This document shows positions 1 to 64,000 of a stretch of DNA of 64,000 bases, piece by piece. The stretch spans positions 248,001-312,000 of the forward strand of contig NZ_FOVF01000001.1 of NCBI RefSeq assembly GCF_900115085.1. The letters are read 5' to 3'. Numbering within the stretch: position 1 is the stretch's first letter; every line of letters starts with the position of its first letter. The notes under the pieces are model-generated. The model saw only the letters and a list, made by a program, of their open reading frames with translations. It was not told the DNA's origin and did no database searches. The DNA is from Dokdonella immobilis (GTDB taxonomy: Bacteria > Pseudomonadota > Gammaproteobacteria > Xanthomonadales > Rhodanobacteraceae). The translations under genes and the position numbers were made by a program.

Positions 1-316
1 CGACGAAGAAGGCCGAGGCGCCGGTCGAATGCATGTAGCGGATCAGCCAACCCCACTCGACGTCGCGCATGATGTACTCGACCGAGGCGAAGGCTTCCGC
101 CGCGCTCGGCTTGAAGAACATCGTCAGGAAGATGCCGGTGACGATCTGGTTGATCAGGACCACCATCGACAGCACGCCGAAGATGTACCAGATGTTGAAG
201 TTCTTCGGCGCATAGTACGAAGTCATGTGCTTCGCATAGAACGGGCCGAAGGACGGTGCGCGGTCGTTGAACCACTCCTGCATGCCGGTAACGGCCTGGG
301 TCAGTCGATTGGCCAT
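1..316 (-). CDS. petB: Cytochrome b of the bc1 complex, N-terminal part (runs off window)
   Basis: This is the start of the membrane-bound cytochrome b subunit of ubiquinol-cytochrome c reductase, which carries electrons from quinol across the inner membrane. About 105 residues are visible, beginning MANRLTQAVTGMQEWFNDRAP and continuing into the first hydrophobic segment (NIWYIFGVLSMVVLINQIVTGIFL) and the SVEYIMRDVEWGWLIRYMHS region, a hallmark of the family. The haem-binding histidines mostly lie beyond the window edge. The ATG overlaps the stop of the Rieske gene by one base (TGATG), so the two are translationally coupled in a petA-petB operon; petC is expected beyond the window. Confidence 0.95.
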   Translation of the reverse strand, partial: MANRLTQAVTGMQEWFNDRAPSFGPFYAKHMTSYYAPKNFNIWYIFGVLSMVVLINQIVTGIFLTMFFKPSAAEAFASVEYIMRDVEWGWLIRYMHSTGASAFFV

Positions 317-912
317 CACGCTGCTCCCTCGGCTGCGCCGATCATGATGTGCGTATCGTCGATGAAGTAGTACGGCGGCACGACCAGGTTGGTCGGAGCC
401 GGGACACCATCATAGACGCGGCCGGCCATGTCGAAGCGCGACTTGTGGCAGGGACAGAAGAAGCCACCCTTCCAGTCCGGATCGAACGGCTCCGGCACGA
501 GCTCGCCATGGAACTTCGGCGAGCAGCCCAGGTGCGTGCAAAGCCCGACCAGCACGAGCAGCTCGGGCTTGCGCGAGCGGTGTTCGTTCTGGGCGAATTT
601 CGGCTGCTGGTCCTCGACCGACGAATTAGGATCCTTGAGCCGGGAATCCTGGCTCGGCAGCGCATCGAGCTGGGCCTGGGTGCGGTGGATGATCCAGATT
701 GGCTGACCGCGCCACTCATAGGTGACCATCTGCCCGACTTCGAGCTTGCTGATGTCCGCTTCGACCGGTGCGCCGGCAGTCTTTGCCCGGGCGCTCGGTT
801 GCCACGATTTGATGAAGGGTACGGCCGCCATTGCGATTCCCGCACCGCCAACGACAGCAGTCGTTGCGGTCAGAAACCTGCGGCGGCCCTTGTCGACGCC
901 GTCATTTGCCAT
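316..912 (-). CDS. petA: Rieske iron-sulfur subunit of the cytochrome bc1 complex
   Basis: This is the [2Fe-2S] subunit that passes electrons from quinol to cytochrome c1 at the periplasmic face. The N-terminus has a Tat-type signal anchor (DKGRRRFLTATT followed by a hydrophobic segment). The cluster motifs CTHLGC and CPCHKSRFD are both present. I chose the ATG at 912 (MANDGVDKG) because a GGAG ribosome site lies 6 nt upstream; a GTG four codons earlier at 924 is also open. The protein has 198 residues, normal for the family. It is first in the petAB operon and is divergent from the protease gene starting at 1035, with a shared 120-bp promoter region between them. Confidence 0.96.
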   Translation of the reverse strand: MANDGVDKGRRRFLTATTAVVGGAGIAMAAVPFIKSWQPSARAKTAGAPVEADISKLEVGQMVTYEWRGQPIWIIHRTQAQLDALPSQDSRLKDPNSSVEDQQPKFAQNEHRSRKPELLVLVGLCTHLGCSPKFHGELVPEPFDPDWKGGFFCPCHKSRFDMAGRVYDGVPAPTNLVVPPYYFIDDTHIMIGAAEGAA

Positions 913-1034
913 CCGGCACTCCACGAGGTGCTTGCTGAAAAACGAGAATGGAACAGGGAAACGCGGGGATGCCGCAGAATCATGCTAGTTTAACGAAGCA
1001 CTCCGCACCGCACAATCGAGCGCGACGCGGCAAG

Positions 1035-2279
1035 ATGTCCTTGCATCCTGTGCCTTCTTCCATGCAACCCGATCCCATGCGCCGCGCCAGCACTCTCGCC
1101 TTCATTCTCCGCTATGTCATCCTTGGTCTGGCGATCGCGTTTGTCGCGAGCCTTTTTGCACCGGGCCTGGTGGATCGCCTGCGCGGCAACACCCCCGGCC
1201 CGACCACCGCGCGGCCTGTGGAAGCGGGGTCGAGTTCGCGCGAACGCGGGCCGGTTTCCTATGCCGAGGCGGTCACCCGTGCCGCACCCGCCGTGGTCAA
1301 CATCTACGCCAACAAGATGACCACGGTGCGCCAGTACCGGATCGTGCCCGACCCGGTCACGCGCCGACTGTTCGGCGCCATCGCGGCCGGCCCATCCTAC
1401 AAGAAGCAGGAGCAGAGCCTCGGTTCCGGCGTGGTCTTCAGCGCCGACGGCTATGTGCTGACCAACAACCACGTGATCAATGGCGCTGACGATATCCAGG
1501 TGCTCCTGTTCGACGGCCGGGTCGCCCAGGCGCGGGTGATTGGGGCCGATGCCGATACCGACCTGGCCGTGCTCAAGATCGACGCCGCGGACCTGCCGAC
1601 GATCGCCGTCGCCGATCGCGGCGACGTCAACGTCGGTGACGTCGTCCTCGCCATAGGAAACCCGTTCGGTGTCGGCAAGACCGTGACCATGGGCATCGTC
1701 AGCGCCACCGGCCGCCAGCTCAGGCTGTCCGCCTACGAGGACTTCATCCAGACCGATGCCGCGATCAACTTCGGCAACTCCGGTGGTGCCCTGGTCAATG
1801 CACTGGGTGAACTCGTTGGCATCAATACCGCGGTCTACCGCAATGCCGGCGGCGACGGCCGCCAGGGCGCGGGCCAGCAGAATGCCGAGGGCATCGGTTT
1901 CGCCATCCCGGTGACGACGGCCAAGGCCGTACTCGACCAGATCATCAGCCACGGCATGGTCATTCGCGGCTGGTTCGGCGCCGAATACGCCGATCCATCG
2001 GCACTGAATCCGGTGCGGCCACCCGGCACCCCGATCCAGCGTGGCGTGGTCGTGCTCGAGGTCCTGCCCGGTGGCCCTGCGGACCGGGCCGGACTGCGTA
2101 GCGGCGACATCCTGCTCAAGCTCGATGGCGAGGACATCGTCGACCAGGCCGACCTGCGCAGTCACGAGGCGGCGCTGGCGCCGGGCCAGGTCGCGCGTCT
2201 CCACGGCATTCGCAACGGCGTGCCGTTTTCGGTGGCCCTGACCCTGATGCAGCGCCCCTCGAACTACGCAGGAACCTGA
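1035..2279 (+). CDS. degS: DegS/AlgW-like membrane-anchored trypsin-like serine protease with PDZ domain
   Basis: This is a periplasmic S1C protease. Relatives cleave the anti-sigma factor of the envelope stress response when unfolded outer-membrane proteins bind the PDZ domain. From the chosen start it has 414 residues: one N-terminal membrane segment (about residues 21-40), the protease domain with the triad H146 (TNNHVI), D176 (TDLAVL) and S249 (GNSGGAL), and one PDZ domain at the C-terminus. A single PDZ plus an uncleaved anchor fits DegS/AlgW better than DegP. Several starts are possible (948, 1035, 1062, 1077); 1035 is the ATG with the least poor purine stretch upstream, but it is not certain. 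Neighbouring petAB is a common arrangement in gammaproteobacteria. Confidence 0.88.
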   Translation: MSLHPVPSSMQPDPMRRASTLAFILRYVILGLAIAFVASLFAPGLVDRLRGNTPGPTTARPVEAGSSSRERGPVSYAEAVTRAAPAVVNIYANKMTTVRQYRIVPDPVTRRLFGAIAAGPSYKKQEQSLGSGVVFSADGYVLTNNHVINGADDIQVLLFDGRVAQARVIGADADTDLAVLKIDAADLPTIAVADRGDVNVGDVVLAIGNPFGVGKTVTMGIVSATGRQLRLSAYEDFIQTDAAINFGNSGGALVNALGELVGINTAVYRNAGGDGRQGAGQQNAEGIGFAIPVTTAKAVLDQIISHGMVIRGWFGAEYADPSALNPVRPPGTPIQRGVVVLEVLPGGPADRAGLRSGDILLKLDGEDIVDQADLRSHEAALAPGQVARLHGIRNGVPFSVALTLMQRPSNYAGT

Positions 2280-2309
2280 TCGCGGCGCTACCGGCGCGCG
2301 CGCCCTGGC

Positions 2310-3266
2310 TCAGAGGGCCTTGCGGTAGCGATCACGAAGCGTGGCCACGCGTTCGACGTAGACCTGTGTTTCGGCGTACGGTGGCACGTCCGCGTATTTC
2401 TGCACCGCGGCCGGTCCGGCGTTGTACGCGGCCGTGGCCAGCCGCTCGTCACCGTTGAAGTTCTTCAGCATCCGCGCCAGATATTGCGCACCGCCGCGAA
2501 TATTCTGCGCAGCGTCGAACGCATCGTCGACGCCAAGGTCGGTCGCCGTCCCCGGCATCAGCTGCATCAGGCCCTGCGCCCCCTTGCTCGAGAGCGCCAT
2601 CGGATTGAACGCCGACTCGGCGTGGATGACCGCCCGCAGCAACGACTCGTCGACGCCGGACTCGGCCGCAGCCACGGCGACTTCGTCCCGGTAGGCATCG
2701 AGATTGAGGGCGGTACGGGCAAAATTGATGGTCGAATGCAGGTCGCAGGCGACACAGGTCGAGATGTAGGTGAAGAGCACCGCGAAGCGACCATCGCGCG
2801 GCCGTACGTTGGTGTATTCGGTGACCCCGCTGCTCCGCTCGACCCGGTATACCGCGCCACGCAGCACCCTCGGTGCCAGGCTGGCCGTGGTTGCGCTGGT
2901 CATGACCTTGTTGTCTGCCGGGGCTGGGCCGTTGGCCGGCGGTTCGATCCGGGGCACCCGCGCCGGAGCCGGCGCGATAGCGGCAGTCGAGGCGACGCCC
3001 GAACTGGCCGCACGAACATCCGGTCGCTCCTGATAGTCGACCTTGCGGCGGGCCTGGGCGCTGGTCGGCGCAGGCTTGCCGGCCTGATAACGGCCGATTG
3101 CCTTGCAGGCGGTGAACGAAGCACTCTTGTTCGTGTAGGCCACGCTGCCGCCTGGCCCCTCGCACTTGTACAAGGTGTCCGCGGCGGCATTGGTCGCGAC
3201 CAGCATGAGCAGGGCCGCGAGCAAACCAAACACTGAATTTTCAGGTACTTGCAGCATATTCGTCAT
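2310..3266 (-). CDS. Secreted lytic transglycosylase (SLT family) with N-terminal DUF4124-like segment
   Basis: This enzyme would cleave the glycan strands of peptidoglycan between MurNAc and GlcNAc in the periplasm. It has 318 residues: a signal peptide ending near NAAADTLYKC, a DUF4124-like stretch (YKCEGPGGSVAYTN), a second similar short module (VYRVERSSGVTEYTN), and a C-terminal SLT domain. The catalytic glutamate is E217 in HAESAFNP, followed by the typical SSKGAQGLMQLMPGTA. A second ATG lies at 3257; neither start has a clear ribosome site. The gene is convergent with the DegS-like gene, 30 bp away. Confidence 0.9.
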   Translation of the reverse strand: MTNMLQVPENSVFGLLAALLMLVATNAAADTLYKCEGPGGSVAYTNKSASFTACKAIGRYQAGKPAPTSAQARRKVDYQERPDVRAASSGVASTAAIAPAPARVPRIEPPANGPAPADNKVMTSATTASLAPRVLRGAVYRVERSSGVTEYTNVRPRDGRFAVLFTYISTCVACDLHSTINFARTALNLDAYRDEVAVAAAESGVDESLLRAVIHAESAFNPMALSSKGAQGLMQLMPGTATDLGVDDAFDAAQNIRGGAQYLARMLKNFNGDERLATAAYNAGPAAVQKYADVPPYAETQVYVERVATLRDRYRKAL

Positions 3267-3402
3267 TAAACCATGGAACTACATGCCGCCGCCGCGACGG
3301 GCGTCCCGGAGCAGGCAACCTGCCCGGCCTGGCCAGCTTTCGCTGGCGGGCCTCAAGTCCAGTGCGTAAACTACTGGGTTTGCTGACAATTCTCCAGTTC
3401 CC

Positions 3403-4749
3403 ATGGCCGGAAAGCTGTACATCAAGACCCACGGTTGCCAGATGAACGAGTACGACTCGGCGAAGATGGCCGACGTCCTCGGTGCGGCCCATGGCCTGGT
3501 CGTGACCGATGATGCCGCCGAGGCGGACGTCATCCTGATCAACACCTGCTCGATCCGCGAGAAGGCCCAGGAGAAGGTGTTCAGCCAGCTCGGTCGCTGG
3601 AAGGAGATCAAGCAGCACAAGCCCTCGGTGGTCATCGGCGTCGGTGGCTGTGTTGCCAGCCAGGAAGGCGATGCCATCGTCAGGCGCGCGCCATTCGTCG
3701 ACCTGGTGTTCGGGCCGCAGACCTTGCACCGGCTGCCCGAGATGATCGAGGCCCGCCGACAGAGCGGCAAGCCGCAGGTCGATATCAGCTTCCCCGAGAT
3801 CGAGAAATTCGACCGCCTGCCCGAACCGCGGGCCGAAGGCGCTTCGGCCTTCATCTCGATCATGGAGGGTTGCTCGAAATACTGCAGTTTCTGCGTGGTT
3901 CCGTACACGCGCGGCGAGGAAATCAGCCGGCCCTTCGACGACGTCCTTGCCGAAATCGCCCAGCTCGCCGAGCAGGGCGTGCGCGAGGTCAACCTGCTCG
4001 GCCAGAACGTCAACGCCTATCGCGGGCCGATGCACGATGGAGGCATCGCCGATCTCGGCCTGCTCATCCATGCCGTGGCCCAGATCGACGGTATCGGTCG
4101 CATCCGCTTCACGACCTCGCATCCGATGGAGTTCAGCGATTCCCTGGTCGAGGCCTATGCCAACGTGCCGGAGCTGGCCAATTTCCTGCACCTGCCCGTG
4201 CAGTCGGGCTCAGACCGCATCCTCTCGGCGATGAAGCGCGGCTATACGGCGCTCGAATACAAGCAGCGCATCCGCAAGCTGCGCGCGGTGCGGCCGGACA
4301 TCTGCATCTCCTCGGATTTCATCGTCGGATTTCCCGGCGAGACCGAGGCCGATTTCGAGAAGACCATGAAGCTGATCGACGAAGTCGGCTTCGACCAGAG
4401 CTTCAGCTTCGTCTTTTCGGCACGACCCGGAACACCCGCCGCCAATCTCGCCGACGATACTCCGGCCGAGGTCAAGCACGCCCGCCTGTTGCGTCTGCAG
4501 GGCGTGCTCAACGACAACGCGCGCGCCATCAACGAGGCCATGCTCGGCACCACCCAGCGCATCCTCGTCGAGGGTCCAAGCCGCCGTGATCCGAATGAGA
4601 TGACCGGGCGCACCGAAAACATGCGCAAGGTCAACTTCGCCGGCCATCCGCGCATGGCCGGCCAGTTCATCGACGTCCTCATTACCGAGGTGATGGCCAA
4701 CTCGCTGCGCGGTCGCGTGGCGTTGGCCGGCAACGAGCAGGCCGCCTGA
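3403..4749 (+). CDS. miaB: tRNA-2-methylthio-N6-dimethylallyladenosine synthase
   Basis: MiaB is a radical-SAM enzyme that adds the methylthio group to i6A37 of tRNAs reading UNN codons. The 448-residue protein has the N-terminal UPF0004 domain with cysteines C12, C49 and C83 for the auxiliary [4Fe-4S] cluster, then the radical-SAM motif CSKYCSFC (C157, C161, C164) followed by VVPYTRG, and a C-terminal TRAM domain. All key cysteines are present and the length is normal. The gene stands alone between a divergent lytic transglycosylase gene and a convergent metallopeptidase gene. Confidence 0.97.
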
Positions 4750-4889
4750 GCCGAGGTTCCGGATTGCCGCCACTCCGGAACCCGGACCGCAACCGGCCAG
4801 CACCAGCGCACTGAAGGGCCCGGCGGGAAGATGCCCGACTGGCGGCGCGGCGCGCCGCCATTGTCGTCAGCTAGCGCCCATGACCCTGA

Positions 4890-6710
4890 TCATCCGGCCT
4901 TGGTCTTGGCGATCCAGTCGTCGATGACGCGCTCGAGCAGGGACAGCGGCAGCGCACCATGGCTCAGCACCTGGTCGTGGAATGCACCAAGCGAGAAGCG
5001 GTCGCCCAGTTCCTTTCGCGCCTTTTCGCGCAGGGCCAGGATCTTCAGCATGCCGGCCTTGTAGGCCAGGGCCTGTCCAGGGTTGACGAAGTAGCGCTCG
5101 ATTTCGGCGGTCACGTCGCCTTCGCCCATGCCGGTGTTGTCGAGCATGTAGGTGATCGCCTGCTCGCGGGTCCAGCGCTTGTAGTGGATGCCACTGTCGA
5201 CGACCAGGCGCACGGCCCGCATCATCTCGTCACGCAGACGACCGAGATTGTCGAGGGGATCCTGCTCGAAACCCATTTCCCAGGCCAGGCGTTCGGCGTA
5301 CAAGGCCCAGCCTTCGGAATAGGCCGTGAACGGAAGCACGCGACGGAAGAACGGCACGCCCTGCAGCTCCTGCGCAATCGTGATCTGGAAGTGATGACCG
5401 GGAATGCCCTCGTGATAGGCCAGGGTGCGCATCGCGAATTTCGGCGTCTCGCCGGGATCGCGCAGGTTGGCATAGAACACGCCCGGCCTTGAACCGTCGA
5501 ACGAGCCGCTCTGGTAGTAGGCACCCGGGGCGGTCTTCTCCGAGAAGGCCGGAACCGGCTTGACCTCGACACCGAGCTTCGGCCGCCGGTTGAAGGCATC
5601 GCCGAGCTTGGCATTGACGTCATCGAGGATGGCCTGGTACCGGGCGATCATCGCCGTCTTGCCTTCCGGCGTGTTCGGATACATCTGCTCGGGCTGGCGC
5701 GCCAGCTGCTGCACCCGCGCGCCGACACTGCCCTCGGTGAGGCCCTGCCCGCGCAGGATCTCATCCATCTCCGCGGAGATCCGCGCGACTTCGGCCAGGC
5801 CGAGTTCGTGGACCTGCTCGGGGGTCATGTCGGTCGTGGTATGGCTGCGCACGCACCAGGCGTAATAGGCATCGCCATCAGGCAGGCTCCAGGCCCCCTG
5901 GTTTTGCGTGGCCTTGGCCTGCAGGGTCGTGAAGTAGGCGATCAGCTCGCGGAACGCGGGATAGACGCTGGCCTCGATCGAGGTCTTGACCCGCGCCTTC
6001 AGGTCTTCGCGCGTCGCCGTGTCCATCGCATCGGCGGCAATCCTGTCGAGCTTCTCGCCGAAGCTCGTGTACAGCATGTTCTGCTCTGCCGGAACGCCGA
6101 TGAAGCCGTTCATCTGTTCGAGCACCTTGTCGACGGTGAACTTCGGCGGAATGACGCCCTTGCCCTCGCGCAACTTCAGACCATCGATCACCTGCGAGAA
6201 ATTGAGCGGGAACCGGTCGAGGCGGCTGATGTAGTTTTCGGCGTCCCCCGCATTGTTGACCTGGTGGGTCTGGGCCATGAAATTCGGCTGGCCCGACTGC
6301 ACACCGAACATCTGGTTGACCGGGAAGTCGTGAAAGCGGAAGCGATCGCCTTCGACCTGATCGGCAAGGAAGAACTCCAGGGCATCATAGGAAAGCTTGC
6401 CTTCCTCATCGAGAGCGTCGCGGTCGTAGCGGTGCAGCATGTCGAGGTCGTCCTTGACCATGGCCGCCATGCGGTCGGCGTGGGCCGGGGATGCATCGTC
6501 CAGCTTGCCGCTGTAGAAATCGGCCCACGGCGGCAGGATGCGCATGCTGCTGAGCATTTGCGGGCTTTGCAGCGCGAACTGCCCGAACACGCGGGCGTAG
6601 AACCAGTCGATCTTGTACGGCTTGAAGTACCAGACATGGACGAAAGCGATACCGGCAAAGACGACCAGGACCAGGATCAGTCGAATCAACCACTTCAGCA
6701 GCTTCCTCAC
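4890..6710 (-). CDS. DUF885 family zinc-dependent peptidase-like protein, membrane anchored
   Basis: This 606-residue protein belongs to the DUF885 family, M3/M32-like predicted metallopeptidases of uncertain substrate. An N-terminal hydrophobic segment (about residues 8-28, LIRLILVLVVFAGIAFVHVW) anchors or exports it. The zinc motif HEGIPGHH (H433, E434, H439, H440) is intact, with the further glutamate-containing SEGWALYAE about 30 residues later. The C-terminal PGQALAYKAGMLKI is also typical of the family. It is convergent with miaB and 140 bp from it. No partner gene indicates its substrate. Confidence 0.85.
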   Translation of the reverse strand: MRKLLKWLIRLILVLVVFAGIAFVHVWYFKPYKIDWFYARVFGQFALQSPQMLSSMRILPPWADFYSGKLDDASPAHADRMAAMVKDDLDMLHRYDRDALDEEGKLSYDALEFFLADQVEGDRFRFHDFPVNQMFGVQSGQPNFMAQTHQVNNAGDAENYISRLDRFPLNFSQVIDGLKLREGKGVIPPKFTVDKVLEQMNGFIGVPAEQNMLYTSFGEKLDRIAADAMDTATREDLKARVKTSIEASVYPAFRELIAYFTTLQAKATQNQGAWSLPDGDAYYAWCVRSHTTTDMTPEQVHELGLAEVARISAEMDEILRGQGLTEGSVGARVQQLARQPEQMYPNTPEGKTAMIARYQAILDDVNAKLGDAFNRRPKLGVEVKPVPAFSEKTAPGAYYQSGSFDGSRPGVFYANLRDPGETPKFAMRTLAYHEGIPGHHFQITIAQELQGVPFFRRVLPFTAYSEGWALYAERLAWEMGFEQDPLDNLGRLRDEMMRAVRLVVDSGIHYKRWTREQAITYMLDNTGMGEGDVTAEIERYFVNPGQALAYKAGMLKILALREKARKELGDRFSLGAFHDQVLSHGALPLSLLERVIDDWIAKTKAG

Positions 6711-6950
6711 GCGGTGTCCCCTCTCTGCAGTTCAAACGCAAGCCTACCAGTCGAAGCGCCCGCTGATGCATGGCCATTGGTCACGCGTATCCGGTCGCAT
6801 GGATGCGCGGCGAGTCGGGCCTCCGGCAGCCACGCCAGCCGCCCGCCAACGGGTTGATTTTTATACCCTTGCCGGACGCCCCTCGCACCCGGTATGTTGG
6901 CCGTGCAGACCGGCTGCCAATGCCGCTGGCGCACCGGAATTTCGACAGCC

Positions 6951-7796
6951 ATGAATTATCGCCATGCCTTCCATGCCGGCAATTTCGCCGATGTGTTCAA
7001 GCACACGATCCTGATCGGGCTGATCGAGGCGCTCAAGGCCAAACAGACGCCGTTTTGCTTCATGGATACGCATGCCGGCCGCGGCCGCTACTCGCTGGAC
7101 GGCTCGGAGGCCATGCGCACCGGCGAGGCCACCGACGGCATCAAGCGTCTGCTTGCAGCAACCCGGGTACCGACCCTGATGCACGTCTATGTCAATCTCG
7201 TGCGTTCGCTGAATGCCGGGCACGAGGAGCTGGTCGACTACCCCGGTTCCCCACTGATTGCCAGCCTGGTCATGCGCGAATCCGATCGTGGCATCCTCTG
7301 CGAATTGCAGCCTGACGAGTGCACGGCGCTGAAGGCGCTGTTTCGCGGGGACGCGAGGTTTTCCGTGCACGAGCGCGACGGCTACGGCGCCATGAACGCG
7401 CTGCTCCCACCCAGGGAGCGTCGCGGGCTGGTCCTGATCGATCCGCCATTCGAGGCGCAGGACGACGAATTCCGCATCATCGAGAAGGCGCTGGGCGACG
7501 CGCGCAAACGCTGGCCCACCGGCATGTATGCGATCTGGTACCCGATCAAGCTGCGCCAGCAGGTGCAACCCTTCCACCGCTGGTTGAGCCGGAGCGGATT
7601 CGCCAAGGTCCTCGCCGCGGAACTGCTCCTCCATCCCGACAACTCGGCGCTGCGCCTGAATGGCTGCGGCATGGTCGTCATCAACCCGCCCTGGAAGTTC
7701 GAGCGCCAGCTCGAGGAACTGTTGCCGGCGCTGAACGCCCTGCTCGCCCAGGGGCGCTACGGGCAGCACCGCATCGAATGGCTGGCGCGCGAGTGA
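6951..7796 (+). CDS. rlmJ: 23S rRNA (adenine(2030)-N6)-methyltransferase
   Basis: RlmJ methylates A2030 of 23S rRNA using SAM. The 281-residue protein begins MNYRHAFHAGNFADVFKH, the conserved N-terminus of the family, which fixes the start at 6951 although the frame is open from 6894. The N6-methyltransferase catalytic motif DPPF is at residues 164-167 (LIDPPFEAQDD). Length and sequence are normal. The next gene (a lipoprotein) starts 58 bp downstream on the same strand, so co-transcription is possible. Confidence 0.95.
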   Translation: MNYRHAFHAGNFADVFKHTILIGLIEALKAKQTPFCFMDTHAGRGRYSLDGSEAMRTGEATDGIKRLLAATRVPTLMHVYVNLVRSLNAGHEELVDYPGSPLIASLVMRESDRGILCELQPDECTALKALFRGDARFSVHERDGYGAMNALLPPRERRGLVLIDPPFEAQDDEFRIIEKALGDARKRWPTGMYAIWYPIKLRQQVQPFHRWLSRSGFAKVLAAELLLHPDNSALRLNGCGMVVINPPWKFERQLEELLPALNALLAQGRYGQHRIEWLARE

Positions 7797-7854
7797 CGTG
7801 GGCCCGGACCGGGTGGACAATGTCGGCCGGACATCCAGCGGTAGAACGATAGCC

Positions 7855-8358
7855 ATGGACAAGCGACGCGCGCCGATCATTGCGATTCCCGCGCTGGTGT
7901 CGTGCGCCCTGCTCTGCGCATGCGCCACACCGGTTTTCCGGGACGTCGACCACGCCGTCGAGGTCACCGCCAGCGACATCCAGCAGAACTCCGACGCCTA
8001 CCGGGGCGCGGAGGTCGTCTGGGGCGGTCGCATCGTCGCTATCGAAAACCGCACCGAAACGACCGAAGTGGAAGTGGTGGCCTATCCGCTCGATCGCGAC
8101 CAGCAACCGATGCCCGAGGCGCCAAGCCAGGGTCGCTTCATGCTGGTATTGCCCGGATTCGTCGAACCACTCGATTACGCAGCGGGGCGTCACCTGACCG
8201 TTCACGGCGTGCTTGCCGGAACCCGGGTCGGCCACGTGCAGGAGCGTGCTTATCTCTATCCGATGGTGCGCGCCATGGACGTCAAAGTCTGGCCCTGGGG
8301 TTTCATCTTCGACAAGAAGCCACGGATCAGCCTAGGTATCGGCGCCCGCATTCACTGA
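7855..8358 (+). CDS. Slp/YeaY-family outer-membrane lipoprotein
   Basis: This 167-residue protein has a type II signal peptide with the lipid-attachment cysteine at C23 (LLCACATP). The body resembles the Slp family, starvation-inducible outer-membrane lipoproteins, with the typical features VRG/YRGAEVVWGGRIVAIEN, GRFMLVLPGFVEPLDYAAGRHLTVHG and a C-terminal YLYPMV...WP segment. The start at 7855 gives a proper signal peptide; the frame is open to 7798. It overlaps the convergent transporter gene by 7 bp. Its function beyond an envelope role is not known. Confidence 0.85.
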   Translation: MDKRRAPIIAIPALVSCALLCACATPVFRDVDHAVEVTASDIQQNSDAYRGAEVVWGGRIVAIENRTETTEVEVVAYPLDRDQQPMPEAPSQGRFMLVLPGFVEPLDYAAGRHLTVHGVLAGTRVGHVQERAYLYPMVRAMDVKVWPWGFIFDKKPRISLGIGARIH

Positions 8359-9287
8359 TCCGGACCTTCGCCCGGGTCCCCGTCATCGATATCCGGCTCG
8401 AAGAAGCTGAAGCGCACTTGCGGAAACCGGCGTTTCAGTTCGCGCTCGACCGCGTTGATCTGGGCGATCATGCCCAGCGCGGACTCCTCGCCGCGCATCT
8501 TCGCCTTGATCGAGACCATGACATCGTTGCCGAGTTGCAAGGTCAGCAGGTTGTACACGCACTCGATCTCGGGCCGCTGGTCGAGGAAGTCGCACATCTG
8601 CCGGCGCGTTTCCGGATCCACGCTCTGGCCGATCAGCATGGCCTTGACCTCTACCGAGATGAAAATGGCGACGACGATCAGCAGGACACCGATCGCCAGC
8701 GTGCCGACCGCATCCCAGAACGGATTGCCGGTGATCATGGCTACCGAGACGGCCGCAAGAGCGAACGCGAGACCGAGCAGGGCGGCCAGATCCTCACCGA
8801 AGATCACGACGAGTTCGACCTGGCGCGTACTGCGGAACCATTGCCACAGGGTCCGGGTGCCGCGCGCCTTGTTGACTTCGACCAGGCAGGCACGCATCGA
8901 GATGCCCTCGACGATGATGCTGAACACGAGCACGCCAACCGCAATCCACGGCGATTGCAGCGGCTCGTCGCTGTGCAGTTTGTGCAGGCCTTCGTAGAGC
9001 GAGAACATGCCGCCGACACTGAACAGCATCAGGGCGACCAGGAACGACCAGAAGTAGACGGCCTTGCCATAGCCCAATGGATAGTCAGGAGATGGCGGCT
9101 TCTTCGCCTGGCGCATGCCGAACAGCAGCAGGATCTGGTTGCCGCAATCGGCCAGCGAGTGCACCGCTTCGGCGAGCATGGCACCGGAGCCCGTCAGTAG
9201 CGCCGCCACGAGCTTGGCCAGAAAAATCGCGAAATTGGCGCCGAGAGCAAAGAAGATCGCGCGCAGCGAATCACCCTGACCAGCCAT
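8352..9287 (-). CDS. Cation diffusion facilitator family transporter, SLC30A9/ZnT9-like branch
   Basis: This 311-residue inner-membrane protein has the CDF architecture: six predicted helices and a C-terminal cytoplasmic domain. The first metal motif is H43-x3-D47 (AVHSLADCGNQ). At the position where classical CDFs have a second H-x3-D, this protein has FGEDLAALLGL. It also has the segment ITGNPFWDAVGTLAIGVLL and then IGQSV, which to my recollection are features of the ZnT9-like branch. The transported ion is therefore uncertain. The gene is convergent with the Slp-like lipoprotein, with overlapping 3' ends. Confidence 0.85.
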   Translation of the reverse strand: MAGQGDSLRAIFFALGANFAIFLAKLVAALLTGSGAMLAEAVHSLADCGNQILLLFGMRQAKKPPSPDYPLGYGKAVYFWSFLVALMLFSVGGMFSLYEGLHKLHSDEPLQSPWIAVGVLVFSIIVEGISMRACLVEVNKARGTRTLWQWFRSTRQVELVVIFGEDLAALLGLAFALAAVSVAMITGNPFWDAVGTLAIGVLLIVVAIFISVEVKAMLIGQSVDPETRRQMCDFLDQRPEIECVYNLLTLQLGNDVMVSIKAKMRGEESALGMIAQINAVERELKRRFPQVRFSFFEPDIDDGDPGEGPDQ

Positions 9288-9378
9288 GCCTACCTCGGGA
9301 TACAGTGAAATTGCGCACTAGTCTAGACGAGGGTCCGGCGCCCGACGAGGGCCTCGGCTCGCCCGTGGTCGTTGCCTA

Positions 9379-9756
9379 TCAAGGCAGGGTGACGCCGAGG
9401 ATGCGCTGGGTCTTCTTCGGCAGTCCTGCGCGCACCAGTTCATAGGACTGGCGCACGTGGTTGGCGAGTTCGGCTTCGCTGAAGTGTTGGGTTTCGTTGA
9501 TGCTGACCCAGTAGGCGCGCGCCATGTAGGGGGCACTCGAGATACCCGGCTGGTCGGTCAGTTCGAGGAATCGTTCCGGGCCGACCTTGAAGCTCAGGCG
9601 ACCCCGTTCGGGCCCGATCGTGCAGAGAATGACGAACATCTTTCCCGAAACACTCCAGACCAGATCGACGTCCCACTTGATGGCGCGCGTGGCACCCGGC
9701 CAGTTCGCGCACAAGTCATCGAGTTGCTCGATGCTCATCCCCATCGACTCGGACAT
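9379..9756 (-). CDS. MmcQ/YjbR family protein
   Basis: This 125-residue protein belongs to the YjbR/MmcQ family, small double-wing-like proteins sometimes described as DNA binding. Typical features are the N-terminal IEQLDDLCANWPGATRAIKWD, the central GKMFVILC and FKVGPERFLELTDQPGI, and the C-terminal YWVSINETQHFSEAELANHVRQSYELV. I set the ATG at 9756, with a GGAGG ribosome site 7 nt upstream; a TTG one codon earlier is in frame. No operon partner is evident. Confidence 0.9.
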   Translation of the reverse strand: MSESMGMSIEQLDDLCANWPGATRAIKWDVDLVWSVSGKMFVILCTIGPERGRLSFKVGPERFLELTDQPGISSAPYMARAYWVSINETQHFSEAELANHVRQSYELVRAGLPKKTQRILGVTLP

Positions 9757-9868
9757 CAAGGATCCTCCACTCGGTTTCCGGCATGGTCATTCTTCGCCCA
9801 TCCCGGGAGTGTAGCGTAGCCAACTGGAGTCGACGCGCATCGATCCGACCACGCCCGCCCGCATTCGT

Positions 9869-10033
9869 TCAGGCAGGAAAGCACCAGGCCAGCAAAATCC
9901 ACAGGACGACCGCGATGAGCAACGCCGAGATCATTAGCCACGAGAGCACGTCGGCAATACGTCGACGTGCCCCCCTTTGTGCCCACTCCTCTCGCGTCCG
10001 CTTGCGGAACTTGGGAGAAACGAGCCAGATCAC
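9869..10033 (-). CDS. Predicted 54-residue single-pass membrane protein, unknown function
   Basis: This short gene is read from a GTG at 10033 to a TGA at 9869. The product begins MIWLVSPKFRKRTREEWAQR, continues with a basic GARRRIADVLSW segment, and ends in one strongly hydrophobic helix (LMISALLIAVVLWILLAW) followed by CFPA. A basic amphipathic N-terminus followed by a transmembrane helix is typical of real small membrane proteins and unlikely by chance. An AGGTGG ribosome site lies 7 nt before the GTG. It starts 46 bp after the stop of the L,D-transpeptidase gene on the same strand, so it is probably its last operon member. I do not recognise the family. Confidence 0.6.
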   Translation of the reverse strand: MIWLVSPKFRKRTREEWAQRGARRRIADVLSWLMISALLIAVVLWILLAWCFPA

Positions 10034-10079
10034 GGCTCGGCCACCTGTGCAGGCAGGGCCACGATTTCGAATGGCGTGA

Positions 10080-10745
10080 TCAGCGTGTATCGATCAGATA
10101 GTGTCCGCCAACGACGCGGATACGTGGAACCCGTCGATCCTGCTCGAAGCGGGCGTACGCCGGTTCGAGTTCGTTCCAGAATGCATACCAAGGGGAATCC
10201 CGCTGCGCCTCGAGATCCGCGGGCTCGAGCCGGAACGGAAACGCATGGACGTCGAATGCGCTTTGGCCGCCGCGCAGTGCGGCCGCCGCCAATGTGTAGA
10301 TCTCCTCGATGCCATCATCGCCCATTGCGTAACAGCCAATCGAGACGCACGAGCCATGCACCATCAGGAAATCACCGGTTCGTCCATGGGCGAGATCATA
10401 GGCGTTCGGATAGCCGAGGTTGAAAGCGAGATGGAAGCGGCTATTCGGATTGAGCTGGCGTGATGAGATCCGATAGAAGCCCTCCGGCGCCTGGTTGTCG
10501 CCCTCGCGCAACTTGGGACCGAGATCGCCGGAATAGGCGCAGACCGGATAGCTGCGAAACAGGACGAAGCGACCGTCCGTGTCCTCCACCCAGAGCTCGA
10601 GCAGCTTCTCGCGTTTGAAGATGCGCATGTAAACGGCCGCACCGAAACGCAGACCCAGCTTACCGAGGTCACTTTCCAGGTCCGGTCGCACACGCAACTC
10701 GGCAGCCCGGGCCCGGTCCTGCGCGACTGGCATCGTTCGCTCCAT
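10080..10745 (-). CDS. YafK/DpaA-type L,D-transpeptidase-fold protein; true start probably upstream
   Basis: The 221 residues from the first standard start contain a YkuD-type domain of the YafK branch. They include the catalytic motif HGSCVSIGCYAMGD, with the nucleophile as the second cysteine, and upstream features FRSYPVCAYSGDLGPKLREGDNQAPEGFY. Relatives act on peptidoglycan-linked peptides in the periplasm, so an export signal is expected. The listed ATG gives none. However, the same frame upstream, from about 10826 to 10746, reads RACRTLSALLAVACLILISA then FWAVSGRTA, a clear basic-hydrophobic signal segment. No ATG, GTG or TTG precedes it in frame. The start is therefore unresolved: an unusual start codon or a sequence error. 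Confidence 0.85.
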   Translation of the reverse strand: MERTMPVAQDRARAAELRVRPDLESDLGKLGLRFGAAVYMRIFKREKLLELWVEDTDGRFVLFRSYPVCAYSGDLGPKLREGDNQAPEGFYRISSRQLNPNSRFHLAFNLGYPNAYDLAHGRTGDFLMVHGSCVSIGCYAMGDDGIEEIYTLAAAALRGGQSAFDVHAFPFRLEPADLEAQRDSPWYAFWNELEPAYARFEQDRRVPRIRVVGGHYLIDTR

Positions 10746-10836
10746 TGCAGTTCGTCCGGAAACCGCCCAGAACGCGGATATCAGGATCAGGCAGGCAACC
10801 GCGAGTAGCGCCGAAAGCGTGCGGCAGGCCCGCCCG

Positions 10837-11229
10837 TCAGCGATAGTTCTCGTAGGATTTTTCCTCGACCAGGGTCGAGCCGAGCTTCTCGTTGATCTCG
10901 CGCTTGTACGCGGCCCGGTCGTCGTTGCGGAAGTAAACCGCGCGCGCCAGCTCGACGAACTCCGAATCGAAGGCCTTGGCCTTTTCCTTGACCCGGATGT
11001 GGTCCTCGATATCCCAGAGCGCCTCGTTCACCGCCTTCAACTTTGCCCGCTCGGCGGCGATGTCGATCGCCGAGTGTGCATCGGCCGACCATGTTCTGGT
11101 CAGCAGGTCGAGTTCGGTGCGGACGTTGGCGAGCTTCTCGGGATTACCGATACGCTCGGCCTTGATTTCCAGGATCGTGATCTTGTCGATCAGTTCTCCA
11201 TAGGAAACGGGTACGGCAATCTGGCTCAT
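10837..11229 (-). CDS. DUF6165-type conserved hypothetical protein
   Basis: This 130-residue soluble protein begins MSQIAVPVSYGELIDKITIL and continues EIKAERIGNPEKLANVRTEL. I recognise this as a small conserved family of unknown function (DUF6165 as I recall). It is rich in charged helical segments and has no signal peptide or membrane helix. The start at 11229 matches the conserved N-terminus; the frame is open ten codons further. Its 3' end lies just upstream of the possible signal-peptide coding region of the L,D-transpeptidase gene on the same strand, so the three minus-strand genes may be one transcript. Some relatives occur near glycan-modification genes, but nothing here supports a specific role. 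Confidence 0.75.
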   Translation of the reverse strand: MSQIAVPVSYGELIDKITILEIKAERIGNPEKLANVRTELDLLTRTWSADAHSAIDIAAERAKLKAVNEALWDIEDHIRVKEKAKAFDSEFVELARAVYFRNDDRAAYKREINEKLGSTLVEEKSYENYR

Positions 11230-11385
11230 CGATGCCCAGCCTTGTTGGGGAAAACGCAATGGTAGGACGGAATGGCGGCCATGCGAACCATTTCACGACG
11301 GATTTTCAACGCGCTCACGATGCCGGTGCGGTCCCCGTGACAGACACGCTACCCTTGACGTTCCATCGCATCGAACACCCACATC

Positions 11386-11883
11386 GTGAAACCCATCGCC
11401 TTCGTGCGCTCGCCCTATGCCCGTCGCATCGACGCTCCGCACCAGCCAACTGTGGTCGAAGGCACCGAAACCGGCACCACCTCCGAAGCGCGCATCGAAT
11501 TCGAAGCCGACATGCCCGTAGAGGCCTTTCGTGACCTGCAGGGCTTCCAGCGCATCTGGCTGATCTTCCGGTTCCACCGCAGCGAGGGCTGGAAAGCCGA
11601 AGTGCGCCCACCGCGCGGTGGCGGGAAGCGCAGCGTCCTCGCAACCCGCTCACCACACCGGCCCAATCCCATCGGTCTGTCGGCGGTCGAACTGCTCGGC
11701 ATCGAGGACCGCGCACTGCGCGTCAGGGGTATCGACCTGCTCGATGGCACGCCGGTGCTCGACATCAAGCCCTACGTGCCCTATGCCGATTCATTTCCCG
11801 GCTCCGTGGCCGGCTGGATCGATGAAATCGATGCCGAGCAGGGAAGCCGTTCAGCGCCGGGACCACGCAGGCCACGCGGATAG
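11386..11883 (+). CDS. trmO: tRNA (N6-threonylcarbamoyladenosine(37)-N6)-methyltransferase, TsaA/TrmO family
   Basis: TrmO adds a methyl group to t6A37 in tRNA-Thr, using SAM. The 165-residue protein has the TsaA-like beta-barrel signatures: KPIAFVRSPY at the N-terminus, GFQRIWLIFRFH in the middle, and TRSPHRPNPIGLSAVEL as the family hallmark, then DLLDGTPVLDIKPYVPYAD. E. coli TrmO has an additional C-terminal domain, which is absent here. The start is a GTG at 11386, which matches the conserved N-terminus. It lies between a divergent DUF6165 gene and the HiPIP gene. Confidence 0.9.
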   Translation: MKPIAFVRSPYARRIDAPHQPTVVEGTETGTTSEARIEFEADMPVEAFRDLQGFQRIWLIFRFHRSEGWKAEVRPPRGGGKRSVLATRSPHRPNPIGLSAVELLGIEDRALRVRGIDLLDGTPVLDIKPYVPYADSFPGSVAGWIDEIDAEQGSRSAPGPRRPRG

Positions 11884-11999
11884 GAATCAATCGCAGTTTC
11901 GATTCGCCTCGATCCTGTGTGTTCATGGATAATTGGGCGTCTACTGACCAAGCTCGAACGTCCGAGCGTCGAATGATCGACAACCTGCGAGGAAATGCC

Positions 12000-12356
12000 A
12001 TGAGCAACCGGAAAACCGAAACCGCCGTGAATGATGGCCGCCGCCAGTTCCTGCAACTGACCGGCCTGGGCATTGGCGCGGTCGCGCTGGCCGCGGTGAC
12101 ATCGAAGACCGCGCGCGCCGAAGACCTTCCGCACCTGTCCCCCGATGACGCCACGGCCAAGGCCCTGGGCTACGTCGAGGACACGACCAAGGCCGACGCC
12201 GCCAAGTTCCCGAATCACAAGCCCAGCCAGGAGTGCCTGAACTGCAACTTCTACCAGGGCGCCGCCGGTTCGGCATTCGGACCCTGCACGCTGTTCCCGG
12301 GCAAGGCCGTCCACAGCAAGGGCTGGTGTTCGGCCTATGTGGCCAAACCCGCCTGA
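12000..12356 (+). CDS. hip: High-potential iron-sulfur protein (HiPIP), Tat exported
   Basis: This small periplasmic electron carrier would accept electrons from the bc1 complex and hand them to terminal oxidases. The 118-residue precursor has a twin-arginine signal (GRRQFLQLTGLGIGAVALAAV, cleavage near ARAED). Four cysteines, C79, C82, C96 and C110, follow the HiPIP spacing C-x2-C-x13-C-x13-C, with the typical C-terminal KGWCSAY. The start at 12000 has a GAGGAA ribosome site 6 nt upstream. A strong terminator follows at 12384-12409. A HiPIP and bc1 genes 11 kb apart suggest a HiPIP-linked respiratory branch, which is an inference. Confidence 0.95.
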   Translation: MSNRKTETAVNDGRRQFLQLTGLGIGAVALAAVTSKTARAEDLPHLSPDDATAKALGYVEDTTKADAAKFPNHKPSQECLNCNFYQGAAGSAFGPCTLFPGKAVHSKGWCSAYVAKPA

Positions 12357-12383
12357 CAACGACCGTACCTAACCTTGCAACAG

Positions 12384-12409
12384 AAAAGAGCCCCGCACGG
12401 GGCTCTTTT
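12384..12409 (+). terminator. Rho-independent terminator of the HiPIP gene
   Basis: A 12-bp perfect stem, AAAAGAGCCCCG paired with CGGGGCTCTTTT around a CA turn, lies 28 bp after the HiPIP stop. The stem ends in a T run on the plus strand and an A run on the other side, so it could work in both directions. Confidence 0.85.
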
Positions 12410-12539
12410 CATTTCCACGCCCTGAACATGCCAGTCCGGTCACCAGCCAGTCTGTGGCAACCGGGGCAAATCCAGCATGGAAATTCCACCCAGTCCCCGC
12501 ACCATGGCGACGAACCAACGGACGCGGGTCTGTCACGGC

Positions 12540-12568
12540 TTGTCAGGCAGCACTGCTGCCCGTATCAT
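12540..12568 (+). promoter_or_regulatory. Sigma-70 promoter of tRNA-Ser
   Basis: A -35 box TTGTCA (12540-12545) and a -10 box TATCAT (12563-12568) are separated by exactly 17 bp, and the tRNA starts 15 bp after the -10 box. The downstream discriminator is GC-rich (TCGCGG), as is common for stable-RNA promoters under stringent control. Confidence 0.75.
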
Positions 12569-12583
12569 TCGCGGCCCACTTCA

Positions 12584-12742
<159 letters not shown>

Positions 12743-12747
12743 CGGTC

Positions 12748-12792
12748 GAAAAATTCGTCAGGAACGAATTTTGACAGCCGAAGGCTGGCCCG
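12748..12792. repeat. 45-bp repeat with AT-rich palindrome, copy 1
   Basis: The core is the inverted repeat AAAATTCGT (12750-12758) / ACGAATTTT (12764-12772) around CAGGA, followed by a second small palindrome CAGCCGAAGGCTG. The same 45 bp recur at 13003-13047 with one mismatch. Both copies lie between the tRNA-Ser gene and the M48 peptidase gene, making a tandem structure with the tRNA-end repeats. Confidence 0.85.
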
Positions 12793-12836
12793 GAGCGCGC
12801 AGCGCGGAGGGTGAGGCTCAGGGATGAGCCGAACAT

Positions 12837-12922
12837 ATCCCACCCTCTCCGCCAGAATCAAAAAGAGCCGCGAAAGGGGCTTTTTTTGATTCTGCTGGTG
12901 TGGGGTGCGTGGACGAACCCAC
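12837..12922 (+). repeat. Direct repeat copy 2: displaced tRNA-Ser 3' end plus terminator
   Basis: This copy begins with the last part of the T-arm, acceptor strand and CCA of tRNA-Ser but has no 5' part, so it cannot form a tRNA. It matches 12657-12742 at 82 of 86 positions. The terminator hairpin in this copy has a stem mismatch, suggesting decay. Confidence 0.9.
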
Positions 12923-13002
12923 TGTTGACTCCGGGCGTCCCGCCCTGCGCCCTTCGGACCATCGCTGGCGCGATGTTCGCTTCGGCATCCTGCCTTCGTA
13001 GT

Positions 13003-13047
13003 GAAAAATTCGTCAGGAACGAATTTTGACAGCCAAAGGCTGGCCCG
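13003..13047. repeat. 45-bp repeat with AT-rich palindrome, copy 2
   Basis: This is nearly identical to 12748-12792, with the palindrome arms at 13005-13013 and 13019-13027. It ends 24 bp before the stop codon of the M48 peptidase gene, so a transcript of that gene would read into the hairpin. About 80 bp of unrelated sequence separate it from the preceding tRNA-end copy, unlike the first unit. Confidence 0.85.
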
Positions 13048-13071
13048 CTGCGTGCAGCGGCCCGAAGGCTC

Positions 13072-13971
13072 CTATTGCAGCGTGGGCGTGGTTCCGCAGA
13101 ATTGCTGGCGCACTTTCATCGCTTCGCTCATCCAGCCGTTGAGCTGGCTGATCCGGGTGCCTTCGGCGGGGTGGGTCGACATGAATTCCGGCGGTTTCTG
13201 GCGACCGAGAGCGGCCATGCGTTCCCAGAGTCGCGGTGCTTCCTGCGGATCGAAACAGGCCGCGGCCGACAGCAGCAGACCGACGTGGTCGGCCTCCGAT
13301 TCGTGGCTGCGTGAAAACGGCAGCAGGACACCATACTGCGTGCCGGCGCCGATCGCGGCCATGACCATCTGGCGCTGCCCGGGATCCATGTCGCCAGTCG
13401 ACATGCTCGCGGCGATCGAGCCGATCTGGACCAGCTTTTGCTGAGCCATGCGTTCGCCACCATGACGGAGCAAGGCGTGCGCGATTTCGTGGCCCATGAC
13501 GGCAGCGAGGCCATCTGAATTCTTCGCCACCGGAACGATGCCGGTGTAGACCGCGATCTTGCCCCCAGGCAGGCAGAAGGCATTGACCTGGTCGGACTCG
13601 ATCACGCTGACCTGCCACTCGTAGGCGCCCCAGTCGGTGGATGCCGGAACGCCGTTGGTTTCGGCGAGATAGGCCTCGACCTTGGGTGCGGCCTCGACCA
13701 GGCGCTGGGCGATGCCATGGATCTGCTGCGGCAGGGGCCCGCTGCGAACCACCTGCGATTGCTGAAGGATTTCCTGGTAGGACTGCAGCCCCAGCGCCGC
13801 CTCTTCCTGCGCCGTGGTATCCAGCAACTGCTTGCGCCCGGTGAACGAGGCCTCGTTGCTGTGACTCAGGTAGTAGTAACCGAAATAGAGCCCGAACAGC
13901 AGGATCGGCCAAAGCTTGAGGCCGCGCCGGCTGGATTGCTGACCCGCAGATCGATTTCCGAACGGCCCCAT
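13072..13971 (-). CDS. M48 family (Ste24/BepA-type) zinc metallopeptidase, membrane anchored
   Basis: This 299-residue protein has an N-terminal membrane segment (KLWPILLFGLYFGYYYL) and an M48 peptidase domain. The zinc motif is H161-E162-x2-H165 (HEIAHALLRH), and the third ligand lies in SHESEADHVGLLL. The C-terminal FMSTHPAEGTRI is the usual conserved end of the family. Relatives degrade or help fold envelope proteins. A GGAGG ribosome site lies 8 nt before the ATG. The gene stands alone and shares its 3' side with the repeats that follow tRNA-Ser. Confidence 0.92.
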   Translation of the reverse strand: MGPFGNRSAGQQSSRRGLKLWPILLFGLYFGYYYLSHSNEASFTGRKQLLDTTAQEEAALGLQSYQEILQQSQVVRSGPLPQQIHGIAQRLVEAAPKVEAYLAETNGVPASTDWGAYEWQVSVIESDQVNAFCLPGGKIAVYTGIVPVAKNSDGLAAVMGHEIAHALLRHGGERMAQQKLVQIGSIAASMSTGDMDPGQRQMVMAAIGAGTQYGVLLPFSRSHESEADHVGLLLSAAACFDPQEAPRLWERMAALGRQKPPEFMSTHPAEGTRISQLNGWMSEAMKVRQQFCGTTPTLQ

Positions 13972-14055
13972 GTCGAGATCCTCCTGCTTTCCGGCTGCGA
14001 GCTTAACGTGTGGATTCTGAACGCGCAGCCATCATCACGATAGTTTTCAATCGCT

Positions 14056-15969
14056 TTACAACTCGCGGGCAACCCGGAAACCGAGACGGGCACTTCGGGA
14101 ATCGGCCGAAATGGCCAATCGATAGGCCGATCGCACCTGCTCCGGCGCGCTACCCCAGGAACCGCCCCGAATCACCCGGCGCGCGCAGCCCGGATTGATC
14201 CAGGCCGTACTGTCGCGGGGCGCGCGGGTATAGTTGTCGTGCCAGCAATCATCGACCCATTCGGACAGGTTGCCGTCGATGTCGAACAGGCCGAAAGGAT
14301 TGGGCGAGTAGGCCTTCACCGGCGCGGGTCCCCAGTAGCCGTCGCTGTACCGATCGAATGCCTTGCCCCAGCTGCGCTTCGTCGGCGAGCGGTCACCGGC
14401 CCCGGTGACATTGGTCAGCACCTTCGGCGGATCGCCATCGCCCCACCAGTAGCGCGTCTGCGACCCCGCCCTCAATGCGTACTCGAACTCGGCTTCGCTC
14501 GGCAGCCGATAGCGCTTGCCGGTGCGCTGCGACAGCCAGGCGACATACTCGGCGGCATCGTTCCAGGAGACATTCAGAACCGGCAGCTTGTCGGAGGCGC
14601 GATTGCCCTCGTAGTCGCGTTGCCAGTCGATGCCGCGGCGGTCGTTCATGCGCCCCGTGCTCTCGTCGTAGACGCTGCCGGTACCCGCTCGTTCGGCGTC
14701 GGTCTTGTATCCGATCGCCTTGACGAATTCGCGGAACTGACCCACGGTCACCTCGGTTTGGCCCAGGGCGAAGCCGGTCGTGATCCTGACCGTGCGCTGC
14801 GGCTCCTCGTCATCTCGATGTCCGTTTTCGTCGGCCGGCGAACCCATCACGAACTGACCGGCAGGAATCACCACGACCGCAGGAGCGACTCCGCTGGTAT
14901 CAAGGAAGCGGTCGCTGAAGACCTGGCCAGGCTTGAAACTGGCATACAGCCGCCGATTGCGCAGACGTTCGGCAAATTCGTCGAGGCCAGCCAGGTCAGG
15001 GCTGATCGACTGCGCACTCCGGGCCAGCTTGTCGGCCAGCTCGGCATTGCCGGCATCCAGCGCCGAGCGCGCCTGGGCCAATACCGTCTCGCCGCGCTGG
15101 CGACGCAGCCCCTCGATCTGCGAGCGGGTGTCGAGCAGGGTCTGCGAGCCCGGCCGGATCGATGAGGCGTCGGCGAGAATCCGGTCGGCGCTGGCATAAT
15201 CGTCCTGGGCGGCCGCGGCCAACGCCCGGTCGAGGTAACCCCTCTCGATGCGCCCCAGGCCCTCGTCGGCGATCCGGTTGCCCGGATCGATGCCGAGCAC
15301 TTTGCGGTACATGGCAAGGGCATTGTCGTCACCCTCGCCGATCAGACGTCCCTGCTTGAGCAATTCGGCCGCGGCTGCGAGCATCGGCATCACTTCGCGC
15401 ATGGTCCTCAATCGGTTGCGCAAGTTGTTCAGTTCATTCTCGGAATGCGGCAGCTCGGCGAACAGCCCCGCATAGCGCTGCGCCTCGGCCTCGTCGCCGC
15501 GCTCGAGGGCCGCCAGCGACCAGTCGCGGACGGCTCCGCCGATTCGGGCCAGGGCGTTCAGGGCAGCGGGATTGTTGGGATCCTTGTCGAGTACTTGCCG
15601 ATACAGGCCCACTGCGTTGTTGGCCGGCGGATCGAACAGCTTGCCTTCGTCCTCCAACTTGCGTGCATTCTTGAGCAAGCCGGCGATTTCCTTGGTGACG
15701 GGGGCCGGCGGCCCCATCGCAATGGCCTCGGCCAGCGTGGTGCCGACGATCGGCTGCTCGCCGTTGTCGCGCACGATCAGGGACGCGGTCTGGTCGGCAA
15801 CCCAGGGCTTGCGGGTCAGCGGCGCAGTCGTGCTGGTCTGCACCTGGGTCTGCGGTTCGACGTGCAGGATTCCGGGGAAAAACCGGTAAGCCAGGGCGAA
15901 CAACAGCACGACGATGCCCAGCGCTCCGCCGATGTTGCGTTGCTTGTTGACGTTCTCGGTACCGGGCAT
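14056..15969 (-). CDS. Membrane-anchored formylglycine-generating-enzyme-like (SUMF1/FGE-sulfatase domain) protein
   Basis: This 637-residue protein has an N-terminal membrane helix (about residues 13-32), a long periplasmic helical region of TPR-like repeats (residues about 85-335: KLFDPPANNAVGLYRQVLDKDPNNPAALNAL, and similar), then a C-terminal SUMF1/FGE domain from about residue 365. Hallmarks of that domain are VVIPAGQFVMGSPADENGH, YRLPSEAEFEYALRAG, NPFGLFDIDGNLSEWVDD and RVIRGGSW. Most bacterial proteins of this kind are not true sulfatase activators but structural C-lectin-fold modules. The substrate is unknown. Confidence 0.88.
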   Translation of the reverse strand: MPGTENVNKQRNIGGALGIVVLLFALAYRFFPGILHVEPQTQVQTSTTAPLTRKPWVADQTASLIVRDNGEQPIVGTTLAEAIAMGPPAPVTKEIAGLLKNARKLEDEGKLFDPPANNAVGLYRQVLDKDPNNPAALNALARIGGAVRDWSLAALERGDEAEAQRYAGLFAELPHSENELNNLRNRLRTMREVMPMLAAAAELLKQGRLIGEGDDNALAMYRKVLGIDPGNRIADEGLGRIERGYLDRALAAAAQDDYASADRILADASSIRPGSQTLLDTRSQIEGLRRQRGETVLAQARSALDAGNAELADKLARSAQSISPDLAGLDEFAERLRNRRLYASFKPGQVFSDRFLDTSGVAPAVVVIPAGQFVMGSPADENGHRDDEEPQRTVRITTGFALGQTEVTVGQFREFVKAIGYKTDAERAGTGSVYDESTGRMNDRRGIDWQRDYEGNRASDKLPVLNVSWNDAAEYVAWLSQRTGKRYRLPSEAEFEYALRAGSQTRYWWGDGDPPKVLTNVTGAGDRSPTKRSWGKAFDRYSDGYWGPAPVKAYSPNPFGLFDIDGNLSEWVDDCWHDNYTRAPRDSTAWINPGCARRVIRGGSWGSAPEQVRSAYRLAISADSRSARLGFRVAREL

Positions 15970-16087
15970 GCGGGCGAACTTGAGGGCTGACAGCAGCGTT
16001 TCCGCACCTTAGGCTATCGCAGGAGGCCACCGCAACAGCGTCGGCCCGCCCCATTCATCCCCCGCAACTGCAACAGGAAGGCGCACA

Positions 16088-17176
16088 TTGGCAGCCTGGA
16101 TCGACCGTACCGAAACCCTGCAGGAATTCAACCGGCGCCCCGGTCGACTCATCGGCCTGGATACCGAATTCATGCGCACCGACACTTTCGCGCCCCGCCT
16201 GGCCCTGGTCCAGATCGAGATCGACGGCCACGTGGCCCTGGTCGATCCGCTCGCGGCTCTCGACCTTGCGGACCTGTCGACGCGCCTGGGCGACCCTCAG
16301 ACCGTCTCGATCATGCACAGCGCCAGTGAGGACCTCGATGCGCTGAGTCCGCTTCTGCCGGACAGCCTGGGCACCCTTTTCGATACCCAGATTGCCGCCG
16401 CCTTCTGTGGACTCGGTGCCGGGCTCGGCTACCAGAAGCTCGTCCTGGCCGTCTGCGGCGTCGACCTGCCCAAAGGCGAGACCCGCTCGGACTGGCTGCA
16501 GCGTCCGCTCAGTCCGCAACAGCTCGAATACGCGGCCCAGGACGTGATCCACCTGCCCGTCCTGCACGCCGATCTTGCGGCCAGGCTCGGTGTACGCGGG
16601 TTCGCCGAATGGCACGCCGAGGATTGCGCGCGCATGCTCGATCGCGCGCGCCGCCGAGAACCGGATCCGCAACCGCAAGCCGGCTATCGCGGTGCCGCCG
16701 ACTGGCCCCGGCAACAGCAGGCCATGCTGCGCCGGCTTCTGCTGTGGCGCGACGCCACTGCGCGCCGCATCGACAAGCCGCGCCCGTGGATCCTCGACGA
16801 CCCGCGACTGCTCGATTTCAGCTCGAACCCGCCACACGACAGCGCCGACCTGCTCGAGCGCAGCAGGGGCCTGCGCGCGCTGCGGGGGCCGGAGCGGACC
16901 GAACTGCTGGATCTGCTCAGGCGCCCGCTCGAGGACCATGAACTGGATTTCGACCCGATCCCGCCACAGGCCGACGCTGAGGAACGCCGGATGATCCGCT
17001 CACTCAAGGAATTCGTCGTCGAACAGGCCAGCCGACTCGATATCCCGGAAGGGCTGCTTTGTTCGCGCCGCCATCTCGAGACTCTCTACGTTTCCAGAAA
17101 ATGGCCCGCGGCGCTCGAAGGCTGGCGCCGTTCCCTCCTGCACGACGCCCTGATGAACCGCCTCGAGCAGACCTGA
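16088..17176 (+). CDS. rnd: Ribonuclease D
   Basis: RNase D is a 3'-5' exoribonuclease that trims tRNA precursors. The 362-residue protein has the DEDD exonuclease domain, with D25 and E27 in LIGLDTEFMRTDTF, the aspartate of HSASEDLDAL, and the Y-x3-D motif of the DEDDy class in YAAQDVIHLPVLH. An HRDC domain follows. The start is a TTG at 16088, supported by an AGGAAGG ribosome site 6 nt upstream and by the family N-terminus. The tRNA-Ala gene begins 104 bp after its stop, under its own promoter. Confidence 0.95.
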   Translation: MAAWIDRTETLQEFNRRPGRLIGLDTEFMRTDTFAPRLALVQIEIDGHVALVDPLAALDLADLSTRLGDPQTVSIMHSASEDLDALSPLLPDSLGTLFDTQIAAAFCGLGAGLGYQKLVLAVCGVDLPKGETRSDWLQRPLSPQQLEYAAQDVIHLPVLHADLAARLGVRGFAEWHAEDCARMLDRARRREPDPQPQAGYRGAADWPRQQQAMLRRLLLWRDATARRIDKPRPWILDDPRLLDFSSNPPHDSADLLERSRGLRALRGPERTELLDLLRRPLEDHELDFDPIPPQADAEERRMIRSLKEFVVEQASRLDIPEGLLCSRRHLETLYVSRKWPAALEGWRRSLLHDALMNRLEQT

Positions 17177-17191
17177 ATGCCAAACGCTTGC

Positions 17192-17220
17192 TTGGCGGCA
17201 TCGGGTGCATTCGCTATGAT
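17192..17220 (+). promoter_or_regulatory. Sigma-70 promoter of tRNA-Ala
   Basis: A -35 box TTGGCG (17192-17197) and a -10 box TATGAT (17215-17220) have a 17-bp spacer, followed by a GC-rich discriminator (CCGCGC). It lies just beyond the end of rnd and about 60 bp before the mature tRNA. Confidence 0.75.
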
Positions 17221-17280
17221 CCGCGCTCGCAGCCGGATCGGTCCCGATCGTCACGATCCGGCCGGGCGAACAGTTTCAAG

Positions 17281-17355
<75 letters not shown>

Positions 17356-17362
17356 TCATGAA

Positions 17363-17387
17363 AGCCCGGCTTCGGCCGGGCTTTTTT
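17363..17387 (+). terminator. Rho-independent terminator of tRNA-Ala
   Basis: The stem AGCCCGGC/GCCGGGCT closes on the stable TTCG tetraloop and is followed by a T run, 8 bp after the CCA end. Confidence 0.9.
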
Positions 17388-17413
17388 GTTCCGGCTGCTC
17401 GAGGCCAGCCCGT

Positions 17414-17617
17414 TCAGCGGCCTTCTTCAGGAATCAGCAGCCACAGGATCAGGTAGACGAGGATGCCGGGAAACGCGGCCGAGATCACCGAAATGATCAC
17501 GAACAGCACGCGGACAAGGGTCGAGTTCCAGCCAAAGCGGCGGGCGATGCCACCCATGACGCCGGCAAGCACGCGGTCGCTGCGGGAACGGGAAAGGGTT
17601 CGTGGGGTCGTGGACAT
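17414..17617 (-). CDS. Small PspC-domain membrane protein
   Basis: This 67-residue protein consists of a short basic N-terminus and one PspC domain: LAGVMGGIARRFGWNSTLVRVLFVI, then ILVYLILWLLIPEE. PspC proteins sit in the inner membrane and, in enterobacteria, help control the phage-shock response. No pspA or pspB is near, so this is one of the many stand-alone PspC proteins. The gene lies on the opposite strand after the tRNA-Ala terminator. Confidence 0.9.
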   Translation of the reverse strand: MSTTPRTLSRSRSDRVLAGVMGGIARRFGWNSTLVRVLFVIISVISAAFPGILVYLILWLLIPEEGR

Positions 17618-17882
17618 GGGCTTGCGCTCGTTGCGGGGGGATCATCGGCCAGTCTGGTTCGCCGACTATGAAGGATAGCCCGCCAGCGCGGTCCGAATCG
17701 CGGTCGCCGCAGGCCCTCCGCTTTCGATGCCGTCGGATTCGCACGCACCGACTTCATGGCGGGTGTTGTCGCAACGTGGGGCTTCGGAAACATGCCATGG
17801 CACCCACCGGCCAGGATCGGCAGCGGTCGTCGTCCATGTCTCCGACCTGCGGCACGAGGACATCCGCCGGCTCGACCATTCT
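17618..17882. other. Non-coding stretch, nothing recognised
   Basis: These 265 bp lie upstream of the PspC gene and downstream of the gene that ends at 17883. They presumably hold the promoter of the PspC gene on the minus strand. No convincing gene, repeat or hairpin was seen. Confidence 0.5.
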
Positions 17883-18506
17883 TCAGGACTTTGCGGAGGT
17901 TGCTCCCGCCGCGTCCCCTGTCTGTCCTTCACCCACGCTGGCGCGGATGCGCTCCAGGCCCTTCCGGTAGGCCTCGGCATCGCCAAATTCGAAAAAGCGC
18001 GGATAGCGCTCGTGCGTGGCGACGATACGGCGGGCGTGCTTGATCGGGCACCAGTACTGTTCGGTCCTGGCTGCCACTTCGCGCAGATAGGCGGCGACGC
18101 CATTGCCATACGAGCAATAGAAGCAGTTGAAGCGTTCGATCGCATTGAGATACGGAAGGTCACCACGATCGAAGGCCATGTAATCGGAACGACGGGCCCG
18201 CGGAATGCCGTAGATCGGAAAGCAGATCCGCTGGTAGACGGTGACGAACAGATCCATCAGCAGGAACGGAATGAAACCGGCGTAGATCAAGGGTGCGGTA
18301 AGGGCGACGCTGATCCGGCTGTGGCGCAGGAAGCGCCAGAGCCCGAGCCGCGCAAGCCGCTGCTTTTCGAGCACCTCGCGGGCAAAACGAACGCGCTTGT
18401 TCTCGACCAGGAATCCGAATTCCTCGCGCTTCTTCGCGAACTCGGCCTGCAGTTCCTCTTCCAGCGCTCGCATGCGAGCGAGGATTTCCTCGATGTTGGC
18501 ATTCAT
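17883..18506 (-). CDS. Conserved-looking protein of unknown function with paired cysteines
   Basis: The product has 207 residues. It starts with a coiled-coil-like charged helix (MNANIEEILARMRALEEELQ), then has hydrophobic stretches (ISVALTAPLIYAGFIPFLLMDLFVTVYQRI), and a C-terminal part with ERFNCFYCSYGNG and, about 20 residues later, EQYWCPIKHARRI. The C-x2-C and the later C-x3-H could bind a metal. A GGAG ribosome site lies 5 nt before the ATG at 18506, which is preferred over longer frames. It is divergent from the lipoprotein at 18703. I recall similar uncharacterised proteins in other Proteobacteria but know no function. Confidence 0.75.
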   Translation of the reverse strand: MNANIEEILARMRALEEELQAEFAKKREEFGFLVENKRVRFAREVLEKQRLARLGLWRFLRHSRISVALTAPLIYAGFIPFLLMDLFVTVYQRICFPIYGIPRARRSDYMAFDRGDLPYLNAIERFNCFYCSYGNGVAAYLREVAARTEQYWCPIKHARRIVATHERYPRFFEFGDAEAYRKGLERIRASVGEGQTGDAAGATSAKS

Positions 18507-18702
18507 TGGAACTCCGGTCGTTTCGAAGCAGCAATTGTCCGTTCGGGATTGCCAGGCAGCCGATTTGCAGCGGGCGATGAACCTGTCGATGACGCTACAA
18601 CGGTCCGTACTGCCAGCATACGCCGGTTGCGCAAGCCGATTTGGACGGCAGCGGCTGTTGTACGCTTGCGGACATCGGAAGCAGTGGCAGGAAAGGTCCC
18701 CG

Positions 18703-19767
18703 ATGGTCCGTTTTCGTTTGATTCTGATCGCGGCGATCTGCTCGGTACTGGTCGCCTGCCTGGGCGACAGGCCACCGTCGGATTTCAAGCCGGAAGCAGC
18801 CGGGCAGCCCGATCCATCCAACCCGCAATGCCCCGACCTCGACGGCAGCTATGACCTCGCCGGCAGCCCGCTCGCCAGGGCCATCACCGACCGGAGACCT
18901 CCCGCTTCGCATGGGCTGCCCATCGTACTGACCTTCAAGCGGGGCGTGACTTCCACCGAGGCCTGGTGGGTCGTACCGCGCGAACGATTGCAGAAGTGGG
19001 CAGCGGCCGAACGCGAGAACAATCCGGGCGATTACGCGCGCTGGCGGGAACTGGTGCTGCGCGGCAAGTTGGCCGGAGAACGTTCCTGGGACCACGACGG
19101 CTTTCTCGAGGCGGTCGCCGAACTCGGGCCACCGGCACCGGTGTTTGCCGGCGTCGTCCGCTACGCCTGCGAGCAGAACTGGATGCGCACGCGACCGCAG
19201 CCAACCAGCTACCGCGCGGATGCCGATGGCGGTAGTCACGAAACGGAGATCTGGCTGGCACGCGATCGCAGCGGTGACCTGCTGGTCAAGAATGTGGTCT
19301 ACAACCTCAAGTCGTTCCACATCTGGGGTGAAGCCAACAACACCATTCGCACTTCCAGTCGGGCGAGCTGGAAGAGAATTCCGGCGCAGCCACATGCCCC
19401 TGCGGATCCACTGACCGAAGCCGACCTGCCTGCGGCGAACGCGGCCGGGCTCGCAGAGGCGAACGGCGGGCCGGCGTCGTGCAGCGTAATGCCCGCACGA
19501 CTGGTCGATCTGTCGAGCTACATCCTCGGCAATTCGCCAGCCGGCGTCGCCCTGGCCTATTTTGCGCCGCTGGAAGAGGAGCCGATGACATCCCCGGAGC
19601 ATTGTCGGGGCCAGATCCTCGAGCTGCATTTTTCCGGCAATTCGCCCGAGGCGCTCGCCTCGATCGACGGAATGCTGGCGCGCGCAGAACTGGTTCGCAG
19701 CGTCAGCGTGCTTGCCGGCGATGACGACAAGCCCAATCTGCGCAAATTGAGGGTTGTCCTCAAGTAG
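18703..19767 (+). CDS. Predicted lipoprotein of unknown function
   Basis: This 354-residue protein has a type II signal peptide, with the lipid cysteine at C19 (ICSVLVACLGD). The rest is soluble, with no domain I recognise. Notable features are CPDLDGSYDLAGSPLA near the N-terminus, a central region resembling a lipocalin-like or calycin strand pattern (ETEIWLARDRSGDLLVKNVVYNL), and a C-terminal segment (LEEEPMTSPEHCRGQILELHFSG) that could be a separate small domain. The AGGAAAGG ribosome site is 6 nt before the ATG at 18703. Base composition matches the surroundings. Confidence 0.8.
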   Translation: MVRFRLILIAAICSVLVACLGDRPPSDFKPEAAGQPDPSNPQCPDLDGSYDLAGSPLARAITDRRPPASHGLPIVLTFKRGVTSTEAWWVVPRERLQKWAAAERENNPGDYARWRELVLRGKLAGERSWDHDGFLEAVAELGPPAPVFAGVVRYACEQNWMRTRPQPTSYRADADGGSHETEIWLARDRSGDLLVKNVVYNLKSFHIWGEANNTIRTSSRASWKRIPAQPHAPADPLTEADLPAANAAGLAEANGGPASCSVMPARLVDLSSYILGNSPAGVALAYFAPLEEEPMTSPEHCRGQILELHFSGNSPEALASIDGMLARAELVRSVSVLAGDDDKPNLRKLRVVLK

Positions 19768-19935
19768 CGCGAAAGGTCGGGCCCGTTCGCCGAGTGCAAT
19801 GCGACGGACGCCCCGGATTCGTGTCCACGGCCATGCCAGGCTGCCGCTGGCGAGTCCAGGCGAGGCCATGGGCGCTTCCGGTCCTGCATCAAATGCGGGC
19901 AATCCATCTTCCACAGACTCAAGCAGGGTCCCGAC

Positions 19936-21255
19936 GTGTCTACCACGGAGAAAGGCCACACGTTTCCGGTACGTTCGGCTGACAAGCTCGATCGGTTCGC
20001 CCGGGCATTTCTGATGCTCTGTCTCGCCCATGGCGGGAGCGCCCTGGCCAACGACGTACCGGTCGCCGATACCAATGCGCTGATTGCGGCGATCAACTCC
20101 GCGATGCCCGGCGACCGCATCCTCGTCGCCGCCGGCACCTATCCGGTCAACGTCAACCTGAACTGCATGGCGGCCGGCACGGCGGCCCAGCCGATCGAGG
20201 TGCGTGCGGTTACGCCCCGCTCGGTCCTGATACGCTTCGCCAACGCCAGCGGCGCAACCGAGGGCTTCAAGGTCAGCGCACCGCACTGGCATTTCGAAGG
20301 ACTCGATATCGAAGGCGCCTGCGTCGACGACTCGGATTGCGAACACGCCTTCCACCTCACCGGCAATGCCGACTTCACGATCCTGCGCAACAACCGGGTC
20401 CGCGACTTCAATGCGCAGCTGAAGAGCAACACGGCATCGCCCGGGAGCGGACTGTTTCCGGATGATGTGCTGATCGAGCGCAATGTCTTCTACGACACGC
20501 GCGGCCGCAACACCTCCAATCCGGTGACCAAGCTCGACGTGGTCGGCGGCCGACGCTGGATCGTGCGCGCGAACACGATCCACGACTACCAGAAGCTCGG
20601 TGGCGACACGGTCAGCTACGCGGCCTTCCTCAAGGGCAACTCGCGCGACGGTCTGTTCGAGCGCAACCTGGTCATCTGCCAGCGCGATTTCACCGGCGGC
20701 GTGCGTCTTGGGCTCAGCTTCGGCGGTGGCGGCAGTTCGCCGGGCGGCATCTGCGAAGACGGCACCTGCACCCCGGAACACCAGAACGGAGTCATGCGCA
20801 ACAACCTGATCCTGCATTGTCCCGACGTCGGCATCTATCTGAACAGCGCAAGCGCAACACGCGTCGAACACAACACGCTGTTCGACACGAGCGGCATCGA
20901 CGTGCGATTTGCCGCCACTACTGCGGATGTCCGCAACAACCTGCTTAGTGGCCAGATCCGCAATCGCGACGGCGGCAGCAGTACCCAGCAGGGCAATCTC
21001 TCGCAAGTGGCCCTGGCCAGTTTCAGCACGTGGTTTGTGGATCCCGCGCAGGCGGACTTCCGACTCGTCGACGGCACGGCCTTCGTCGACCAGGGCGTTG
21101 CCGCGCCCCAGGTACTGGACGATTTCTGCGGCAACGACCGCAATGATGGCGCGCGCGACATCGGCGCGCTCGAATATGACGCGGATTTCGCCTGCATCAC
21201 GACCGCCGGTGGCGGCCTCGAGGAATCCATCTTTGCGGACGGATTCGACCCCTGA
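19936..21255 (+). CDS. Secreted right-handed parallel beta-helix protein with C-terminal IFADGFDP tail
   Basis: The 439-residue product has a signal peptide (AFLMLCLAHGGSALA, after a 22-residue N-terminal extension from a GTG start at 19936). A parallel beta-helix follows, of the type found in polysaccharide lyases and choice-of-anchor proteins: DTNALIAAINSAMPGDRILVAAGTYPV, then repeated short rungs (DFTILRNNRVRDF, DVLIERNVFYDT, GVMRNNLILHCPDVGIYLNSASATRVEHNTLFD). It ends DNRNDGARDIGALEYD, a family closing motif, then GGGLEESIFADGFDP and stop. The shape suggests carbohydrate binding or cleavage, but catalytic residues cannot be assigned. The IFADGFD tail recurs in other secreted proteins of this window. 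Confidence 0.82.
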   Translation: MSTTEKGHTFPVRSADKLDRFARAFLMLCLAHGGSALANDVPVADTNALIAAINSAMPGDRILVAAGTYPVNVNLNCMAAGTAAQPIEVRAVTPRSVLIRFANASGATEGFKVSAPHWHFEGLDIEGACVDDSDCEHAFHLTGNADFTILRNNRVRDFNAQLKSNTASPGSGLFPDDVLIERNVFYDTRGRNTSNPVTKLDVVGGRRWIVRANTIHDYQKLGGDTVSYAAFLKGNSRDGLFERNLVICQRDFTGGVRLGLSFGGGGSSPGGICEDGTCTPEHQNGVMRNNLILHCPDVGIYLNSASATRVEHNTLFDTSGIDVRFAATTADVRNNLLSGQIRNRDGGSSTQQGNLSQVALASFSTWFVDPAQADFRLVDGTAFVDQGVAAPQVLDDFCGNDRNDGARDIGALEYDADFACITTAGGGLEESIFADGFDP

Positions 21256-21348
21256 TCCCCGCCCTGGCATATTCGACCCGGGCCGGATCGCTCCGGTCCC
21301 GGGTCGCAGTGGCATGGCCCGGGACGCGGCGGCCCCGTGCCCGAACGG

Positions 21349-23649
<2,301 letters not shown>

Positions 23650-24068
23650 ATTGGCGCGCCGGTGCCGCGGCATCGGCCCGGGCCGGTTGGTCGGCGGTTG
23701 CGGGCGACGGTTCGCGCGGCCTCCGGGCCGATCCGCGTCGAAGCTGCCGGCTACCGTGCGATCCATTCCATGGAACGCATACTCGAGCGCCACGGCGAAG
23801 CCGCCGAGTACCGTATCCGCCTGGCCTCGGGGTCCGGCAATGCCGTCCTCGGGGTTGAGAGGACTCTCGCCCGCAGCCAAAAATCGACCATCAGTCGCAT
23901 TCCGCGGATCAAGGATTCGAACCTCGAGGCCTGGCCCGGCAAGGCGATGTAGTTCGTGGCCTGATGCGCTTGCGATTGATCGGCATCAGCCTGCAGTGGC
24001 TCGGTGCGTTCCCATCGCAAGCCGTCCTCCCGTTGCTGCAGAACCAGGAGCTGGACCACACCACACAC
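23650..24068. other. Intergenic region between katG and a membrane-protein gene, no convincing gene
   Basis: Several short open frames cross these 420 bp on both strands, but none has a good ribosome site, a recognisable domain or a natural amino-acid composition. The region begins with the presumed katG regulatory sites and ends at the stop of the minus-strand membrane-protein gene. I see nothing else. Confidence 0.5.
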
Positions 24069-24749
24069 TCATCGTCTGGACGCGTGCAAGGGGCGCACTA
24101 GCTCGCGCATCAGGTCCGGACGCAGGTCGCCGAACAGGAACAGACCGGTCACCGCGATGACCAGCGCATACAGAGCCCAGTTTCCGAATTCGCCGGCATA
24201 ACCCGACAGGATGAAGACCAATCCCCCCATCATCACCAGAACCAGCACATTCGGCTGGTCGCGCCGCTTGCGCTCCTCTTCGTCCAGTCCTGCGGCCAGA
24301 TCCGCCTTGTATTGCCGAAATGAAGCAGGCGCCGCGGAGATCACCATGAGCAAGGCGGAACCGGCCAGGCCGAGGGAAAAGACCTTTCCTCCGCTGGAGG
24401 CGACCAGCACACCGATGACCCATCCGAACATCGCGGTCAACAGGATGCTTCCAGCCAGGGCAAGCAGGATCGCCGTCGCCCAGAGTGCAAGGGCATCGGC
24501 GGCACCCGGACTGGGGCCCGCCTCCTGGCGGGTAGAGACAAGTACGCCCACGACCCCGATGCAGACGATGCTGAAACAGACATTGAAGAGACTGAGCATG
24601 AGGAACTGGCCAGCGGACCAGTCGAGCACGAACACTCCGGCGGCAGGCACGAGGTGGCGCAGAATGATGCCCGCCGTCTGCAGCGGCGCAAGATTCCTGC
24701 GTGGCAAGGGCGCCCAGTAGGGTTCGATTTGTCGCCTCTTCGCGCTCAT
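24069..24749 (-). CDS. Predicted multi-pass membrane protein of unknown function
   Basis: The 226-residue product begins MSAKRRQIEPYWAPLPRRNL and has about six hydrophobic segments: ILRHLVPAAGVFVLDWSAGQFLML, LFNVCFSIVCIGVVGVLV, LWATAILLALAGSILLTAMFGWVIGVLVA, VFSLGLAGSALLMVI, VLVLVMMGGLVFILSGY and ALYALVIAVTGLFLF. A charged loop, YKADLAAGLDEEERKRRDQ, lies between the fourth and fifth. The DWSAGQFLML signature is seen in an uncharacterised membrane family. The start at 24749 follows an unusual run of eight G residues on the coding strand (24754-24761) that serves as the ribosome site. A start at 24776 is also in frame. Confidence 0.8.
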   Translation of the reverse strand: MSAKRRQIEPYWAPLPRRNLAPLQTAGIILRHLVPAAGVFVLDWSAGQFLMLSLFNVCFSIVCIGVVGVLVSTRQEAGPSPGAADALALWATAILLALAGSILLTAMFGWVIGVLVASSGGKVFSLGLAGSALLMVISAAPASFRQYKADLAAGLDEEERKRRDQPNVLVLVMMGGLVFILSGYAGEFGNWALYALVIAVTGLFLFGDLRPDLMRELVRPLHASRR

Positions 24750-24826
24750 TAAGCCCCCCCCTTTGAATTCATGCACACGCGACCTGCAATGCTGGCGACG
24801 GCGTCATGTTCCGAACGCGTCGATGC

Positions 24827-25690
24827 TTAGTCCAGAAGATCGCGAAGCGTCTCGCCGGACGCCAGGCGCAGGTCATACAGTTGCCAGGCACCGCCCTCGC
24901 GCTTCATCACGTAGATTACCGGCCGCTCGCGAAAGGCATCGGAAAAGCGAACCGGCACCCCCGTCTTGCCGTCGGCCATGCGCGCCGAGCCGACGCTGAA
25001 TCGCCGCGGATATTCCTGACTGTCGGTAAAGGGATCGCCGTCGATGGCCGGTACTTCGTCGGCCGGCGCGGGCCTGGCGAAATACCGCATCACGGCCTCG
25101 TCGAGCGCCCGGCTGAACCAGCGGCGTTGTCCCTTCAGATTGGCCGGCGTGAAACCCATGTCGCCGCCAAAGTGGGCTTCGAGCAGCCGCTGCACCCGAC
25201 CCTCGGGGCTGTCGGCCGATGCCAGCGTCCCGGGCGAATGGCTCAGGGTCAGGACCTGGTTGTCCAGCGCAAGCAGCAGGGTTTCGGAATCGACCCGATG
25301 GAATTCGAAGATGCCGGTGTCGCAGCTCAGGCTCACACCCGCAACGGGCAAGTGGGGGATGCCGAGCGCTTGCGCGGCCTGGGGCGCGGGCGCCGGCAGA
25401 TTCCCCTGGAACAGGCTCTCGGCGGAAAAGTTCGCGGTTTCGAGCACGGCATGGCCGCAGCGCAGGACGCCCGGACCTTCGACCGACCCGGCCTTGAAGA
25501 TGACGACCTTGCCGACCCAGGCCTGCAATGGCATGCGGGGCGATTCGCCAGGCACCCATGGCGCGCTGATGACTCGCGTGATGCGCCATTCGGGAGGGAG
25601 CGCATCGGGGCCGCCTGCGATGGCGGCCACGGACGTCAGGCAAGCGACTGCGGCAAAGGTCGCGACACGGAAAAATCCAGGTCCTTTCAT
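24827..25690 (-). CDS. Predicted secreted protein of unknown function
   Basis: The 287-residue product has a signal peptide (MKGPGFFRVATFAAVACLTSVAAIAGG) and a soluble body with no domain that I recognise. Features include PEWRITRVISAPWVPG, LQAWVGKVVIFKAGSVEGPGVLRCGHAVLE, the strand-rich SETLLLALDNQVLTLSH and a C-terminal VPVRFSDAFRERPVIYVMKREGGAWQLYDLRLASGETLRDLL. That last part resembles repeat-like beta-domains that end in a regulatory tail. A GGAG ribosome site is 5 nt before the ATG at 25690; the frame is open to 25744. It lies 77 bp upstream of the membrane-protein gene on the same strand, so the two may be co-transcribed. Confidence 0.75.
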   Translation of the reverse strand: MKGPGFFRVATFAAVACLTSVAAIAGGPDALPPEWRITRVISAPWVPGESPRMPLQAWVGKVVIFKAGSVEGPGVLRCGHAVLETANFSAESLFQGNLPAPAPQAAQALGIPHLPVAGVSLSCDTGIFEFHRVDSETLLLALDNQVLTLSHSPGTLASADSPEGRVQRLLEAHFGGDMGFTPANLKGQRRWFSRALDEAVMRYFARPAPADEVPAIDGDPFTDSQEYPRRFSVGSARMADGKTGVPVRFSDAFRERPVIYVMKREGGAWQLYDLRLASGETLRDLLD

Positions 25691-25884
25691 GGCGCTCCAG
25701 AGCTTGTGTTGGGTCGATACGATGTCGCGACGCGCGCTCGGCACGCAAAAGGCTTGTGCGGCTTGGGCGTGGCCTGGATTCTGCCACTAGTGCGGGCTGA
25801 CGACGCCAGAGCGATCGCTGGTCCGCCCCGCCTCGCAGACCCGGGTTGTTGCCTTCCGCCGTGCAGGCACTCCTTCAGGAGCGA

Positions 25885-27633
25885 TCAGGTCGTCTGCCGG
25901 ACCAGCGACTGAAGCCGGGACTCGAGCGACGCGACGAACCCCGATTCATCGCGCAGCGGCGACGTTTCCATCCGGGCGCGAAGCCCCTCGCGAAAACCTA
26001 GCAGGCGTTGCGGATCGCGACACAAGGCGGTAGCAATGCGGACATAGGCTTCGCCGTCATTCCCGATCAATTCGGTGGCGCCGAGTCCCTCCAGCACGCT
26101 GGCAACCATGCGTCCGGCATGCGTATTCCCGCGCAGGGTGACCACCGGGACCCCCGACCACAGCGCACAGCAGGCAATCGTGTGGCCGCTCCAGGGAAAG
26201 ACATCGAGCAGGATATCGATGTCGGAAAATATCCGGAAAAAGCTTTGCCCCGGATTGGACAGATGAACCAACTGCAACCGCTCGGCAGCGATACCCAGTT
26301 CGCCGAATGCGACTTCGAGACGCCGCTGGTGCCAGTGGTCAAGCTGATCCCTCGCCAGCAGCAGGCGACTGCCGGGATTTTCCCTGAGGATCCGCGCCCA
26401 GCTGGAAATGACGCGGGCATTCACCTTTTCCAGCTTGTGCAGGCTGCCAAAGGTGACGAAGCCATTGCGCGACAGCGGAGCGGGCTCGACGTCCGGTGCA
26501 TGGGACGGCGGCCGAAAGCATGCGAAGCCATGCACGAGCCGCAGCAGGTGTTCGGTTCCCATGGGCATTTCGCCATCGGGCGCCGTGCAGCCGTCCACGA
26601 TTCGATAGTCCATGGCAGAAAGGCCAGTCGTGTTCGGATAGCCGAGATAGCTGATCTGGCAACGTGCGGGCCGGGCGGCGAAAACGCCGAGGCGACCATG
26701 CTCGGTGTGGCCAGCGAGATCGACCAGGATATCGATCCGGTCCGAACGGATCAGCGATGCAACGGCTTCATCGGATTCTCCGCGCACGTCGCGCCATTTC
26801 GAGGCAAGACCCTGGAGCCGGGCCGTGACCCCGTCGGCGTGGGGCACATCGGAATAACAGAAAACCTCGAACCGATCGGTATCGTGGTGGGCCAGCAATG
26901 GTTCGAAAAAACAGTTCACCGCATGCGCGCGGAAATCGCCCGAAACATAGCCGATGCGAAGCCTCGCGCCCGGTTCGGGCCATGCCGTCGCTGCGCGAAC
27001 CTGACCGAACAGTCCATTGGCGACGCAGCCGTGTTCTTCGGCAACGTCGGCTGGATCCAGATCCGGCAACAGGTTCAACACGTAGAGGAGGCTGTTGGCC
27101 GCGGCACGATAGGTGGGCCGAAGCGCGAGCGCGCTTCGAAACGACTGCACGGAGTCGGCAAGCCGCACCTGGTCGAGTTCGAGCATGCCGCGGTTGAACC
27201 AGGCCTCCGGCCACTCGGGATCGAGTCGTGTCGCTTCGCGGCTATGGACGATCGCCTTTTCGTGTTCGCCCGCTGCCGAAAGAACCACGCCCAGATTCAT
27301 GTGCGCTCCGGCGTAATCGGCGCGCAGTTTCAGTGCCTGCTGCAATTGCTCGGCGGCTGCGGTCAGATCGCCGGCCTTGTGCAGGGCATCGCCGAGGTTA
27401 TTGCGCAGGACAGGCTGTTCGGGCACCCGTTCGACCGCCTGCCGGATATAGGCGACGGCGGTGGCATGATCGCCCTGCTGATGGCAGGCCAGACCGAACA
27501 GGTGCAGGGCGTCGGGATTTCCCGGCTGCGATTTCAGGACTTCGCGGTAGAGCGCTTTCGCTTCTTCGAGATTGCCGGCCCGATGATGTTGCGTGGCCCG
27601 GCCCATCATTTGCTGCAGGGATGCGGCGCTCAT
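25885..27633 (-). CDS. TPR-containing SPINDLY/OGT-type (GT41) glycosyltransferase
   Basis: This 582-residue protein has about six TPRs (residues 5-200; NLEEAKALYREVLKSQPGNPDALHLFGLACHQQGDHATA and following) and a C-terminal GT41 domain like eukaryotic OGT and SPINDLY. Family features include LRIGYVSGDFRAHAVNCFFEPLLAHHD, RIDILVDLAGHTEHGRLGVFAARPARCQISYLGYPNTTGLSAMDYRIVD, NGFVTFGSLHKLEKVNARVISSWARIL and DILLDVFPWSGHTIACCALWSGVPVVTLRG. Bacterial members transfer GlcNAc or other sugars to proteins or adhesins. It is divergent from the 1298-residue secreted protein at 28003, with about 370 bp between them; whether it glycosylates that protein is only a guess. Confidence 0.92.
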   Translation of the reverse strand: MSAASLQQMMGRATQHHRAGNLEEAKALYREVLKSQPGNPDALHLFGLACHQQGDHATAVAYIRQAVERVPEQPVLRNNLGDALHKAGDLTAAAEQLQQALKLRADYAGAHMNLGVVLSAAGEHEKAIVHSREATRLDPEWPEAWFNRGMLELDQVRLADSVQSFRSALALRPTYRAAANSLLYVLNLLPDLDPADVAEEHGCVANGLFGQVRAATAWPEPGARLRIGYVSGDFRAHAVNCFFEPLLAHHDTDRFEVFCYSDVPHADGVTARLQGLASKWRDVRGESDEAVASLIRSDRIDILVDLAGHTEHGRLGVFAARPARCQISYLGYPNTTGLSAMDYRIVDGCTAPDGEMPMGTEHLLRLVHGFACFRPPSHAPDVEPAPLSRNGFVTFGSLHKLEKVNARVISSWARILRENPGSRLLLARDQLDHWHQRRLEVAFGELGIAAERLQLVHLSNPGQSFFRIFSDIDILLDVFPWSGHTIACCALWSGVPVVTLRGNTHAGRMVASVLEGLGATELIGNDGEAYVRIATALCRDPQRLLGFREGLRARMETSPLRDESGFVASLESRLQSLVRQTT

Positions 27634-28002
27634 GGACGGTCGAAGGAACCTCTGCAGGACTGGAATGCGAATCCGGACAGTTTAGCCGACTCCTGCCGCA
27701 GCGGTGGATGCGTCCTCGGCTCCTTTCACGGCACGGCCAACTGCAAAGGGGGCGCGGTGGGCGCATTGCAGGCGTCATCGCAGCTGGACGACGTCGCGCA
27801 CGCACCCGGCCGCGCCCGCGAAAGGCGCGCGACGACCAGAGTCGCGGGGGAAAATCACCCAGCGTTGAATTCGCAAGGTGATTCCGCGGGACACTGCCTC
27901 CGAGTTCCGAGGTCCGGGTCGCCGACCCCATCGCCCCATTTCGATTTATCCACGGGTGCAACGCGATCCGGCTGTTGCTGGCAATCATCGAGGAATCCGG
28001 TC
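27634..28002. other. Divergent promoter region between the GT41 gene and the giant secreted protein
   Basis: These 369 bp separate two divergent genes and should contain both promoters. A GAGGAA ribosome site sits 7 nt before the ATG at 28003. No hairpin, repeat or small gene was recognised. The open frames that cross the region have unnatural amino-acid composition. Confidence 0.5.
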
Positions 28003-31000
28003 ATGTCCCGCACCCATCGCGCCTTCCTCATCGCAGGCGGCCCGAATCGACGCAACGAACGTCGCATCGGCGCATTGACGCTCTCTGCGCTGCTGGCGTT
28101 CCTGCCGATTGAGTCGGCGTGGGCTCAATGGAGCACCGAGAGTCCGCTGCCGACCCACTTGGACATACACGGTGTAGCGGCACCCGCGCCGGATAGGATC
28201 TACCTTGCGACCGACGATGACTCGTTCGACGACGGCGGCGCCCTGTTCGAATCCATCGACGGCGGCGCCACATGGACCCAGCGCAACATCCCGGCCAGCC
28301 TCGGCGACAGCCTGTATGGAATCCACTTCCTCGACAGCCAGCGCGGCTGGACCTGGGGCAACAGCAACTACCGCACGATCGATGGCGGTGCGACCTGGGA
28401 ACCGCTTCCACTTCTCGGCTCGACCTATTCGATGACTTTTTTCTCTCCCGACTTCGGGGTCGCGACCGGAAACTTCGGCAGCCAGACAAGCCGCGATGGC
28501 GGGTTGACCTGGGAAGCGTCTCCGCAAGACATCACGACCTACTCGTTCGTCGACGCACAGACCGGCCTCGGTGCGTCCGCGACCGGCCTCTACCGGACCA
28601 CGGATGGTGGCGGGACATTCGCCCCTGTATTCACTGGCGCCGCGGATTCGGTCGCCTTCCTCTCACCGACGGTCGCCATTGCGGTGGTCGATGGAGCGTT
28701 CGTACGCTCGACCAATGCCGGCGTAACCTGGTCGGTCGGCGCCAATGCCGAGGGTCGCACGCAACTGTTCGTCGTCTCTGAAGACGTTGTGCTGGCCTCG
28801 GGCCGCAGCGGCACGTTTCCAGACTACGACGACCGCCTGTTTCGCTCGGCCGATGGCGGTCAGACCTGGACCGATCTCGGTGAAGCGATTCCTGCCGACG
28901 CATTCGCCGCTGCACCGGCATTCAGCATGGCAGGTGCCTCGGCTGTGATTGCGTCCAACGGCACCGGCGATCTCTATCGATCCAGCAACGCAGGCCTCGA
29001 CTGGACCCGGGTGTATGCGACGCCCGGGCCGCGGCCGGGCTTCCTCGACAGCGGCGCGCCGGTGTTTGTCGATGCCCAGACCGGTTACTTCGGTTTCGGC
29101 GCCGGGTTCATCCTCAAGACGACCGATGCCGGCGCCAGCTGGATGCAGATTTCCAGCGGCACGGGCCACGGCATTCTCGCGCTCGATCGCTTCCCCAATG
29201 GCGACCTGATTGCAGTCTGCGAGGGCGGTCGCGTTCTGACCCGCGCTTCCGATGATGCGACCTGGCGCATTCGGACCACGCTCGGCACCGCCGATCTCGA
29301 AGATGTCCAGGTTGTCGGGCCACAAGCCGCCGTGGCCGTGGACCAGCAAGGCATCGTCTACCGCAGCACCGACGCCGGCGCCTCGTGGACGGCCGCTATT
29401 TCCGCGCCCGTCGATCTGACCGCAGCAGACCTCCATTTCGAGACGCCGACCCAGGGCTGGGTCGTCGGCCAGGGATTCGGCAGTGCGGCCCTTTTCCATA
29501 CGCTCGACGGTGGTGACTTCTGGACGCCGGTCACCGACTTCCTGGGCACCTATGTCGCCGTCGACTTCGCCGGTGCGAACGGCTGGGCCGTGGCGAGCTA
29601 CGGCATCCTCCAGCGCACGTCCGACGCCGGTGCGTCCTGGACGGAAGTGCAACTCCCCGGCTCCGGGTTCTCCATCCGGGATATTGATTTCTGGGATACC
29701 GACACCGGCTATGTAGTCGGTGGATCCGGCTACGCCGCGCGCAGCGACGATGGTGGTGCAACCTGGCATACGCTGCCGGTGCCGGAAAGCAGCGCCGACC
29801 TGACCCACATCGCGCTGGTCGGTGCGAACGAGCTCTGGGTCTCGACGGCCGACGGCAAGCTCCTGTACTCGGCAACCGGTGGCGCGAACTGGGCCGTCAT
29901 GGACTCCGGCGGCATCAGCTTCGGCTCCTTCGGAAGTCTCGCCGCCAGCCCCGCAGGCGATGCCTGGATCGGTGGTTGGCGAGGCGTGATTCGTCACTTT
30001 TCCGGACCGCCCGGTCCACCGGTCAACCAGCCGCCGCAGGCGTCGTTCAATTACCTGACGACCGGTCTCTCGGTCGCCCTGACCGATACCAGCGTGGACA
30101 ATGACGGCACCATCGCGAGCTGGCTGTGGGATTTCGGCGATGGCACAACGTCAGTCGAACAGAACCCGATGCACGCGTTCGCGTCCGCCGACTCCTACCT
30201 CGTGCGCCTCACCGTCACCGATGACGACGGCGCTACCGATTCGACGCTGCGCGTCATCGTCGTGCAACCGGGACCGGGCGGCATCTTCGGCGACTTCGTC
30301 GAAGTCACCCCGCTCGACCCGCTGTTCGTCACGCCGCAGGACGAGGACTTCTGGGTTACTTCGGCCGCGCCGGCCGACGTCGACGGCGACGGCGATCTCG
30401 ACATCGTCGTACTCGGCTACTACGTGGTCTACAACGTGAGTGCGGTCGACCAGCTGGTCCTGTTGCGCAATGACGGACCTCTGAGCGAGACGCAGTGGAA
30501 CTTCAGCTACGTCGAGCTGCCGCTGGGAACCCTGACTGCCGGCGCATCGGATCTCGCCTGGGGTGACGTCGACGGCGATGGCGATCCCGATCTCGTCGCC
30601 GGCAGCGATGGCCAGACCGTGCTGTACAGAAACGACGCCGGAACCCTCGTCCCGACGAATACGGCCCTACCCGGCTACTGGGAAGACAACGGTCAGTCCG
30701 ACTTCGACCTCAATTCCATATCCTGGGCCGACTACGACAACGACGGCGACCTCGACCTGTTGCTGCCGTCGGTCTGGGACGAGACGACGTTCACATCGCA
30801 TACCGCGCTGATGCGGAACGACGGCGCCAACGGCAGCGGCGGATGGACCTTCAGCGAAGTCGATGCGGGTCTCGGCGAATCCGACCACGTGCAGACGAGC
30901 TGGGCCGACTTCGACGGTGACCAGGACCTCGACCTGCTGGTCGTGCATCTCGCCCCGCTGAGCGGTCGTGGTTACATCCGGCGCTTCCGCAACGAAGGCA

Positions 31001-31899
31001 ATGGCGTATTCGTCGGCGAGGACATCCTCGGCACGCTCAGTGTCGAGCACGGCGAGGCGCAATGGGGCGACTACGACAACGACGGCGATCTCGACATCCT
31101 CGTTGCCGGCAACGTCCGCGAAACCGACGGCACCTATGACACCGTCCTTCGCGTCTATCGAAACGAGGCGGAGACCTTCGTTCCGATCGAGATCATCGCC
31201 TGCGTCATGTGCGAGGGTTGGTTCGATCTGAGCGCGGCGACCTGGGCCGATTACGACTCGGATGGCGACATCGACATCCTGCTCGCCGGAACCTACAACT
31301 CGGGCACGCAAATCGAGGGGCGGGCCAAGGTCTATGACAACGTCAACGGCAACTTCGTCGACTCCGGCAACCAGTTGCCGGCACCGCGCGCCTCGGGATT
31401 CAGTGGCGGCTCTTTCAGCTGGCTGGACATCGATGGCGAAGGCGACCTCGACTATTTCATCGCCGGCTCCTACTTCGTACCGGGCGGCAATGGCCTGATC
31501 GAGACCCAGATGCATCTTTACGTCAACAGCGCGCCGGGACAGAACCTGCCGCCTTCGGCCGCCACCTCGCTGACCTCACAGGTCAATGCCGATGGCACCG
31601 TATCACTGACATGGGACGCCGCCAGCGACGACCTCACACCCGCCGGGGCGCTGACCTACGACCTGCGTCTCTACCGCAACGGTGCGCCAATCCAGGTCGC
31701 AAGGCGCATCCCCGAGTCCGGCAGCCTGCGCGGTGCCAGCGGCTGGACGCTGACCGGTCTGCCGGACGGTGGGTACCTCTGGACCATCGAGGCCATCGAC
31801 AGCGCGTACAACGGTGGACCGCCCACACCGGCAACGTTCCGCGTCGGCCCGCCCTTGCCGGACAGGATCTTCACCGACAGCTTCGACCTGCCTCGATAG
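28003..31899 (+). CDS. Giant secreted protein: YCF48-type propeller, PKD, FG-GAP repeats, Fn3-like domain, IFTDSFD tail
   Basis: The 1298-residue product has a signal peptide (LTLSALLAFLPIESAWA). Residues about 45-665 form YCF48/BNR-like propeller blades with the pattern SxDGGxTW repeated many times (for example FESIDGGATWTQ, YRTIDGGATWEP, KTTDAGASWMQ). A PKD domain follows at 677-755 (ASFNYLTTGLSVALTDTSVD). Then come seven or so FG-GAP/VCBS calcium motifs from residue 792 to 1150 (DVDGDGDLDIVV, DYDNDGDLDLLL, DFDGDQDLDLLV, DYDSDGDIDILL). An Fn3-like domain (1183-1282) and the tail DRIFTDSFDLPR end it. The frame is open back to 26008, but that part lacks coding character; the RBS and signal peptide support 28003. 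A role in adhesion or sensing is inferred. Confidence 0.88.
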   Translation: MSRTHRAFLIAGGPNRRNERRIGALTLSALLAFLPIESAWAQWSTESPLPTHLDIHGVAAPAPDRIYLATDDDSFDDGGALFESIDGGATWTQRNIPASLGDSLYGIHFLDSQRGWTWGNSNYRTIDGGATWEPLPLLGSTYSMTFFSPDFGVATGNFGSQTSRDGGLTWEASPQDITTYSFVDAQTGLGASATGLYRTTDGGGTFAPVFTGAADSVAFLSPTVAIAVVDGAFVRSTNAGVTWSVGANAEGRTQLFVVSEDVVLASGRSGTFPDYDDRLFRSADGGQTWTDLGEAIPADAFAAAPAFSMAGASAVIASNGTGDLYRSSNAGLDWTRVYATPGPRPGFLDSGAPVFVDAQTGYFGFGAGFILKTTDAGASWMQISSGTGHGILALDRFPNGDLIAVCEGGRVLTRASDDATWRIRTTLGTADLEDVQVVGPQAAVAVDQQGIVYRSTDAGASWTAAISAPVDLTAADLHFETPTQGWVVGQGFGSAALFHTLDGGDFWTPVTDFLGTYVAVDFAGANGWAVASYGILQRTSDAGASWTEVQLPGSGFSIRDIDFWDTDTGYVVGGSGYAARSDDGGATWHTLPVPESSADLTHIALVGANELWVSTADGKLLYSATGGANWAVMDSGGISFGSFGSLAASPAGDAWIGGWRGVIRHFSGPPGPPVNQPPQASFNYLTTGLSVALTDTSVDNDGTIASWLWDFGDGTTSVEQNPMHAFASADSYLVRLTVTDDDGATDSTLRVIVVQPGPGGIFGDFVEVTPLDPLFVTPQDEDFWVTSAAPADVDGDGDLDIVVLGYYVVYNVSAVDQLVLLRNDGPLSETQWNFSYVELPLGTLTAGASDLAWGDVDGDGDPDLVAGSDGQTVLYRNDAGTLVPTNTALPGYWEDNGQSDFDLNSISWADYDNDGDLDLLLPSVWDETTFTSHTALMRNDGANGSGGWTFSEVDAGLGESDHVQTSWADFDGDQDLDLLVVHLAPLSGRGYIRRFRNEGNGVFVGEDILGTLSVEHGEAQWGDYDNDGDLDILVAGNVRETDGTYDTVLRVYRNEAETFVPIEIIACVMCEGWFDLSAATWADYDSDGDIDILLAGTYNSGTQIEGRAKVYDNVNGNFVDSGNQLPAPRASGFSGGSFSWLDIDGEGDLDYFIAGSYFVPGGNGLIETQMHLYVNSAPGQNLPPSAATSLTSQVNADGTVSLTWDAASDDLTPAGALTYDLRLYRNGAPIQVARRIPESGSLRGASGWTLTGLPDGGYLWTIEAIDSAYNGGPPTPATFRVGPPLPDRIFTDSFDLPR

Positions 31900-32031
31900 C
31901 GCAAGCACAGGACGCGGCTGCGCAATCCGCAGCCGCCTGCCGGCGCATGCCAGGCTCAAGCAGAAATCGGAACTGTGCGCTCTGCACCCTTGAACCGGAT
32001 TTCAGGGAACCCGAGCGGACATCCGATGCTA

Positions 32032-32207
32032 GGGAGGCTCTGAACAAGTGGCGCAACCGTCACGACGCCTGCCTGCGTGCAGATCGCGGCGCGCCGACGC
32101 AGACAGACCGGCCGTTTTTCAAGGCGGCGCAACAAAGAGCTGCGCTCAGGCAGGCGTCGCCCAAGCAATTTGATTCAATGGACCAAGGGTGGCGTTCAGA
32201 GCCTCCC
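32032..32207. mobile_element. MITE-like fold-back element flanked by TA
   Basis: The ends are perfect inverted repeats. CTAGGGAGGCTCTGAAC (32029-32045) matches the reverse complement at 32194-32210. Reading GGGAGG as the outermost element sequence leaves TA on each side, the target duplication expected of IS630/mariner-type transposition. Inside lies a second perfect 13-bp inverted repeat, CGACGCCTGCCTG (32063-32075) / CAGGCAGGCGTCG (32147-32159). No transposase fits in 176 bp, so it would be non-autonomous. Its right end supplies the stop codon of the UspA gene. Confidence 0.65.
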
Positions 32208-33040
32208 TAGTGGGAGAACAGCACCGGGAACGGCGACTGCCAGAACAGTCCGTGGGTGACGCCGCCGAAGACGTGTTCGCGCAAGCGCGAGTGGCTATAG
32301 CCGCCGGCGACCAGCAGGTCCGCACCGGATTCGCCGACGAAGCGCATGATCGCCTGCGCGGTCGTCGCGCCCATCGATGGAAGCGCGACCACATTGGCGT
32401 GTACACCGTGCCGGGCCAGATGGGTGGCGATATCCGCACCGGGCGCTTCGCCATGATGGGCGTCGTCGACCTTCGGATCGACCACGATCACGTCGACCCG
32501 CGCCGCCCGTTGCAGGATCGGCAGCGCATCGTGGACGGCGCGCGTCGCTTCGCGGGTCGGTTGCCAGGCCACCACGACCTGCCTGAACGACGATCGTGCT
32601 TCGTGCTTGGGCGGCAACACCAGAACCGGCCGGCCTGACCCGGTCAGCAGGTCGGCAAACGTCGCATTCGCGTAGTCGGCCCGATCGACCGCACCCGGGA
32701 CGATCGTCAGATCGGCGTGCCGGGCATGCATGACGGCCACGTCGAACGTGGGCAACATCGGGGATTCGACGCATCGAACCTCCCAGCTGATGTCCATCGG
32801 ACGGAGTCGTTCGCGCATCCGTTGCGCCAGCGCCTCGCCACGTGCCCGCTCCATCTCATGCAGTTGATTGTAGATTTCGGCCGGGAAACTCGTCATCTCG
32901 AAGCCGAAGGGTATCGACAGGGCGACGGTCACCAATGCGCTGAGATGCGCGTCATGCTCGCGTGCCAACGCGATGCCGTATGCAAGCGTGAGATCATCCG
33001 CGGCGGTGTTCGCCAGGGGAACCAGGATGTCCTTGTACAT
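32207..33040 (-). CDS. Tandem universal stress protein (UspA) ending inside a MITE-like repeat
   Basis: This 277-residue protein has two UspA domains, the usual tandem arrangement. The first starts MYKDILVPLANTAADDLTLAYGIALAREHDAHL, and the second starts QVVVAWQPTREATRAVHDALPIL. The nucleotide-binding segment of the second domain is VAGGYSHSRLREHVFGGVTHGLF. Such proteins are induced in stress and bind ATP in many cases. The ATG at 33040 has a GAGG ribosome site 8 nt upstream. The stop codon TAG is formed by the terminal inverted repeat at 32207-32209, so the C-terminus (PFPVLFSH) probably was altered or fixed by that insertion. No neighbouring gene shares its direction closely. Confidence 0.9.
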   Translation of the reverse strand: MYKDILVPLANTAADDLTLAYGIALAREHDAHLSALVTVALSIPFGFEMTSFPAEIYNQLHEMERARGEALAQRMRERLRPMDISWEVRCVESPMLPTFDVAVMHARHADLTIVPGAVDRADYANATFADLLTGSGRPVLVLPPKHEARSSFRQVVVAWQPTREATRAVHDALPILQRAARVDVIVVDPKVDDAHHGEAPGADIATHLARHGVHANVVALPSMGATTAQAIMRFVGESGADLLVAGGYSHSRLREHVFGGVTHGLFWQSPFPVLFSH

Positions 33041-33231
33041 TCGATGATCCTCACGATTGCCATTGTCCCCCAGCATTGGAGCGCGAAACGGGGCCGTCCA
33101 GCTTGACCTGGGTCAAGCAATCCGGTCGTTGCCGCTGGCGGCGCACGGGCCGCCTGCGGGAGTGGTGCGCAGCGGGCAGCAACGACGGACCACGCATCGC
33201 GAATGCCCGGGTCGTGGGGAGAAGCATTGCC

Positions 33232-34434
33232 TCAGCGGCGGGCCTGCGATCGGCTCGCGGAAGACCGTTTTCCGGATCGGCCCTGTCCGGCCGCCCTGGC
33301 CATGCACGACTGGTAGTGCTGGTCGACACGCTCAGCGAACCATCGCGTCGTCAGTTTGCGCGTGATCTTCGGGCTTTCGAGGTGGATGCGCGGAACGAGC
33401 GCCCGCGCCAGGAAGCCTTTTTCCATTTGCTCCGCGAGCGCGAAGACCCTGCGGTATGTCCGCGAGTCGCCGAATTCGGGGCGGTCGCCCATTTCGAGGT
33501 CACGACGGATCTGCGCGTCGCTGAGTTCGAGATCATCCCCCAGCGCGCGCACGGCAAGTTCGGTAGCGCCCACCGGTGTGGACGAATTCTCGCGGCCGTG
33601 CCGGATCAGGTCGCCGTCCAGCGCAAGCGGGATGCCGGAAGCGCGACTGACTGCAGCCTGGAATGCGGCATTCCGGCTGGCATACCGGCCGGCATTGAAA
33701 TCGGCGAATCGATACAGCGGCTGTTCGTAGCGGGCCGGATAGGCAAGCAGATGGGCAATGCCGAAATACAGTCCGCCGCGTCGCGTGAATACCTCATGCC
33801 GGATCGAGTCGTCGATCGGATACGGATAGGAGTGTTCGCCTGCGTACGCCTCGGAAAACGCCACGCTGACCTGCATCGGTCCGCCGGTACGGACCGGGTT
33901 GGCATCGCCGAACAGGCGCCTGCCAAGCGGCACGCTGCCGATCACGTCCTCGTAGATGCGGCTCAGTTCTCGTTCGCTGCGGACCGCAGCGATGCGTTCG
34001 TCATAGCGCCGGCCATCGGGCGACTTGAGGCGCAGTGCCGCGCTTACCGCGAACTTCGGGATGTGCAGGTCGCCGGCACGCCGATCGATCTCGGCACCCG
34101 CTATGGCCGCCAGGCCAGGCACGACTGGATCCGCGTGAAACGATGACTCCTGCGCGATCACGGCCAGGGCAGCGCAAAGGTTCGAGTCATCGGGAGCAAG
34201 GCGCAGCGCGGAAAACGCGGCGTAGATGTCGGTTGCCCAGCCCTGCGCGTCGCGCGTACCGAAAGGCAGCAGGCGCACGATCTGCGCGCGCACCTCCTCC
34301 GGGTGCCGCACATTTCGCTGCGGTCCGCTTGGCGTAGCGCAGCCGCCAAGCACGGCGAGCAGCATGGCCACGATGCCCAGTCGATGGTTGCGCTTCACGA
34401 CATCGCGACGGTCCTGCCGGGTGTCCAGACTCAT
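33232..34434 (-). CDS. DUF1615 family lipoprotein
   Basis: The 400-residue protein has a type II signal peptide with the lipid cysteine at C32 (MLLAVLGGCAT). The body matches what I know of the DUF1615 family: AALAVIAQESSFHADPVVPGL, FGDANPVRTGGPMQVSVAFSEAYA, RRGGLYFGIAHLLAYPARYEQPLYRFADFNAGRYASRNAAFQAA and EMGDRPEFGDSRTYRRVF. The QESSF and PMQVS parts recall lytic-transglycosylase folds, so a peptidoglycan-related role is possible but unproven. The last 25 residues are unusually basic and Ser/Arg-rich. It lies 191 bp from the UspA gene. Confidence 0.85.
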   Translation of the reverse strand: MSLDTRQDRRDVVKRNHRLGIVAMLLAVLGGCATPSGPQRNVRHPEEVRAQIVRLLPFGTRDAQGWATDIYAAFSALRLAPDDSNLCAALAVIAQESSFHADPVVPGLAAIAGAEIDRRAGDLHIPKFAVSAALRLKSPDGRRYDERIAAVRSERELSRIYEDVIGSVPLGRRLFGDANPVRTGGPMQVSVAFSEAYAGEHSYPYPIDDSIRHEVFTRRGGLYFGIAHLLAYPARYEQPLYRFADFNAGRYASRNAAFQAAVSRASGIPLALDGDLIRHGRENSSTPVGATELAVRALGDDLELSDAQIRRDLEMGDRPEFGDSRTYRRVFALAEQMEKGFLARALVPRIHLESPKITRKLTTRWFAERVDQHYQSCMARAAGQGRSGKRSSASRSQARR

Positions 34435-34857
34435 GCACCAGTCTCGTTACGATCAAGCCTGACAACATGGGGGCCGAATGCGCGTGCGCAATCCAGCAGT
34501 TGCTGTGTCGACCCGGATTGAGCCGAAAATCGACGCGGCAATCCGGAATGCGTCATCTCCCGACGGGTCGCAACAGGCCTGGTTCGGCGCCGTCAGCGAA
34601 ATCATCGGCAATCAGGCCCTCGCGGGAACCGGCTGGCCCGAGCGAGGGCGCGACAGCCATACGCATGGCATGCCCACGTTCACGGTGTATTTGCGCCTAC
34701 GTTCAACCCGGTCTGCAGCGGCTGCAATCAGGAGCGCCTGATCCAGGCCTGAGACCGATCTGTCCATCGGCGGAGGGCCGCCACGAAGCTGCGCCTGGAA
34801 CCGGATGGCCTGGGCCGCCTGCTTCCGGCCGGGACAGGAATTCCCGGACTGCCAAGA
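34435..34857. other. Non-coding stretch between two minus-strand genes
   Basis: These 423 bp lie between the start of the DUF1615 gene and the stop of the sensor kinase gene. Short open frames are present but have no ribosome site or recognisable sequence. The promoter of the DUF1615 gene must be here. Nothing else was recognised. Confidence 0.45.
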
Positions 34858-35883
34858 CTATTCGGACCGCAGGGCCGAGTCGTCCTCTCCATGCGATGCG
34901 CCGGGCAAGCTTCGGGGAAGCTGCACCACAAACTCACTTCCGCCCCCGGGACGCCCGCGGCAGTGGACGTCGCCGCCGTGGTGTCGGGCGATCTGCCTCA
35001 CCAGGGACAAGCCGAGGCCGCTTCCGATGTTTTCCTCGGCCGTTCCGGCCCGGAAGAACGGTTCGAAGACGCGCTCGCGATCGGCCTCGTCGACGCCGGG
35101 GCCAGCATCAGTGATACGCAGTTGCAACGATTCCCCATCGACGCAGAGGTGAACTGAAATCGGTGGTGCGCCGTGCCTGTGCGCATTCTCGAGCAGGTTG
35201 CGCACGAGGCGACGCAACAAGCGCTGGTTGCCCTGCAACCACTGCGCATGCCTGCCCCCATCGCTGATGGGATAGTCGAGATCGACCTGCCCGAAGCGGG
35301 CGCACTCCTCGGCGACCAGCGCTAGCAGATCGAGTTCTTCGACGGCACCGTCGGTGGCCGGCAAGGCCTCCAGCCGGCTGGCCAGGAGGATTTCCTCGAT
35401 CAGGTCGTCCAGTTCGCGCAGGTCGAGGGCGAGTCCGGACCGGCGCTGGTCGTCCGCGGAACCGAGCAGCTCGATGCCCATGCGAATCCGCGTCAGCGGT
35501 GTTCTCAGTTCGTGGCTGGCATTGGCCAGCAGGCGCTTGTGCGCGGCGACCAAGGTTTCGATGCGGTCGGCGGCGAGATTGAATCCCTCCGCGAGTTCGG
35601 CAATTTCGTCCCCGCCCTCGACGACGGCTCGCACGCCCAGCTCGCCCCGTCCGAATGCAGCGACGGACTGCTGCAGGCGTGACAGGCGACGGGTCAATCG
35701 GCGCACGAACGGATACGAACCGAGGCCGATGAACATCGCCATGAGCACGAACAGGAGTGCCCAAAGCGGCAAGGGCAGCGGCTCGGCCATCGTGTGACGC
35801 ATGGTCACGCCGACGATGGCGAACAGGATCAGTGCAGCGACGAGGACCAGATAGAAGCGGCGGAAAAGCGGAAACCGGCGCAT
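34858..35883 (-). CDS. Sensor histidine kinase, Cpx/Rst-like, with almost no periplasmic loop
   Basis: The 341-residue protein has two membrane helices (about residues 11-28 and 38-57) with only about ten residues between them, then a HAMP domain, a HisKA domain with H124 (LANASHELRTPLTRIRMG) and an HATPase domain with N-box NLLENAHRH, G1 DAGPGVDEADRERVFEPFF and G2 GSGLGLSLVRQIARHHGG. It phosphorylates the response regulator encoded just upstream; the stop of that gene is 7 bp before this start. With so small an outer loop, sensing through the membrane or a partner protein is likely. A longer start at 35916 overlaps the regulator gene. Confidence 0.92.
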   Translation of the reverse strand: MRRFPLFRRFYLVLVAALILFAIVGVTMRHTMAEPLPLPLWALLFVLMAMFIGLGSYPFVRRLTRRLSRLQQSVAAFGRGELGVRAVVEGGDEIAELAEGFNLAADRIETLVAAHKRLLANASHELRTPLTRIRMGIELLGSADDQRRSGLALDLRELDDLIEEILLASRLEALPATDGAVEELDLLALVAEECARFGQVDLDYPISDGGRHAQWLQGNQRLLRRLVRNLLENAHRHGAPPISVHLCVDGESLQLRITDAGPGVDEADRERVFEPFFRAGTAEENIGSGLGLSLVRQIARHHGGDVHCRGRPGGGSEFVVQLPRSLPGASHGEDDSALRSE

Positions 35884-35890
35884 GGAAGGC

Positions 35891-36595
35891 TCAGTCCTGC
35901 GTTCTGGCAAAGACATAGCCGGCGCCGCGCAGGGTCAGGATCCGCCGCGGCCGTTTTGGATCGTCCTCGATGACTGCCCGAAGTTTGGAGACGTGCACGT
36001 CGATCGAGCGGTCGAAACCCTCCGCCCTTGAGCCGCTCAGCGCATCGAGCAGCCAGTCCCGGCTGAGCACCCGGCCGGCGTTCCGGGCGAGCAGCCTGAG
36101 CAGGGCGAACTGATGCGCGGTCAAGCTTCGGGTTTCGCCACCCAGCCGCACCTGGTAGGTATCGCAGTCGATCTCGAGACGGCCGAAGCGCAGTATCGCC
36201 TCCCCGCCTCCGACCTGCCCCCGTTCCGAACGCCGAAGGATTGCGCGCAGGCGGGCCAGCAATTCGCGCGGCTCGAACGGCTTTGGCAGATAGTCGTCGG
36301 CGCCCAGCTCCAGTCCGACGATGCGGTCGGCGGCATCGCCACGGGCCGTCAGCATGATGATCGGCAGGGCGCTGAGTCCGGACTGCATGCGGATCTCGCG
36401 ACACAGGTCCAGCCCGTCGATATCCGGTAGGGTCAGGTCGAGCACCAGAGCCTCGATACCGCCAGATTTGAGCCGTTCCAGGGCGCGACGCCCGAGGGTC
36501 TCGCTGTGTACGGGAAAACCCGCCTGGCCGAGATATTCGGCAATCATCCCGGCCAGGCGCCGGTCATCCTCGAGCAGCAGAACTTGAACCGTCAT
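35891..36595 (-). CDS. OmpR-family response regulator
   Basis: The 234-residue protein has a receiver domain with the acidic pair in LLLEDDRRL, the phosphorylation site D53 (ALVLDLTLPDIDG) and the conserved lysine in DDYLPKPFEP, then a winged-helix DNA-binding domain (LTAHQFALLRLLARNAGRVLSRDWLL...RSIDVHVSKLR...GAGYVFA). It forms the middle gene of an operon with the Spy/CpxP-like gene upstream and the sensor kinase downstream. The order and the partners match Cpx or Rst systems, in which the regulator controls envelope genes, often including its own operon. Confidence 0.95.
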   Translation of the reverse strand: MTVQVLLLEDDRRLAGMIAEYLGQAGFPVHSETLGRRALERLKSGGIEALVLDLTLPDIDGLDLCREIRMQSGLSALPIIMLTARGDAADRIVGLELGADDYLPKPFEPRELLARLRAILRRSERGQVGGGEAILRFGRLEIDCDTYQVRLGGETRSLTAHQFALLRLLARNAGRVLSRDWLLDALSGSRAEGFDRSIDVHVSKLRAVIEDDPKRPRRILTLRGAGYVFARTQD

Positions 36596-36636
36596 TGCGG
36601 ACCCAACTGACGCCTGCGGCAGGCGCGCACCCCAGC

Positions 36637-37116
36637 TTACTGCTCCGCGTGACCCTTGCGCGAGAACATCTGGCGCTGCTCGGGCGACAGGGCGGCGGCG
36701 GCATCGGCGAGAAACTGCATGTAGCGGATCGCACTCGCCTCGATCGCACTGGCCTGCCCGGCCTGGATGCGCGCAAAGCCGGCGCGATCGAAGTTGGCAG
36801 CCGTCAGACTGTCGTGCAACTGCTCCTGACCGTGCTGAAATGAAGCCGACATGGCATCCAGGTCGTTCGCCGCCTCGTCGCTGATTGCCGTTACCGGGCA
36901 ATCGACCGTGGCATTGATCGTGGCGCAGACATGCTCCCCGAGCTCGCGCGCCCGTTGCGCCAGTTCCTCGGGGCTGCCAGTCGTGGAATGCCGGCCGTGC
37001 GCGCGCATGCCATGCCGGTCCATGTGGCCAGCATGCGCATAGAGTCCAGCTCCACCAACACCCATCAGCGCACCGACGAGCAGGCCCACGGAAAGCTTCT
37101 TGTCGACGAATTTCAT
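36637..37116 (-). CDS. Spy/CpxP-like periplasmic protein
   Basis: The 159-residue product has a signal peptide (SVGLLVGALMGVGGAGLYAHA) and a histidine-rich start of the mature part (HAGHMDRHGMRAHGRH), then a helical region ending in the LTxxQ-type motif LSPEQRQMFSRKG, typical of Spy/CpxP chaperones. There is a short cysteine-bearing segment, CATINATVDCPV, that is unusual for the family. In enterobacteria CpxP binds the sensor kinase and Spy protects proteins in the periplasm. It is the first gene of the operon. The ATG at 37116 has GGAG 9 nt upstream. Confidence 0.85.
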   Translation of the reverse strand: MKFVDKKLSVGLLVGALMGVGGAGLYAHAGHMDRHGMRAHGRHSTTGSPEELAQRARELGEHVCATINATVDCPVTAISDEAANDLDAMSASFQHGQEQLHDSLTAANFDRAGFARIQAGQASAIEASAIRYMQFLADAAAALSPEQRQMFSRKGHAEQ

Positions 37117-37632
37117 GATCAACGACTCCACGAGTTGGGATGAATTGCGGAACCCACTGTGGACGCAGCCGATTAGCGCTTGATGTGGCTACTGTTAAGA
37201 ACTGCGAAGCGCGGCGATCTGCCGATGGCTTCTGTCACCGGCCGGAAAACGTATCGTGGCGGAGGCCGAGGAAGATCCCTTGCAGTTCTTGTCTGCCGGG
37301 CAGCCGCCGGCCATGCGACATTTGTGATGGCGCCGTTGCCCGTTCCATCCACGAAGATCCAGCGCCTTGCATGGCCGTTGCGTGCCCTTGCAGCGCGCAG
37401 GCTAGCAGGTTCGGTCAAGGTAGTTTGACTTGACCCCGATGTTCGCCCCAGAGCGATAAACACGGGTGTCGACGTCCACTGGCTGTCAGAGAGCCCGTGG
37501 CACGGATGCCGTCTGCTTGGCCGCGTTGCCGGGAACACGTGTTTCGGCTGCGAGCGCGCGGAACCGCGCCATTCAGCAACCAAGATCCGACTGCCGCCGC
37601 GAATGTATTTGTCCACGAAAGGAGAAACTCCG
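37117..37632. other. Divergent intergenic region between the Cpx-like operon and the Sel1 gene
   Basis: This 516-bp region must hold the promoter of the Cpx-like operon on the minus strand and that of the Sel1 gene on the plus strand. A good AAGGAG ribosome site lies 8 nt before the ATG at 37633. No small gene, hairpin or clear repeat was seen, and no strong regulator-binding repeat was identified. Confidence 0.5.
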
Positions 37633-38478
37633 ATGAGCGCTCTATCAAGGCTTCATGCCGGAATGTTCACGATACTGCTCTACCCTGCCAGCCCGGTATT
37701 CGCGCAAACGGGCCCTGGGACGGAGGTACCGGCCAGCATGCCCGCCGCGGGCAACGCCGATTCATCCGGAGTCGTTCAGACAAATGACGGCAATGAAACG
37801 CCCGACAGCGCCCGTCCGGGACTCTACTTCTTCAACAAGGCAGCCAAGGCGTTCGAGAAGGGTCAGTACACTTTCGCGATCGAGATGTACCAGGTCGCTG
37901 CTTCCTACGCGTACAAACCCGCGCAGTTCAACCTCGCGGTCATGTATGCCCAGGGCCAGGGCGTCGCAGCCGACTTGCCCCGGGCCCTGGCTTGGGCGGC
38001 CTTGGCCGCCGAACGCAGCGACAAACACTATGTCGCGGCACGCAACGCCATTTCCGCGGCACTGACGCCAGAACAGGTCGACGAGGCCGAGCAGGTGCTC
38101 AAGGAACTGATGCCGATGTACGCGGATGAAAGCGCGATGAAACGCGCCAGATCGCGATGGAAGGAGGCCAAGCTTGGTGCAACCGGATCCCGCCTGGGAT
38201 TCATCGGTGGGCTCAAGGTGGGAGATCCCGGGAATATTCGCGGCACATCGCAGAAGCACGAGATCACCGACCAGACGTCGGCCAGCGTCGGAACGACGGT
38301 CTCGGACGTGCTTGGAGGCAAACAGATCGACGGCTCGATCGTCTATCGCGAGCTGCGGGAAGCCGACTCCCCCTATGATCCAAAGCTCGAGGAACAGACT
38401 GGCGTCGTAAAGGTCGGCGACCTCGAGGCCAAGCCCGAAGCCACGCCGGTGTCGACTGCGGAACCCGCACAGCACTGA
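37633..38478 (+). CDS. Secreted Sel1-repeat protein
   Basis: The 281-residue product has a signal peptide (MFTILLYPASPVFAQ) and, after a low-complexity linker, a Sel1-like TPR unit: AFEKGQYTFAIEMYQVAASYAYKPAQFNLAVMYAQGQGVAADLPRALAWAALAAERSD. A helical region with ALTPEQVDEAEQVL follows. The last 120 residues (KLGATGSRLGFIGGLKVGDPGNIRG...) have no recognised domain. Sel1 proteins mediate protein-protein contacts, frequently in envelope or stress pathways. The start with AAGGAG 8 nt upstream is secure. Confidence 0.85.
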   Translation: MSALSRLHAGMFTILLYPASPVFAQTGPGTEVPASMPAAGNADSSGVVQTNDGNETPDSARPGLYFFNKAAKAFEKGQYTFAIEMYQVAASYAYKPAQFNLAVMYAQGQGVAADLPRALAWAALAAERSDKHYVAARNAISAALTPEQVDEAEQVLKELMPMYADESAMKRARSRWKEAKLGATGSRLGFIGGLKVGDPGNIRGTSQKHEITDQTSASVGTTVSDVLGGKQIDGSIVYRELREADSPYDPKLEEQTGVVKVGDLEAKPEATPVSTAEPAQH

Positions 38479-38742
38479 GCACCCGCCATTTCGGTATCCG
38501 AGCATCGGTATCGCCGGCCGAGGCATCGGGAATGCGCCAAATAACGGTTGATGGGAGGGTGTGCCAACTGGCGCTCCTGCCACCGGCCGCCAAGCCCATG
38601 AAGTCCTTCTTCCAAAAACAGGTATGGCGTTCCTGGCGAGCCGGACTGCAAGAGCGAACGGGTCGGGCATCCTCGCGCATCCCATTCCGACACGCGCGGT
38701 CTCGCTTGTACCCCGTTGGCTCCTACCCGCTCGAACGTCGCG

Positions 38743-41700
38743 CTACCAGCGCAGGATCACATCACCGGAACCCGCCACCTTCCACGCACCCTGCAACCAC
38801 TCACCGTCGAGGTACCGGTTGAGCTGCAGTTCGATCGTGGCGCCATGCTGGCGTGCGTTGACCACGAGCAGCGCGTCGCTGCCGGGTGCCGCGGTCGTCT
38901 TGAGAATCTGCACGGGGTTGTTCTGACCCGCGCCCCTGAGACGCGACTCGATCTGCGCACGGCCCAGATGCGCGGCATGCTTCTCGAAAGCCACGACCAT
39001 CACCGCCGATTCGAAGCCGTCGGCAAATATCAGGTCGCCAGAAGACTCGACCGCGCCGACATCGCAGGCTTGCGCAGGATTGCCATTGACCACGATACCG
39101 CGCGGGTTGCCGGTCTGGTCGATTCCGCTGCAACCATTGAAGCGATCGATCAGCGGCGAATCAGCGAATGGCAGGTGGGTCAGGGTCAGGCCACCGTTGT
39201 CCGCAAGCGGACCAAGGCGCGGATCGATCACACCGGCGCCGAGCGGATCACCGATCAAGTTGTTGTTGACGTCCGGGGTACCGATCGGCGCGCCGGCCAG
39301 ACCCGAGCCTGTGTTGTCTCCAACGAGGCTGTTCACCAGGCCGAACGTGGGAACTTCGCTGCGGATATCTCGCGCAGGGCTGGCCGAGGAATCCGAATTG
39401 CGCGCAAGAACGGTCGCGGAGACATTCAGGCTACCGCTGCCGCTGGAGAACAATCCGCCACCCGCCGGCGCAGGGCTGGACGCGCCGGTGCCTGCAGCGT
39501 TATCGATGATGCTGCTGCCCTCGATGCTGACCACCGAAGTCGCATCCACGGAGACATGGACACCGCCGCCGAGACGCAAGCTGCTGTTCCCAGACACAGT
39601 TGAATCGAGCAATGAGAGCTCGGCATTGTTCGAACCCGCGAGATACAGTCCACCGCTGCTCTGCCTCGACGAGTTGCCCGAAACTGTCATGCGTGAGAGG
39701 GTGACCGTGGCCTGGTCGGCGCTGATGAAGGCGCCGCCGCCACGAGTATTCGCAGTCAGCCCGCCCGGATCGCCGGCGGCCTGATTACCCGAGAGGGTCA
39801 GTTCCGAGATTGAAGATGAACCCGAGGTCTGGGACAGATACAAGCCGCCTCCGCGGGCAGTGGAACTCGGTCCTGACGGCACATCTGCGCCAATGTTGTC
39901 CAGGATGCGCAGTCTGGAAAGATCGGTGACACCAGCACTGGCTTCGACGTACAGACCGGCTCCGCGACAATCGCTGCAGCGCAGGCTGTTTCCGGAAAAT
40001 ACCGAGTCATGAACATCCAGGCTGGTACCCTGAAGCAGTAGCGCAAGGCCGCCACCTCTCGAACTTCCGACATTGCCCTGAAATTCCGTATCGGCAATCT
40101 CGACGACGCTTCCGCTTCCGGCCTGGATCTCGGCACCGGCGGAGACATTCGCCTGATTTGAATTGAATGTGGCATTGCTCAAGGAAAAAGTAGAACTTCC
40201 CGGGGCTGCAGAGAAAAGCGCACCGCCGGTATTATTGGCCGAATTCGAACTGAAGGAGATCGAATCGATCACCAGGTTTTCCCGATTCCTGAGTGCTCCG
40301 CCCGATTCCGATCCACTGACCGATCCGCCGATCAAGCTCATGCCCGACAACGCAACATCGAGGAGGCTCGCGTCGATGCCATCGTCGATCAGAAAATGCC
40401 GCGATGCCGAGTGGGCATCCAGGATAAGCAACGACTGGCCGGGACCGATGATCGTTACCGGCGAGGCCACGAGGATCTGGCCCTTCGTCAATGTATTGGT
40501 TTGCGTGCTGGCAAAGACGCCCGCATCGAACGTGATCACCGATACATCCGGATCGCCGTTGGCGGCCATCACGGCGTCGCGCAAGGTACACTCGCCGACC
40601 GCCGCACCGCAGAAGCCGTCGCCAAGGTCGTCGTTGGCATTGACGACAAAGTCGGCACCCGCCTGCCCCGATTCCTGCACCTCGACCGCGCCGATATCAC
40701 AAGCCGCACCGAAGGGACGCGATTCGCCGCGCTGATCCGTGCCACTGCACCCGGAGAAATGATCGATCGCCGGAGAACCGGGCAAGGGCAGGTGGGTCGG
40801 CGTCGACCCGCCGTGGTCACCGAGCGCACCGAGCCTGGGCCCGACCGACAACAAGGTGTTCGACACGGTATTGAGGGTGGCAGTGCCAGGATCCTCGATC
40901 AGCGAATCCGCAACAACGAAAGTGCCTTTCAGATCCGCGCCACTGCTGTTGGCAACGATTGTGCCCATCAGGCTACCCGAGTTCGCATCGACCCCGGAGA
41001 CCAGGCTGGTATTACCAGTGATCGTGCTGTTGGCCAGCGCCAGCGAGCCGCCCTTCGAGAGAATGGCGCCCCCGCTGCCGCTGCCGGTGGTCACGCCATT
41101 GCCGCTGATCGTGCTGTTGATGACGGTCGCGGCATTGTCGCGCGTGTACAGGCCGCCTCCTTTGAACGCCGCCGTATTTCCGGACAACGTGCTGTCGATC
41201 AAGGTCACGTCGCGGAAGCGCGACCAGATTGCGCCGCCATCGGCCGCGGTCGTGTTGCCGACCAGATGGACCTGGTCCAGCGCGAGCTCGGCGACGCTGC
41301 GGATCGCTCCGCCGCGGCCGCCGGGATCAGGCGCGCTGCCGTCGCCATTGCCTCCGGTCAGGGTCAGGCCACTGATCGCGTTGACGCTGTCCAGTGCGGA
41401 GTTTGGCGACGCCAGATCGGCGAAGTGGAATATCCGCGATTGTCCACCGGCATCGATGGTCAGCTGGCTGGCGCCCGGTCCACTGATAGTCGTAGACGAT
41501 TTCACCGCCAGCTCACCGTTACTCAGGGTAAGCGTGCCGGGCGTCGCGAACACGGTCGGATCGAACGTGATGACCGATGCGTCGGAATTGCTCTCGGCGG
41601 CAAGCACCGCATCGCGCAAGGTGCATTCACCGACTGCAACACCGCAGGATCCATTGCCGGCATCGTCCGCGGCATTGACCACGAAATCCGGACCGCCCTG

Positions 41701-41811
41701 CACGATCCCCGAATGTTGCGGAGCCGCGACACCGCCTGTGGTCGAGGCATGGGCGGCCTGTAGCATCAACAACTGGCTGATGGTCGCAGCAAGGAGGGGT
41801 TTGCGCGGCAT
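38743..41811 (-). CDS. Large secreted tandem CSLREA-type beta-helix protein with internal IFADGFE motif and extra C-terminal tail
   Basis: The 1022-residue product has a signal peptide (LLAATISQLLMLQAAHA). It then has two homologous halves, each starting with FVVNAADDAGNGSCG...GECTLRDAVLAA or FVVNANDDLGDGFCG...GECTLRDAVMAA, the CSLREA-domain signature, followed by a beta-helix of repeated rungs (TLIDSTLSGNTAAFKGGGLYTRD, TVSGNSSRQSSGGLYLAG). Each half closes with a choice-of-anchor-Q-like segment (HLPLPGSPAIDHFSGCSGTDQRGESRPFGAACDIGAVEV). The second half ends GDLIFADGFES at 39010-39030. Then 88 more residues follow (AVMVVAFEKHAAHLG... to ...SGDVILRW), unlike the other tail-bearing proteins. 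The ATG at 41811 has GGGGAA upstream. Confidence 0.88.
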   Translation of the reverse strand: MPRKPLLAATISQLLMLQAAHASTTGGVAAPQHSGIVQGGPDFVVNAADDAGNGSCGVAVGECTLRDAVLAAESNSDASVITFDPTVFATPGTLTLSNGELAVKSSTTISGPGASQLTIDAGGQSRIFHFADLASPNSALDSVNAISGLTLTGGNGDGSAPDPGGRGGAIRSVAELALDQVHLVGNTTAADGGAIWSRFRDVTLIDSTLSGNTAAFKGGGLYTRDNAATVINSTISGNGVTTGSGSGGAILSKGGSLALANSTITGNTSLVSGVDANSGSLMGTIVANSSGADLKGTFVVADSLIEDPGTATLNTVSNTLLSVGPRLGALGDHGGSTPTHLPLPGSPAIDHFSGCSGTDQRGESRPFGAACDIGAVEVQESGQAGADFVVNANDDLGDGFCGAAVGECTLRDAVMAANGDPDVSVITFDAGVFASTQTNTLTKGQILVASPVTIIGPGQSLLILDAHSASRHFLIDDGIDASLLDVALSGMSLIGGSVSGSESGGALRNRENLVIDSISFSSNSANNTGGALFSAAPGSSTFSLSNATFNSNQANVSAGAEIQAGSGSVVEIADTEFQGNVGSSRGGGLALLLQGTSLDVHDSVFSGNSLRCSDCRGAGLYVEASAGVTDLSRLRILDNIGADVPSGPSSTARGGGLYLSQTSGSSSISELTLSGNQAAGDPGGLTANTRGGGAFISADQATVTLSRMTVSGNSSRQSSGGLYLAGSNNAELSLLDSTVSGNSSLRLGGGVHVSVDATSVVSIEGSSIIDNAAGTGASSPAPAGGGLFSSGSGSLNVSATVLARNSDSSASPARDIRSEVPTFGLVNSLVGDNTGSGLAGAPIGTPDVNNNLIGDPLGAGVIDPRLGPLADNGGLTLTHLPFADSPLIDRFNGCSGIDQTGNPRGIVVNGNPAQACDVGAVESSGDLIFADGFESAVMVVAFEKHAAHLGRAQIESRLRGAGQNNPVQILKTTAAPGSDALLVVNARQHGATIELQLNRYLDGEWLQGAWKVAGSGDVILRW

Positions 41812-42318
41812 TGGGTTCCCCGGATTCTGGTCCGCTTTCAAACGAACCGCAGGTTTACTTCTGGACCGATGCGCAATGCTACACCATGCCAGAGATCCGA
41901 CCAAAGCATGCATTTACGAACAAGTTTTCTTGTGGACACAGGCAGCGGTTTTATGCCGCTTGCGCGATGCACGCGCCACCTCACCGATGGCCGAAGGGCC
42001 ACGCCATTCGCCAGTGACCACGCAGATTCGCCCATGATTCCGACTGCGCACCCTTGGTACGGCAGCGGCGGCCGCTCGTCGCAGCTGCGGTTCCAGGCCC
42101 GTGCCGCTCGGGTCCGACTGGGCGCGCCGGTCGGCTATCGTGTGCCATCGGTCGGCCACCGGGCAGACAGGGTCGTTTGCGCATTGACCGTGCTCGTCGT
42201 GCCGCTCACGCTCGAATGCGCCAGCGAAGCAGACGGCACGCAACGACGGGAGCGCGGTCGCGGCCAGTCCCTCGCCTGCTGGCAGCGCGTTGCCTGCACC
42301 GCTGGAGGACAAAGTCCC
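41812..42318. other. Divergent intergenic region between two secreted-protein genes
   Basis: These 507 bp separate the beta-helix gene (minus) from the SGNH gene (plus). The plus frame is open back to 41869, but that part has no natural composition, no ribosome site and no signal peptide at its start. Both promoters must be here. Nothing further was recognised. Confidence 0.5.
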
Positions 42319-43818
42319 ATGTCAATGGACATATCGGCTCCTTGCACCGGATACGCGGCGAGCGCGCGCACGCTGGCAACAGCGATCCTCTGCTTGATTG
42401 CGAGCTGCGCTTCGGCGCAGACCTTGCCGCTGTCGGACCGCGATATCGACAACCCGACGCACTGGTATCTCGGCATTGGCGAACCTGGACTCTATCCAGG
42501 CGGTGCCAATCTGCCTGGTGGCGCTCATCTGGCATACGGCCTGAACCGGACGAATGCGATACGCCCGCTGGGGTCGGCGTTGCTGCCCTCATCGGCGCCG
42601 GCGATTGGTTTTGTTGCCGTCGGCATGTCGAATGCCAATCAGGAATGGGGACGCTTTGCCTGGCTCGCTGCGAATGGCGCCCGGCACAACGCCCGCGTGG
42701 TCCTGGTCGATGCGGCCCAGGGCGGCATCGATGCCACGGAAATGGATGAGCCCGGCGAGCCCTATTGGAACTTCTTCGATCAGCGCGTCGCCGCGGCAGG
42801 CCTGGGCCTCGACCAGGTCCAGGCGGTCTGGCTCAAGCAATCCATCCAGGGTGGCGCAGGTGTCTTTCCGACAGGCGCCGCTACTTTGCAGCAAAGTCTG
42901 GCTGGCATCGTCGATGTGCTGCAGGCGCACTGCCCGAATCTTCAGGTGATTCTGCTTTCCTCGAGGATCTGGGGCGCCGGCGAACCGTGGAATTTCGAGA
43001 CCGCATTCGCGGTGAAGGACCTGATCAGGAGTCAGGTCGATGCGATCTCCGCGGGGACCGAATCCCGGCCGTGGCTGGCGTGGGGCCCCTATCTCTGGGC
43101 CGACGGACTGAGCCCGCGTTCGGACGGCCTGTTCTGGGATCCTGCCCTGCATCTCGAAGCTGACCTCACCCATCCCTCGGCCGGCGGCGAACAACAAGTC
43201 GCCGACCGGCTCGATGCCTACCTTGCCACCCAGTATGCGTTCGCCCGCTGGCTGTTTCCTGCAGGCGGCGCCGCACCGATCACACGGACTGCCAGCGCCG
43301 ATGCGCATGTCGACAACACCCAACCGAACACAAATTTCGGTGCTGATCCGGCCCTTCGATGGGCGACTGGCACACGCATCTATCTGCGCTTCGATCTGAG
43401 CGGTCTCGCAGCGGGGCTTTTCGAGCGTGTCCGCCTGGTCTATCGCGTGGAGTCGACGCCAAACGGCGCTGGTGCGGGATTTGCCTATCTGGCCAGCCCG
43501 GGCGCCTGGAGCGAAGCGACACTGAACTGGGCCAACGCACCGGCACCTGGCACCTTGATCCGCAGCATTCCCTCAACCAGCCGCGGTGGCGTCGTCGATC
43601 TCGACGTCACGGCCGCAACGCAGGCAGCCTTGCTGGCGGGAAGCACCTCGATCAGCCTGGTCCTGGTACCTCCTGCAAAGGTGGGCTTCCCGGGCGCCGT
43701 GCTTTCTCGCGAATCGGGCGAGTCCCCAGTCCTTCTACTTTCGGGTCCGACGCTTTTCGTCGACGGGTTCGAGCAGGGGCTGGGCTCGATCCGATCATCC
43801 GGCCCGTCTGCGGACTAG
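42319..43818 (+). CDS. Secreted SGNH-like hydrolase with DNRLRE domain and LFVDGFE motif near the C-terminus
   Basis: The 499-residue product has a signal peptide (LATAILCLIASCASAQ). The N-terminal half looks like an SGNH hydrolase (AIGFVAVGMSNANQEWGRFA, PCPNLQVILLSSRIWG-like HCPNLQVILLSSRIWGAGEPW, and DLTHPSAGGEQQVA with the D-x2-H of the catalytic block). The C-terminal half is a DNRLRE-type domain (ASADAHVDNTQPNTNFGADPALRW). It closes with LFVDGFE at 43753-43773 and 14 more residues. Likely an esterase acting on carbohydrate or a surface ligand. A GGAGGA ribosome site lies 9 nt before the ATG. The stop overlaps the convergent oxidoreductase stop by 4 bp at CTAG. Confidence 0.82.
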   Translation: MSMDISAPCTGYAASARTLATAILCLIASCASAQTLPLSDRDIDNPTHWYLGIGEPGLYPGGANLPGGAHLAYGLNRTNAIRPLGSALLPSSAPAIGFVAVGMSNANQEWGRFAWLAANGARHNARVVLVDAAQGGIDATEMDEPGEPYWNFFDQRVAAAGLGLDQVQAVWLKQSIQGGAGVFPTGAATLQQSLAGIVDVLQAHCPNLQVILLSSRIWGAGEPWNFETAFAVKDLIRSQVDAISAGTESRPWLAWGPYLWADGLSPRSDGLFWDPALHLEADLTHPSAGGEQQVADRLDAYLATQYAFARWLFPAGGAAPITRTASADAHVDNTQPNTNFGADPALRWATGTRIYLRFDLSGLAAGLFERVRLVYRVESTPNGAGAGFAYLASPGAWSEATLNWANAPAPGTLIRSIPSTSRGGVVDLDVTAATQAALLAGSTSISLVLVPPAKVGFPGAVLSRESGESPVLLLSGPTLFVDGFEQGLGSIRSSGPSAD

Positions 43819-44816
43819 TCCATCGCGATGACAACCTTGCCCCGGGCGCGCCCTGTCTCCAGGTAGTCCATCGCCTCATTAAGGGCGGCGAACGGGAAGA
43901 CGCGATCCACTACGGGTCTGATCGCACCGGACTCGAGCAGGGCACTGATTTTCTTCAACTGCTTGCCATCGGCATGCATGAAGACGAAGGAATAGTCGAT
44001 GCCTCGTCGCCGGGCCTTGCTGCGGATACCGCGGCTCAGCAGTCGCATGACCTGCCTGAGGAACCAGTGCGCGCCGATGGATTTCGCGAATGCGACATCG
44101 GGCGGCCCGGAGATGGAGAAGAGTCGGCCGCCGGGCTTGAGCACCTTCAGCGACTTTTCGAGTGTCGCCTGGTCGAGACTGTTGAACACCACGTCGTAGC
44201 CACTCAGAAGCTCCGAAAAGTCGGCCTTCGTGTAATCGATGACGACATCGGCGCCCAAGCTCTTGAGCATGTCGACATTGGCCGTGCTGGTCGTCGTCGC
44301 AACGCTGGCGCCGAGGTACTTCGCCAACTGGATGGCGAAGCTGCCTACGCCGCCAGACCCGGCATGGATCAGGACCTTTTGTCCCTGCTTGAGATTGGCA
44401 CGCTCGACCAATACCTGCCATGCAGTCAAACCGACCAGGGGAATCGAAGCGGCCTCCTCCCAGCTCAGACTTCGGGGCTTCAAAGCCACGTCGGCCTCGT
44501 CCATGGCGATCAGCCCTGCAAACGCCCCGATTCGCCCATCGCGCGGACGCGCAAATACCTCGTCGCCCGGTTTGAACCCCTGCACCGAGGACCCAGTCCT
44601 GACCACCACGCCCGCAAGGTCATGGCCAAGGATGAGGGGGAACCGATTGGGCAGAATGAGCTTGAATTCGCCATCCCTGATCTTGGCATCGAGCGGATTC
44701 AGGGCTGCCGCGCGGATCGCGACCAGGACATCACGGTCACGAACTTTCGGTTCGGGCATTTCGCCAAGGCGCAAGACCGCCTTCTTCCTGTAGCCGTCGA
44801 GAATGAAGGCCTTCAT
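43815..44816 (-). CDS. Zinc-independent MDR-family NADP-dependent quinone/alkenal oxidoreductase
   Basis: The 333-residue protein is a medium-chain dehydrogenase/reductase of the quinone-oxidoreductase type. It has the GroES-like start MKAFILDGYRKKAVLRLGEMPEPKVRDRDVLVAIRAAALNPLDAKIRDG, then GHDLAGVVV, and a Rossmann fold with VLIHAGSGGVGSFAIQLAKYLGA. The structural zinc cysteines of alcohol dehydrogenases are absent. It reduces quinones or alpha,beta-unsaturated carbonyls with NADPH. It overlaps the SDR gene by ATGA and is the last gene of the TetR-regulated cluster. Confidence 0.9.
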   Translation of the reverse strand: MKAFILDGYRKKAVLRLGEMPEPKVRDRDVLVAIRAAALNPLDAKIRDGEFKLILPNRFPLILGHDLAGVVVRTGSSVQGFKPGDEVFARPRDGRIGAFAGLIAMDEADVALKPRSLSWEEAASIPLVGLTAWQVLVERANLKQGQKVLIHAGSGGVGSFAIQLAKYLGASVATTTSTANVDMLKSLGADVVIDYTKADFSELLSGYDVVFNSLDQATLEKSLKVLKPGGRLFSISGPPDVAFAKSIGAHWFLRQVMRLLSRGIRSKARRRGIDYSFVFMHADGKQLKKISALLESGAIRPVVDRVFPFAALNEAMDYLETGRARGKVVIAMD

Positions 44817-45646
44817 GACCGCATCGCCCTGCTGGCATCGAGGCGCAGATCCTTTCGAATGCCTGCATCGACCAGGCCGGCCGGCGCGAACCGGCGCAGC
44901 AAGCGCAATCGATTCCCCAGTCCGCCGGCCGGGTAGCGCAATTTCGGCCGAGCGGCCCGGGCCGCCTGCAACACGACTTCCGCGACGACGCTCGGCTGGT
45001 CAGCACTGGCCATGACTTTCGCGAGCACCTCGTCCAGGCTCGTCCGAACCGCACGATACTCCTCGAGTTCGGCGTCTGGGGCGAGGAAGTTCGCATCGAA
45101 TTTCGTCTTCGTGTACGCGGGCTCGATGACCGATACACGGATACCGCGCGTGCGCAGTTCGTGATCGAGCGACTCCGAATAGCCTTCGATCGCATGCTTG
45201 GTGGCGGCATACAGTGCCCCGTACGGCATCGGCAGGAAGCCAAGCACCGAGCCGATGTTGATGATGCGGCCCTGGCCCTGGCGACGCATGTGCGGCAACA
45301 CGGCACGCGTCATGCGGATCAATCCGAAGAAGTTGGTCTCGAAAATCGCCTTCGCCTGTTCCATCGAACTCTCCTCGGCGCCAGCGGGTGCGACACCGAA
45401 GCCGGCATTGTTCACCAGCACGTCGATGCGGCCTTCCAGGCGCATCAGTTCGCTGGTGGCTGCTCCGACCGATTCATCGCTGGTCACGTCGAGCGGCAGC
45501 ATTTCGAATTCGCGCCGGGGCAAGGAGGCACCGCGGCGACTCGTGCCATAAACCCGGTAGCCGGCCTGCGCGAGCCGCTGTGCGGTCGCCTCGCCGATAC
45601 CCGAGGAAGCGCCGGTGACCAGCGCAATGGAGCCTTTGATCGTCAT
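44813..45646 (-). CDS. Short-chain dehydrogenase/reductase under TetR control
   Basis: The 277-residue protein has the classical SDR pattern: the cofactor motif TGASSGIG at residues 11-18, NNAG, a serine in NIGSVLGFLP and the catalytic Y-x3-K in YAATKHAIEGYSESL. The substrate is unknown. The ATG at 45646 has AAGGAG 6 nt upstream. An 18-bp perfect palindrome is centred about 22 bp upstream of the start, in the promoter. The next gene overlaps it by 4 bp, so the two enzymes are coupled and probably act on the same reactive carbonyl or quinone. Confidence 0.92.
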   Translation of the reverse strand: MTIKGSIALVTGASSGIGEATAQRLAQAGYRVYGTSRRGASLPRREFEMLPLDVTSDESVGAATSELMRLEGRIDVLVNNAGFGVAPAGAEESSMEQAKAIFETNFFGLIRMTRAVLPHMRRQGQGRIINIGSVLGFLPMPYGALYAATKHAIEGYSESLDHELRTRGIRVSVIEPAYTKTKFDANFLAPDAELEEYRAVRTSLDEVLAKVMASADQPSVVAEVVLQAARAARPKLRYPAGGLGNRLRLLRRFAPAGLVDAGIRKDLRLDASRAMRS

Positions 45647-45659
45647 TGGAAACTCCTTT

Positions 45660-45677
45660 ATATGATGTACATCATAT
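45660..45677. promoter_or_regulatory. TetR-family operator, site 1 (perfect 18-bp palindrome)
   Basis: ATATGATGTACATCATAT is a perfect 18-bp palindrome, made of half-sites ATATGA and TCATAT with six bases between. It lies 14 bp upstream of the SDR start, where bound repressor would block transcription, and the same half-sites and spacing occur in front of the TetR gene. Confidence 0.8.
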
Positions 45678-45718
45678 TCGTCTGCGCAGCGAAAGACCCG
45701 TGCCACCACCGGCATGGA

Positions 45719-46300
45719 TCAGGAATCGGTAGGGCTGAGGTGCTTCAACGCAGCTTCACGCAGCGCACTCGAGAGCCGCGAATCATCGACTGCACGCGCC
45801 AATGCAAGGCTGCCAACCATGGTCGCGATGGTGACCAGGGCGCGCTCATGGGCCTCGGGCTGCCCCCAGTCCGGAAACTGCCGCGATACCAGGTCAATCA
45901 TTTCCTTGATACGCCGGGTGGCGACGCGCCTGACCTCAGGTGCCTGGCGGGGCATCTCGGAGCAAAGCGCAGCCGTTGCACAACCGGTCTCCACCGCCTC
46001 GAAATGCTCCTCGGACAGATAGGCCCGCATCATCGCCGCAAGCGCCTGATTCGGCGGCAACCTCGCCGCGATCTCCTGCATCATCGCCACGCTCTCGCCA
46101 CCGGCACGGTCGGCCGCCTCGGCAAGCATCGCTTCGCGCGAGTCGAAATGCGCATAGAAGCCGCCGTGGGTCAGGCCGGCATCCTTCATGATCTCGGCGA
46201 CCCCGGTGCCGTTGTAACCGCTACGCCGGATGGCGCGCGCAGCGGCGTCGACGATGCGATCGTGGGTGGCTTGCTTGGATCGGGAGGTGGAGCGCTTCAT
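45719..46300 (-). CDS. TetR-family transcriptional regulator
   Basis: The 193-residue protein has the N-terminal helix-turn-helix (THDRIVDAAARAIRRSGYNGTGVAEIMKDAGLTHGGFYAHFDSREAMLAEA), typical of the family, and a C-terminal ligand domain with a cysteine-bearing segment CATAALCSEMPRQAP like that in AcrR/NemR-type regulators of electrophile stress. Its start codon overlaps the second copy of the ATATGA-N6-TCATAT palindrome, so it probably represses itself as well as the SDR and oxidoreductase genes downstream on the same strand. A longer start at 46333 is open but would place the operator inside the gene. Confidence 0.92.
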   Translation of the reverse strand: MKRSTSRSKQATHDRIVDAAARAIRRSGYNGTGVAEIMKDAGLTHGGFYAHFDSREAMLAEAADRAGGESVAMMQEIAARLPPNQALAAMMRAYLSEEHFEAVETGCATAALCSEMPRQAPEVRRVATRRIKEMIDLVSRQFPDWGQPEAHERALVTIATMVGSLALARAVDDSRLSSALREAALKHLSPTDS

Positions 46301-46316
46301 ATGACGCCAATCATAT
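46299..46316. promoter_or_regulatory. TetR-family operator, site 2
   Basis: The half-sites ATATGA (46299-46304) and TCATAT (46311-46316) have the same six-base spacing as site 1, but the centre is not palindromic (CGCCAA). The site includes the start codon of the TetR gene, fitting autoregulation. Confidence 0.7.
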
Positions 46317-46603
46317 TTTTCTTCGAGACGCAACGCAAGTAACTTCGTTCATGCTTGATGCGGGGTCTCGGGTAAAACGCCGTCGGGCGGGTGGCATGAC
46401 TCAGAGCAAAACGGATTCACTGACACTCCAGAATCAATGGTGCGTGTCCCCCGGTTGTCTGGAGCTCAGACGGCTCCAGCGCCAGACAAACCTGATCGAT
46501 CGTGGCCATGCTGCGATGCCCGGGCGTCCCTTGGGCTGCTCGTCCGCGACAACGCCGAGGCTCGCCACTCGACGGCCCACTGGAAAATAGACCAAAGTTC
46601 GGC
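46317..46603. other. Intergenic region, small imperfect inverted repeat only
   Basis: No gene is convincing here. An imperfect inverted repeat, TGTCTGGAGC and GCTCCAGCGCCAGACA (46456-46488, with two extra bases), could form a hairpin. The remainder is featureless apart from the presumed TetR promoter. Confidence 0.4.
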
Positions 46604-47329
46604 TCAGCCGGCAGCAGGCTGGCTGCCGAGGGCCTTGATGAAGGCGCGGATGCGCTTGGCGTTCTTGCCGACGTCGCTCAAGCCGACGCGTGAAACCGAG
46701 CGCACGTCGATCCGGCTGCCGGCTGCTTCGGGTTCGACGCGAATGACGATGTCGTCCTTGAAGCCATACCAGAACGTGGTGTCGGTTGCTTCCAGGCGGC
46801 CCGCCGTGGCGTCGGCGGCGACGATCTCCCAGCCCATGTCGCGTGCGACCTGTTCAACCTTGTTGAAGGCATCGGTCGGGGCGGCGTCGAGATGCTGGGT
46901 GCGGATGTCGGGGTAGGCCTCGGCCTGCTTGGCGGCGATTTCGGGTCCGCCGTATTCGGCCGGATTGGCGGCGTTGGCGCGCAGCGGCAATACCGCGACG
47001 AACTCCGGTGGGCGCTGGGTGTCGGTGGTGATGTCGTGGATCATCGGCAGGGATTTCGCTTGCGACAGCCCATACAGGGGCATGGCCGATGCGGCGAGGC
47101 CGAGGATCAATCCAAAGGCCAATGTGCCGGCATTGCCGCGACGGGTTCGCGGAATGACCAGGAACAGCAGGGCCAGCACGCCGGCACCGAGGCCGAGATA
47201 GACGGCCCAGCGCATCATCGAAAAGCCGGTGCGGAATTCCCACCAGCCGAGGCGGCTGCCCGGCCCGGACGCGATCAGGAGCACCAGGGCAATGATCGCC
47301 AACAGAACGGGTATGCGTGACAGCTTCAT
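46604..47329 (-). CDS. DUF1499 domain membrane protein
   Basis: The 241-residue protein has three hydrophobic segments (PVLLAIIALVLLIASG, WAVYLGLGAGVLALLFLVIP, LAFGLILGLAASAMPLYGL) and a soluble C-terminal DUF1499 domain with the repeated family pattern YPDIRTQHLDAAPTDAFNKVEQVARDMGWEIVAADATAGRLEATDTTFWYGFKDDIVIRVEPEAAGSRIDVRSVSRVGLSDVGKNAKRIRAFI. The role of this domain is unknown. The gene stands alone and has a normal start. Confidence 0.9.
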   Translation of the reverse strand: MKLSRIPVLLAIIALVLLIASGPGSRLGWWEFRTGFSMMRWAVYLGLGAGVLALLFLVIPRTRRGNAGTLAFGLILGLAASAMPLYGLSQAKSLPMIHDITTDTQRPPEFVAVLPLRANAANPAEYGGPEIAAKQAEAYPDIRTQHLDAAPTDAFNKVEQVARDMGWEIVAADATAGRLEATDTTFWYGFKDDIVIRVEPEAAGSRIDVRSVSRVGLSDVGKNAKRIRAFIKALGSQPAAG

Positions 47330-47659
47330 TCGGATCGTCTCGGTTCGCCGGGCAGTGCCCAGTATCGCGCAATTTGATGGTTGGCGAGCGCATGGCCGAC
47401 GAGCAAGCGCGCGGCGTTTACACGAGAAGCGCTGGGTGGCTCAGCAATCCACTGGCTGATGAGGCTGGCGAAAGGACGGCTTCGGCAGTGCCTGGGCTAT
47501 ACGCCTTCGGGAGATCAAGCAGTGCGTGGCGGTTGCGGAAAAGTCACTGGGTCCCGGCCTGCGCCGGGACGACGGTGAGGGGGAATGCGGCGGAGTGTCC
47601 GCTGCGCCGGGTTGGTGGTGCGCCGGGTCCCCGGCGCAGGTTCCGATCGTGGCGGCAGC
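47330..47659. other. Intergenic region with two GC-rich palindromes
   Basis: Two strong inverted repeats lie here: GTCCCGGC-CTGC-GCCGGGAC (47551-47570) and GCGCCGGG-TC-CCCGGCGC (47620-47637). The first resembles the CTGGGTCCCGGCCTGCGCCGGGAC type of dispersed intergenic palindrome seen in several proteobacteria. The second lies 23 bp beyond the msrA stop and could aid transcript end formation, but it has no T run. No gene is convincing. Confidence 0.5.
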
Positions 47660-48316
47660 TCAGTGGTCCGAGCTGCCCCAGATCTGTTCGAGTCGCGCAT
47701 CGCGGCCGCAGTTGTAGCGGTAGAACTTGTAGCGCAGTGGATTCTTCTTGTAGTAGTCCTGGTGGTAGCCCTCGGCGGGATAAAACGTCGAAGCGGGCAC
47801 GATCTGGGTGACGACCGGCTGGCTGAATTTTCCGGAGGCCTCGAGTTCGCGCTTGCTCTCTTCGGCCAGGCGCTGCTGTTCGGACGTGGTCGTGAAGATC
47901 GCGGTGCGGTACTGGTCGCCGTGGTCGCAGAACTGCTGGTCGATCGCGAACGGATCGACGTTGTGCCAGTACACGTCGAGCAGCTTTTTGTAGTCGACCC
48001 GGGTCGGATCGAATACCACCTTGACCGACTCGGCATGACCGGTGCCACCGGCGGACACCTGCTCATAGGTCGGATCGGGGGCCAGCCCGCCGGTGTAGCC
48101 CGAGGTCGTCGAGAGGACGCCGGGCACCTTGTCGAACGGCGGCTCCATGCACCAGAAGCAGCCGCCGGCGAAGATGGCCACTTCGGTCCGTCCGGCCGCA
48201 GGGGGGGCCGCGGACGGCTCGTCGGTCGGGCCCGCGCAGGCACCCATTGCCGCCATCAGCAACACCAGGCCAAGGCCGGTGAAGCGTGAAATCAATCGAT
48301 TCTTCAGGGTGTTCAT
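47660..48316 (-). CDS. msrA: Peptide methionine-S-sulfoxide reductase MsrA, predicted lipoprotein
   Basis: MsrA reduces the S-form of methionine sulfoxide in proteins. The 218-residue protein has a type II signal-like N-terminus (GLVLLMAAMGACAGP, lipid cysteine C27, slightly unusual -3 residue) and then the catalytic domain with GGCFWCMEP (nucleophile C53) and the family segments SGYTGG, HAESVKVVFDPTRVDYKKLLDVYWHNVDPF and GHAESV. The ATG at 48316 is 2 bp after the msrB stop, with GAGGAG upstream. Together the two lipoproteins would repair periplasmic proteins, a job done by MsrPQ in many Gram-negatives. Confidence 0.94.
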   Translation of the reverse strand: MNTLKNRLISRFTGLGLVLLMAAMGACAGPTDEPSAAPPAAGRTEVAIFAGGCFWCMEPPFDKVPGVLSTTSGYTGGLAPDPTYEQVSAGGTGHAESVKVVFDPTRVDYKKLLDVYWHNVDPFAIDQQFCDHGDQYRTAIFTTTSEQQRLAEESKRELEASGKFSQPVVTQIVPASTFYPAEGYHQDYYKKNPLRYKFYRYNCGRDARLEQIWGSSDH

Positions 48317-48318
48317 GA

Positions 48319-48843
48319 TCAACTCCTCAGGGCTGGCAGGGCTTGTCCGTTCGGCACGAATTCCAGGGCCAGCCCGTTGTTGCACCAGCGCTCACCGCGC
48401 GGTCGCGGGCCGTCGTTGAAGACGTGGCCCTGATGGCCGCCGCAGCGGGCACAGTGATATTCGGTGCGAGGCCAGACCAGCTTGAAATCACGCCTGGTCT
48501 CGACATGGCCGGCGATCGGCTGGGTAAAGCTCGGCCAGCCGGTACCGCTGTCGAACTTGTTGGTGCTGTCGAAGAGCGGCAGTCGGCAGGCGGCGCAGAC
48601 AAAGGTGCCCTCGCGCTTCTCGTCGTTGAGCGGACTGCTGAATGCGCGCTCGGTGTCTTCCTCGAACAATACGTCGTACGCAGCATCGCTGACCACACCG
48701 CGCCATTCCTCGTGCGGCTTGTTGAGCGGAACGACCTTGCCGGACGCAGGCGCCGTGCCGGAGTCGGCGGCATTCGAACAGGACGGCAGCAGCGGCAGGA
48801 CCACCAGCGCACCGAGATTGCGCAACACGGAACGACGATTCAT
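48319..48843 (-). CDS. msrB: Peptide methionine-R-sulfoxide reductase MsrB, predicted lipoprotein
   Basis: MsrB reduces the R-form of methionine sulfoxide. The 174-residue protein has a signal peptide with a possible lipid cysteine at C22 (PLLPSCSNA), then the MsrB fold with zinc cysteines CAAC and CARC, the substrate motif GTGWPSF and the catalytic C154 in RWCNNGLALEF. It is the first gene of the msrB-msrA operon. The ATG at 48843 has GGAGG 7 nt upstream; longer frames upstream have no such support. Confidence 0.95.
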   Translation of the reverse strand: MNRRSVLRNLGALVVLPLLPSCSNAADSGTAPASGKVVPLNKPHEEWRGVVSDAAYDVLFEEDTERAFSSPLNDEKREGTFVCAACRLPLFDSTNKFDSGTGWPSFTQPIAGHVETRRDFKLVWPRTEYHCARCGGHQGHVFNDGPRPRGERWCNNGLALEFVPNGQALPALRS

Positions 48844-49117
48844 GCAGGGACCTCCAAAACGGAATGGGTTGCTGGCGACGCATCGGCGCGATAACCGCCG
48901 CCGCGATGACATCGCCTGCGTTGCAGGAAAAAGCGCCGGAATCGGTGCGGTTATGGGCGGGAGGGAGCCGCACCGTTCCGGCAACAGACGCAGCCAGTCG
49001 GCCACGTGGTCACAGACCTAGACCGGACGATCGGAACTTTCATTGCATCGATCCATGGCAGGGCTTGCGCATACAATCCTGGTTACTTCCGACCCCTCCC
49101 CGGCCACAGGAGTTCAC
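48844..49117. promoter_or_regulatory. Divergent promoter region between msrB and the M28 peptidase gene
   Basis: This 274-bp region separates divergent genes. A possible -10 box TACAAT at 49072-49077 fits transcription of the plus-strand peptidase gene from about 49084. No clear -35 box or regulator site was found. Confidence 0.4.
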
Positions 49118-50461
49118 ATGCCCGTTATCGATGCACCGGTGCCGCCCGCGCAAATGCCCGCGCCGAGCGCGCTGGTCGTCGATATCGAATCGGCCGACCG
49201 TACTGAACTGGCAGCATGGAAACAGGCCCGGGGTGTTCGCTGGTGGCTCGAGATGGGCGACCGGCTCGTGGTGGTGGGAAATTCGGGGGAGCTGGGCACA
49301 TTCGATGCGGATGGCGCGGTGCGTGGCCGTATCGACGCCTTCCACATCGAGCGCATGCGCCTGCACGCGCGCGGCTGCCAGCGCGATACGACGACACCCG
49401 GGCGCATGATCGCGCAAGGTGGACGCTGGGAACTGCGCGAGTTCGACAGCGCCGAGAGCGCCCGCGCCGCGGCGGCAGCCGGCGAACACGAGGGCGAATG
49501 GCAATCCGTGCAGCCGAACAGCGTGATCGCGCATCGGGTGCGGCCGCAACCCGATGGCGCCGCGGCCGATCCCCTGATCGTGCCGCTGGTCGATGCGATC
49601 AATCCGGCCCGCTGGTTCGCCGATCTCGACAGCCTGACCCAATGGGACCGTTCCAGCTACGGGCCCGAACTGGCACTTTCTCGGGCCTGGATCGAAGGGC
49701 GCTTCAGCACCATCGGACTCGAGGTCAGCGCGCCGGCCTTCAGCATGCCAGGCAGCGGAGGTGGGCAGATCAACGTCAACAATGTGATCGGTCGCTGGAA
49801 CGGAACGCGGTTGCCCGACGAATGGATCATCGTTGGCGCCCATTACGATTCGCGCAATTCGAGCCTGTCCTCGACCACAAACACGCCGGGCGCGGAAGAC
49901 AACGCCTCGGGGTGCGCAGGCGTCATCGAGCTGGCCCGGGTCCTGGTTGCAAACCGGCCGCAACGCAGCATCCTGTTCATGTGCTATGCCGGCGAGGAAC
50001 AGGGCCTGTATGGAAGCAAGGCCCACGTGCAGGCGTTGCAGGCTTCCGGCGACCTGGCCAGGGTCCAGGCCGTGGTCACCATGGACATGATTGGGTACAG
50101 CGCCGACACGACGCTCGACGTGCTGTTCGAAAGTGGCGCGACCTGGAGTGCCTACCTGAACCAGTTTGCGGACGCGGCCGCGGCCTATGTACCCGAACTG
50201 CGCGTGACCCTGAGCACGAACCCTTTTGGCTCGGACCACGTACCGTATCTGAATGCAGGCAAGAAGACCCTGCTCGCGATCGAGAACGACTGGGACGTCT
50301 ACCCGTACTACCACCGCAGCACCGACACCAGCGATCACGTCGGTGCGAATGCGCAGGCCATGGGCGGGGCCATTCTCAGGACCAGTGTCGCCGTGCTGGC
50401 CGAGTTGGCCGGGGCTTCGGACCGGATCTTCGGCGATGGCGTTGATCCGCTTGCACCATGA
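49118..50461 (+). CDS. M28-family zinc aminopeptidase with IFGDGVD tail but no visible signal peptide
   Basis: The 447-residue protein has a C-terminal M28 peptidase domain. Its ligands are in GAHYDSRN, the D of AEDNASG, the double glutamate of AGEEQGLYGS, the D of TMDMIGYSAD and the H of SDHVPY. It has a 170-residue N-terminal region that could be a pro- or beta-domain. It ends DRIFGDGVDPLAP, a variant of the tail found in other secreted proteins here. The ATG at 49118 has AGGAG 6 nt upstream, and a -10-like box just before it supports this start. No signal peptide appears from this start or from the upstream starts at 49043 and 49055, which is odd for this enzyme type. Confidence 0.86.
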   Translation: MPVIDAPVPPAQMPAPSALVVDIESADRTELAAWKQARGVRWWLEMGDRLVVVGNSGELGTFDADGAVRGRIDAFHIERMRLHARGCQRDTTTPGRMIAQGGRWELREFDSAESARAAAAAGEHEGEWQSVQPNSVIAHRVRPQPDGAAADPLIVPLVDAINPARWFADLDSLTQWDRSSYGPELALSRAWIEGRFSTIGLEVSAPAFSMPGSGGGQINVNNVIGRWNGTRLPDEWIIVGAHYDSRNSSLSSTTNTPGAEDNASGCAGVIELARVLVANRPQRSILFMCYAGEEQGLYGSKAHVQALQASGDLARVQAVVTMDMIGYSADTTLDVLFESGATWSAYLNQFADAAAAYVPELRVTLSTNPFGSDHVPYLNAGKKTLLAIENDWDVYPYYHRSTDTSDHVGANAQAMGGAILRTSVAVLAELAGASDRIFGDGVDPLAP

Positions 50462-50544
50462 TGTCCGAAGCGATGCGTGGGATATGAAGGCGCCGTCGTT
50501 GCGCGAGCAACTCGGCCACGATGCCATTTCGAAAGGTGAAGAAG

Positions 50545-50570
50545 GGCATCGCGCCTGAAGGCGCTCCTGC
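50545..50570. repeat. REP-like intergenic palindrome, copy 1
   Basis: The sequence contains GGCATCGCGCCTGAAGGCGC followed by TCCTGC. The palindrome GCGCCTGAAGGCGC is also found at 63337-63362 with the same flanks (GGCATC before and CTCCT after). The pattern resembles the REP palindromes with TGTAGGAGC-type ends that are common in gammaproteobacteria. A shorter related sequence, GAGCCTGAAGGCCCTGCTGC, lies at 50591-50610. They occupy the gap between the M28 and the acyltransferase genes. Confidence 0.65.
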
Positions 50571-50639
50571 AGGGGTAGCGCAAGGTCGTTGAGCCTGAAG
50601 GCCCTGCTGCGGGCGCGGGCCAATCGACCTGGGTGGAAT

Positions 50640-52103
50640 CTAGAGATTGTGCTGCAGGGTCGCTTCGGCATCGGCAGCGGCGATGTCCGACTCCCAGTCT
50701 TCCATCAGGGTGATCAGCAGCAGCTTCTCGAATTCCTCGGCGAAGCGCGCGGTCACGGCATCGGGATCGGAAACGCGCTTGGCGTCGCCGATCAGGCCGA
50801 AATGAACGCGGCCGTTGTAGCTGAGGATCGACAGGCCGACGCCGATCGAGCCCGATTGCGGAACCCAGAACATCAACTCGTTGACCTCGACGCCGGTCAG
50901 GTAGAGCGGTTGCTGCGGGCCGGGAACATTGGTCGCGACCGTGGTCGCCTTGCGGCTGAACAGCTCGAGCGCCGGTGCCTGCAGGGCTTGCGGACCCATG
51001 CCAAGGGCACCGAGCAGGCCGAGCGTGACGATCGCCTGGCGCGAGCTCTTCAGTTCGCGCATGCAGGCCGCGACCCGTTCGAGACGACGCAGGGGATTGG
51101 CTTCGCCGATCGGCAATTCGAGGAAGACCAGTCCGAAATGGTTGCCGAGCTTCTTGGCGTGTTCGAGCGGGCGCAGGTTGACCGGCACGGTCGCGCGGAT
51201 GGTCATGCCGTCGACGTCTTCACCACGATCGCGCAGATAGCCGCGGAGCGCGCCACTGGCGCAGGCGAGCAGGACGTCGTTGACCGTGCAGCCGAGCGCG
51301 CGTCCGAGCGTCTTCACTTCCTCGAGCGGCATCGGTTCGGCCCAGGCGACACGCTTGATGACGCCGAGCGGGCCCTTGAGTGAGGTCTGCGGGTCGTCGG
51401 ACAGCAGCAGCGCGTTGGCCAGCTCGCGGGTGATCTCGCCGCCCTCGCGGGCGACGTCGGCGGCGATGCTCGGGTCGTTGATCATCGCGGTCATCTTTTC
51501 GTAGACCTTGGTGCCGACCTTGAGCGCCTTGCCGAGCCCGGCCTGGGCCGGCTCGAGCATGCGTTGCCAGACATTGCCGCCATCGTGCTTGAGCCAGGTC
51601 TTGACCAGCTCCGCCTCCTTTTCGGGATGCGGCGCGGTATCGGTCAGCGAGAGCATGACCTGGACCAGGGCCAGGCCATCGGCATAGCAATGGTGGATGC
51701 GCGCGACCAGCACGCTGCCGCCGCGATAGTTCTCGATGACGTGGAACTGCCACAGCGGCTTGGAGTGATCGAGCGGCGAGGAGGCGAGTTCACCGACGAA
51801 ATTCTCGAGTTCGATCTTGTCGGCCTTGCCGGGCAAGGCGGCCACGCGGACATGCCAGTCGAGATCGAAATCGACATCGGTTTCCCAGTGGGCACCGGAG
51901 GGCGTGTTGACCGCCTTCTGGCGAAACCGCGGATAGGCCAGGAAACGTTCGCCAAGCAGCTGCTTGATGGCGGCCGGCACCAGCGGCCCGGAGAACATCA
52001 TGACCCCGGTGATCATCATCAGGTTGGTTGGCCGCTCCATGCGCAACCAGGCCGTGTCGACCTTCGACATGGCTTCGCGCCTGCCGGCGTCTGCTTCGAA
52101 CAT
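50640..52103 (-). CDS. Wax ester synthase/diacylglycerol acyltransferase (WS/DGAT) family protein
   Basis: The enzyme joins acyl-CoA to long-chain alcohol or diacylglycerol to make storage lipid. The 487-residue protein has the active-site motif H137-H138-x3-D142-G143 (IHHCYADGLALVQV) and the usual second half, including NDVLLACASGALRGYL and NVPGPQQPLYLTGVEVNELMFWVP. The ATG at 52103 has GGGAGGAGG just upstream; a later ATG at 52070 would begin MSKVDTAWLRM, the usual family start. It is the only lipid-storage gene in the window. Whether the organism really stores wax esters cannot be judged from it alone. Confidence 0.9.
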   Translation of the reverse strand: MFEADAGRREAMSKVDTAWLRMERPTNLMMITGVMMFSGPLVPAAIKQLLGERFLAYPRFRQKAVNTPSGAHWETDVDFDLDWHVRVAALPGKADKIELENFVGELASSPLDHSKPLWQFHVIENYRGGSVLVARIHHCYADGLALVQVMLSLTDTAPHPEKEAELVKTWLKHDGGNVWQRMLEPAQAGLGKALKVGTKVYEKMTAMINDPSIAADVAREGGEITRELANALLLSDDPQTSLKGPLGVIKRVAWAEPMPLEEVKTLGRALGCTVNDVLLACASGALRGYLRDRGEDVDGMTIRATVPVNLRPLEHAKKLGNHFGLVFLELPIGEANPLRRLERVAACMRELKSSRQAIVTLGLLGALGMGPQALQAPALELFSRKATTVATNVPGPQQPLYLTGVEVNELMFWVPQSGSIGVGLSILSYNGRVHFGLIGDAKRVSDPDAVTARFAEEFEKLLLITLMEDWESDIAAADAEATLQHNL

Positions 52104-52186
52104 GCTGCCCTCCTCCCGATTGCGCCACCGTGGCGCTGGCGCCGGGCTAGCATCCGGGTCCGGCCCGGAAAACGCAACGACCGGCC

Positions 52187-53614
52187 TCAGTCGCCGGCCT
52201 TCGGCAGGTCCTGATAGGCGGCCAGCGCGCCCTGCCGCGATTCGGCCAGGTCGACCATGGGTGGCGGGTAGCCGGTCGCCTCGAGGCAGTCGGGCTCGGT
52301 CCACGGGTGATGGATCAGGGAGGCCGGCAGGTCGGCCAGCTCCGGCACCCAGCGACGCACGTAGACACCATCCGGGTCGAACTTCTCGCCCTGGGTGACC
52401 GGATTGAATATGCGGAAATACGGCGCGGCATCGACGCCGCAACCGGCGGTCCACTGCCAGCCCTGCGAGTTGTTGGCGAGGTCGGCATCGACCAGGGTGT
52501 CCCAGAACCAGGCCGCGCCGTGCCGCCAGTGCTGGCGCAGGTTCTTGGTCAGGAACGAGGCGACCAGCATGCGCACGCGGTTGTGCATGATGCCGGTCGC
52601 CCAGAGTTCACGCATGCCGGCGTCGATCATCGGTATGCCGGTGCGGCCCTGCTTCCAGCGCAGAATCGCCTCGGGGTCGTCCTCGCCCCAGCGGAATTCG
52701 TCGAATCGCGCGTTGAGGTTCTTCTCGGGCATGTCGGGAAAGTGGAACAGCAGGTGCACCGAGAACTCGCGCCAGCCGATTTCGCTCAGGAACTTTTCTG
52801 CGCCGGTGGAGCGAGCTGCCTGGCCCTCCGGCCGCGCGCGTTCGTCGAGTTCCCAGGCGATCTGCATCGGCGAGATTTCACCAAAGTGCAGGTGCGGTGA
52901 CAGTCGCGAGGTGCTCTCGCGATCGGGGCGATCGCGCTCCTTCGCGTAATCGGTGACCGCGGACTCGAGGAAGCGGTCGAAGGCGTCGAGCGCGCCGGAC
53001 TCACCGGGCACCCAGGCCTCGTAGAAGCCCGCGTCCCAGTCCAGCCGGGGCAGCAGGTCGAGATCGTCGACAGCTAGCGAACCGTCGAGCGCGACGGTCG
53101 GTACGGAGTCCGGCACCGGCAACGGCGGGCGCACCTGCAAGTCGGCCCGCGCCTTGCGCCAGAACGGCGTGAACACGCGATAGGGCTGGTCCTGGCCGGT
53201 CTGCACTTCCCAGGGTTCGAACAGGACCGTGGCCTTGAAGCTGCGCGCGTCGACGCCGTCATCCAGCAAGGCCTGCTTGATCGTGCGATCGCGCGCGGTG
53301 ATCGCCGGCTCGTACAGGCGATTCCAGTAGATCGCCGAGGCCCTCGTGGCCTCGAGTATCTCGCGCAAGGCCTGCAGGCTCGGCCCTTTCGCGATGTGCA
53401 GGCCCGAACCGCGCCTGCGCAGGTCGGCATGCAATGCCACCAACGAATGATGCAGCCACCAGCGGCTGGCCGCACCGGGCTGCCATGGCGCCTCCTCGTC
53501 CGGCGCATGCACATAGATCGGAATCACCTGTTCATGGGCATCGCGCGCGGCGGCCAGGGCCGGGTTGTCGGCCAGGCGCAGATCGCGGCGGAACCAGACC
53601 AAGGCTGTAGACAT
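52187..53614 (-). CDS. phrB: Deoxyribodipyrimidine photolyase
   Basis: This light-dependent enzyme repairs UV-induced pyrimidine dimers using FAD and an antenna cofactor. The 475-residue protein begins MSTALVWFRRDLRLADNPAL and has the N-terminal antenna-binding domain and the C-terminal FAD-binding domain, with FLSEIGWREFSVHLLFHFPD, NARFDEFRW, WKQGRTGIPMIDAGMRELWATGIMHNRVRMLVASFLTKNL and the electron-transfer region WRHGAAWFWDTLVDADLANNSQGWQWTAGCG. The C-terminal residues DAAPYFRIFNPVTQGEKFDPDG are typical of class I CPD photolyases. It is directly upstream of the acyltransferase gene on the same strand (84 bp). Confidence 0.96.
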   Translation of the reverse strand: MSTALVWFRRDLRLADNPALAAARDAHEQVIPIYVHAPDEEAPWQPGAASRWWLHHSLVALHADLRRRGSGLHIAKGPSLQALREILEATRASAIYWNRLYEPAITARDRTIKQALLDDGVDARSFKATVLFEPWEVQTGQDQPYRVFTPFWRKARADLQVRPPLPVPDSVPTVALDGSLAVDDLDLLPRLDWDAGFYEAWVPGESGALDAFDRFLESAVTDYAKERDRPDRESTSRLSPHLHFGEISPMQIAWELDERARPEGQAARSTGAEKFLSEIGWREFSVHLLFHFPDMPEKNLNARFDEFRWGEDDPEAILRWKQGRTGIPMIDAGMRELWATGIMHNRVRMLVASFLTKNLRQHWRHGAAWFWDTLVDADLANNSQGWQWTAGCGVDAAPYFRIFNPVTQGEKFDPDGVYVRRWVPELADLPASLIHHPWTEPDCLEATGYPPPMVDLAESRQGALAAYQDLPKAGD

Positions 53615-53745
53615 GGATGACCTTTCTCCGACGGGAGCGCCTACCTTAGCGTGGATCGGCATGCCTGATCCAAGCTGCGGTGACCCGGCATGTCCAGGCG
53701 CCACGGTCGCCGCTACCCTATGTGCAGGAGCAAGGGCAGAGCCCA

Positions 53746-54669
53746 ATGAACGGCAAGAGAGCAACTCGTCAAGATCGAACTCGTGGCTGGCTGGTTCCGG
53801 CTGCCATGGCCCTGCTGGCCGTGATGCCCGTGCATGCGCACGACAAGCCGCAGTTGACCCATGAACAGGCGATCGAGCTGATTCACCGCTCGCAGGTGGC
53901 TTCGCCATACCGCCTTTCGGAAAAGGCGCGGGCCGGTCGTATCCGCTACACCATTGCGCTGGACAAGGGCGTCGAATGGCAGTGGCCAGAAACCTCCGAG
54001 CAACATGTCGCCCGCAGCGGCGACGGCGTAATCATCACGATCTGTTCCAGCTGCGGCACGGAACCGGCACCCGATGCACAGTCGCTGCGCCAGTACCTGG
54101 CTCCGAATCCCTGGGTCGACAGCGATTCGCGCGAGGTGCTGGCGTTCGCCCGCTCACACGCGGTCGGCATTACCGTGAAGGGCAAGCGCGTTGCGCGCCA
54201 GATGCATCTGCTCGAAAACGCCGTCAAGGCACACATGACCGGCGCCATCGATTTTCGCCGTTACGATGCAGCCAGCACTGCCCTGAAGTCCCACAACGGC
54301 GACTGCACCGAATTTGCCGTTCTGCTCGCGGCCGCCGCGCGGGCCCGCGGGATTCCGACGCGACTGGCCTACGGAATTGCCTATGCAAGCCGGTTCACCG
54401 GCGCATCCCATGTCTTCAGTCCACATGTCTGGGTGCAGGCCTGGGATGGTCAGCGCTGGACCAGCTATGACGCCGGCATGGGCCAATTCGACTCCGCACA
54501 TATCGCACTGGCCATCGGCGACGGCCGTCCGGCCAATTTCGGGAACGTCGTTCGCGCGCTGGCCGGCCTGCGCATCGTCGATGCAGTCGGTATCGTGATC
54601 GGATTGCCTAACGGCGCTTACGGTGCCGCTGTGCCGAGTTCGAATCCGCCGCATCCGCGGCCGCAATAG
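53746..54669 (+). CDS. Secreted transglutaminase-like (papain-fold) protein
   Basis: The 307-residue product has a signal peptide (VPAAMALLAVMPVHAHDKPQL) and a C-terminal transglutaminase-like domain. The catalytic triad is complete: C187 (HNGDCTEFAVLLAAAARARGIPTRLAYG), H227 (HVFSPHVWVQAWDG) and D242 (SYDAGMG). Such proteins can act as proteases or peptidoglycan- or protein-crosslinking enzymes. The start at 53746 gives a proper signal peptide. Its 3' end overlaps the convergent neighbour by 62 bp, which is unusually long. Confidence 0.87.
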   Translation: MNGKRATRQDRTRGWLVPAAMALLAVMPVHAHDKPQLTHEQAIELIHRSQVASPYRLSEKARAGRIRYTIALDKGVEWQWPETSEQHVARSGDGVIITICSSCGTEPAPDAQSLRQYLAPNPWVDSDSREVLAFARSHAVGITVKGKRVARQMHLLENAVKAHMTGAIDFRRYDAASTALKSHNGDCTEFAVLLAAAARARGIPTRLAYGIAYASRFTGASHVFSPHVWVQAWDGQRWTSYDAGMGQFDSAHIALAIGDGRPANFGNVVRALAGLRIVDAVGIVIGLPNGAYGAAVPSSNPPHPRPQ

Positions 54670-55126
54670 ATTGCCCATCCTCGGTTTCGCTGATCATCGG
54701 CAAATCCGGCAGGCTGCCGTCGTCGATCCACTGAGCGTCTTCGGCCGAGCTGATGCCCCCTACAATGATGGTGTCGTAGGGAACGTCGTTGGTCTGGTCC
54801 TGCAGATGTATCAACGGTTCCTGCGCAGCCGGTTGCACCGACTGCAGGGCCGGCGCGGCCTCGTCGCAATCCTGCCCGGCGGCGGCCGTGCCCACCGAAA
54901 TCATCGCGGCCATCGCCACTGCCATGGCCGGGTTGCGATAGGCCGGTACCCGATAGGAAACGCACAGCGGTCCGCGCGCGGCGGCGAACAGGGCCCGGCG
55001 CTGGCGCTCATCGAGGCTATCGAGTGCATGCACGTGCTTGTTGCAGCGACCGCAGTGGCCGTCGATACGCAGTTGCTGGGCGCGGCTGAGCGGACAGGGG
55101 CTATCGATACGGGGCACACGGGCCAT
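54608..55126 (-). CDS. Predicted single-pass membrane protein with N-terminal zinc-ribbon-like motif
   Basis: The 172-residue product begins MARVPRIDSPCPLSRAQQLR then IDGHCGRCNKHVHALDSLDE, a C-x...-C-x2-C...H pattern that could bind a metal. Similar short N-terminal modules, with the sense of FCGxCxKxVHDL, occur in several uncharacterised proteins of Xanthomonadales and Bacteroidetes, as I recall. One hydrophobic segment (NPAMAVAMAAMISVGTAAAG) follows, and then an acidic, probably periplasmic C-terminal part (DTIIVGGISSAEDAQWIDDGSLPDLPMISE). The ATG at 55126 has an AAGGAG ribosome site 7 nt upstream. The last 62 bp run antisense to the transglutaminase-like gene. Confidence 0.72.
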   Translation of the reverse strand: MARVPRIDSPCPLSRAQQLRIDGHCGRCNKHVHALDSLDERQRRALFAAARGPLCVSYRVPAYRNPAMAVAMAAMISVGTAAAGQDCDEAAPALQSVQPAAQEPLIHLQDQTNDVPYDTIIVGGISSAEDAQWIDDGSLPDLPMISETEDGQSIAAADAADSNSAQRHRKRR

Positions 55127-55274
55127 GGCGACTCTCCTTGTGGACAACGCGACTCTACGCCGCGCCGCGTGGCTGTCAACAGGATCGAGCGTCCCTGCAT
55201 ATCCACGAATTGCCCGAGAGCAGCCACAATTGCGCGGCTATACTGAACCCACAAACCTGGCCGGGGAATCGAAG

Positions 55275-58200
55275 ATGTCAACGTTGCGGATCGTTTCGAG
55301 GTGGCAGTCACTTGGCGGCGCCGTTCTGTTGCTCGCGATCCTGGCTATCGCCGCCTGCGGCAAGCAACCGGCCAGCGTGCCCGAGGTGCAGGGCGAGAAG
55401 CCGGTCCAGGCCGAGCCGGCCAAGGCCATCACCGGCAAGTTCGAGGTGACTTCGGCGCGCGCCGAAATGTACCAGGGTCAACTCGCCCTGAGCCTGGAAT
55501 TCCCGCAGCAACTGACCGGCGCGCAGGACTTCGACAGCCTGCTGTCGGTGACCGGGGCCAACGGCGAGGCGGTCAGCGGGAGCTGGGCGCTCGACGAAGA
55601 CGGCAAGACCCTGCGCTTCCCGTTCGTCACGGCGAATGCCACCTATACCGCGCACATTAAGGGTGAACTTTCCGCTGTCGACGGCCAGACCCTCGGCAGC
55701 GAAGTCAGCAAGGACATCTTCACCGGCCCGCTCGAACCGGCGGTGGGTTTCGCCGCGCAGGGCAGCGTGCTGCCGGCGCGCGAAACGCGCGGCCTGCCGG
55801 TGGTTTCGGTCAACGTCGACGAGGTCGACGTCGAATTCCTGCGCGTGCACGACGACGAACTGGCGAATTTCTTCGCGGCCTACCAGAAGAACGCGCGCCG
55901 CGGTTCCTGGGACCTCGATCCGCAGTACGGCTGGTACGGACGCGAGGGCAAGCCGGTCGCGCAGATCGCCGATTCGGTCTACGCCAACCGCTTCGTCCTG
56001 CCCGGCAATGAAAACGAGCGCACCCTCAATTACCTGCCGATCCAGAACATCACGGAACTGGCCAAGCCCGGCCTCTACTTCGCCGTGCTCAAGCAACCGG
56101 GCCACTTCCGCGACGAACTGGAAACGAGTTTCTATTTCGTCAGCGACATCGGTATCCATACCCGTGCCTACAAGGACAAGATGTTCGTCCACGCCGCTTC
56201 GCTGAAGACCGGCGATCCGATCAGCGGCGTGGAGATCAGGATCATCGACGGCTCCGGCAATCCGGTCGTCACCGGCGTGGCCGACGAGAGCGGCAACGCG
56301 ATGCTCGCGTATACGCTGAACGCCGCGCATGTTCTGGTCGCCCGCGCTGGCCGCGACGTGTCGATGGTGCCGTTCAACCAGCCGGCGCTGGATCTTTCCG
56401 ATTTCGCCGTCGCCGGGCGCCGCGATGCCTGGTTCGACGTATTCGCCTGGAGCGGACGCGACCTCTATCGCCCCGGCGAGACGGTGCGCCTCTCGGCCCT
56501 GTTGCGCGACAACGATGGCAAGTCGATCAAGCCGCAGCCGCTGTTCGCGACGCTCAAGCAGCCGGATGGCCGCCTCTATGCCGAAGCCCGCCTCGAACCG
56601 AAGGACCTCGGCTATTTCGAATGGTCGCGCGAGATTCCTGCCGATGCGCCGACCGGTCGCTGGCAGGTCGAGTTCCGCCTCGACCCGGCGAGCAAGGAGG
56701 CGACCCAGAGCCTGACCCTGCGCATCGAGGAATTCCTGCCCGAACGCATGAAGCTCGACCTGGCCACGGACCAAGCGCAGCTCAAGCCCGGCGAGCCGCT
56801 CAGGCTCGAGGTCCAGGGTGACTATCTGTATGGCGCACCGGCCGTCGGCAACCGCTTCAGCGCGCGCCTGACGCTCAGCGCGGACGTGCATCCGGTCGAG
56901 GCACACAAGGACTTCTACTTCGGCGATCCGCTGATCGAGCTGCCCAAGGAAGCGAAGGATGTCGTCGACACGGCGCTCGACGAAAAGGGTCACCTGAGCG
57001 AGGAAATCAATCCGCTCGAGGAAGCGAAGCCGGCGCCGGTCGCTGCCGTGCTTTCGGGCAGCCTCTACGAAACGGGTGGACGCACGGTCACCCGCACGCT
57101 CAAGCGGACGGTCTGGCCCGCCGAGGTACTGGTCGGCGTGCGCCCGCTGTTCGACGTCAAGGATGGCGCCGGCGCGAACGCCAGTGCCGGCTTCGAACTG
57201 ATCCGGACCAATGCCGCCGGTGACCTGCTGGCCGGCGACAACCTCAAGCTGACCCTGGTTCGCGAACGCCGCGACTACCACTGGATCTGGGATCGCGAGA
57301 GTGGCTGGCATTTCAACTACAGCGAGCGCTTCGAGAATGCCGAAGCGCGCGAACTCAAGGTCGAAGCCGGCAAGGCCACGCGCTTCGACGTGCCCGTGGA
57401 ATGGGGCGGCTACCGCATCGAGGTGCTCGATCCGGCCACCGGACTGACCCTGCGTTTTCCGTTCACAGCGGGCTGGAGCTGGAACGACGACAACCGCGGC
57501 GGCGAAGCGCGTCCGGACAAGGTCAAGCTCGCCCTCGACAAGCAGAGCTACCGCGCCGGCGACACCCTCAAGGTCACCTTGACCCCGCCGCACTCGGGTC
57601 CGGGTGTGCTGATCGTCGAGTCCGACGGCATGCTGTACACACGCAACATCGAGGCCAGGGCCGGCAGCACGTTCGAGATACCGGTGACCGAAGCCTGGGA
57701 ACGCCACGATGTCTACCTGACCGCGCTCGTGTTCCGCGGCGGATCGGCGGCCGAACGCATCACCCCCGCGCGCGCGGTCGGCGAGGCGTTCATTCCGATG
57801 GACCGCAGCGAGCGCAAAGTTGCGGTCGAAATCGACTCGGCCAAATTGATGAAGCCCGAAAGCGATCTCGCGGTGACCGTGAAGGTACCCGCCCTGGCCG
57901 GCAAGAAGGCCCAGGTGACGATCTCGGCGGTCGATGTCGGCATCCTCAACATCACGCGCTTCGGCGTGCCCGATGCGAACGACTGGTTCTTCGCCCAGCG
58001 CCGCCTCGGCGTCGACGCCTACGACCTCTATGGCCGGGTCATCGAAAGCTTCAACGGCGGCAATGCCCGGCTCCGCTACGGCGGCGACATCGGCCTCGAC
58101 GCCCTGCCCCAGGCGCGCCGGCCGACGGCCAAGGTGCAGACGGTCGACCTGTTCGCCGGACCGGTCGACCTCGACGCCGAGGGCAATGCGACGGTGCAGA

Positions 58201-60263
58201 TGAAGGTGCCGGACTTCAACGGCACCTTACGCGTCAGCGCATTGGTCTTCAGCGAGGACCACTACGGCAGCGGCGATACCGAAACCATCGTGCGCGCCGA
58301 CCTCGTCGCCGAAATCAGCACGCCGCGGGTCATGGCCCCGGGCGACAAGGCGATGGTTTCGCTCGACCTGCAGAACTTCTCCGGCGCCGAGCGCGAGTTC
58401 CGCGTCCGCGTCGAGGCCGACAAGCCGCTCGCCGTCGGCAACCCGGAGCGCAAGCTGAGCCTCGCCGACAATGCCAAGAGCACGCTCGACTTCCCGCTCG
58501 ACGCGCTGGAAGGCTACGGCGTCGGCAAGATCCGCGTGTCCGCGGAATCCACCGACAAGGCGGGCGATTCGATCCGCGTTGCTCGCGAGTTCGAGATGGT
58601 CGTGCGCGCGGCCTGGCCCAGCGTGCTGCGCTCGACGCCGCAATCGCTTGACTCGCTGGCCCCCGTCAGCCTCGGCAGCGCGGCCATGGACGGCCTGCTC
58701 GCCGATTCGGTCAATGCGCGACTGACCCTTTCCAGCCTGCCGCCGCTGCCATTCTCGGCGGCGCTGGCCGATCTGCTCAGGTACCCGTACGGCTGCGTCG
58801 AGCAGACCACGAGCAAGGGCTTTGCGGCGCTGCTGCTCGACCAGGCCACCGCCGACAAGCTGCATGTCGAAGGCCTCGACGACGGCGCACGCAAATCCCG
58901 CGTCGAGGGTGCGATCGGCCGCATCGCTTCGATGCAGGCGGGCTCCGGACACTTCTCGATGTGGGGCGGCGACAGTGGCGTCAACACCTTCATCACGCCG
59001 TATGTCACCGAGTTCCTGCTCGATGCCCGGGAAGAAGGCTTCGTCGTGCCCGAGGGCATGCTGCAGAAAGCGCTGCAGCGCCTGTCCGACGATCTGCTTT
59101 CAGGCGGCCATCCCTACTATGCCTACGACAACGCCGATCACCTGCGTTTCGCCGATGAGGCCTGGTCGGCCTATGTGCTGGCGCGCGTCAATCGCGCCCC
59201 GCTCGGCACCCTGCGCGTGCTGTTCGACAACGAACGCCAGAAATCGCTGACGGCCCTGCCGCTGGTCCATCTCGGCATCGCCCTCAAGCTGATGGGCGAC
59301 CAGCCGCGCGCCGAAAAGGCGGTCGAGGAAGCGTTCGCGAAGACCGTACAGCGGCCGCGCTGGCTCGGCGACTACGGCTCCAACCTGCGCGACACGGCCC
59401 TGATGGTCGCCCTCGTCGAAAGGAACGGCATGGGCAAGCCCGAATATGCCGCGCGCGTGTTCGAGCTGGCGCGCTCGCTGAAGACCGAGCAACGCGAAGC
59501 CGAGCAGAACCAGTCGCGCTGGGGCGGCAGTGGGCGCATCTATCTGAGCACCCAGGAGCAGGTCGCGATCGGCCGTCTGGGCAAGCAACTGATCAATGAC
59601 GGCGACGTGCTCGTTTCCGGCTCGTTCGCGATCGGCGACACGACCTCGGAATTCCAGCCCGATCGCATCTGGAGCCGCAGCTTCACGGCGGCCGACCTGC
59701 GCGCCGGCGTGCGCCTGACCCCGCGGGGCACGCCGCCGCTGTACCTGTCGACCGATATCGCCGGGGTTCCGCGCACGCCACCCGAAGTGGACGACAGCAA
59801 GGTCGCCATCCAGCGCACGTTCTACACGCTCGATGGCAAGCCGTGGGTCGCCGCACCGCTCAGGGAAGGCGATGCGCTGATCGTCGGACTCAAGCTCGAA
59901 GCGCGCGAGACGATGCCAGATGCGATCCTGGTCGACCTGCTGCCGGGCGGCCTCGAGATCGAGAACTTCAACCTGACCGACTCCAAGCAGTGGGCCGACG
60001 TCGTCGTCAACGGCATCACCCTGAGCGATCGCAGCAATGCGGCCGAAGTCCAGCATGAGGAATTCCGCGACGATCGATATGTCGCGGCACTGAAGCTCAA
60101 CCAGGGCCAGGAGGCGCATGTGTTCTACCTGGTGCGCGCGGTATCGCCGGGCACCTACCTGGTGCCGCCGCCTTTGGTCGAGGACATGTACCGGCCCGAG
60201 ATCCGCGGCATCGGCCGCAGCTCGGTCAAGTCCATCAAGGTGGTGCAGCCGCACGGACCATAA
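55275..60263 (+). CDS. Bacterial alpha-2-macroglobulin lipoprotein with thioester motif
   Basis: The 1662-residue product is a periplasmic protease inhibitor of the YfhM type. A lipobox ending in AIAACGK marks the lipid-attachment cysteine C28. The macroglobulin-like domains follow, with the signatures YGWYGREGKPVAQI, YRPGETVRLSALLRDND and VLIVESDGMLYTRNIEA. The thioester motif C-V-E-Q is intact at residue 1174 (LLRYPYGCVEQTTSKGFAALLL), so the protein can trap proteases covalently. A -10-like box TATACT at 55239-55244 lies upstream. It is followed 51 bp later by pbpC, the conserved partner, suggesting defence of the envelope after peptidoglycan damage. Confidence 0.95.
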   Translation: MSTLRIVSRWQSLGGAVLLLAILAIAACGKQPASVPEVQGEKPVQAEPAKAITGKFEVTSARAEMYQGQLALSLEFPQQLTGAQDFDSLLSVTGANGEAVSGSWALDEDGKTLRFPFVTANATYTAHIKGELSAVDGQTLGSEVSKDIFTGPLEPAVGFAAQGSVLPARETRGLPVVSVNVDEVDVEFLRVHDDELANFFAAYQKNARRGSWDLDPQYGWYGREGKPVAQIADSVYANRFVLPGNENERTLNYLPIQNITELAKPGLYFAVLKQPGHFRDELETSFYFVSDIGIHTRAYKDKMFVHAASLKTGDPISGVEIRIIDGSGNPVVTGVADESGNAMLAYTLNAAHVLVARAGRDVSMVPFNQPALDLSDFAVAGRRDAWFDVFAWSGRDLYRPGETVRLSALLRDNDGKSIKPQPLFATLKQPDGRLYAEARLEPKDLGYFEWSREIPADAPTGRWQVEFRLDPASKEATQSLTLRIEEFLPERMKLDLATDQAQLKPGEPLRLEVQGDYLYGAPAVGNRFSARLTLSADVHPVEAHKDFYFGDPLIELPKEAKDVVDTALDEKGHLSEEINPLEEAKPAPVAAVLSGSLYETGGRTVTRTLKRTVWPAEVLVGVRPLFDVKDGAGANASAGFELIRTNAAGDLLAGDNLKLTLVRERRDYHWIWDRESGWHFNYSERFENAEARELKVEAGKATRFDVPVEWGGYRIEVLDPATGLTLRFPFTAGWSWNDDNRGGEARPDKVKLALDKQSYRAGDTLKVTLTPPHSGPGVLIVESDGMLYTRNIEARAGSTFEIPVTEAWERHDVYLTALVFRGGSAAERITPARAVGEAFIPMDRSERKVAVEIDSAKLMKPESDLAVTVKVPALAGKKAQVTISAVDVGILNITRFGVPDANDWFFAQRRLGVDAYDLYGRVIESFNGGNARLRYGGDIGLDALPQARRPTAKVQTVDLFAGPVDLDAEGNATVQMKVPDFNGTLRVSALVFSEDHYGSGDTETIVRADLVAEISTPRVMAPGDKAMVSLDLQNFSGAEREFRVRVEADKPLAVGNPERKLSLADNAKSTLDFPLDALEGYGVGKIRVSAESTDKAGDSIRVAREFEMVVRAAWPSVLRSTPQSLDSLAPVSLGSAAMDGLLADSVNARLTLSSLPPLPFSAALADLLRYPYGCVEQTTSKGFAALLLDQATADKLHVEGLDDGARKSRVEGAIGRIASMQAGSGHFSMWGGDSGVNTFITPYVTEFLLDAREEGFVVPEGMLQKALQRLSDDLLSGGHPYYAYDNADHLRFADEAWSAYVLARVNRAPLGTLRVLFDNERQKSLTALPLVHLGIALKLMGDQPRAEKAVEEAFAKTVQRPRWLGDYGSNLRDTALMVALVERNGMGKPEYAARVFELARSLKTEQREAEQNQSRWGGSGRIYLSTQEQVAIGRLGKQLINDGDVLVSGSFAIGDTTSEFQPDRIWSRSFTAADLRAGVRLTPRGTPPLYLSTDIAGVPRTPPEVDDSKVAIQRTFYTLDGKPWVAAPLREGDALIVGLKLEARETMPDAILVDLLPGGLEIENFNLTDSKQWADVVVNGITLSDRSNAAEVQHEEFRDDRYVAALKLNQGQEAHVFYLVRAVSPGTYLVPPPLVEDMYRPEIRGIGRSSVKSIKVVQPHGP

Positions 60264-60314
60264 CTGCGCAACGCTTCATTGCACCCCTGTAGGAATCTTC
60301 CGGTCAATATTCCA

Positions 60315-62693
60315 ATGCCATCAGCCAAACAGACCAACGACTTGCTTCGTCCGGCGCGGCGCTGGATATGGCTGAAGCGATCGGCGCTCACGCTCCTGAT
60401 GCTGCTCCTCATCGCCCTGATCCTCGATCGCCTGTTTCCGCTGCCGCTGCCCGACCCGGATCGCGGCAGCACGGTGGTGGTGGCGCGTGACGGCTCGCCA
60501 TTGCGCGCGTTCGCCGATACGGAAGGGATTTGGCGGTATCCGGTTTCGATGGAGGATGTTTCGCCGCTTTACCTTGAGGCACTCATTGGTTACGAGGACC
60601 GCTGGTTCTGGCGGCATCCGGGCATCAACCCGGTCGCCGCCCTGCGCGCGCTCGGCCAGATGATCGTGAACCGCCGCATCGTCTCTGGCGGCTCGACCCT
60701 GACCATGCAGGTGGCGCGCATCCTCGAACCGCACTCGCGCAGTTTCGCCGGCAAGCTGCGCCAGAGCCTGCGCGCGCTGCAACTCGAAGCGCATCTGTCC
60801 AAGCGTGAGATCCTCGAACTCTATCTCGAGAATGCCCCGTTCGGCGGCACCCTGCAGGGTGTGGAGGCGGCGTCCTGGGCCTATCTCGGCCATTCCTCGC
60901 GGCGTCTCTCGCATGCCGAAGCGGCCCTGCTTGTCGTGCTGCCGCAGGCGCCGAGCCGGCTGCGCCCGGACCGCGAAGCCGCTGCGGCACGCGACGCGCG
61001 CGACAAGGTCCTCGATCGCATGGCGACGCTTGGCGTCTGGAGCAGCGCCGAGGTGCACGATGCGCGCGTCGAGTCGGTCGTCGCACGCACGCTGCAGCCG
61101 CCGTTGAGCGCAGCCCTGCTCGCGCGACGCCTGCACCAGGCGCATCCACGCGAGCGCCGCATCGAGACCAGCATCGATATCGAACTGCAGCGCAGCGTCG
61201 AGGCCCGCGTGCGCGACTACCTGGTGCGTCTGCCGGAGCGCACGTCGGCCGCCCTGCTCGTGGTCGACAACCGCGATCTGTCGACCCTGGCCTATGTCGG
61301 TTCGGCGACCTTCGGCGACGAGGCCCGGCTCGGCCATGTCGACATGGTGCGCGCCTGGCGTTCGCCGGGCTCGACCCTCAAACCGTTCCTGTACGGGCTC
61401 GCCCTCGACGACGGCCTGATCCATTCGGAAAGCCTGCTGGTCGATGCGCCGCAGTCGTTCGGCAGCTACCGGCCCGGCAATTTCGACATGGCGTTCAATG
61501 GTCCGGTCGGTGCCGCCGAGGCGCTGCGCCTCTCGCTCAACGTGCCGGCCGTCGATCTGCTCGACCGCGTGGGTGCGACGCGCTTCACCGCGCGCCTGGC
61601 CAACACCGGACTGCACCTGCGCCTGCCGCATGGCGTCGCCCCGAATCTCTCGATCATTCTCGGCGGCGTCGGCGCGCGCATGGAGGATCTCGCCGGCGCC
61701 TACGCCGCGCTCAATCGCAAGGGAGTCGGCGGCATCGTGCGCTATACGGCGGACGAGCCGCTGATCGAGCGTCGCGTGCTGTCCGAGGGCGCTGCGTGGA
61801 TCGTGCGCGAAATACTCGAGGCCAATCCGCGCCCCGGCTATCGGCCCGGCACCTTCGATACCGGTTCGCGTCCGCGGGTTGCCTGGAAGACCGGCACGAG
61901 CTACGGCTTTCGCGACGCATGGGCGATCGGCGGCACCCGCGAATACACGGTTGCGGTCTGGATCGGCCGACCCGACGGCACGCCCCTGCCCGGCCAGTAT
62001 GGCGCGGTCACTGCGCTGCCGCTCATGTTCCAGGTCGTCGACAGCCTACCTCGCACGTCCCTGTCGCGGGTGCCCGACGCACCGCCGGCGAGCGTCAGCG
62101 AGGTCGAGATCTGCTGGCCGCTGGGCCTCGCCTACGACGCGGCGAATGCCGATCTCTGCCAGCAGAAGCATGAAGCCTGGGTGCTCGATGGCGTCGTTCC
62201 GCCGACCCTGCCCGAACGCGATGCGCGCAGTTGGAGCGCCGGTCTGCTGCATGTCCTGGTCGATGCGGCGACCGGCCTGCGGCTCGGCCCAGGCTGCAGC
62301 GCTGAGGCCACGCGCGAACTCGATATCGCGCGCTGGCCCTCGCTGGCCTATCCATGGCTGTCGCGCGACCTGCACCGTCGCTCGTCGCTGCCCGCGCTCT
62401 CCCCGCGCTGCGCCAGCGACGGTCTCGCCGGCAGCGCGCAATTGCGCATCGACGGCATCGCCGATCGTGCCACGGTCGCGCGCGCGCCGAACAGCGACAA
62501 GCCGGCCGTGGTCCGCCTGCGCGCGCTCGGGGCCAGCGGCGAAGTCATGTGGCTGGTCAACGGCCGCCTCGAGACGACCACCACCGGGACCCAGTCCTTC
62601 GAGCACAGTTTTGCCGAAACCGGCGACCAGTCGATCACGGCCATGAGCGACGAAGGCAGCTGGGCCCGCATCGACGTCCACGTGTTGCGCTGA
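60315..62693 (+). CDS. pbpC: Penicillin-binding protein 1C
   Basis: PBP1C is a bifunctional murein synthase-like protein. The 792-residue product has a membrane segment (LKRSALTLLMLLLIALIL), a GT51 transglycosylase domain with the catalytic E94 (LIGYEDRWFWRHPGINP) and the conserved GGSTLTMQVAR, a transpeptidase domain with S353-T-L-K356 (SPGSTLKPFLYG), S-L-N (RLSLNVPAVDLL) and K-T-G (AWKTGTSYGFRDAW), and the PBP1C C-terminal domain. It is co-transcribed with the alpha-2-macroglobulin gene as in E. coli. The ATG at 60315 gives a normal N-terminus; a TTG at 60279 is also open. Confidence 0.95.
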   Translation: MPSAKQTNDLLRPARRWIWLKRSALTLLMLLLIALILDRLFPLPLPDPDRGSTVVVARDGSPLRAFADTEGIWRYPVSMEDVSPLYLEALIGYEDRWFWRHPGINPVAALRALGQMIVNRRIVSGGSTLTMQVARILEPHSRSFAGKLRQSLRALQLEAHLSKREILELYLENAPFGGTLQGVEAASWAYLGHSSRRLSHAEAALLVVLPQAPSRLRPDREAAAARDARDKVLDRMATLGVWSSAEVHDARVESVVARTLQPPLSAALLARRLHQAHPRERRIETSIDIELQRSVEARVRDYLVRLPERTSAALLVVDNRDLSTLAYVGSATFGDEARLGHVDMVRAWRSPGSTLKPFLYGLALDDGLIHSESLLVDAPQSFGSYRPGNFDMAFNGPVGAAEALRLSLNVPAVDLLDRVGATRFTARLANTGLHLRLPHGVAPNLSIILGGVGARMEDLAGAYAALNRKGVGGIVRYTADEPLIERRVLSEGAAWIVREILEANPRPGYRPGTFDTGSRPRVAWKTGTSYGFRDAWAIGGTREYTVAVWIGRPDGTPLPGQYGAVTALPLMFQVVDSLPRTSLSRVPDAPPASVSEVEICWPLGLAYDAANADLCQQKHEAWVLDGVVPPTLPERDARSWSAGLLHVLVDAATGLRLGPGCSAEATRELDIARWPSLAYPWLSRDLHRRSSLPALSPRCASDGLAGSAQLRIDGIADRATVARAPNSDKPAVVRLRALGASGEVMWLVNGRLETTTTGTQSFEHSFAETGDQSITAMSDEGSWARIDVHVLR

Positions 62694-62786
62694 GCCGATC
62701 GGGCATCGCCGGCGCGGCGACGGCCCCCGGCACTGCGGACAGGTCCGCTCGTGCGTAGAATTGCGGCTTTGCCATGGAGTTCAGAC

Positions 62787-63269
62787 ATGCCCTCTTTCGA
62801 TATCGTTTCCAAGCTCGATTCGCACGAACTGACCAACGCGGTCGACCAGGCCAATCGCGAACTCGAGAAGCGCTTCGATTTCAAGGGCAGCGGGGCGAGC
62901 TTCGAACTGTCAGACGGCGTCGTCGTGCTCAAGGCCGACGCCGAGTTCCGGCTCAAGCAGATGCAGGACATCCTGCTCCAGCGCCTGACCGCGCGCGGCA
63001 TCGACGTGCGCTGCGTCGACATCGCCGAGCCCGAGGTCAACCTTGCCACGGCGCGCCAGAACGTCACCCTCAAGCAGGGCATCGAGCAGCCGCTGGCGAA
63101 GAAGATCATCAAGCTGATCAAGGATTCCGGCAGCAAGGTGCAGGCGCAGATCCAGGGCGACCAGTTGCGCGTCACCGGCAAGAAGCGCGACGAACTGCAG
63201 ACGACCATCGCCCTGCTGCGCAAGAGCGAAATCGAGATGCCACTGCAGTTCGAGAATTTCCGCGACTGA
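62787..63269 (+). CDS. yajQ: YajQ family c-di-GMP- and nucleotide-binding protein
   Basis: The 160-residue protein begins MPSFDIVSKLDSHELTNAVD and has the conserved YajQ body: FDFKGSGASFELSDGVVVLKADAEFRLKQMQDILLQRL, GIDVRCVD and ARQNVTLKQGIEQPLAKKIIKLIKDSGSKVQAQIQGDQLRVTGKKRDELQ. In Xanthomonas a YajQ protein binds cyclic di-GMP and affects virulence gene expression with a LysR-type regulator. Other members have been linked to RNA or nucleotide binding. The ATG at 62787 has GGAG 8 nt upstream. The gene stands alone, 93 bp after pbpC. Confidence 0.95.
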   Translation: MPSFDIVSKLDSHELTNAVDQANRELEKRFDFKGSGASFELSDGVVVLKADAEFRLKQMQDILLQRLTARGIDVRCVDIAEPEVNLATARQNVTLKQGIEQPLAKKIIKLIKDSGSKVQAQIQGDQLRVTGKKRDELQTTIALLRKSEIEMPLQFENFRD

Positions 63270-63336
63270 CGGCGCGACGGCATTCGGTGTTGGCGCGTCT
63301 TCAATCGCGATAACTCTTGCGGAACGATGACGAAAG

Positions 63337-63362
63337 GCATCGCGCCTGAAGGCGCTCCTACG
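63337..63362. repeat. REP-like intergenic palindrome, copy 2
   Basis: This copy contains GGCATCGCGCCTGAAGGCGC and TCCTAC. It matches the copy at 50545 at all but one position. It lies in the gap between yajQ and the hybrid kinase gene. The TCCTAC end is the complement of the TGTAGGA-type end typical of these repeats. Confidence 0.65.
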
Positions 63363-63528
63363 AGGAACAGCGCACCGGGGCGCGGATTTCGCTGGCCCTT
63401 GTTTGCGCTTTGTCGCAGGAGCGGGAAATATCGGGCTTGGGGTCTAGTCCCCTGACAGTGGCGATGCGAATGGCCCCCGGCATCGCCGCCATCAGTGCGA
63501 CCGTTGCTCGGGCGATTTTCAACGCGGA

Positions 63529-64000
63529 TCAGCGGGAATTTTCGCCGCCGGTGTCGCGCGCGATCAGCTGCGCGAGCAGCGAGCGCAGGGCCAGCGGCTT
63601 GAGCGGCTTGTGCAGCAGTTGGCAACCCGCGGCGAGCACGGCGTCGCTGACCGTCTTGCCATGATCGGCGGTGATGATCACGCACGGAATGCCCTGGGCC
63701 GCCGGACCCAGTGACTCGCGCAGCTGCAGCCCGCTGACATGGTCGTCGAGGTGGTAGTCGAGCAGCAGCACGTCCGCGCCATGCTCGGCAAACAGCAGCC
63801 GCGCCTGCGCCGGGGTCTGCGCCGCGCTGACCTCGGACTGCCAACCGGCCAGCAGGGCCTGCATGGCCTTGAGCACCGCCGGATCGTTGTCGACCACGAG
63901 CAGGCGCCGGCGCGGCAGTGCCTGCGCCTGCGGCGGCGCCACTGTCAGCGGCGGTTGCAGTGTGGCTGTCGTCGGCACCTCGATCGAGAACACCGTGCCG
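63529..64000 (-). CDS. C-terminal end of a hybrid sensor histidine kinase (HATPase end plus receiver domain), partial
   Basis: The readable frame continues to the window edge without its own good start. Its first residues, GTVFSIEVPTTA, are the end of an HATPase domain, so this is the C-terminal part of a larger kinase. A linker follows, and then a receiver domain (RRLLVVDNDPAVLKAMQALLAGW) with the phosphorylation site in DVLLLDYHLDDHVSG and the conserved lysine in LLHKPLKPLALRSLL. The protein ends IARDTGGENSR. It would relay phosphate to another regulator. The N-terminal input domains lie beyond the window. Confidence 0.85.
   Translation of the reverse strand, partial: GTVFSIEVPTTATLQPPLTVAPPQAQALPRRRLLVVDNDPAVLKAMQALLAGWQSEVSAAQTPAQARLLFAEHGADVLLLDYHLDDHVSGLQLRESLGPAAQGIPCVIITADHGKTVSDAVLAAGCQLLHKPLKPLALRSLLAQLIARDTGGENSR

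What the first reader, a model, noticed from the sequence alone, without database searches (positions are those of the whole stretch)
21229..50446. Five structurally unrelated exported proteins share a short C-terminal (I/L)F-x-D-(G/S)-(F/V)-(D/E) motif
Seen: the motif occurs in the beta-helix protein (IFADGFD, 21229-21249, then P and stop), the giant propeller/FG-GAP protein (IFTDSFD, 31867-31887, then LPR), the tandem CSLREA protein (IFADGFE, 39010-39030), the SGNH/DNRLRE protein (LFVDGFE, 43753-43773) and the M28 peptidase (IFGDGVD, 50426-50446). It sits at the edge of the last domain, often after D-R or D-L, and is at or near the end in four of five. These proteins have different folds, so the motif is not inherited from a shared domain. 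Four have signal peptides. Cytoplasmic proteins and the lipoproteins here lack it. It does not look like PEP-CTERM, GlyGly-CTERM, LPXTG or Por sorting signals, which need a membrane helix plus basic tail or a whole domain. Inference: it is a tag for secretion, outer-membrane attachment or proteolytic processing in this lineage.
Basis: partly seen in the sequence, partly recalled or inferred. Interest (0 to 1): 0.78.

Follow-up and report, generated by a model that had tools for sequence, protein, structure and literature searches.

The report
C-terminal export tag, T2SS-linked
Dozens of unrelated exported proteins in one order of bacteria end in the same nine-residue tag, and the tag is found mostly where one particular export machine (a second type II secretion system) is found, so it may be a simple address label for a machine thought to have none.

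Summary
All five motifs are where stated. In the window's own genome the core motif occurs 43 times against 1 for the reversed control; 40 of 43 lie within 32 residues of a stop. Sixty-six collected proteins give D-x-[IL]-F-x-[DN]-[GS]-F-[DE], 57 of 66 within five residues of the C-terminus. Carriers have unrelated folds (79 Pfam families among 65 proteins), most with visible Sec or Tat signals. As far as sampled the tag is confined to Lysobacterales and patchy there. It tracks a second, canonical type II secretion system whose GspC has a PDZ domain: of 80 genomes 36 have both, 35 neither, 9 are discordant. Best reading: a linear tag that recruits folded periplasmic cargo to that T2SS, perhaps through GspC-PDZ or GspD. 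Export dependence is inferred, not shown; surface retention of T2SS cargo is the main rival. Three genomes carry tags without this T2SS, five have the T2SS without tags, and tagged genes do not cluster with the T2SS genes. No paper describing the tag turned up.

The parts
21229..21249 (+). tag IFADGFD (then P, stop) of the beta-helix protein
19936..21255 (+). beta-helix protein (PF13229), GTG start with signal peptide (by eye)
31867..31887 (+). tag IFTDSFD (then LPR, stop) preceded by D-R
28003..31899 (+). BNR/PKD/FG-GAP propeller protein; start set at the signal peptide MSRTHRAFLIAGG... inside the longer ORF 26008-31899
39010..39030 (-). tag IFADGFE preceded by D-L, shortly after a choice-of-anchor Q domain; 88 residues before the stop (atypical, not terminal)
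38743..41811 (-). tandem CSLREA / choice-of-anchor Q protein with signal peptide (by eye)
43753..43773 (+). tag LFVDGFE, 14 residues before the stop
41869..43818 (+).
50426..50446 (+). tag variant IFGDGVD (then PLAP, stop) preceded by D-R
49043..50461 (+). M28 peptidase (PF04389; weak LapA match, 71.9 bits against a cut-off of 600); no signal peptide seen; alignment to solved relatives ends at residue 399 of 433, 18 residues short of the solved chain's end, and the tag begins about residue 423

Best explanation
The nine-residue C-terminal motif D-x-[IL]-F-x-[DN]-[GS]-F-[DE] is a portable linear recognition tag on cargo of a second, canonical type II secretion system (T2SS-2: gspC, gspD, gspE and in relatives gspF at one locus, gspG onward at another). 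Proteins cross the inner membrane by Sec or Tat and fold; the exposed, flexible tail then docks on a periplasmic part of T2SS-2. The most likely receptors are the PDZ domain of GspC2 or the N-domains of GspD2. The docking commits the protein to export. Shown: the tag, its C-terminal position, its carriers, its restriction to the order as sampled, its co-occurrence with T2SS-2, and the PDZ domain. Inferred: that T2SS-2 exports the carriers, that the tag is necessary or sufficient, and the receptor.
For: Tag (tight pattern, 1 control match in all) and GspC2 in 80 genomes: 36 both / 5 GspC2 only / 4 tag only / 35 neither (Fisher 1.2e-12, ignoring phylogeny). One of the 4, G047 (90% complete), has canonical GspG. 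The contrast repeats inside family f1 (6 of 7 GspC2+ genomes tagged, 0 of 13 GspC2-) and f2 (2 of 2 against 0 of 17). Canonical GspG and a second GspD agree broadly; all 8 tagless f2 genomes in the set with canonical GspG lack GspC2 or have only a distant match, and tagged G016, G032 and G139, without canonical GspG, do have GspC2. Carriers have Sec and, once, Tat-like signals. A tagged dehydrogenase family matches (E <= 1e-20) in 20 of 20 T2SS-2+ genomes and 0 of 19 T2SS-2- genomes, with a match also in G058. GspC2 has a C-terminal PDZ domain: profile matches to OutC, PulC and GspC structures, Pfam PDZ above cut-off in G035 and below it (23.5 against 27 bits) in G000. PDZ-dependent export of one T2SS substrate and a nine-residue loop as secretion signal of another are published (PMC12369372, PMC7949064; passages).
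Against: G058, G088 and G133 (family f8) have 6, 3 and 1 tight-pattern tags but no GspC2 and no canonical GspG; 11 of their 22 inspected loci look genuine. G180, G073, G009, G080 and G144 have GspC2 but no tight-pattern tag (2, 3, 8, 0 and 3 in the looser count; G180's match is the most divergent but one). Tagged genes are not enriched near T2SS-2: 2 of 20 gspCDE loci and 1 of 20 gspG-type loci have one, about what their density predicts. Genomes are related, and losses were not counted on a tree, so the Fisher value overstates the evidence. No experiment or proteome links any carrier to T2SS-2. Tails of 1-5 residues and more after the motif argue against classical PDZ carboxylate binding. T2SS of other bacteria work without such a tag.
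Confidence: 0.5

Rival explanations
1. The tag is a surface-retention tag: carriers leave by T2SS-2 for other reasons, and the tag then holds them on the cell surface by binding an unknown outer-membrane protein or glycan, or by a covalent step.
For: Of 65 carriers 8 match choice-of-anchor Q, 5 choice-of-anchor J and 1 choice-of-anchor B at E <= 0.01; others match rhombosortase- (6) and myxosortase-dependent (4) M36 models and one a MYXO-CTERM-anchored family. In L074:14728-16284 and the window's CSLREA protein the tag follows a choice-of-anchor Q domain, the place where other lineages carry an anchor (meaning of the family name recalled). GlyGly-CTERM shows that a C-terminal anchor can sit on T2SS cargo (PMC12369372 passages).
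Against: No membrane helix, basic tail or anchor domain follows the tag in most carriers; no candidate receptor was found; single carriers match models of secreted enzymes (ExeM/NucH; LapA far below cut-off).
Confidence: 0.22
2. The tag is a processing site: a periplasmic or surface peptidase or transpeptidase cuts at or near D-G, as sortases do, without needing a membrane helix.
For: The hF-x-D-G core superficially resembles LPxTG and Asp-Gly cleavage sites (inference from sequence).
Against: Cleavage would remove only a few residues in most carriers; D is replaced by N or S in 20 of 66 and G by S or A in 8 of 66. Exosortase-like genes track it less well (26/7/14/33) and are absent from 8 of 24 genomes with >=5 tags, among them G101 with 83 and G141 with 45. 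Other sortase and peptidase families were not searched.
Confidence: 0.1
3. The tag has a role unrelated to T2SS-2 (periplasmic chaperone or stability signal, or recognition by another machine), and both were lost together in some lineages.
For: Three f8 genomes keep tags without T2SS-2; no clustering of tagged genes with T2SS-2; probably few independent losses; a whole carrier family is missing along with T2SS-2, as a change of lifestyle could also cause.
Against: The match repeats in families f1 and f2 and fits Sec/Tat-exported cargo.
Confidence: 0.15
4. Chance or descent from a shared last domain.
For: Short motif.
Against: 15 observed against 0.024 expected by shuffling; 65 carriers with 6% mean column identity and 79 Pfam families; outside the order 0 of 30 pattern matches are C-terminal in an ORF of 100 aa or more.
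Confidence: 0.01

Closest known systems
GlyGly-CTERM / rhombosortase
   Same: C-terminal tag on unrelated Sec-exported proteins, seen on T2SS cargo (VesB); similar choice-of-anchor context
   Different: GlyGly-CTERM is tripartite with a membrane helix and basic tail cut by a rhomboid protease; this tag is a soluble nonapeptide near the very end
PEP-CTERM / exosortase
   Same: sporadic lineage distribution, dozens of carriers per genome, suited to phylogenetic profiling
   Different: no helix or basic tail; exosortase is absent from several tag-rich genomes
T9SS (Por) C-terminal domain
   Same: C-terminal signal for outer-membrane passage or anchoring of unrelated proteins (recalled)
   Different: Por signals are whole domains in Bacteroidota (recalled); this is nine residues in Gammaproteobacteria
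T2SS substrate determinants (PelI loop 3, VesB Ig fold, GspC PDZ)
   Same: short exposed or flexible element recognised by GspC PDZ / GspD; folded cargo
   Different: known determinants are protein-specific and not shared in sequence; here one linear motif is shared by dozens of proteins

Membership tests
tripartite CTERM signals (PEP-, GlyGly-, MYXO-CTERM) and LPXTG | membrane helix plus basic tail after the motif | tested here: not met
   57 of 66 tags end within five residues of the stop, the longest tails are 32 and 40 residues (carriers with tails over 45 were not counted). No CTERM or LPXTG sorting-signal model among NCBIfam hits of the five window proteins or the 25 of 82 families shown for 65 carriers
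PEP-CTERM | exosortase in every genome with the tag | tested here: not met
   PF09721 (E <= 1e-5) absent from 8 of 24 genomes with five or more tags; most hits cover only the second half of the model
GlyGly-CTERM | rhombosortase partner | not tested
   no search left
T9SS CTD | whole C-terminal domain plus T9SS genes (recalled) | tested here: not met
   the conserved part is nine residues; T9SS genes not searched
T2SS cargo | N-terminal Sec or Tat signal | tested here: met
   crude score >=2.5 in 59 of 66; by eye three lack one (window M28; C52:17429; C37:56338), one has a Tat-like RRDFLK. A stricter automatic class put 42 of 66 in 'soluble with signal', 9 in TM, 5 in lipobox and 10 in other, mostly misplaced by eye
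T2SS cargo | a complete T2SS is present in tagged genomes | tested here: inconclusive
   In G000 Pfam confirms GspC2, D2, E2, G2 and K2; H and I, and L and N in G141, are named by eye; F, J and M were not checked in G000. G058, G088 and G133 have tags but only the other T2SS
T2SS cargo | export lost in a T2SS mutant | not testable with these tools
   needs experiment

The most novel reading that the evidence does not exclude
This is the first linear, portable secretion signal for a type II secretion system: a nonapeptide at the C-terminus, recognised in the periplasm by the GspC PDZ domain or GspD, that by itself routes dozens of structurally unrelated folded proteins through one of two T2SSs in the same cell.
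Probability: 0.35. Interest if true: 0.95.

Novelty: new variant of a known kind. Interest (0 to 1): 0.85.

Why it matters
How T2SS chooses its cargo is an open question; recent papers state that no common linear sequence (PMC7949064) and no linear 'universal secretion signal' (PMC12369372) is known (passages). A nine-residue motif shared by dozens of proteins, in cells with two T2SSs of which only one tracks the tag, makes the question testable with a tag-swap experiment. It would also help predict secretomes across Lysobacterales and might offer a transferable export tag.

Tried and rejected
Rejected: (1) Chance: shuffles and reversed-pattern controls. (2) A DNA-level element at gene ends: codons vary synonymously. 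(3) Last strand of a shared domain: carriers are unrelated and the plastocyanin match ends before the tag. (4) Exosortase as partner: weaker association, absent from tag-rich genomes. (5) Any T2SS: the other (Xps-type; name recalled) GspG is in tag-poor genomes too. (6) Canonical GspG as sole marker: it also marks another T2SS in family f2, so GspC2 was used. (7) G056 and G018 as tag genomes: of 8 G056 loci 6 are more than 50 residues from the stop and 2 are 19 and 21 residues away without the I/L, judged chance (a ninth was not fetched); the one G018 locus looked like a chance frame. Led nowhere: literature searches for the motif strings (none) and topic listings (only the first 10-15 of up to 218 papers seen); PDB search with the dehydrogenase (domain end not informative).
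Full report
WHAT WAS CHECKED. The five motifs are at the stated places and frames and are the only matches to the relaxed motif in six frames of the window. Four of five are at or near the end; in the CSLREA protein the motif is 88 residues from the stop. Four of five have a signal peptide by eye; I saw none on the M28 peptidase.

HOW BIG IT IS. In the own genome (G000, 4.64 Mb) the pattern for F-x-D-G-F-[D/E] occurs 43 times, against 1 for the reversed control, and a pattern allowing N/S variants 51 times against 0. Of the 43, 40 lie within 32 residues of a stop; the others are at 72, 88 and 508 residues. In 792 kb (contigs C38, C49, C52; 553 predicted proteins) 15 carry the relaxed motif in the last 36 residues, against 3 internal matches in ten times as many positions and 0.024 expected by shuffling. 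These contigs were picked as large ones after the hit list was seen and hold 11 of the 43 strict hits in 17% of the genome, so the rate is somewhat high but the contrast of C-terminus against interior is not affected. In 1.475 Mb, partly chosen around hits, 66 proteins carry it with a tail of at most 45 residues. Their profile is D (49 of 66) - x - I 50 / L 12 / V 4 - F (66) - x (A 35) - D 46 / N 16 / S 4 - G 58 / S 7 / A 1 - F 64 - D 37 / E 29; 23 of 66 end exactly there and 57 of 66 within five residues. The last seven positions were constrained by the search pattern; the upstream D was not.

CARRIERS. 65 carriers aligned together have 6% mean column identity, yet the consensus ends in DxIFADGFD. 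They match 79 Pfam families at E <= 0.001 (25 shown: subtilases, M28, M14 and M12B peptidases, GH44, dehydrogenases, MauG, endonuclease, propellers, beta-helices and others). My signal-peptide heuristic is crude: score >=2.5 in 59 of 66 carriers and 389 of 932 others, >=3.0 in 48 of 66 and 286 of 932. A stricter automatic sorting put 42 of 66 carriers among 176 proteins classed as soluble with signal, 9 among 243 TM, 5 among 56 lipobox and 10 among 523 other; in the three contigs alone 8 of 90, 4 of 128, 1 of 30 and 5 of 315. By eye the misplaced carriers mostly have ordinary signal peptides, no lipobox is convincing, and three lack a signal (window M28, C52:17429, C37:56338). One carrier has a Tat-like RRDFLK start. 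In a small plastocyanin-like carrier the match to solved domains ends at residue 142-143 of 153 and the tag is residues 147-153. For M28 the alignment to solved relatives ends at residue 399 of 433, 18 residues short of the chain's end, with the tag from about 423.

DISTRIBUTION. Among 200 genomes of the order the counts run from 0 to 108. Of 30 loci, one per genome, I judge 27 convincing C-terminal tags and L051, L065 and L066 chance. Among 323 genomes of the class, 318 outside the order, the highest counts outside are 9 and 8 (controls 4 and 2), and of the 30 loci fetched from there 0 are C-terminal in an ORF of 100 aa or more (in 3 of the 30 the script found no motif). Across 84,980 species the strict pattern D-[RKHQNS]-I-F-A-D-G-F-[DE]-stop gives 17 stretches, 17 of 17 in open frames ending there; records are labelled Dokdonella, Wenzhouxiangella, Pseudofulvimonas gallinarii, Pseudolysobacter, Rhodanobacteraceae, Lysobacteraceae or Lysobacterales, and one only 'Proteobacteria bacterium'.

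THE PARTNER. T2SS GspG was searched on 60 genomes, 30 chosen as tag-rich (one of them, G056, wrongly) and 30 as tag-poor. A canonical second GspG (>=150 bits) is in 27 of 30 rich and 5 of 30 poor; a divergent copy (78-135 bits) is listed in 57 of 60. GspD agrees broadly. In G000 the second system is split: gspC, gspD and gspE lie beside rhlB (gspF and ftsEX follow in G141 and G035), and a run with GspG and GspK lies next to bioA/rsmE (H, I, bioA, rsmE, rhlB named by eye); L and N are recognisable in G141 (by eye). Similar arrangements recur in part across families, which suggests an ancestral system lost in some lineages (inference). GspC2 has an N-terminal helix, HR domain and C-terminal PDZ: Pfam T2SSC in both proteins tested, PDZ above cut-off in G035 and below it in G000; profile matches to OutC (6hcg), PulC (5hj1) and GspC (2i4s) chains over the PDZ part; and an AlphaFold2 model with helix 17-50, HR strands and a PDZ-like end, mean pLDDT 73, pTM 0.35. 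The presumed GspC-like protein of the other T2SS (L210:3932-4570) has no Pfam match. A profile of 14 GspC2 sequences separates 80 genomes cleanly: E of 2e-40 or smaller in 41, 4e-23 or larger or none in 39. On the same 80 a tight tag pattern has one control match in all. Result: 36 both, 5 GspC2 only, 4 tag only, 35 neither. Family f1: GspC2+ genomes carry 46, 50, 45, 23, 83, 45 and 0; 13 of 13 GspC2- carry 0. Family f2: 10 and 7 against 17 of 17 with 0. Family f8: 0, 10 and 14 against 6, 3, 1, 0, 0, 0, 0. Exosortase gives 26/7/14/33 (p 3e-5) and is missing from G101, G141 and G011. A tagged dehydrogenase family matches (E <= 1e-20) in 20 of 20 T2SS-2+ genomes, 0 of 19 T2SS-2- genomes, and in G058; four of the 19 were classed by GspG only.

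AGAINST. G058, G088 and G133 lack GspC2 and canonical GspG, yet have 6, 3 and 1 tight matches, and 11 of their 22 inspected loci are within 7 residues of the stop of an ORF of 100 aa or more. Five GspC2+ genomes have no tight match (G180, G073, G009, G080, G144; 2, 3, 8, 0 and 3 in the looser count). G047 has tags and canonical GspG but no GspC2 hit in a 90%-complete assembly. Tagged genes are not enriched near the T2SS genes: 2 of 20 gspCDE loci (396 kb) and 1 of 20 gspG-type loci (389 kb), which include some of the other T2SS and of tag-poor genomes. The 80 genomes were chosen, not drawn, and are related; losses were not counted on a tree. Sixty of the 200 order genomes were not tested for GspG.

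MECHANISM. The carriers reach the periplasm by Sec or Tat, as T2SS cargo does. The tag is hydrophobic with acidic ends, usually sits at the end after the last domain, and tolerates short tails, so I read it as an exposed docking peptide and not as a cleavage or membrane signal. Choice-of-anchor domains occur in a part of the carriers (8 Q, 5 J, 1 B of 65), which puts the tag where other lineages carry sorting signals. Published work shows PDZ-dependent export of one T2SS substrate and a nine-residue loop of another that interacts with GspC and GspD (PMC12369372, PMC7949064; passages read); a Xanthomonas paper gives XpsC a 2P domain and names the PDZ fold for OutC and EpsC (PMC11981180; passages). 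I therefore propose recruitment to T2SS-2, with surface retention as the main rival. Neither dependence nor receptor is shown.

NOVELTY. The tag fails the defining features of the known C-terminal sorting signals that could be tested. No paper was found by the motif strings, and none of the listed papers of the topic searches was about it; preprints and most subscription papers are not in that library. I rate it a new variant of a known kind (C-terminal sorting tags); if recruitment by T2SS-2 is shown, it would be a new class of signal for T2SS.

Noticed in passing
window:38743-39009 (-): The CSLREA protein continues about 86 residues past the tag with a stretch that has no relative among the other fetched loci, so the tag can sit before another segment.
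   Followed up: partly
L053 (near 1501, - strand); G035:C1:871659-871720: Tandem tags: IFLDGFE followed by IFKNGYD at one C-terminus, and two matches 36 bases apart in another genome.
   Followed up: no
G000:C49:226027-226464 and similar genes in other order genomes: Exosortase-like matches covering mostly the second half of PF09721 are common in the order (33 of 80 genomes); they partly co-vary with the tag and are present in the three exceptional f8 genomes.
   Followed up: partly
L033 (C56:4005, - strand): One strict motif lies 508 residues before the stop of a very long frame, a rare internal tag or a chance match.
   Followed up: no
window:49043-50461: The M28 peptidase carries the tag but no signal peptide was seen in the frames just upstream; a start-site or frameshift problem is possible.
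   Followed up: partly
window:25885-27633 (-): TPR protein resembling SPINDLY-type O-GlcNAc transferases (recognised by eye, not searched), overlapping the upstream part of the propeller ORF on the other strand.
   Followed up: no
window:55038-62693 (+): Pair resembling alpha-2-macroglobulin and penicillin-binding protein 1C (recognised by eye, not searched).
   Followed up: no
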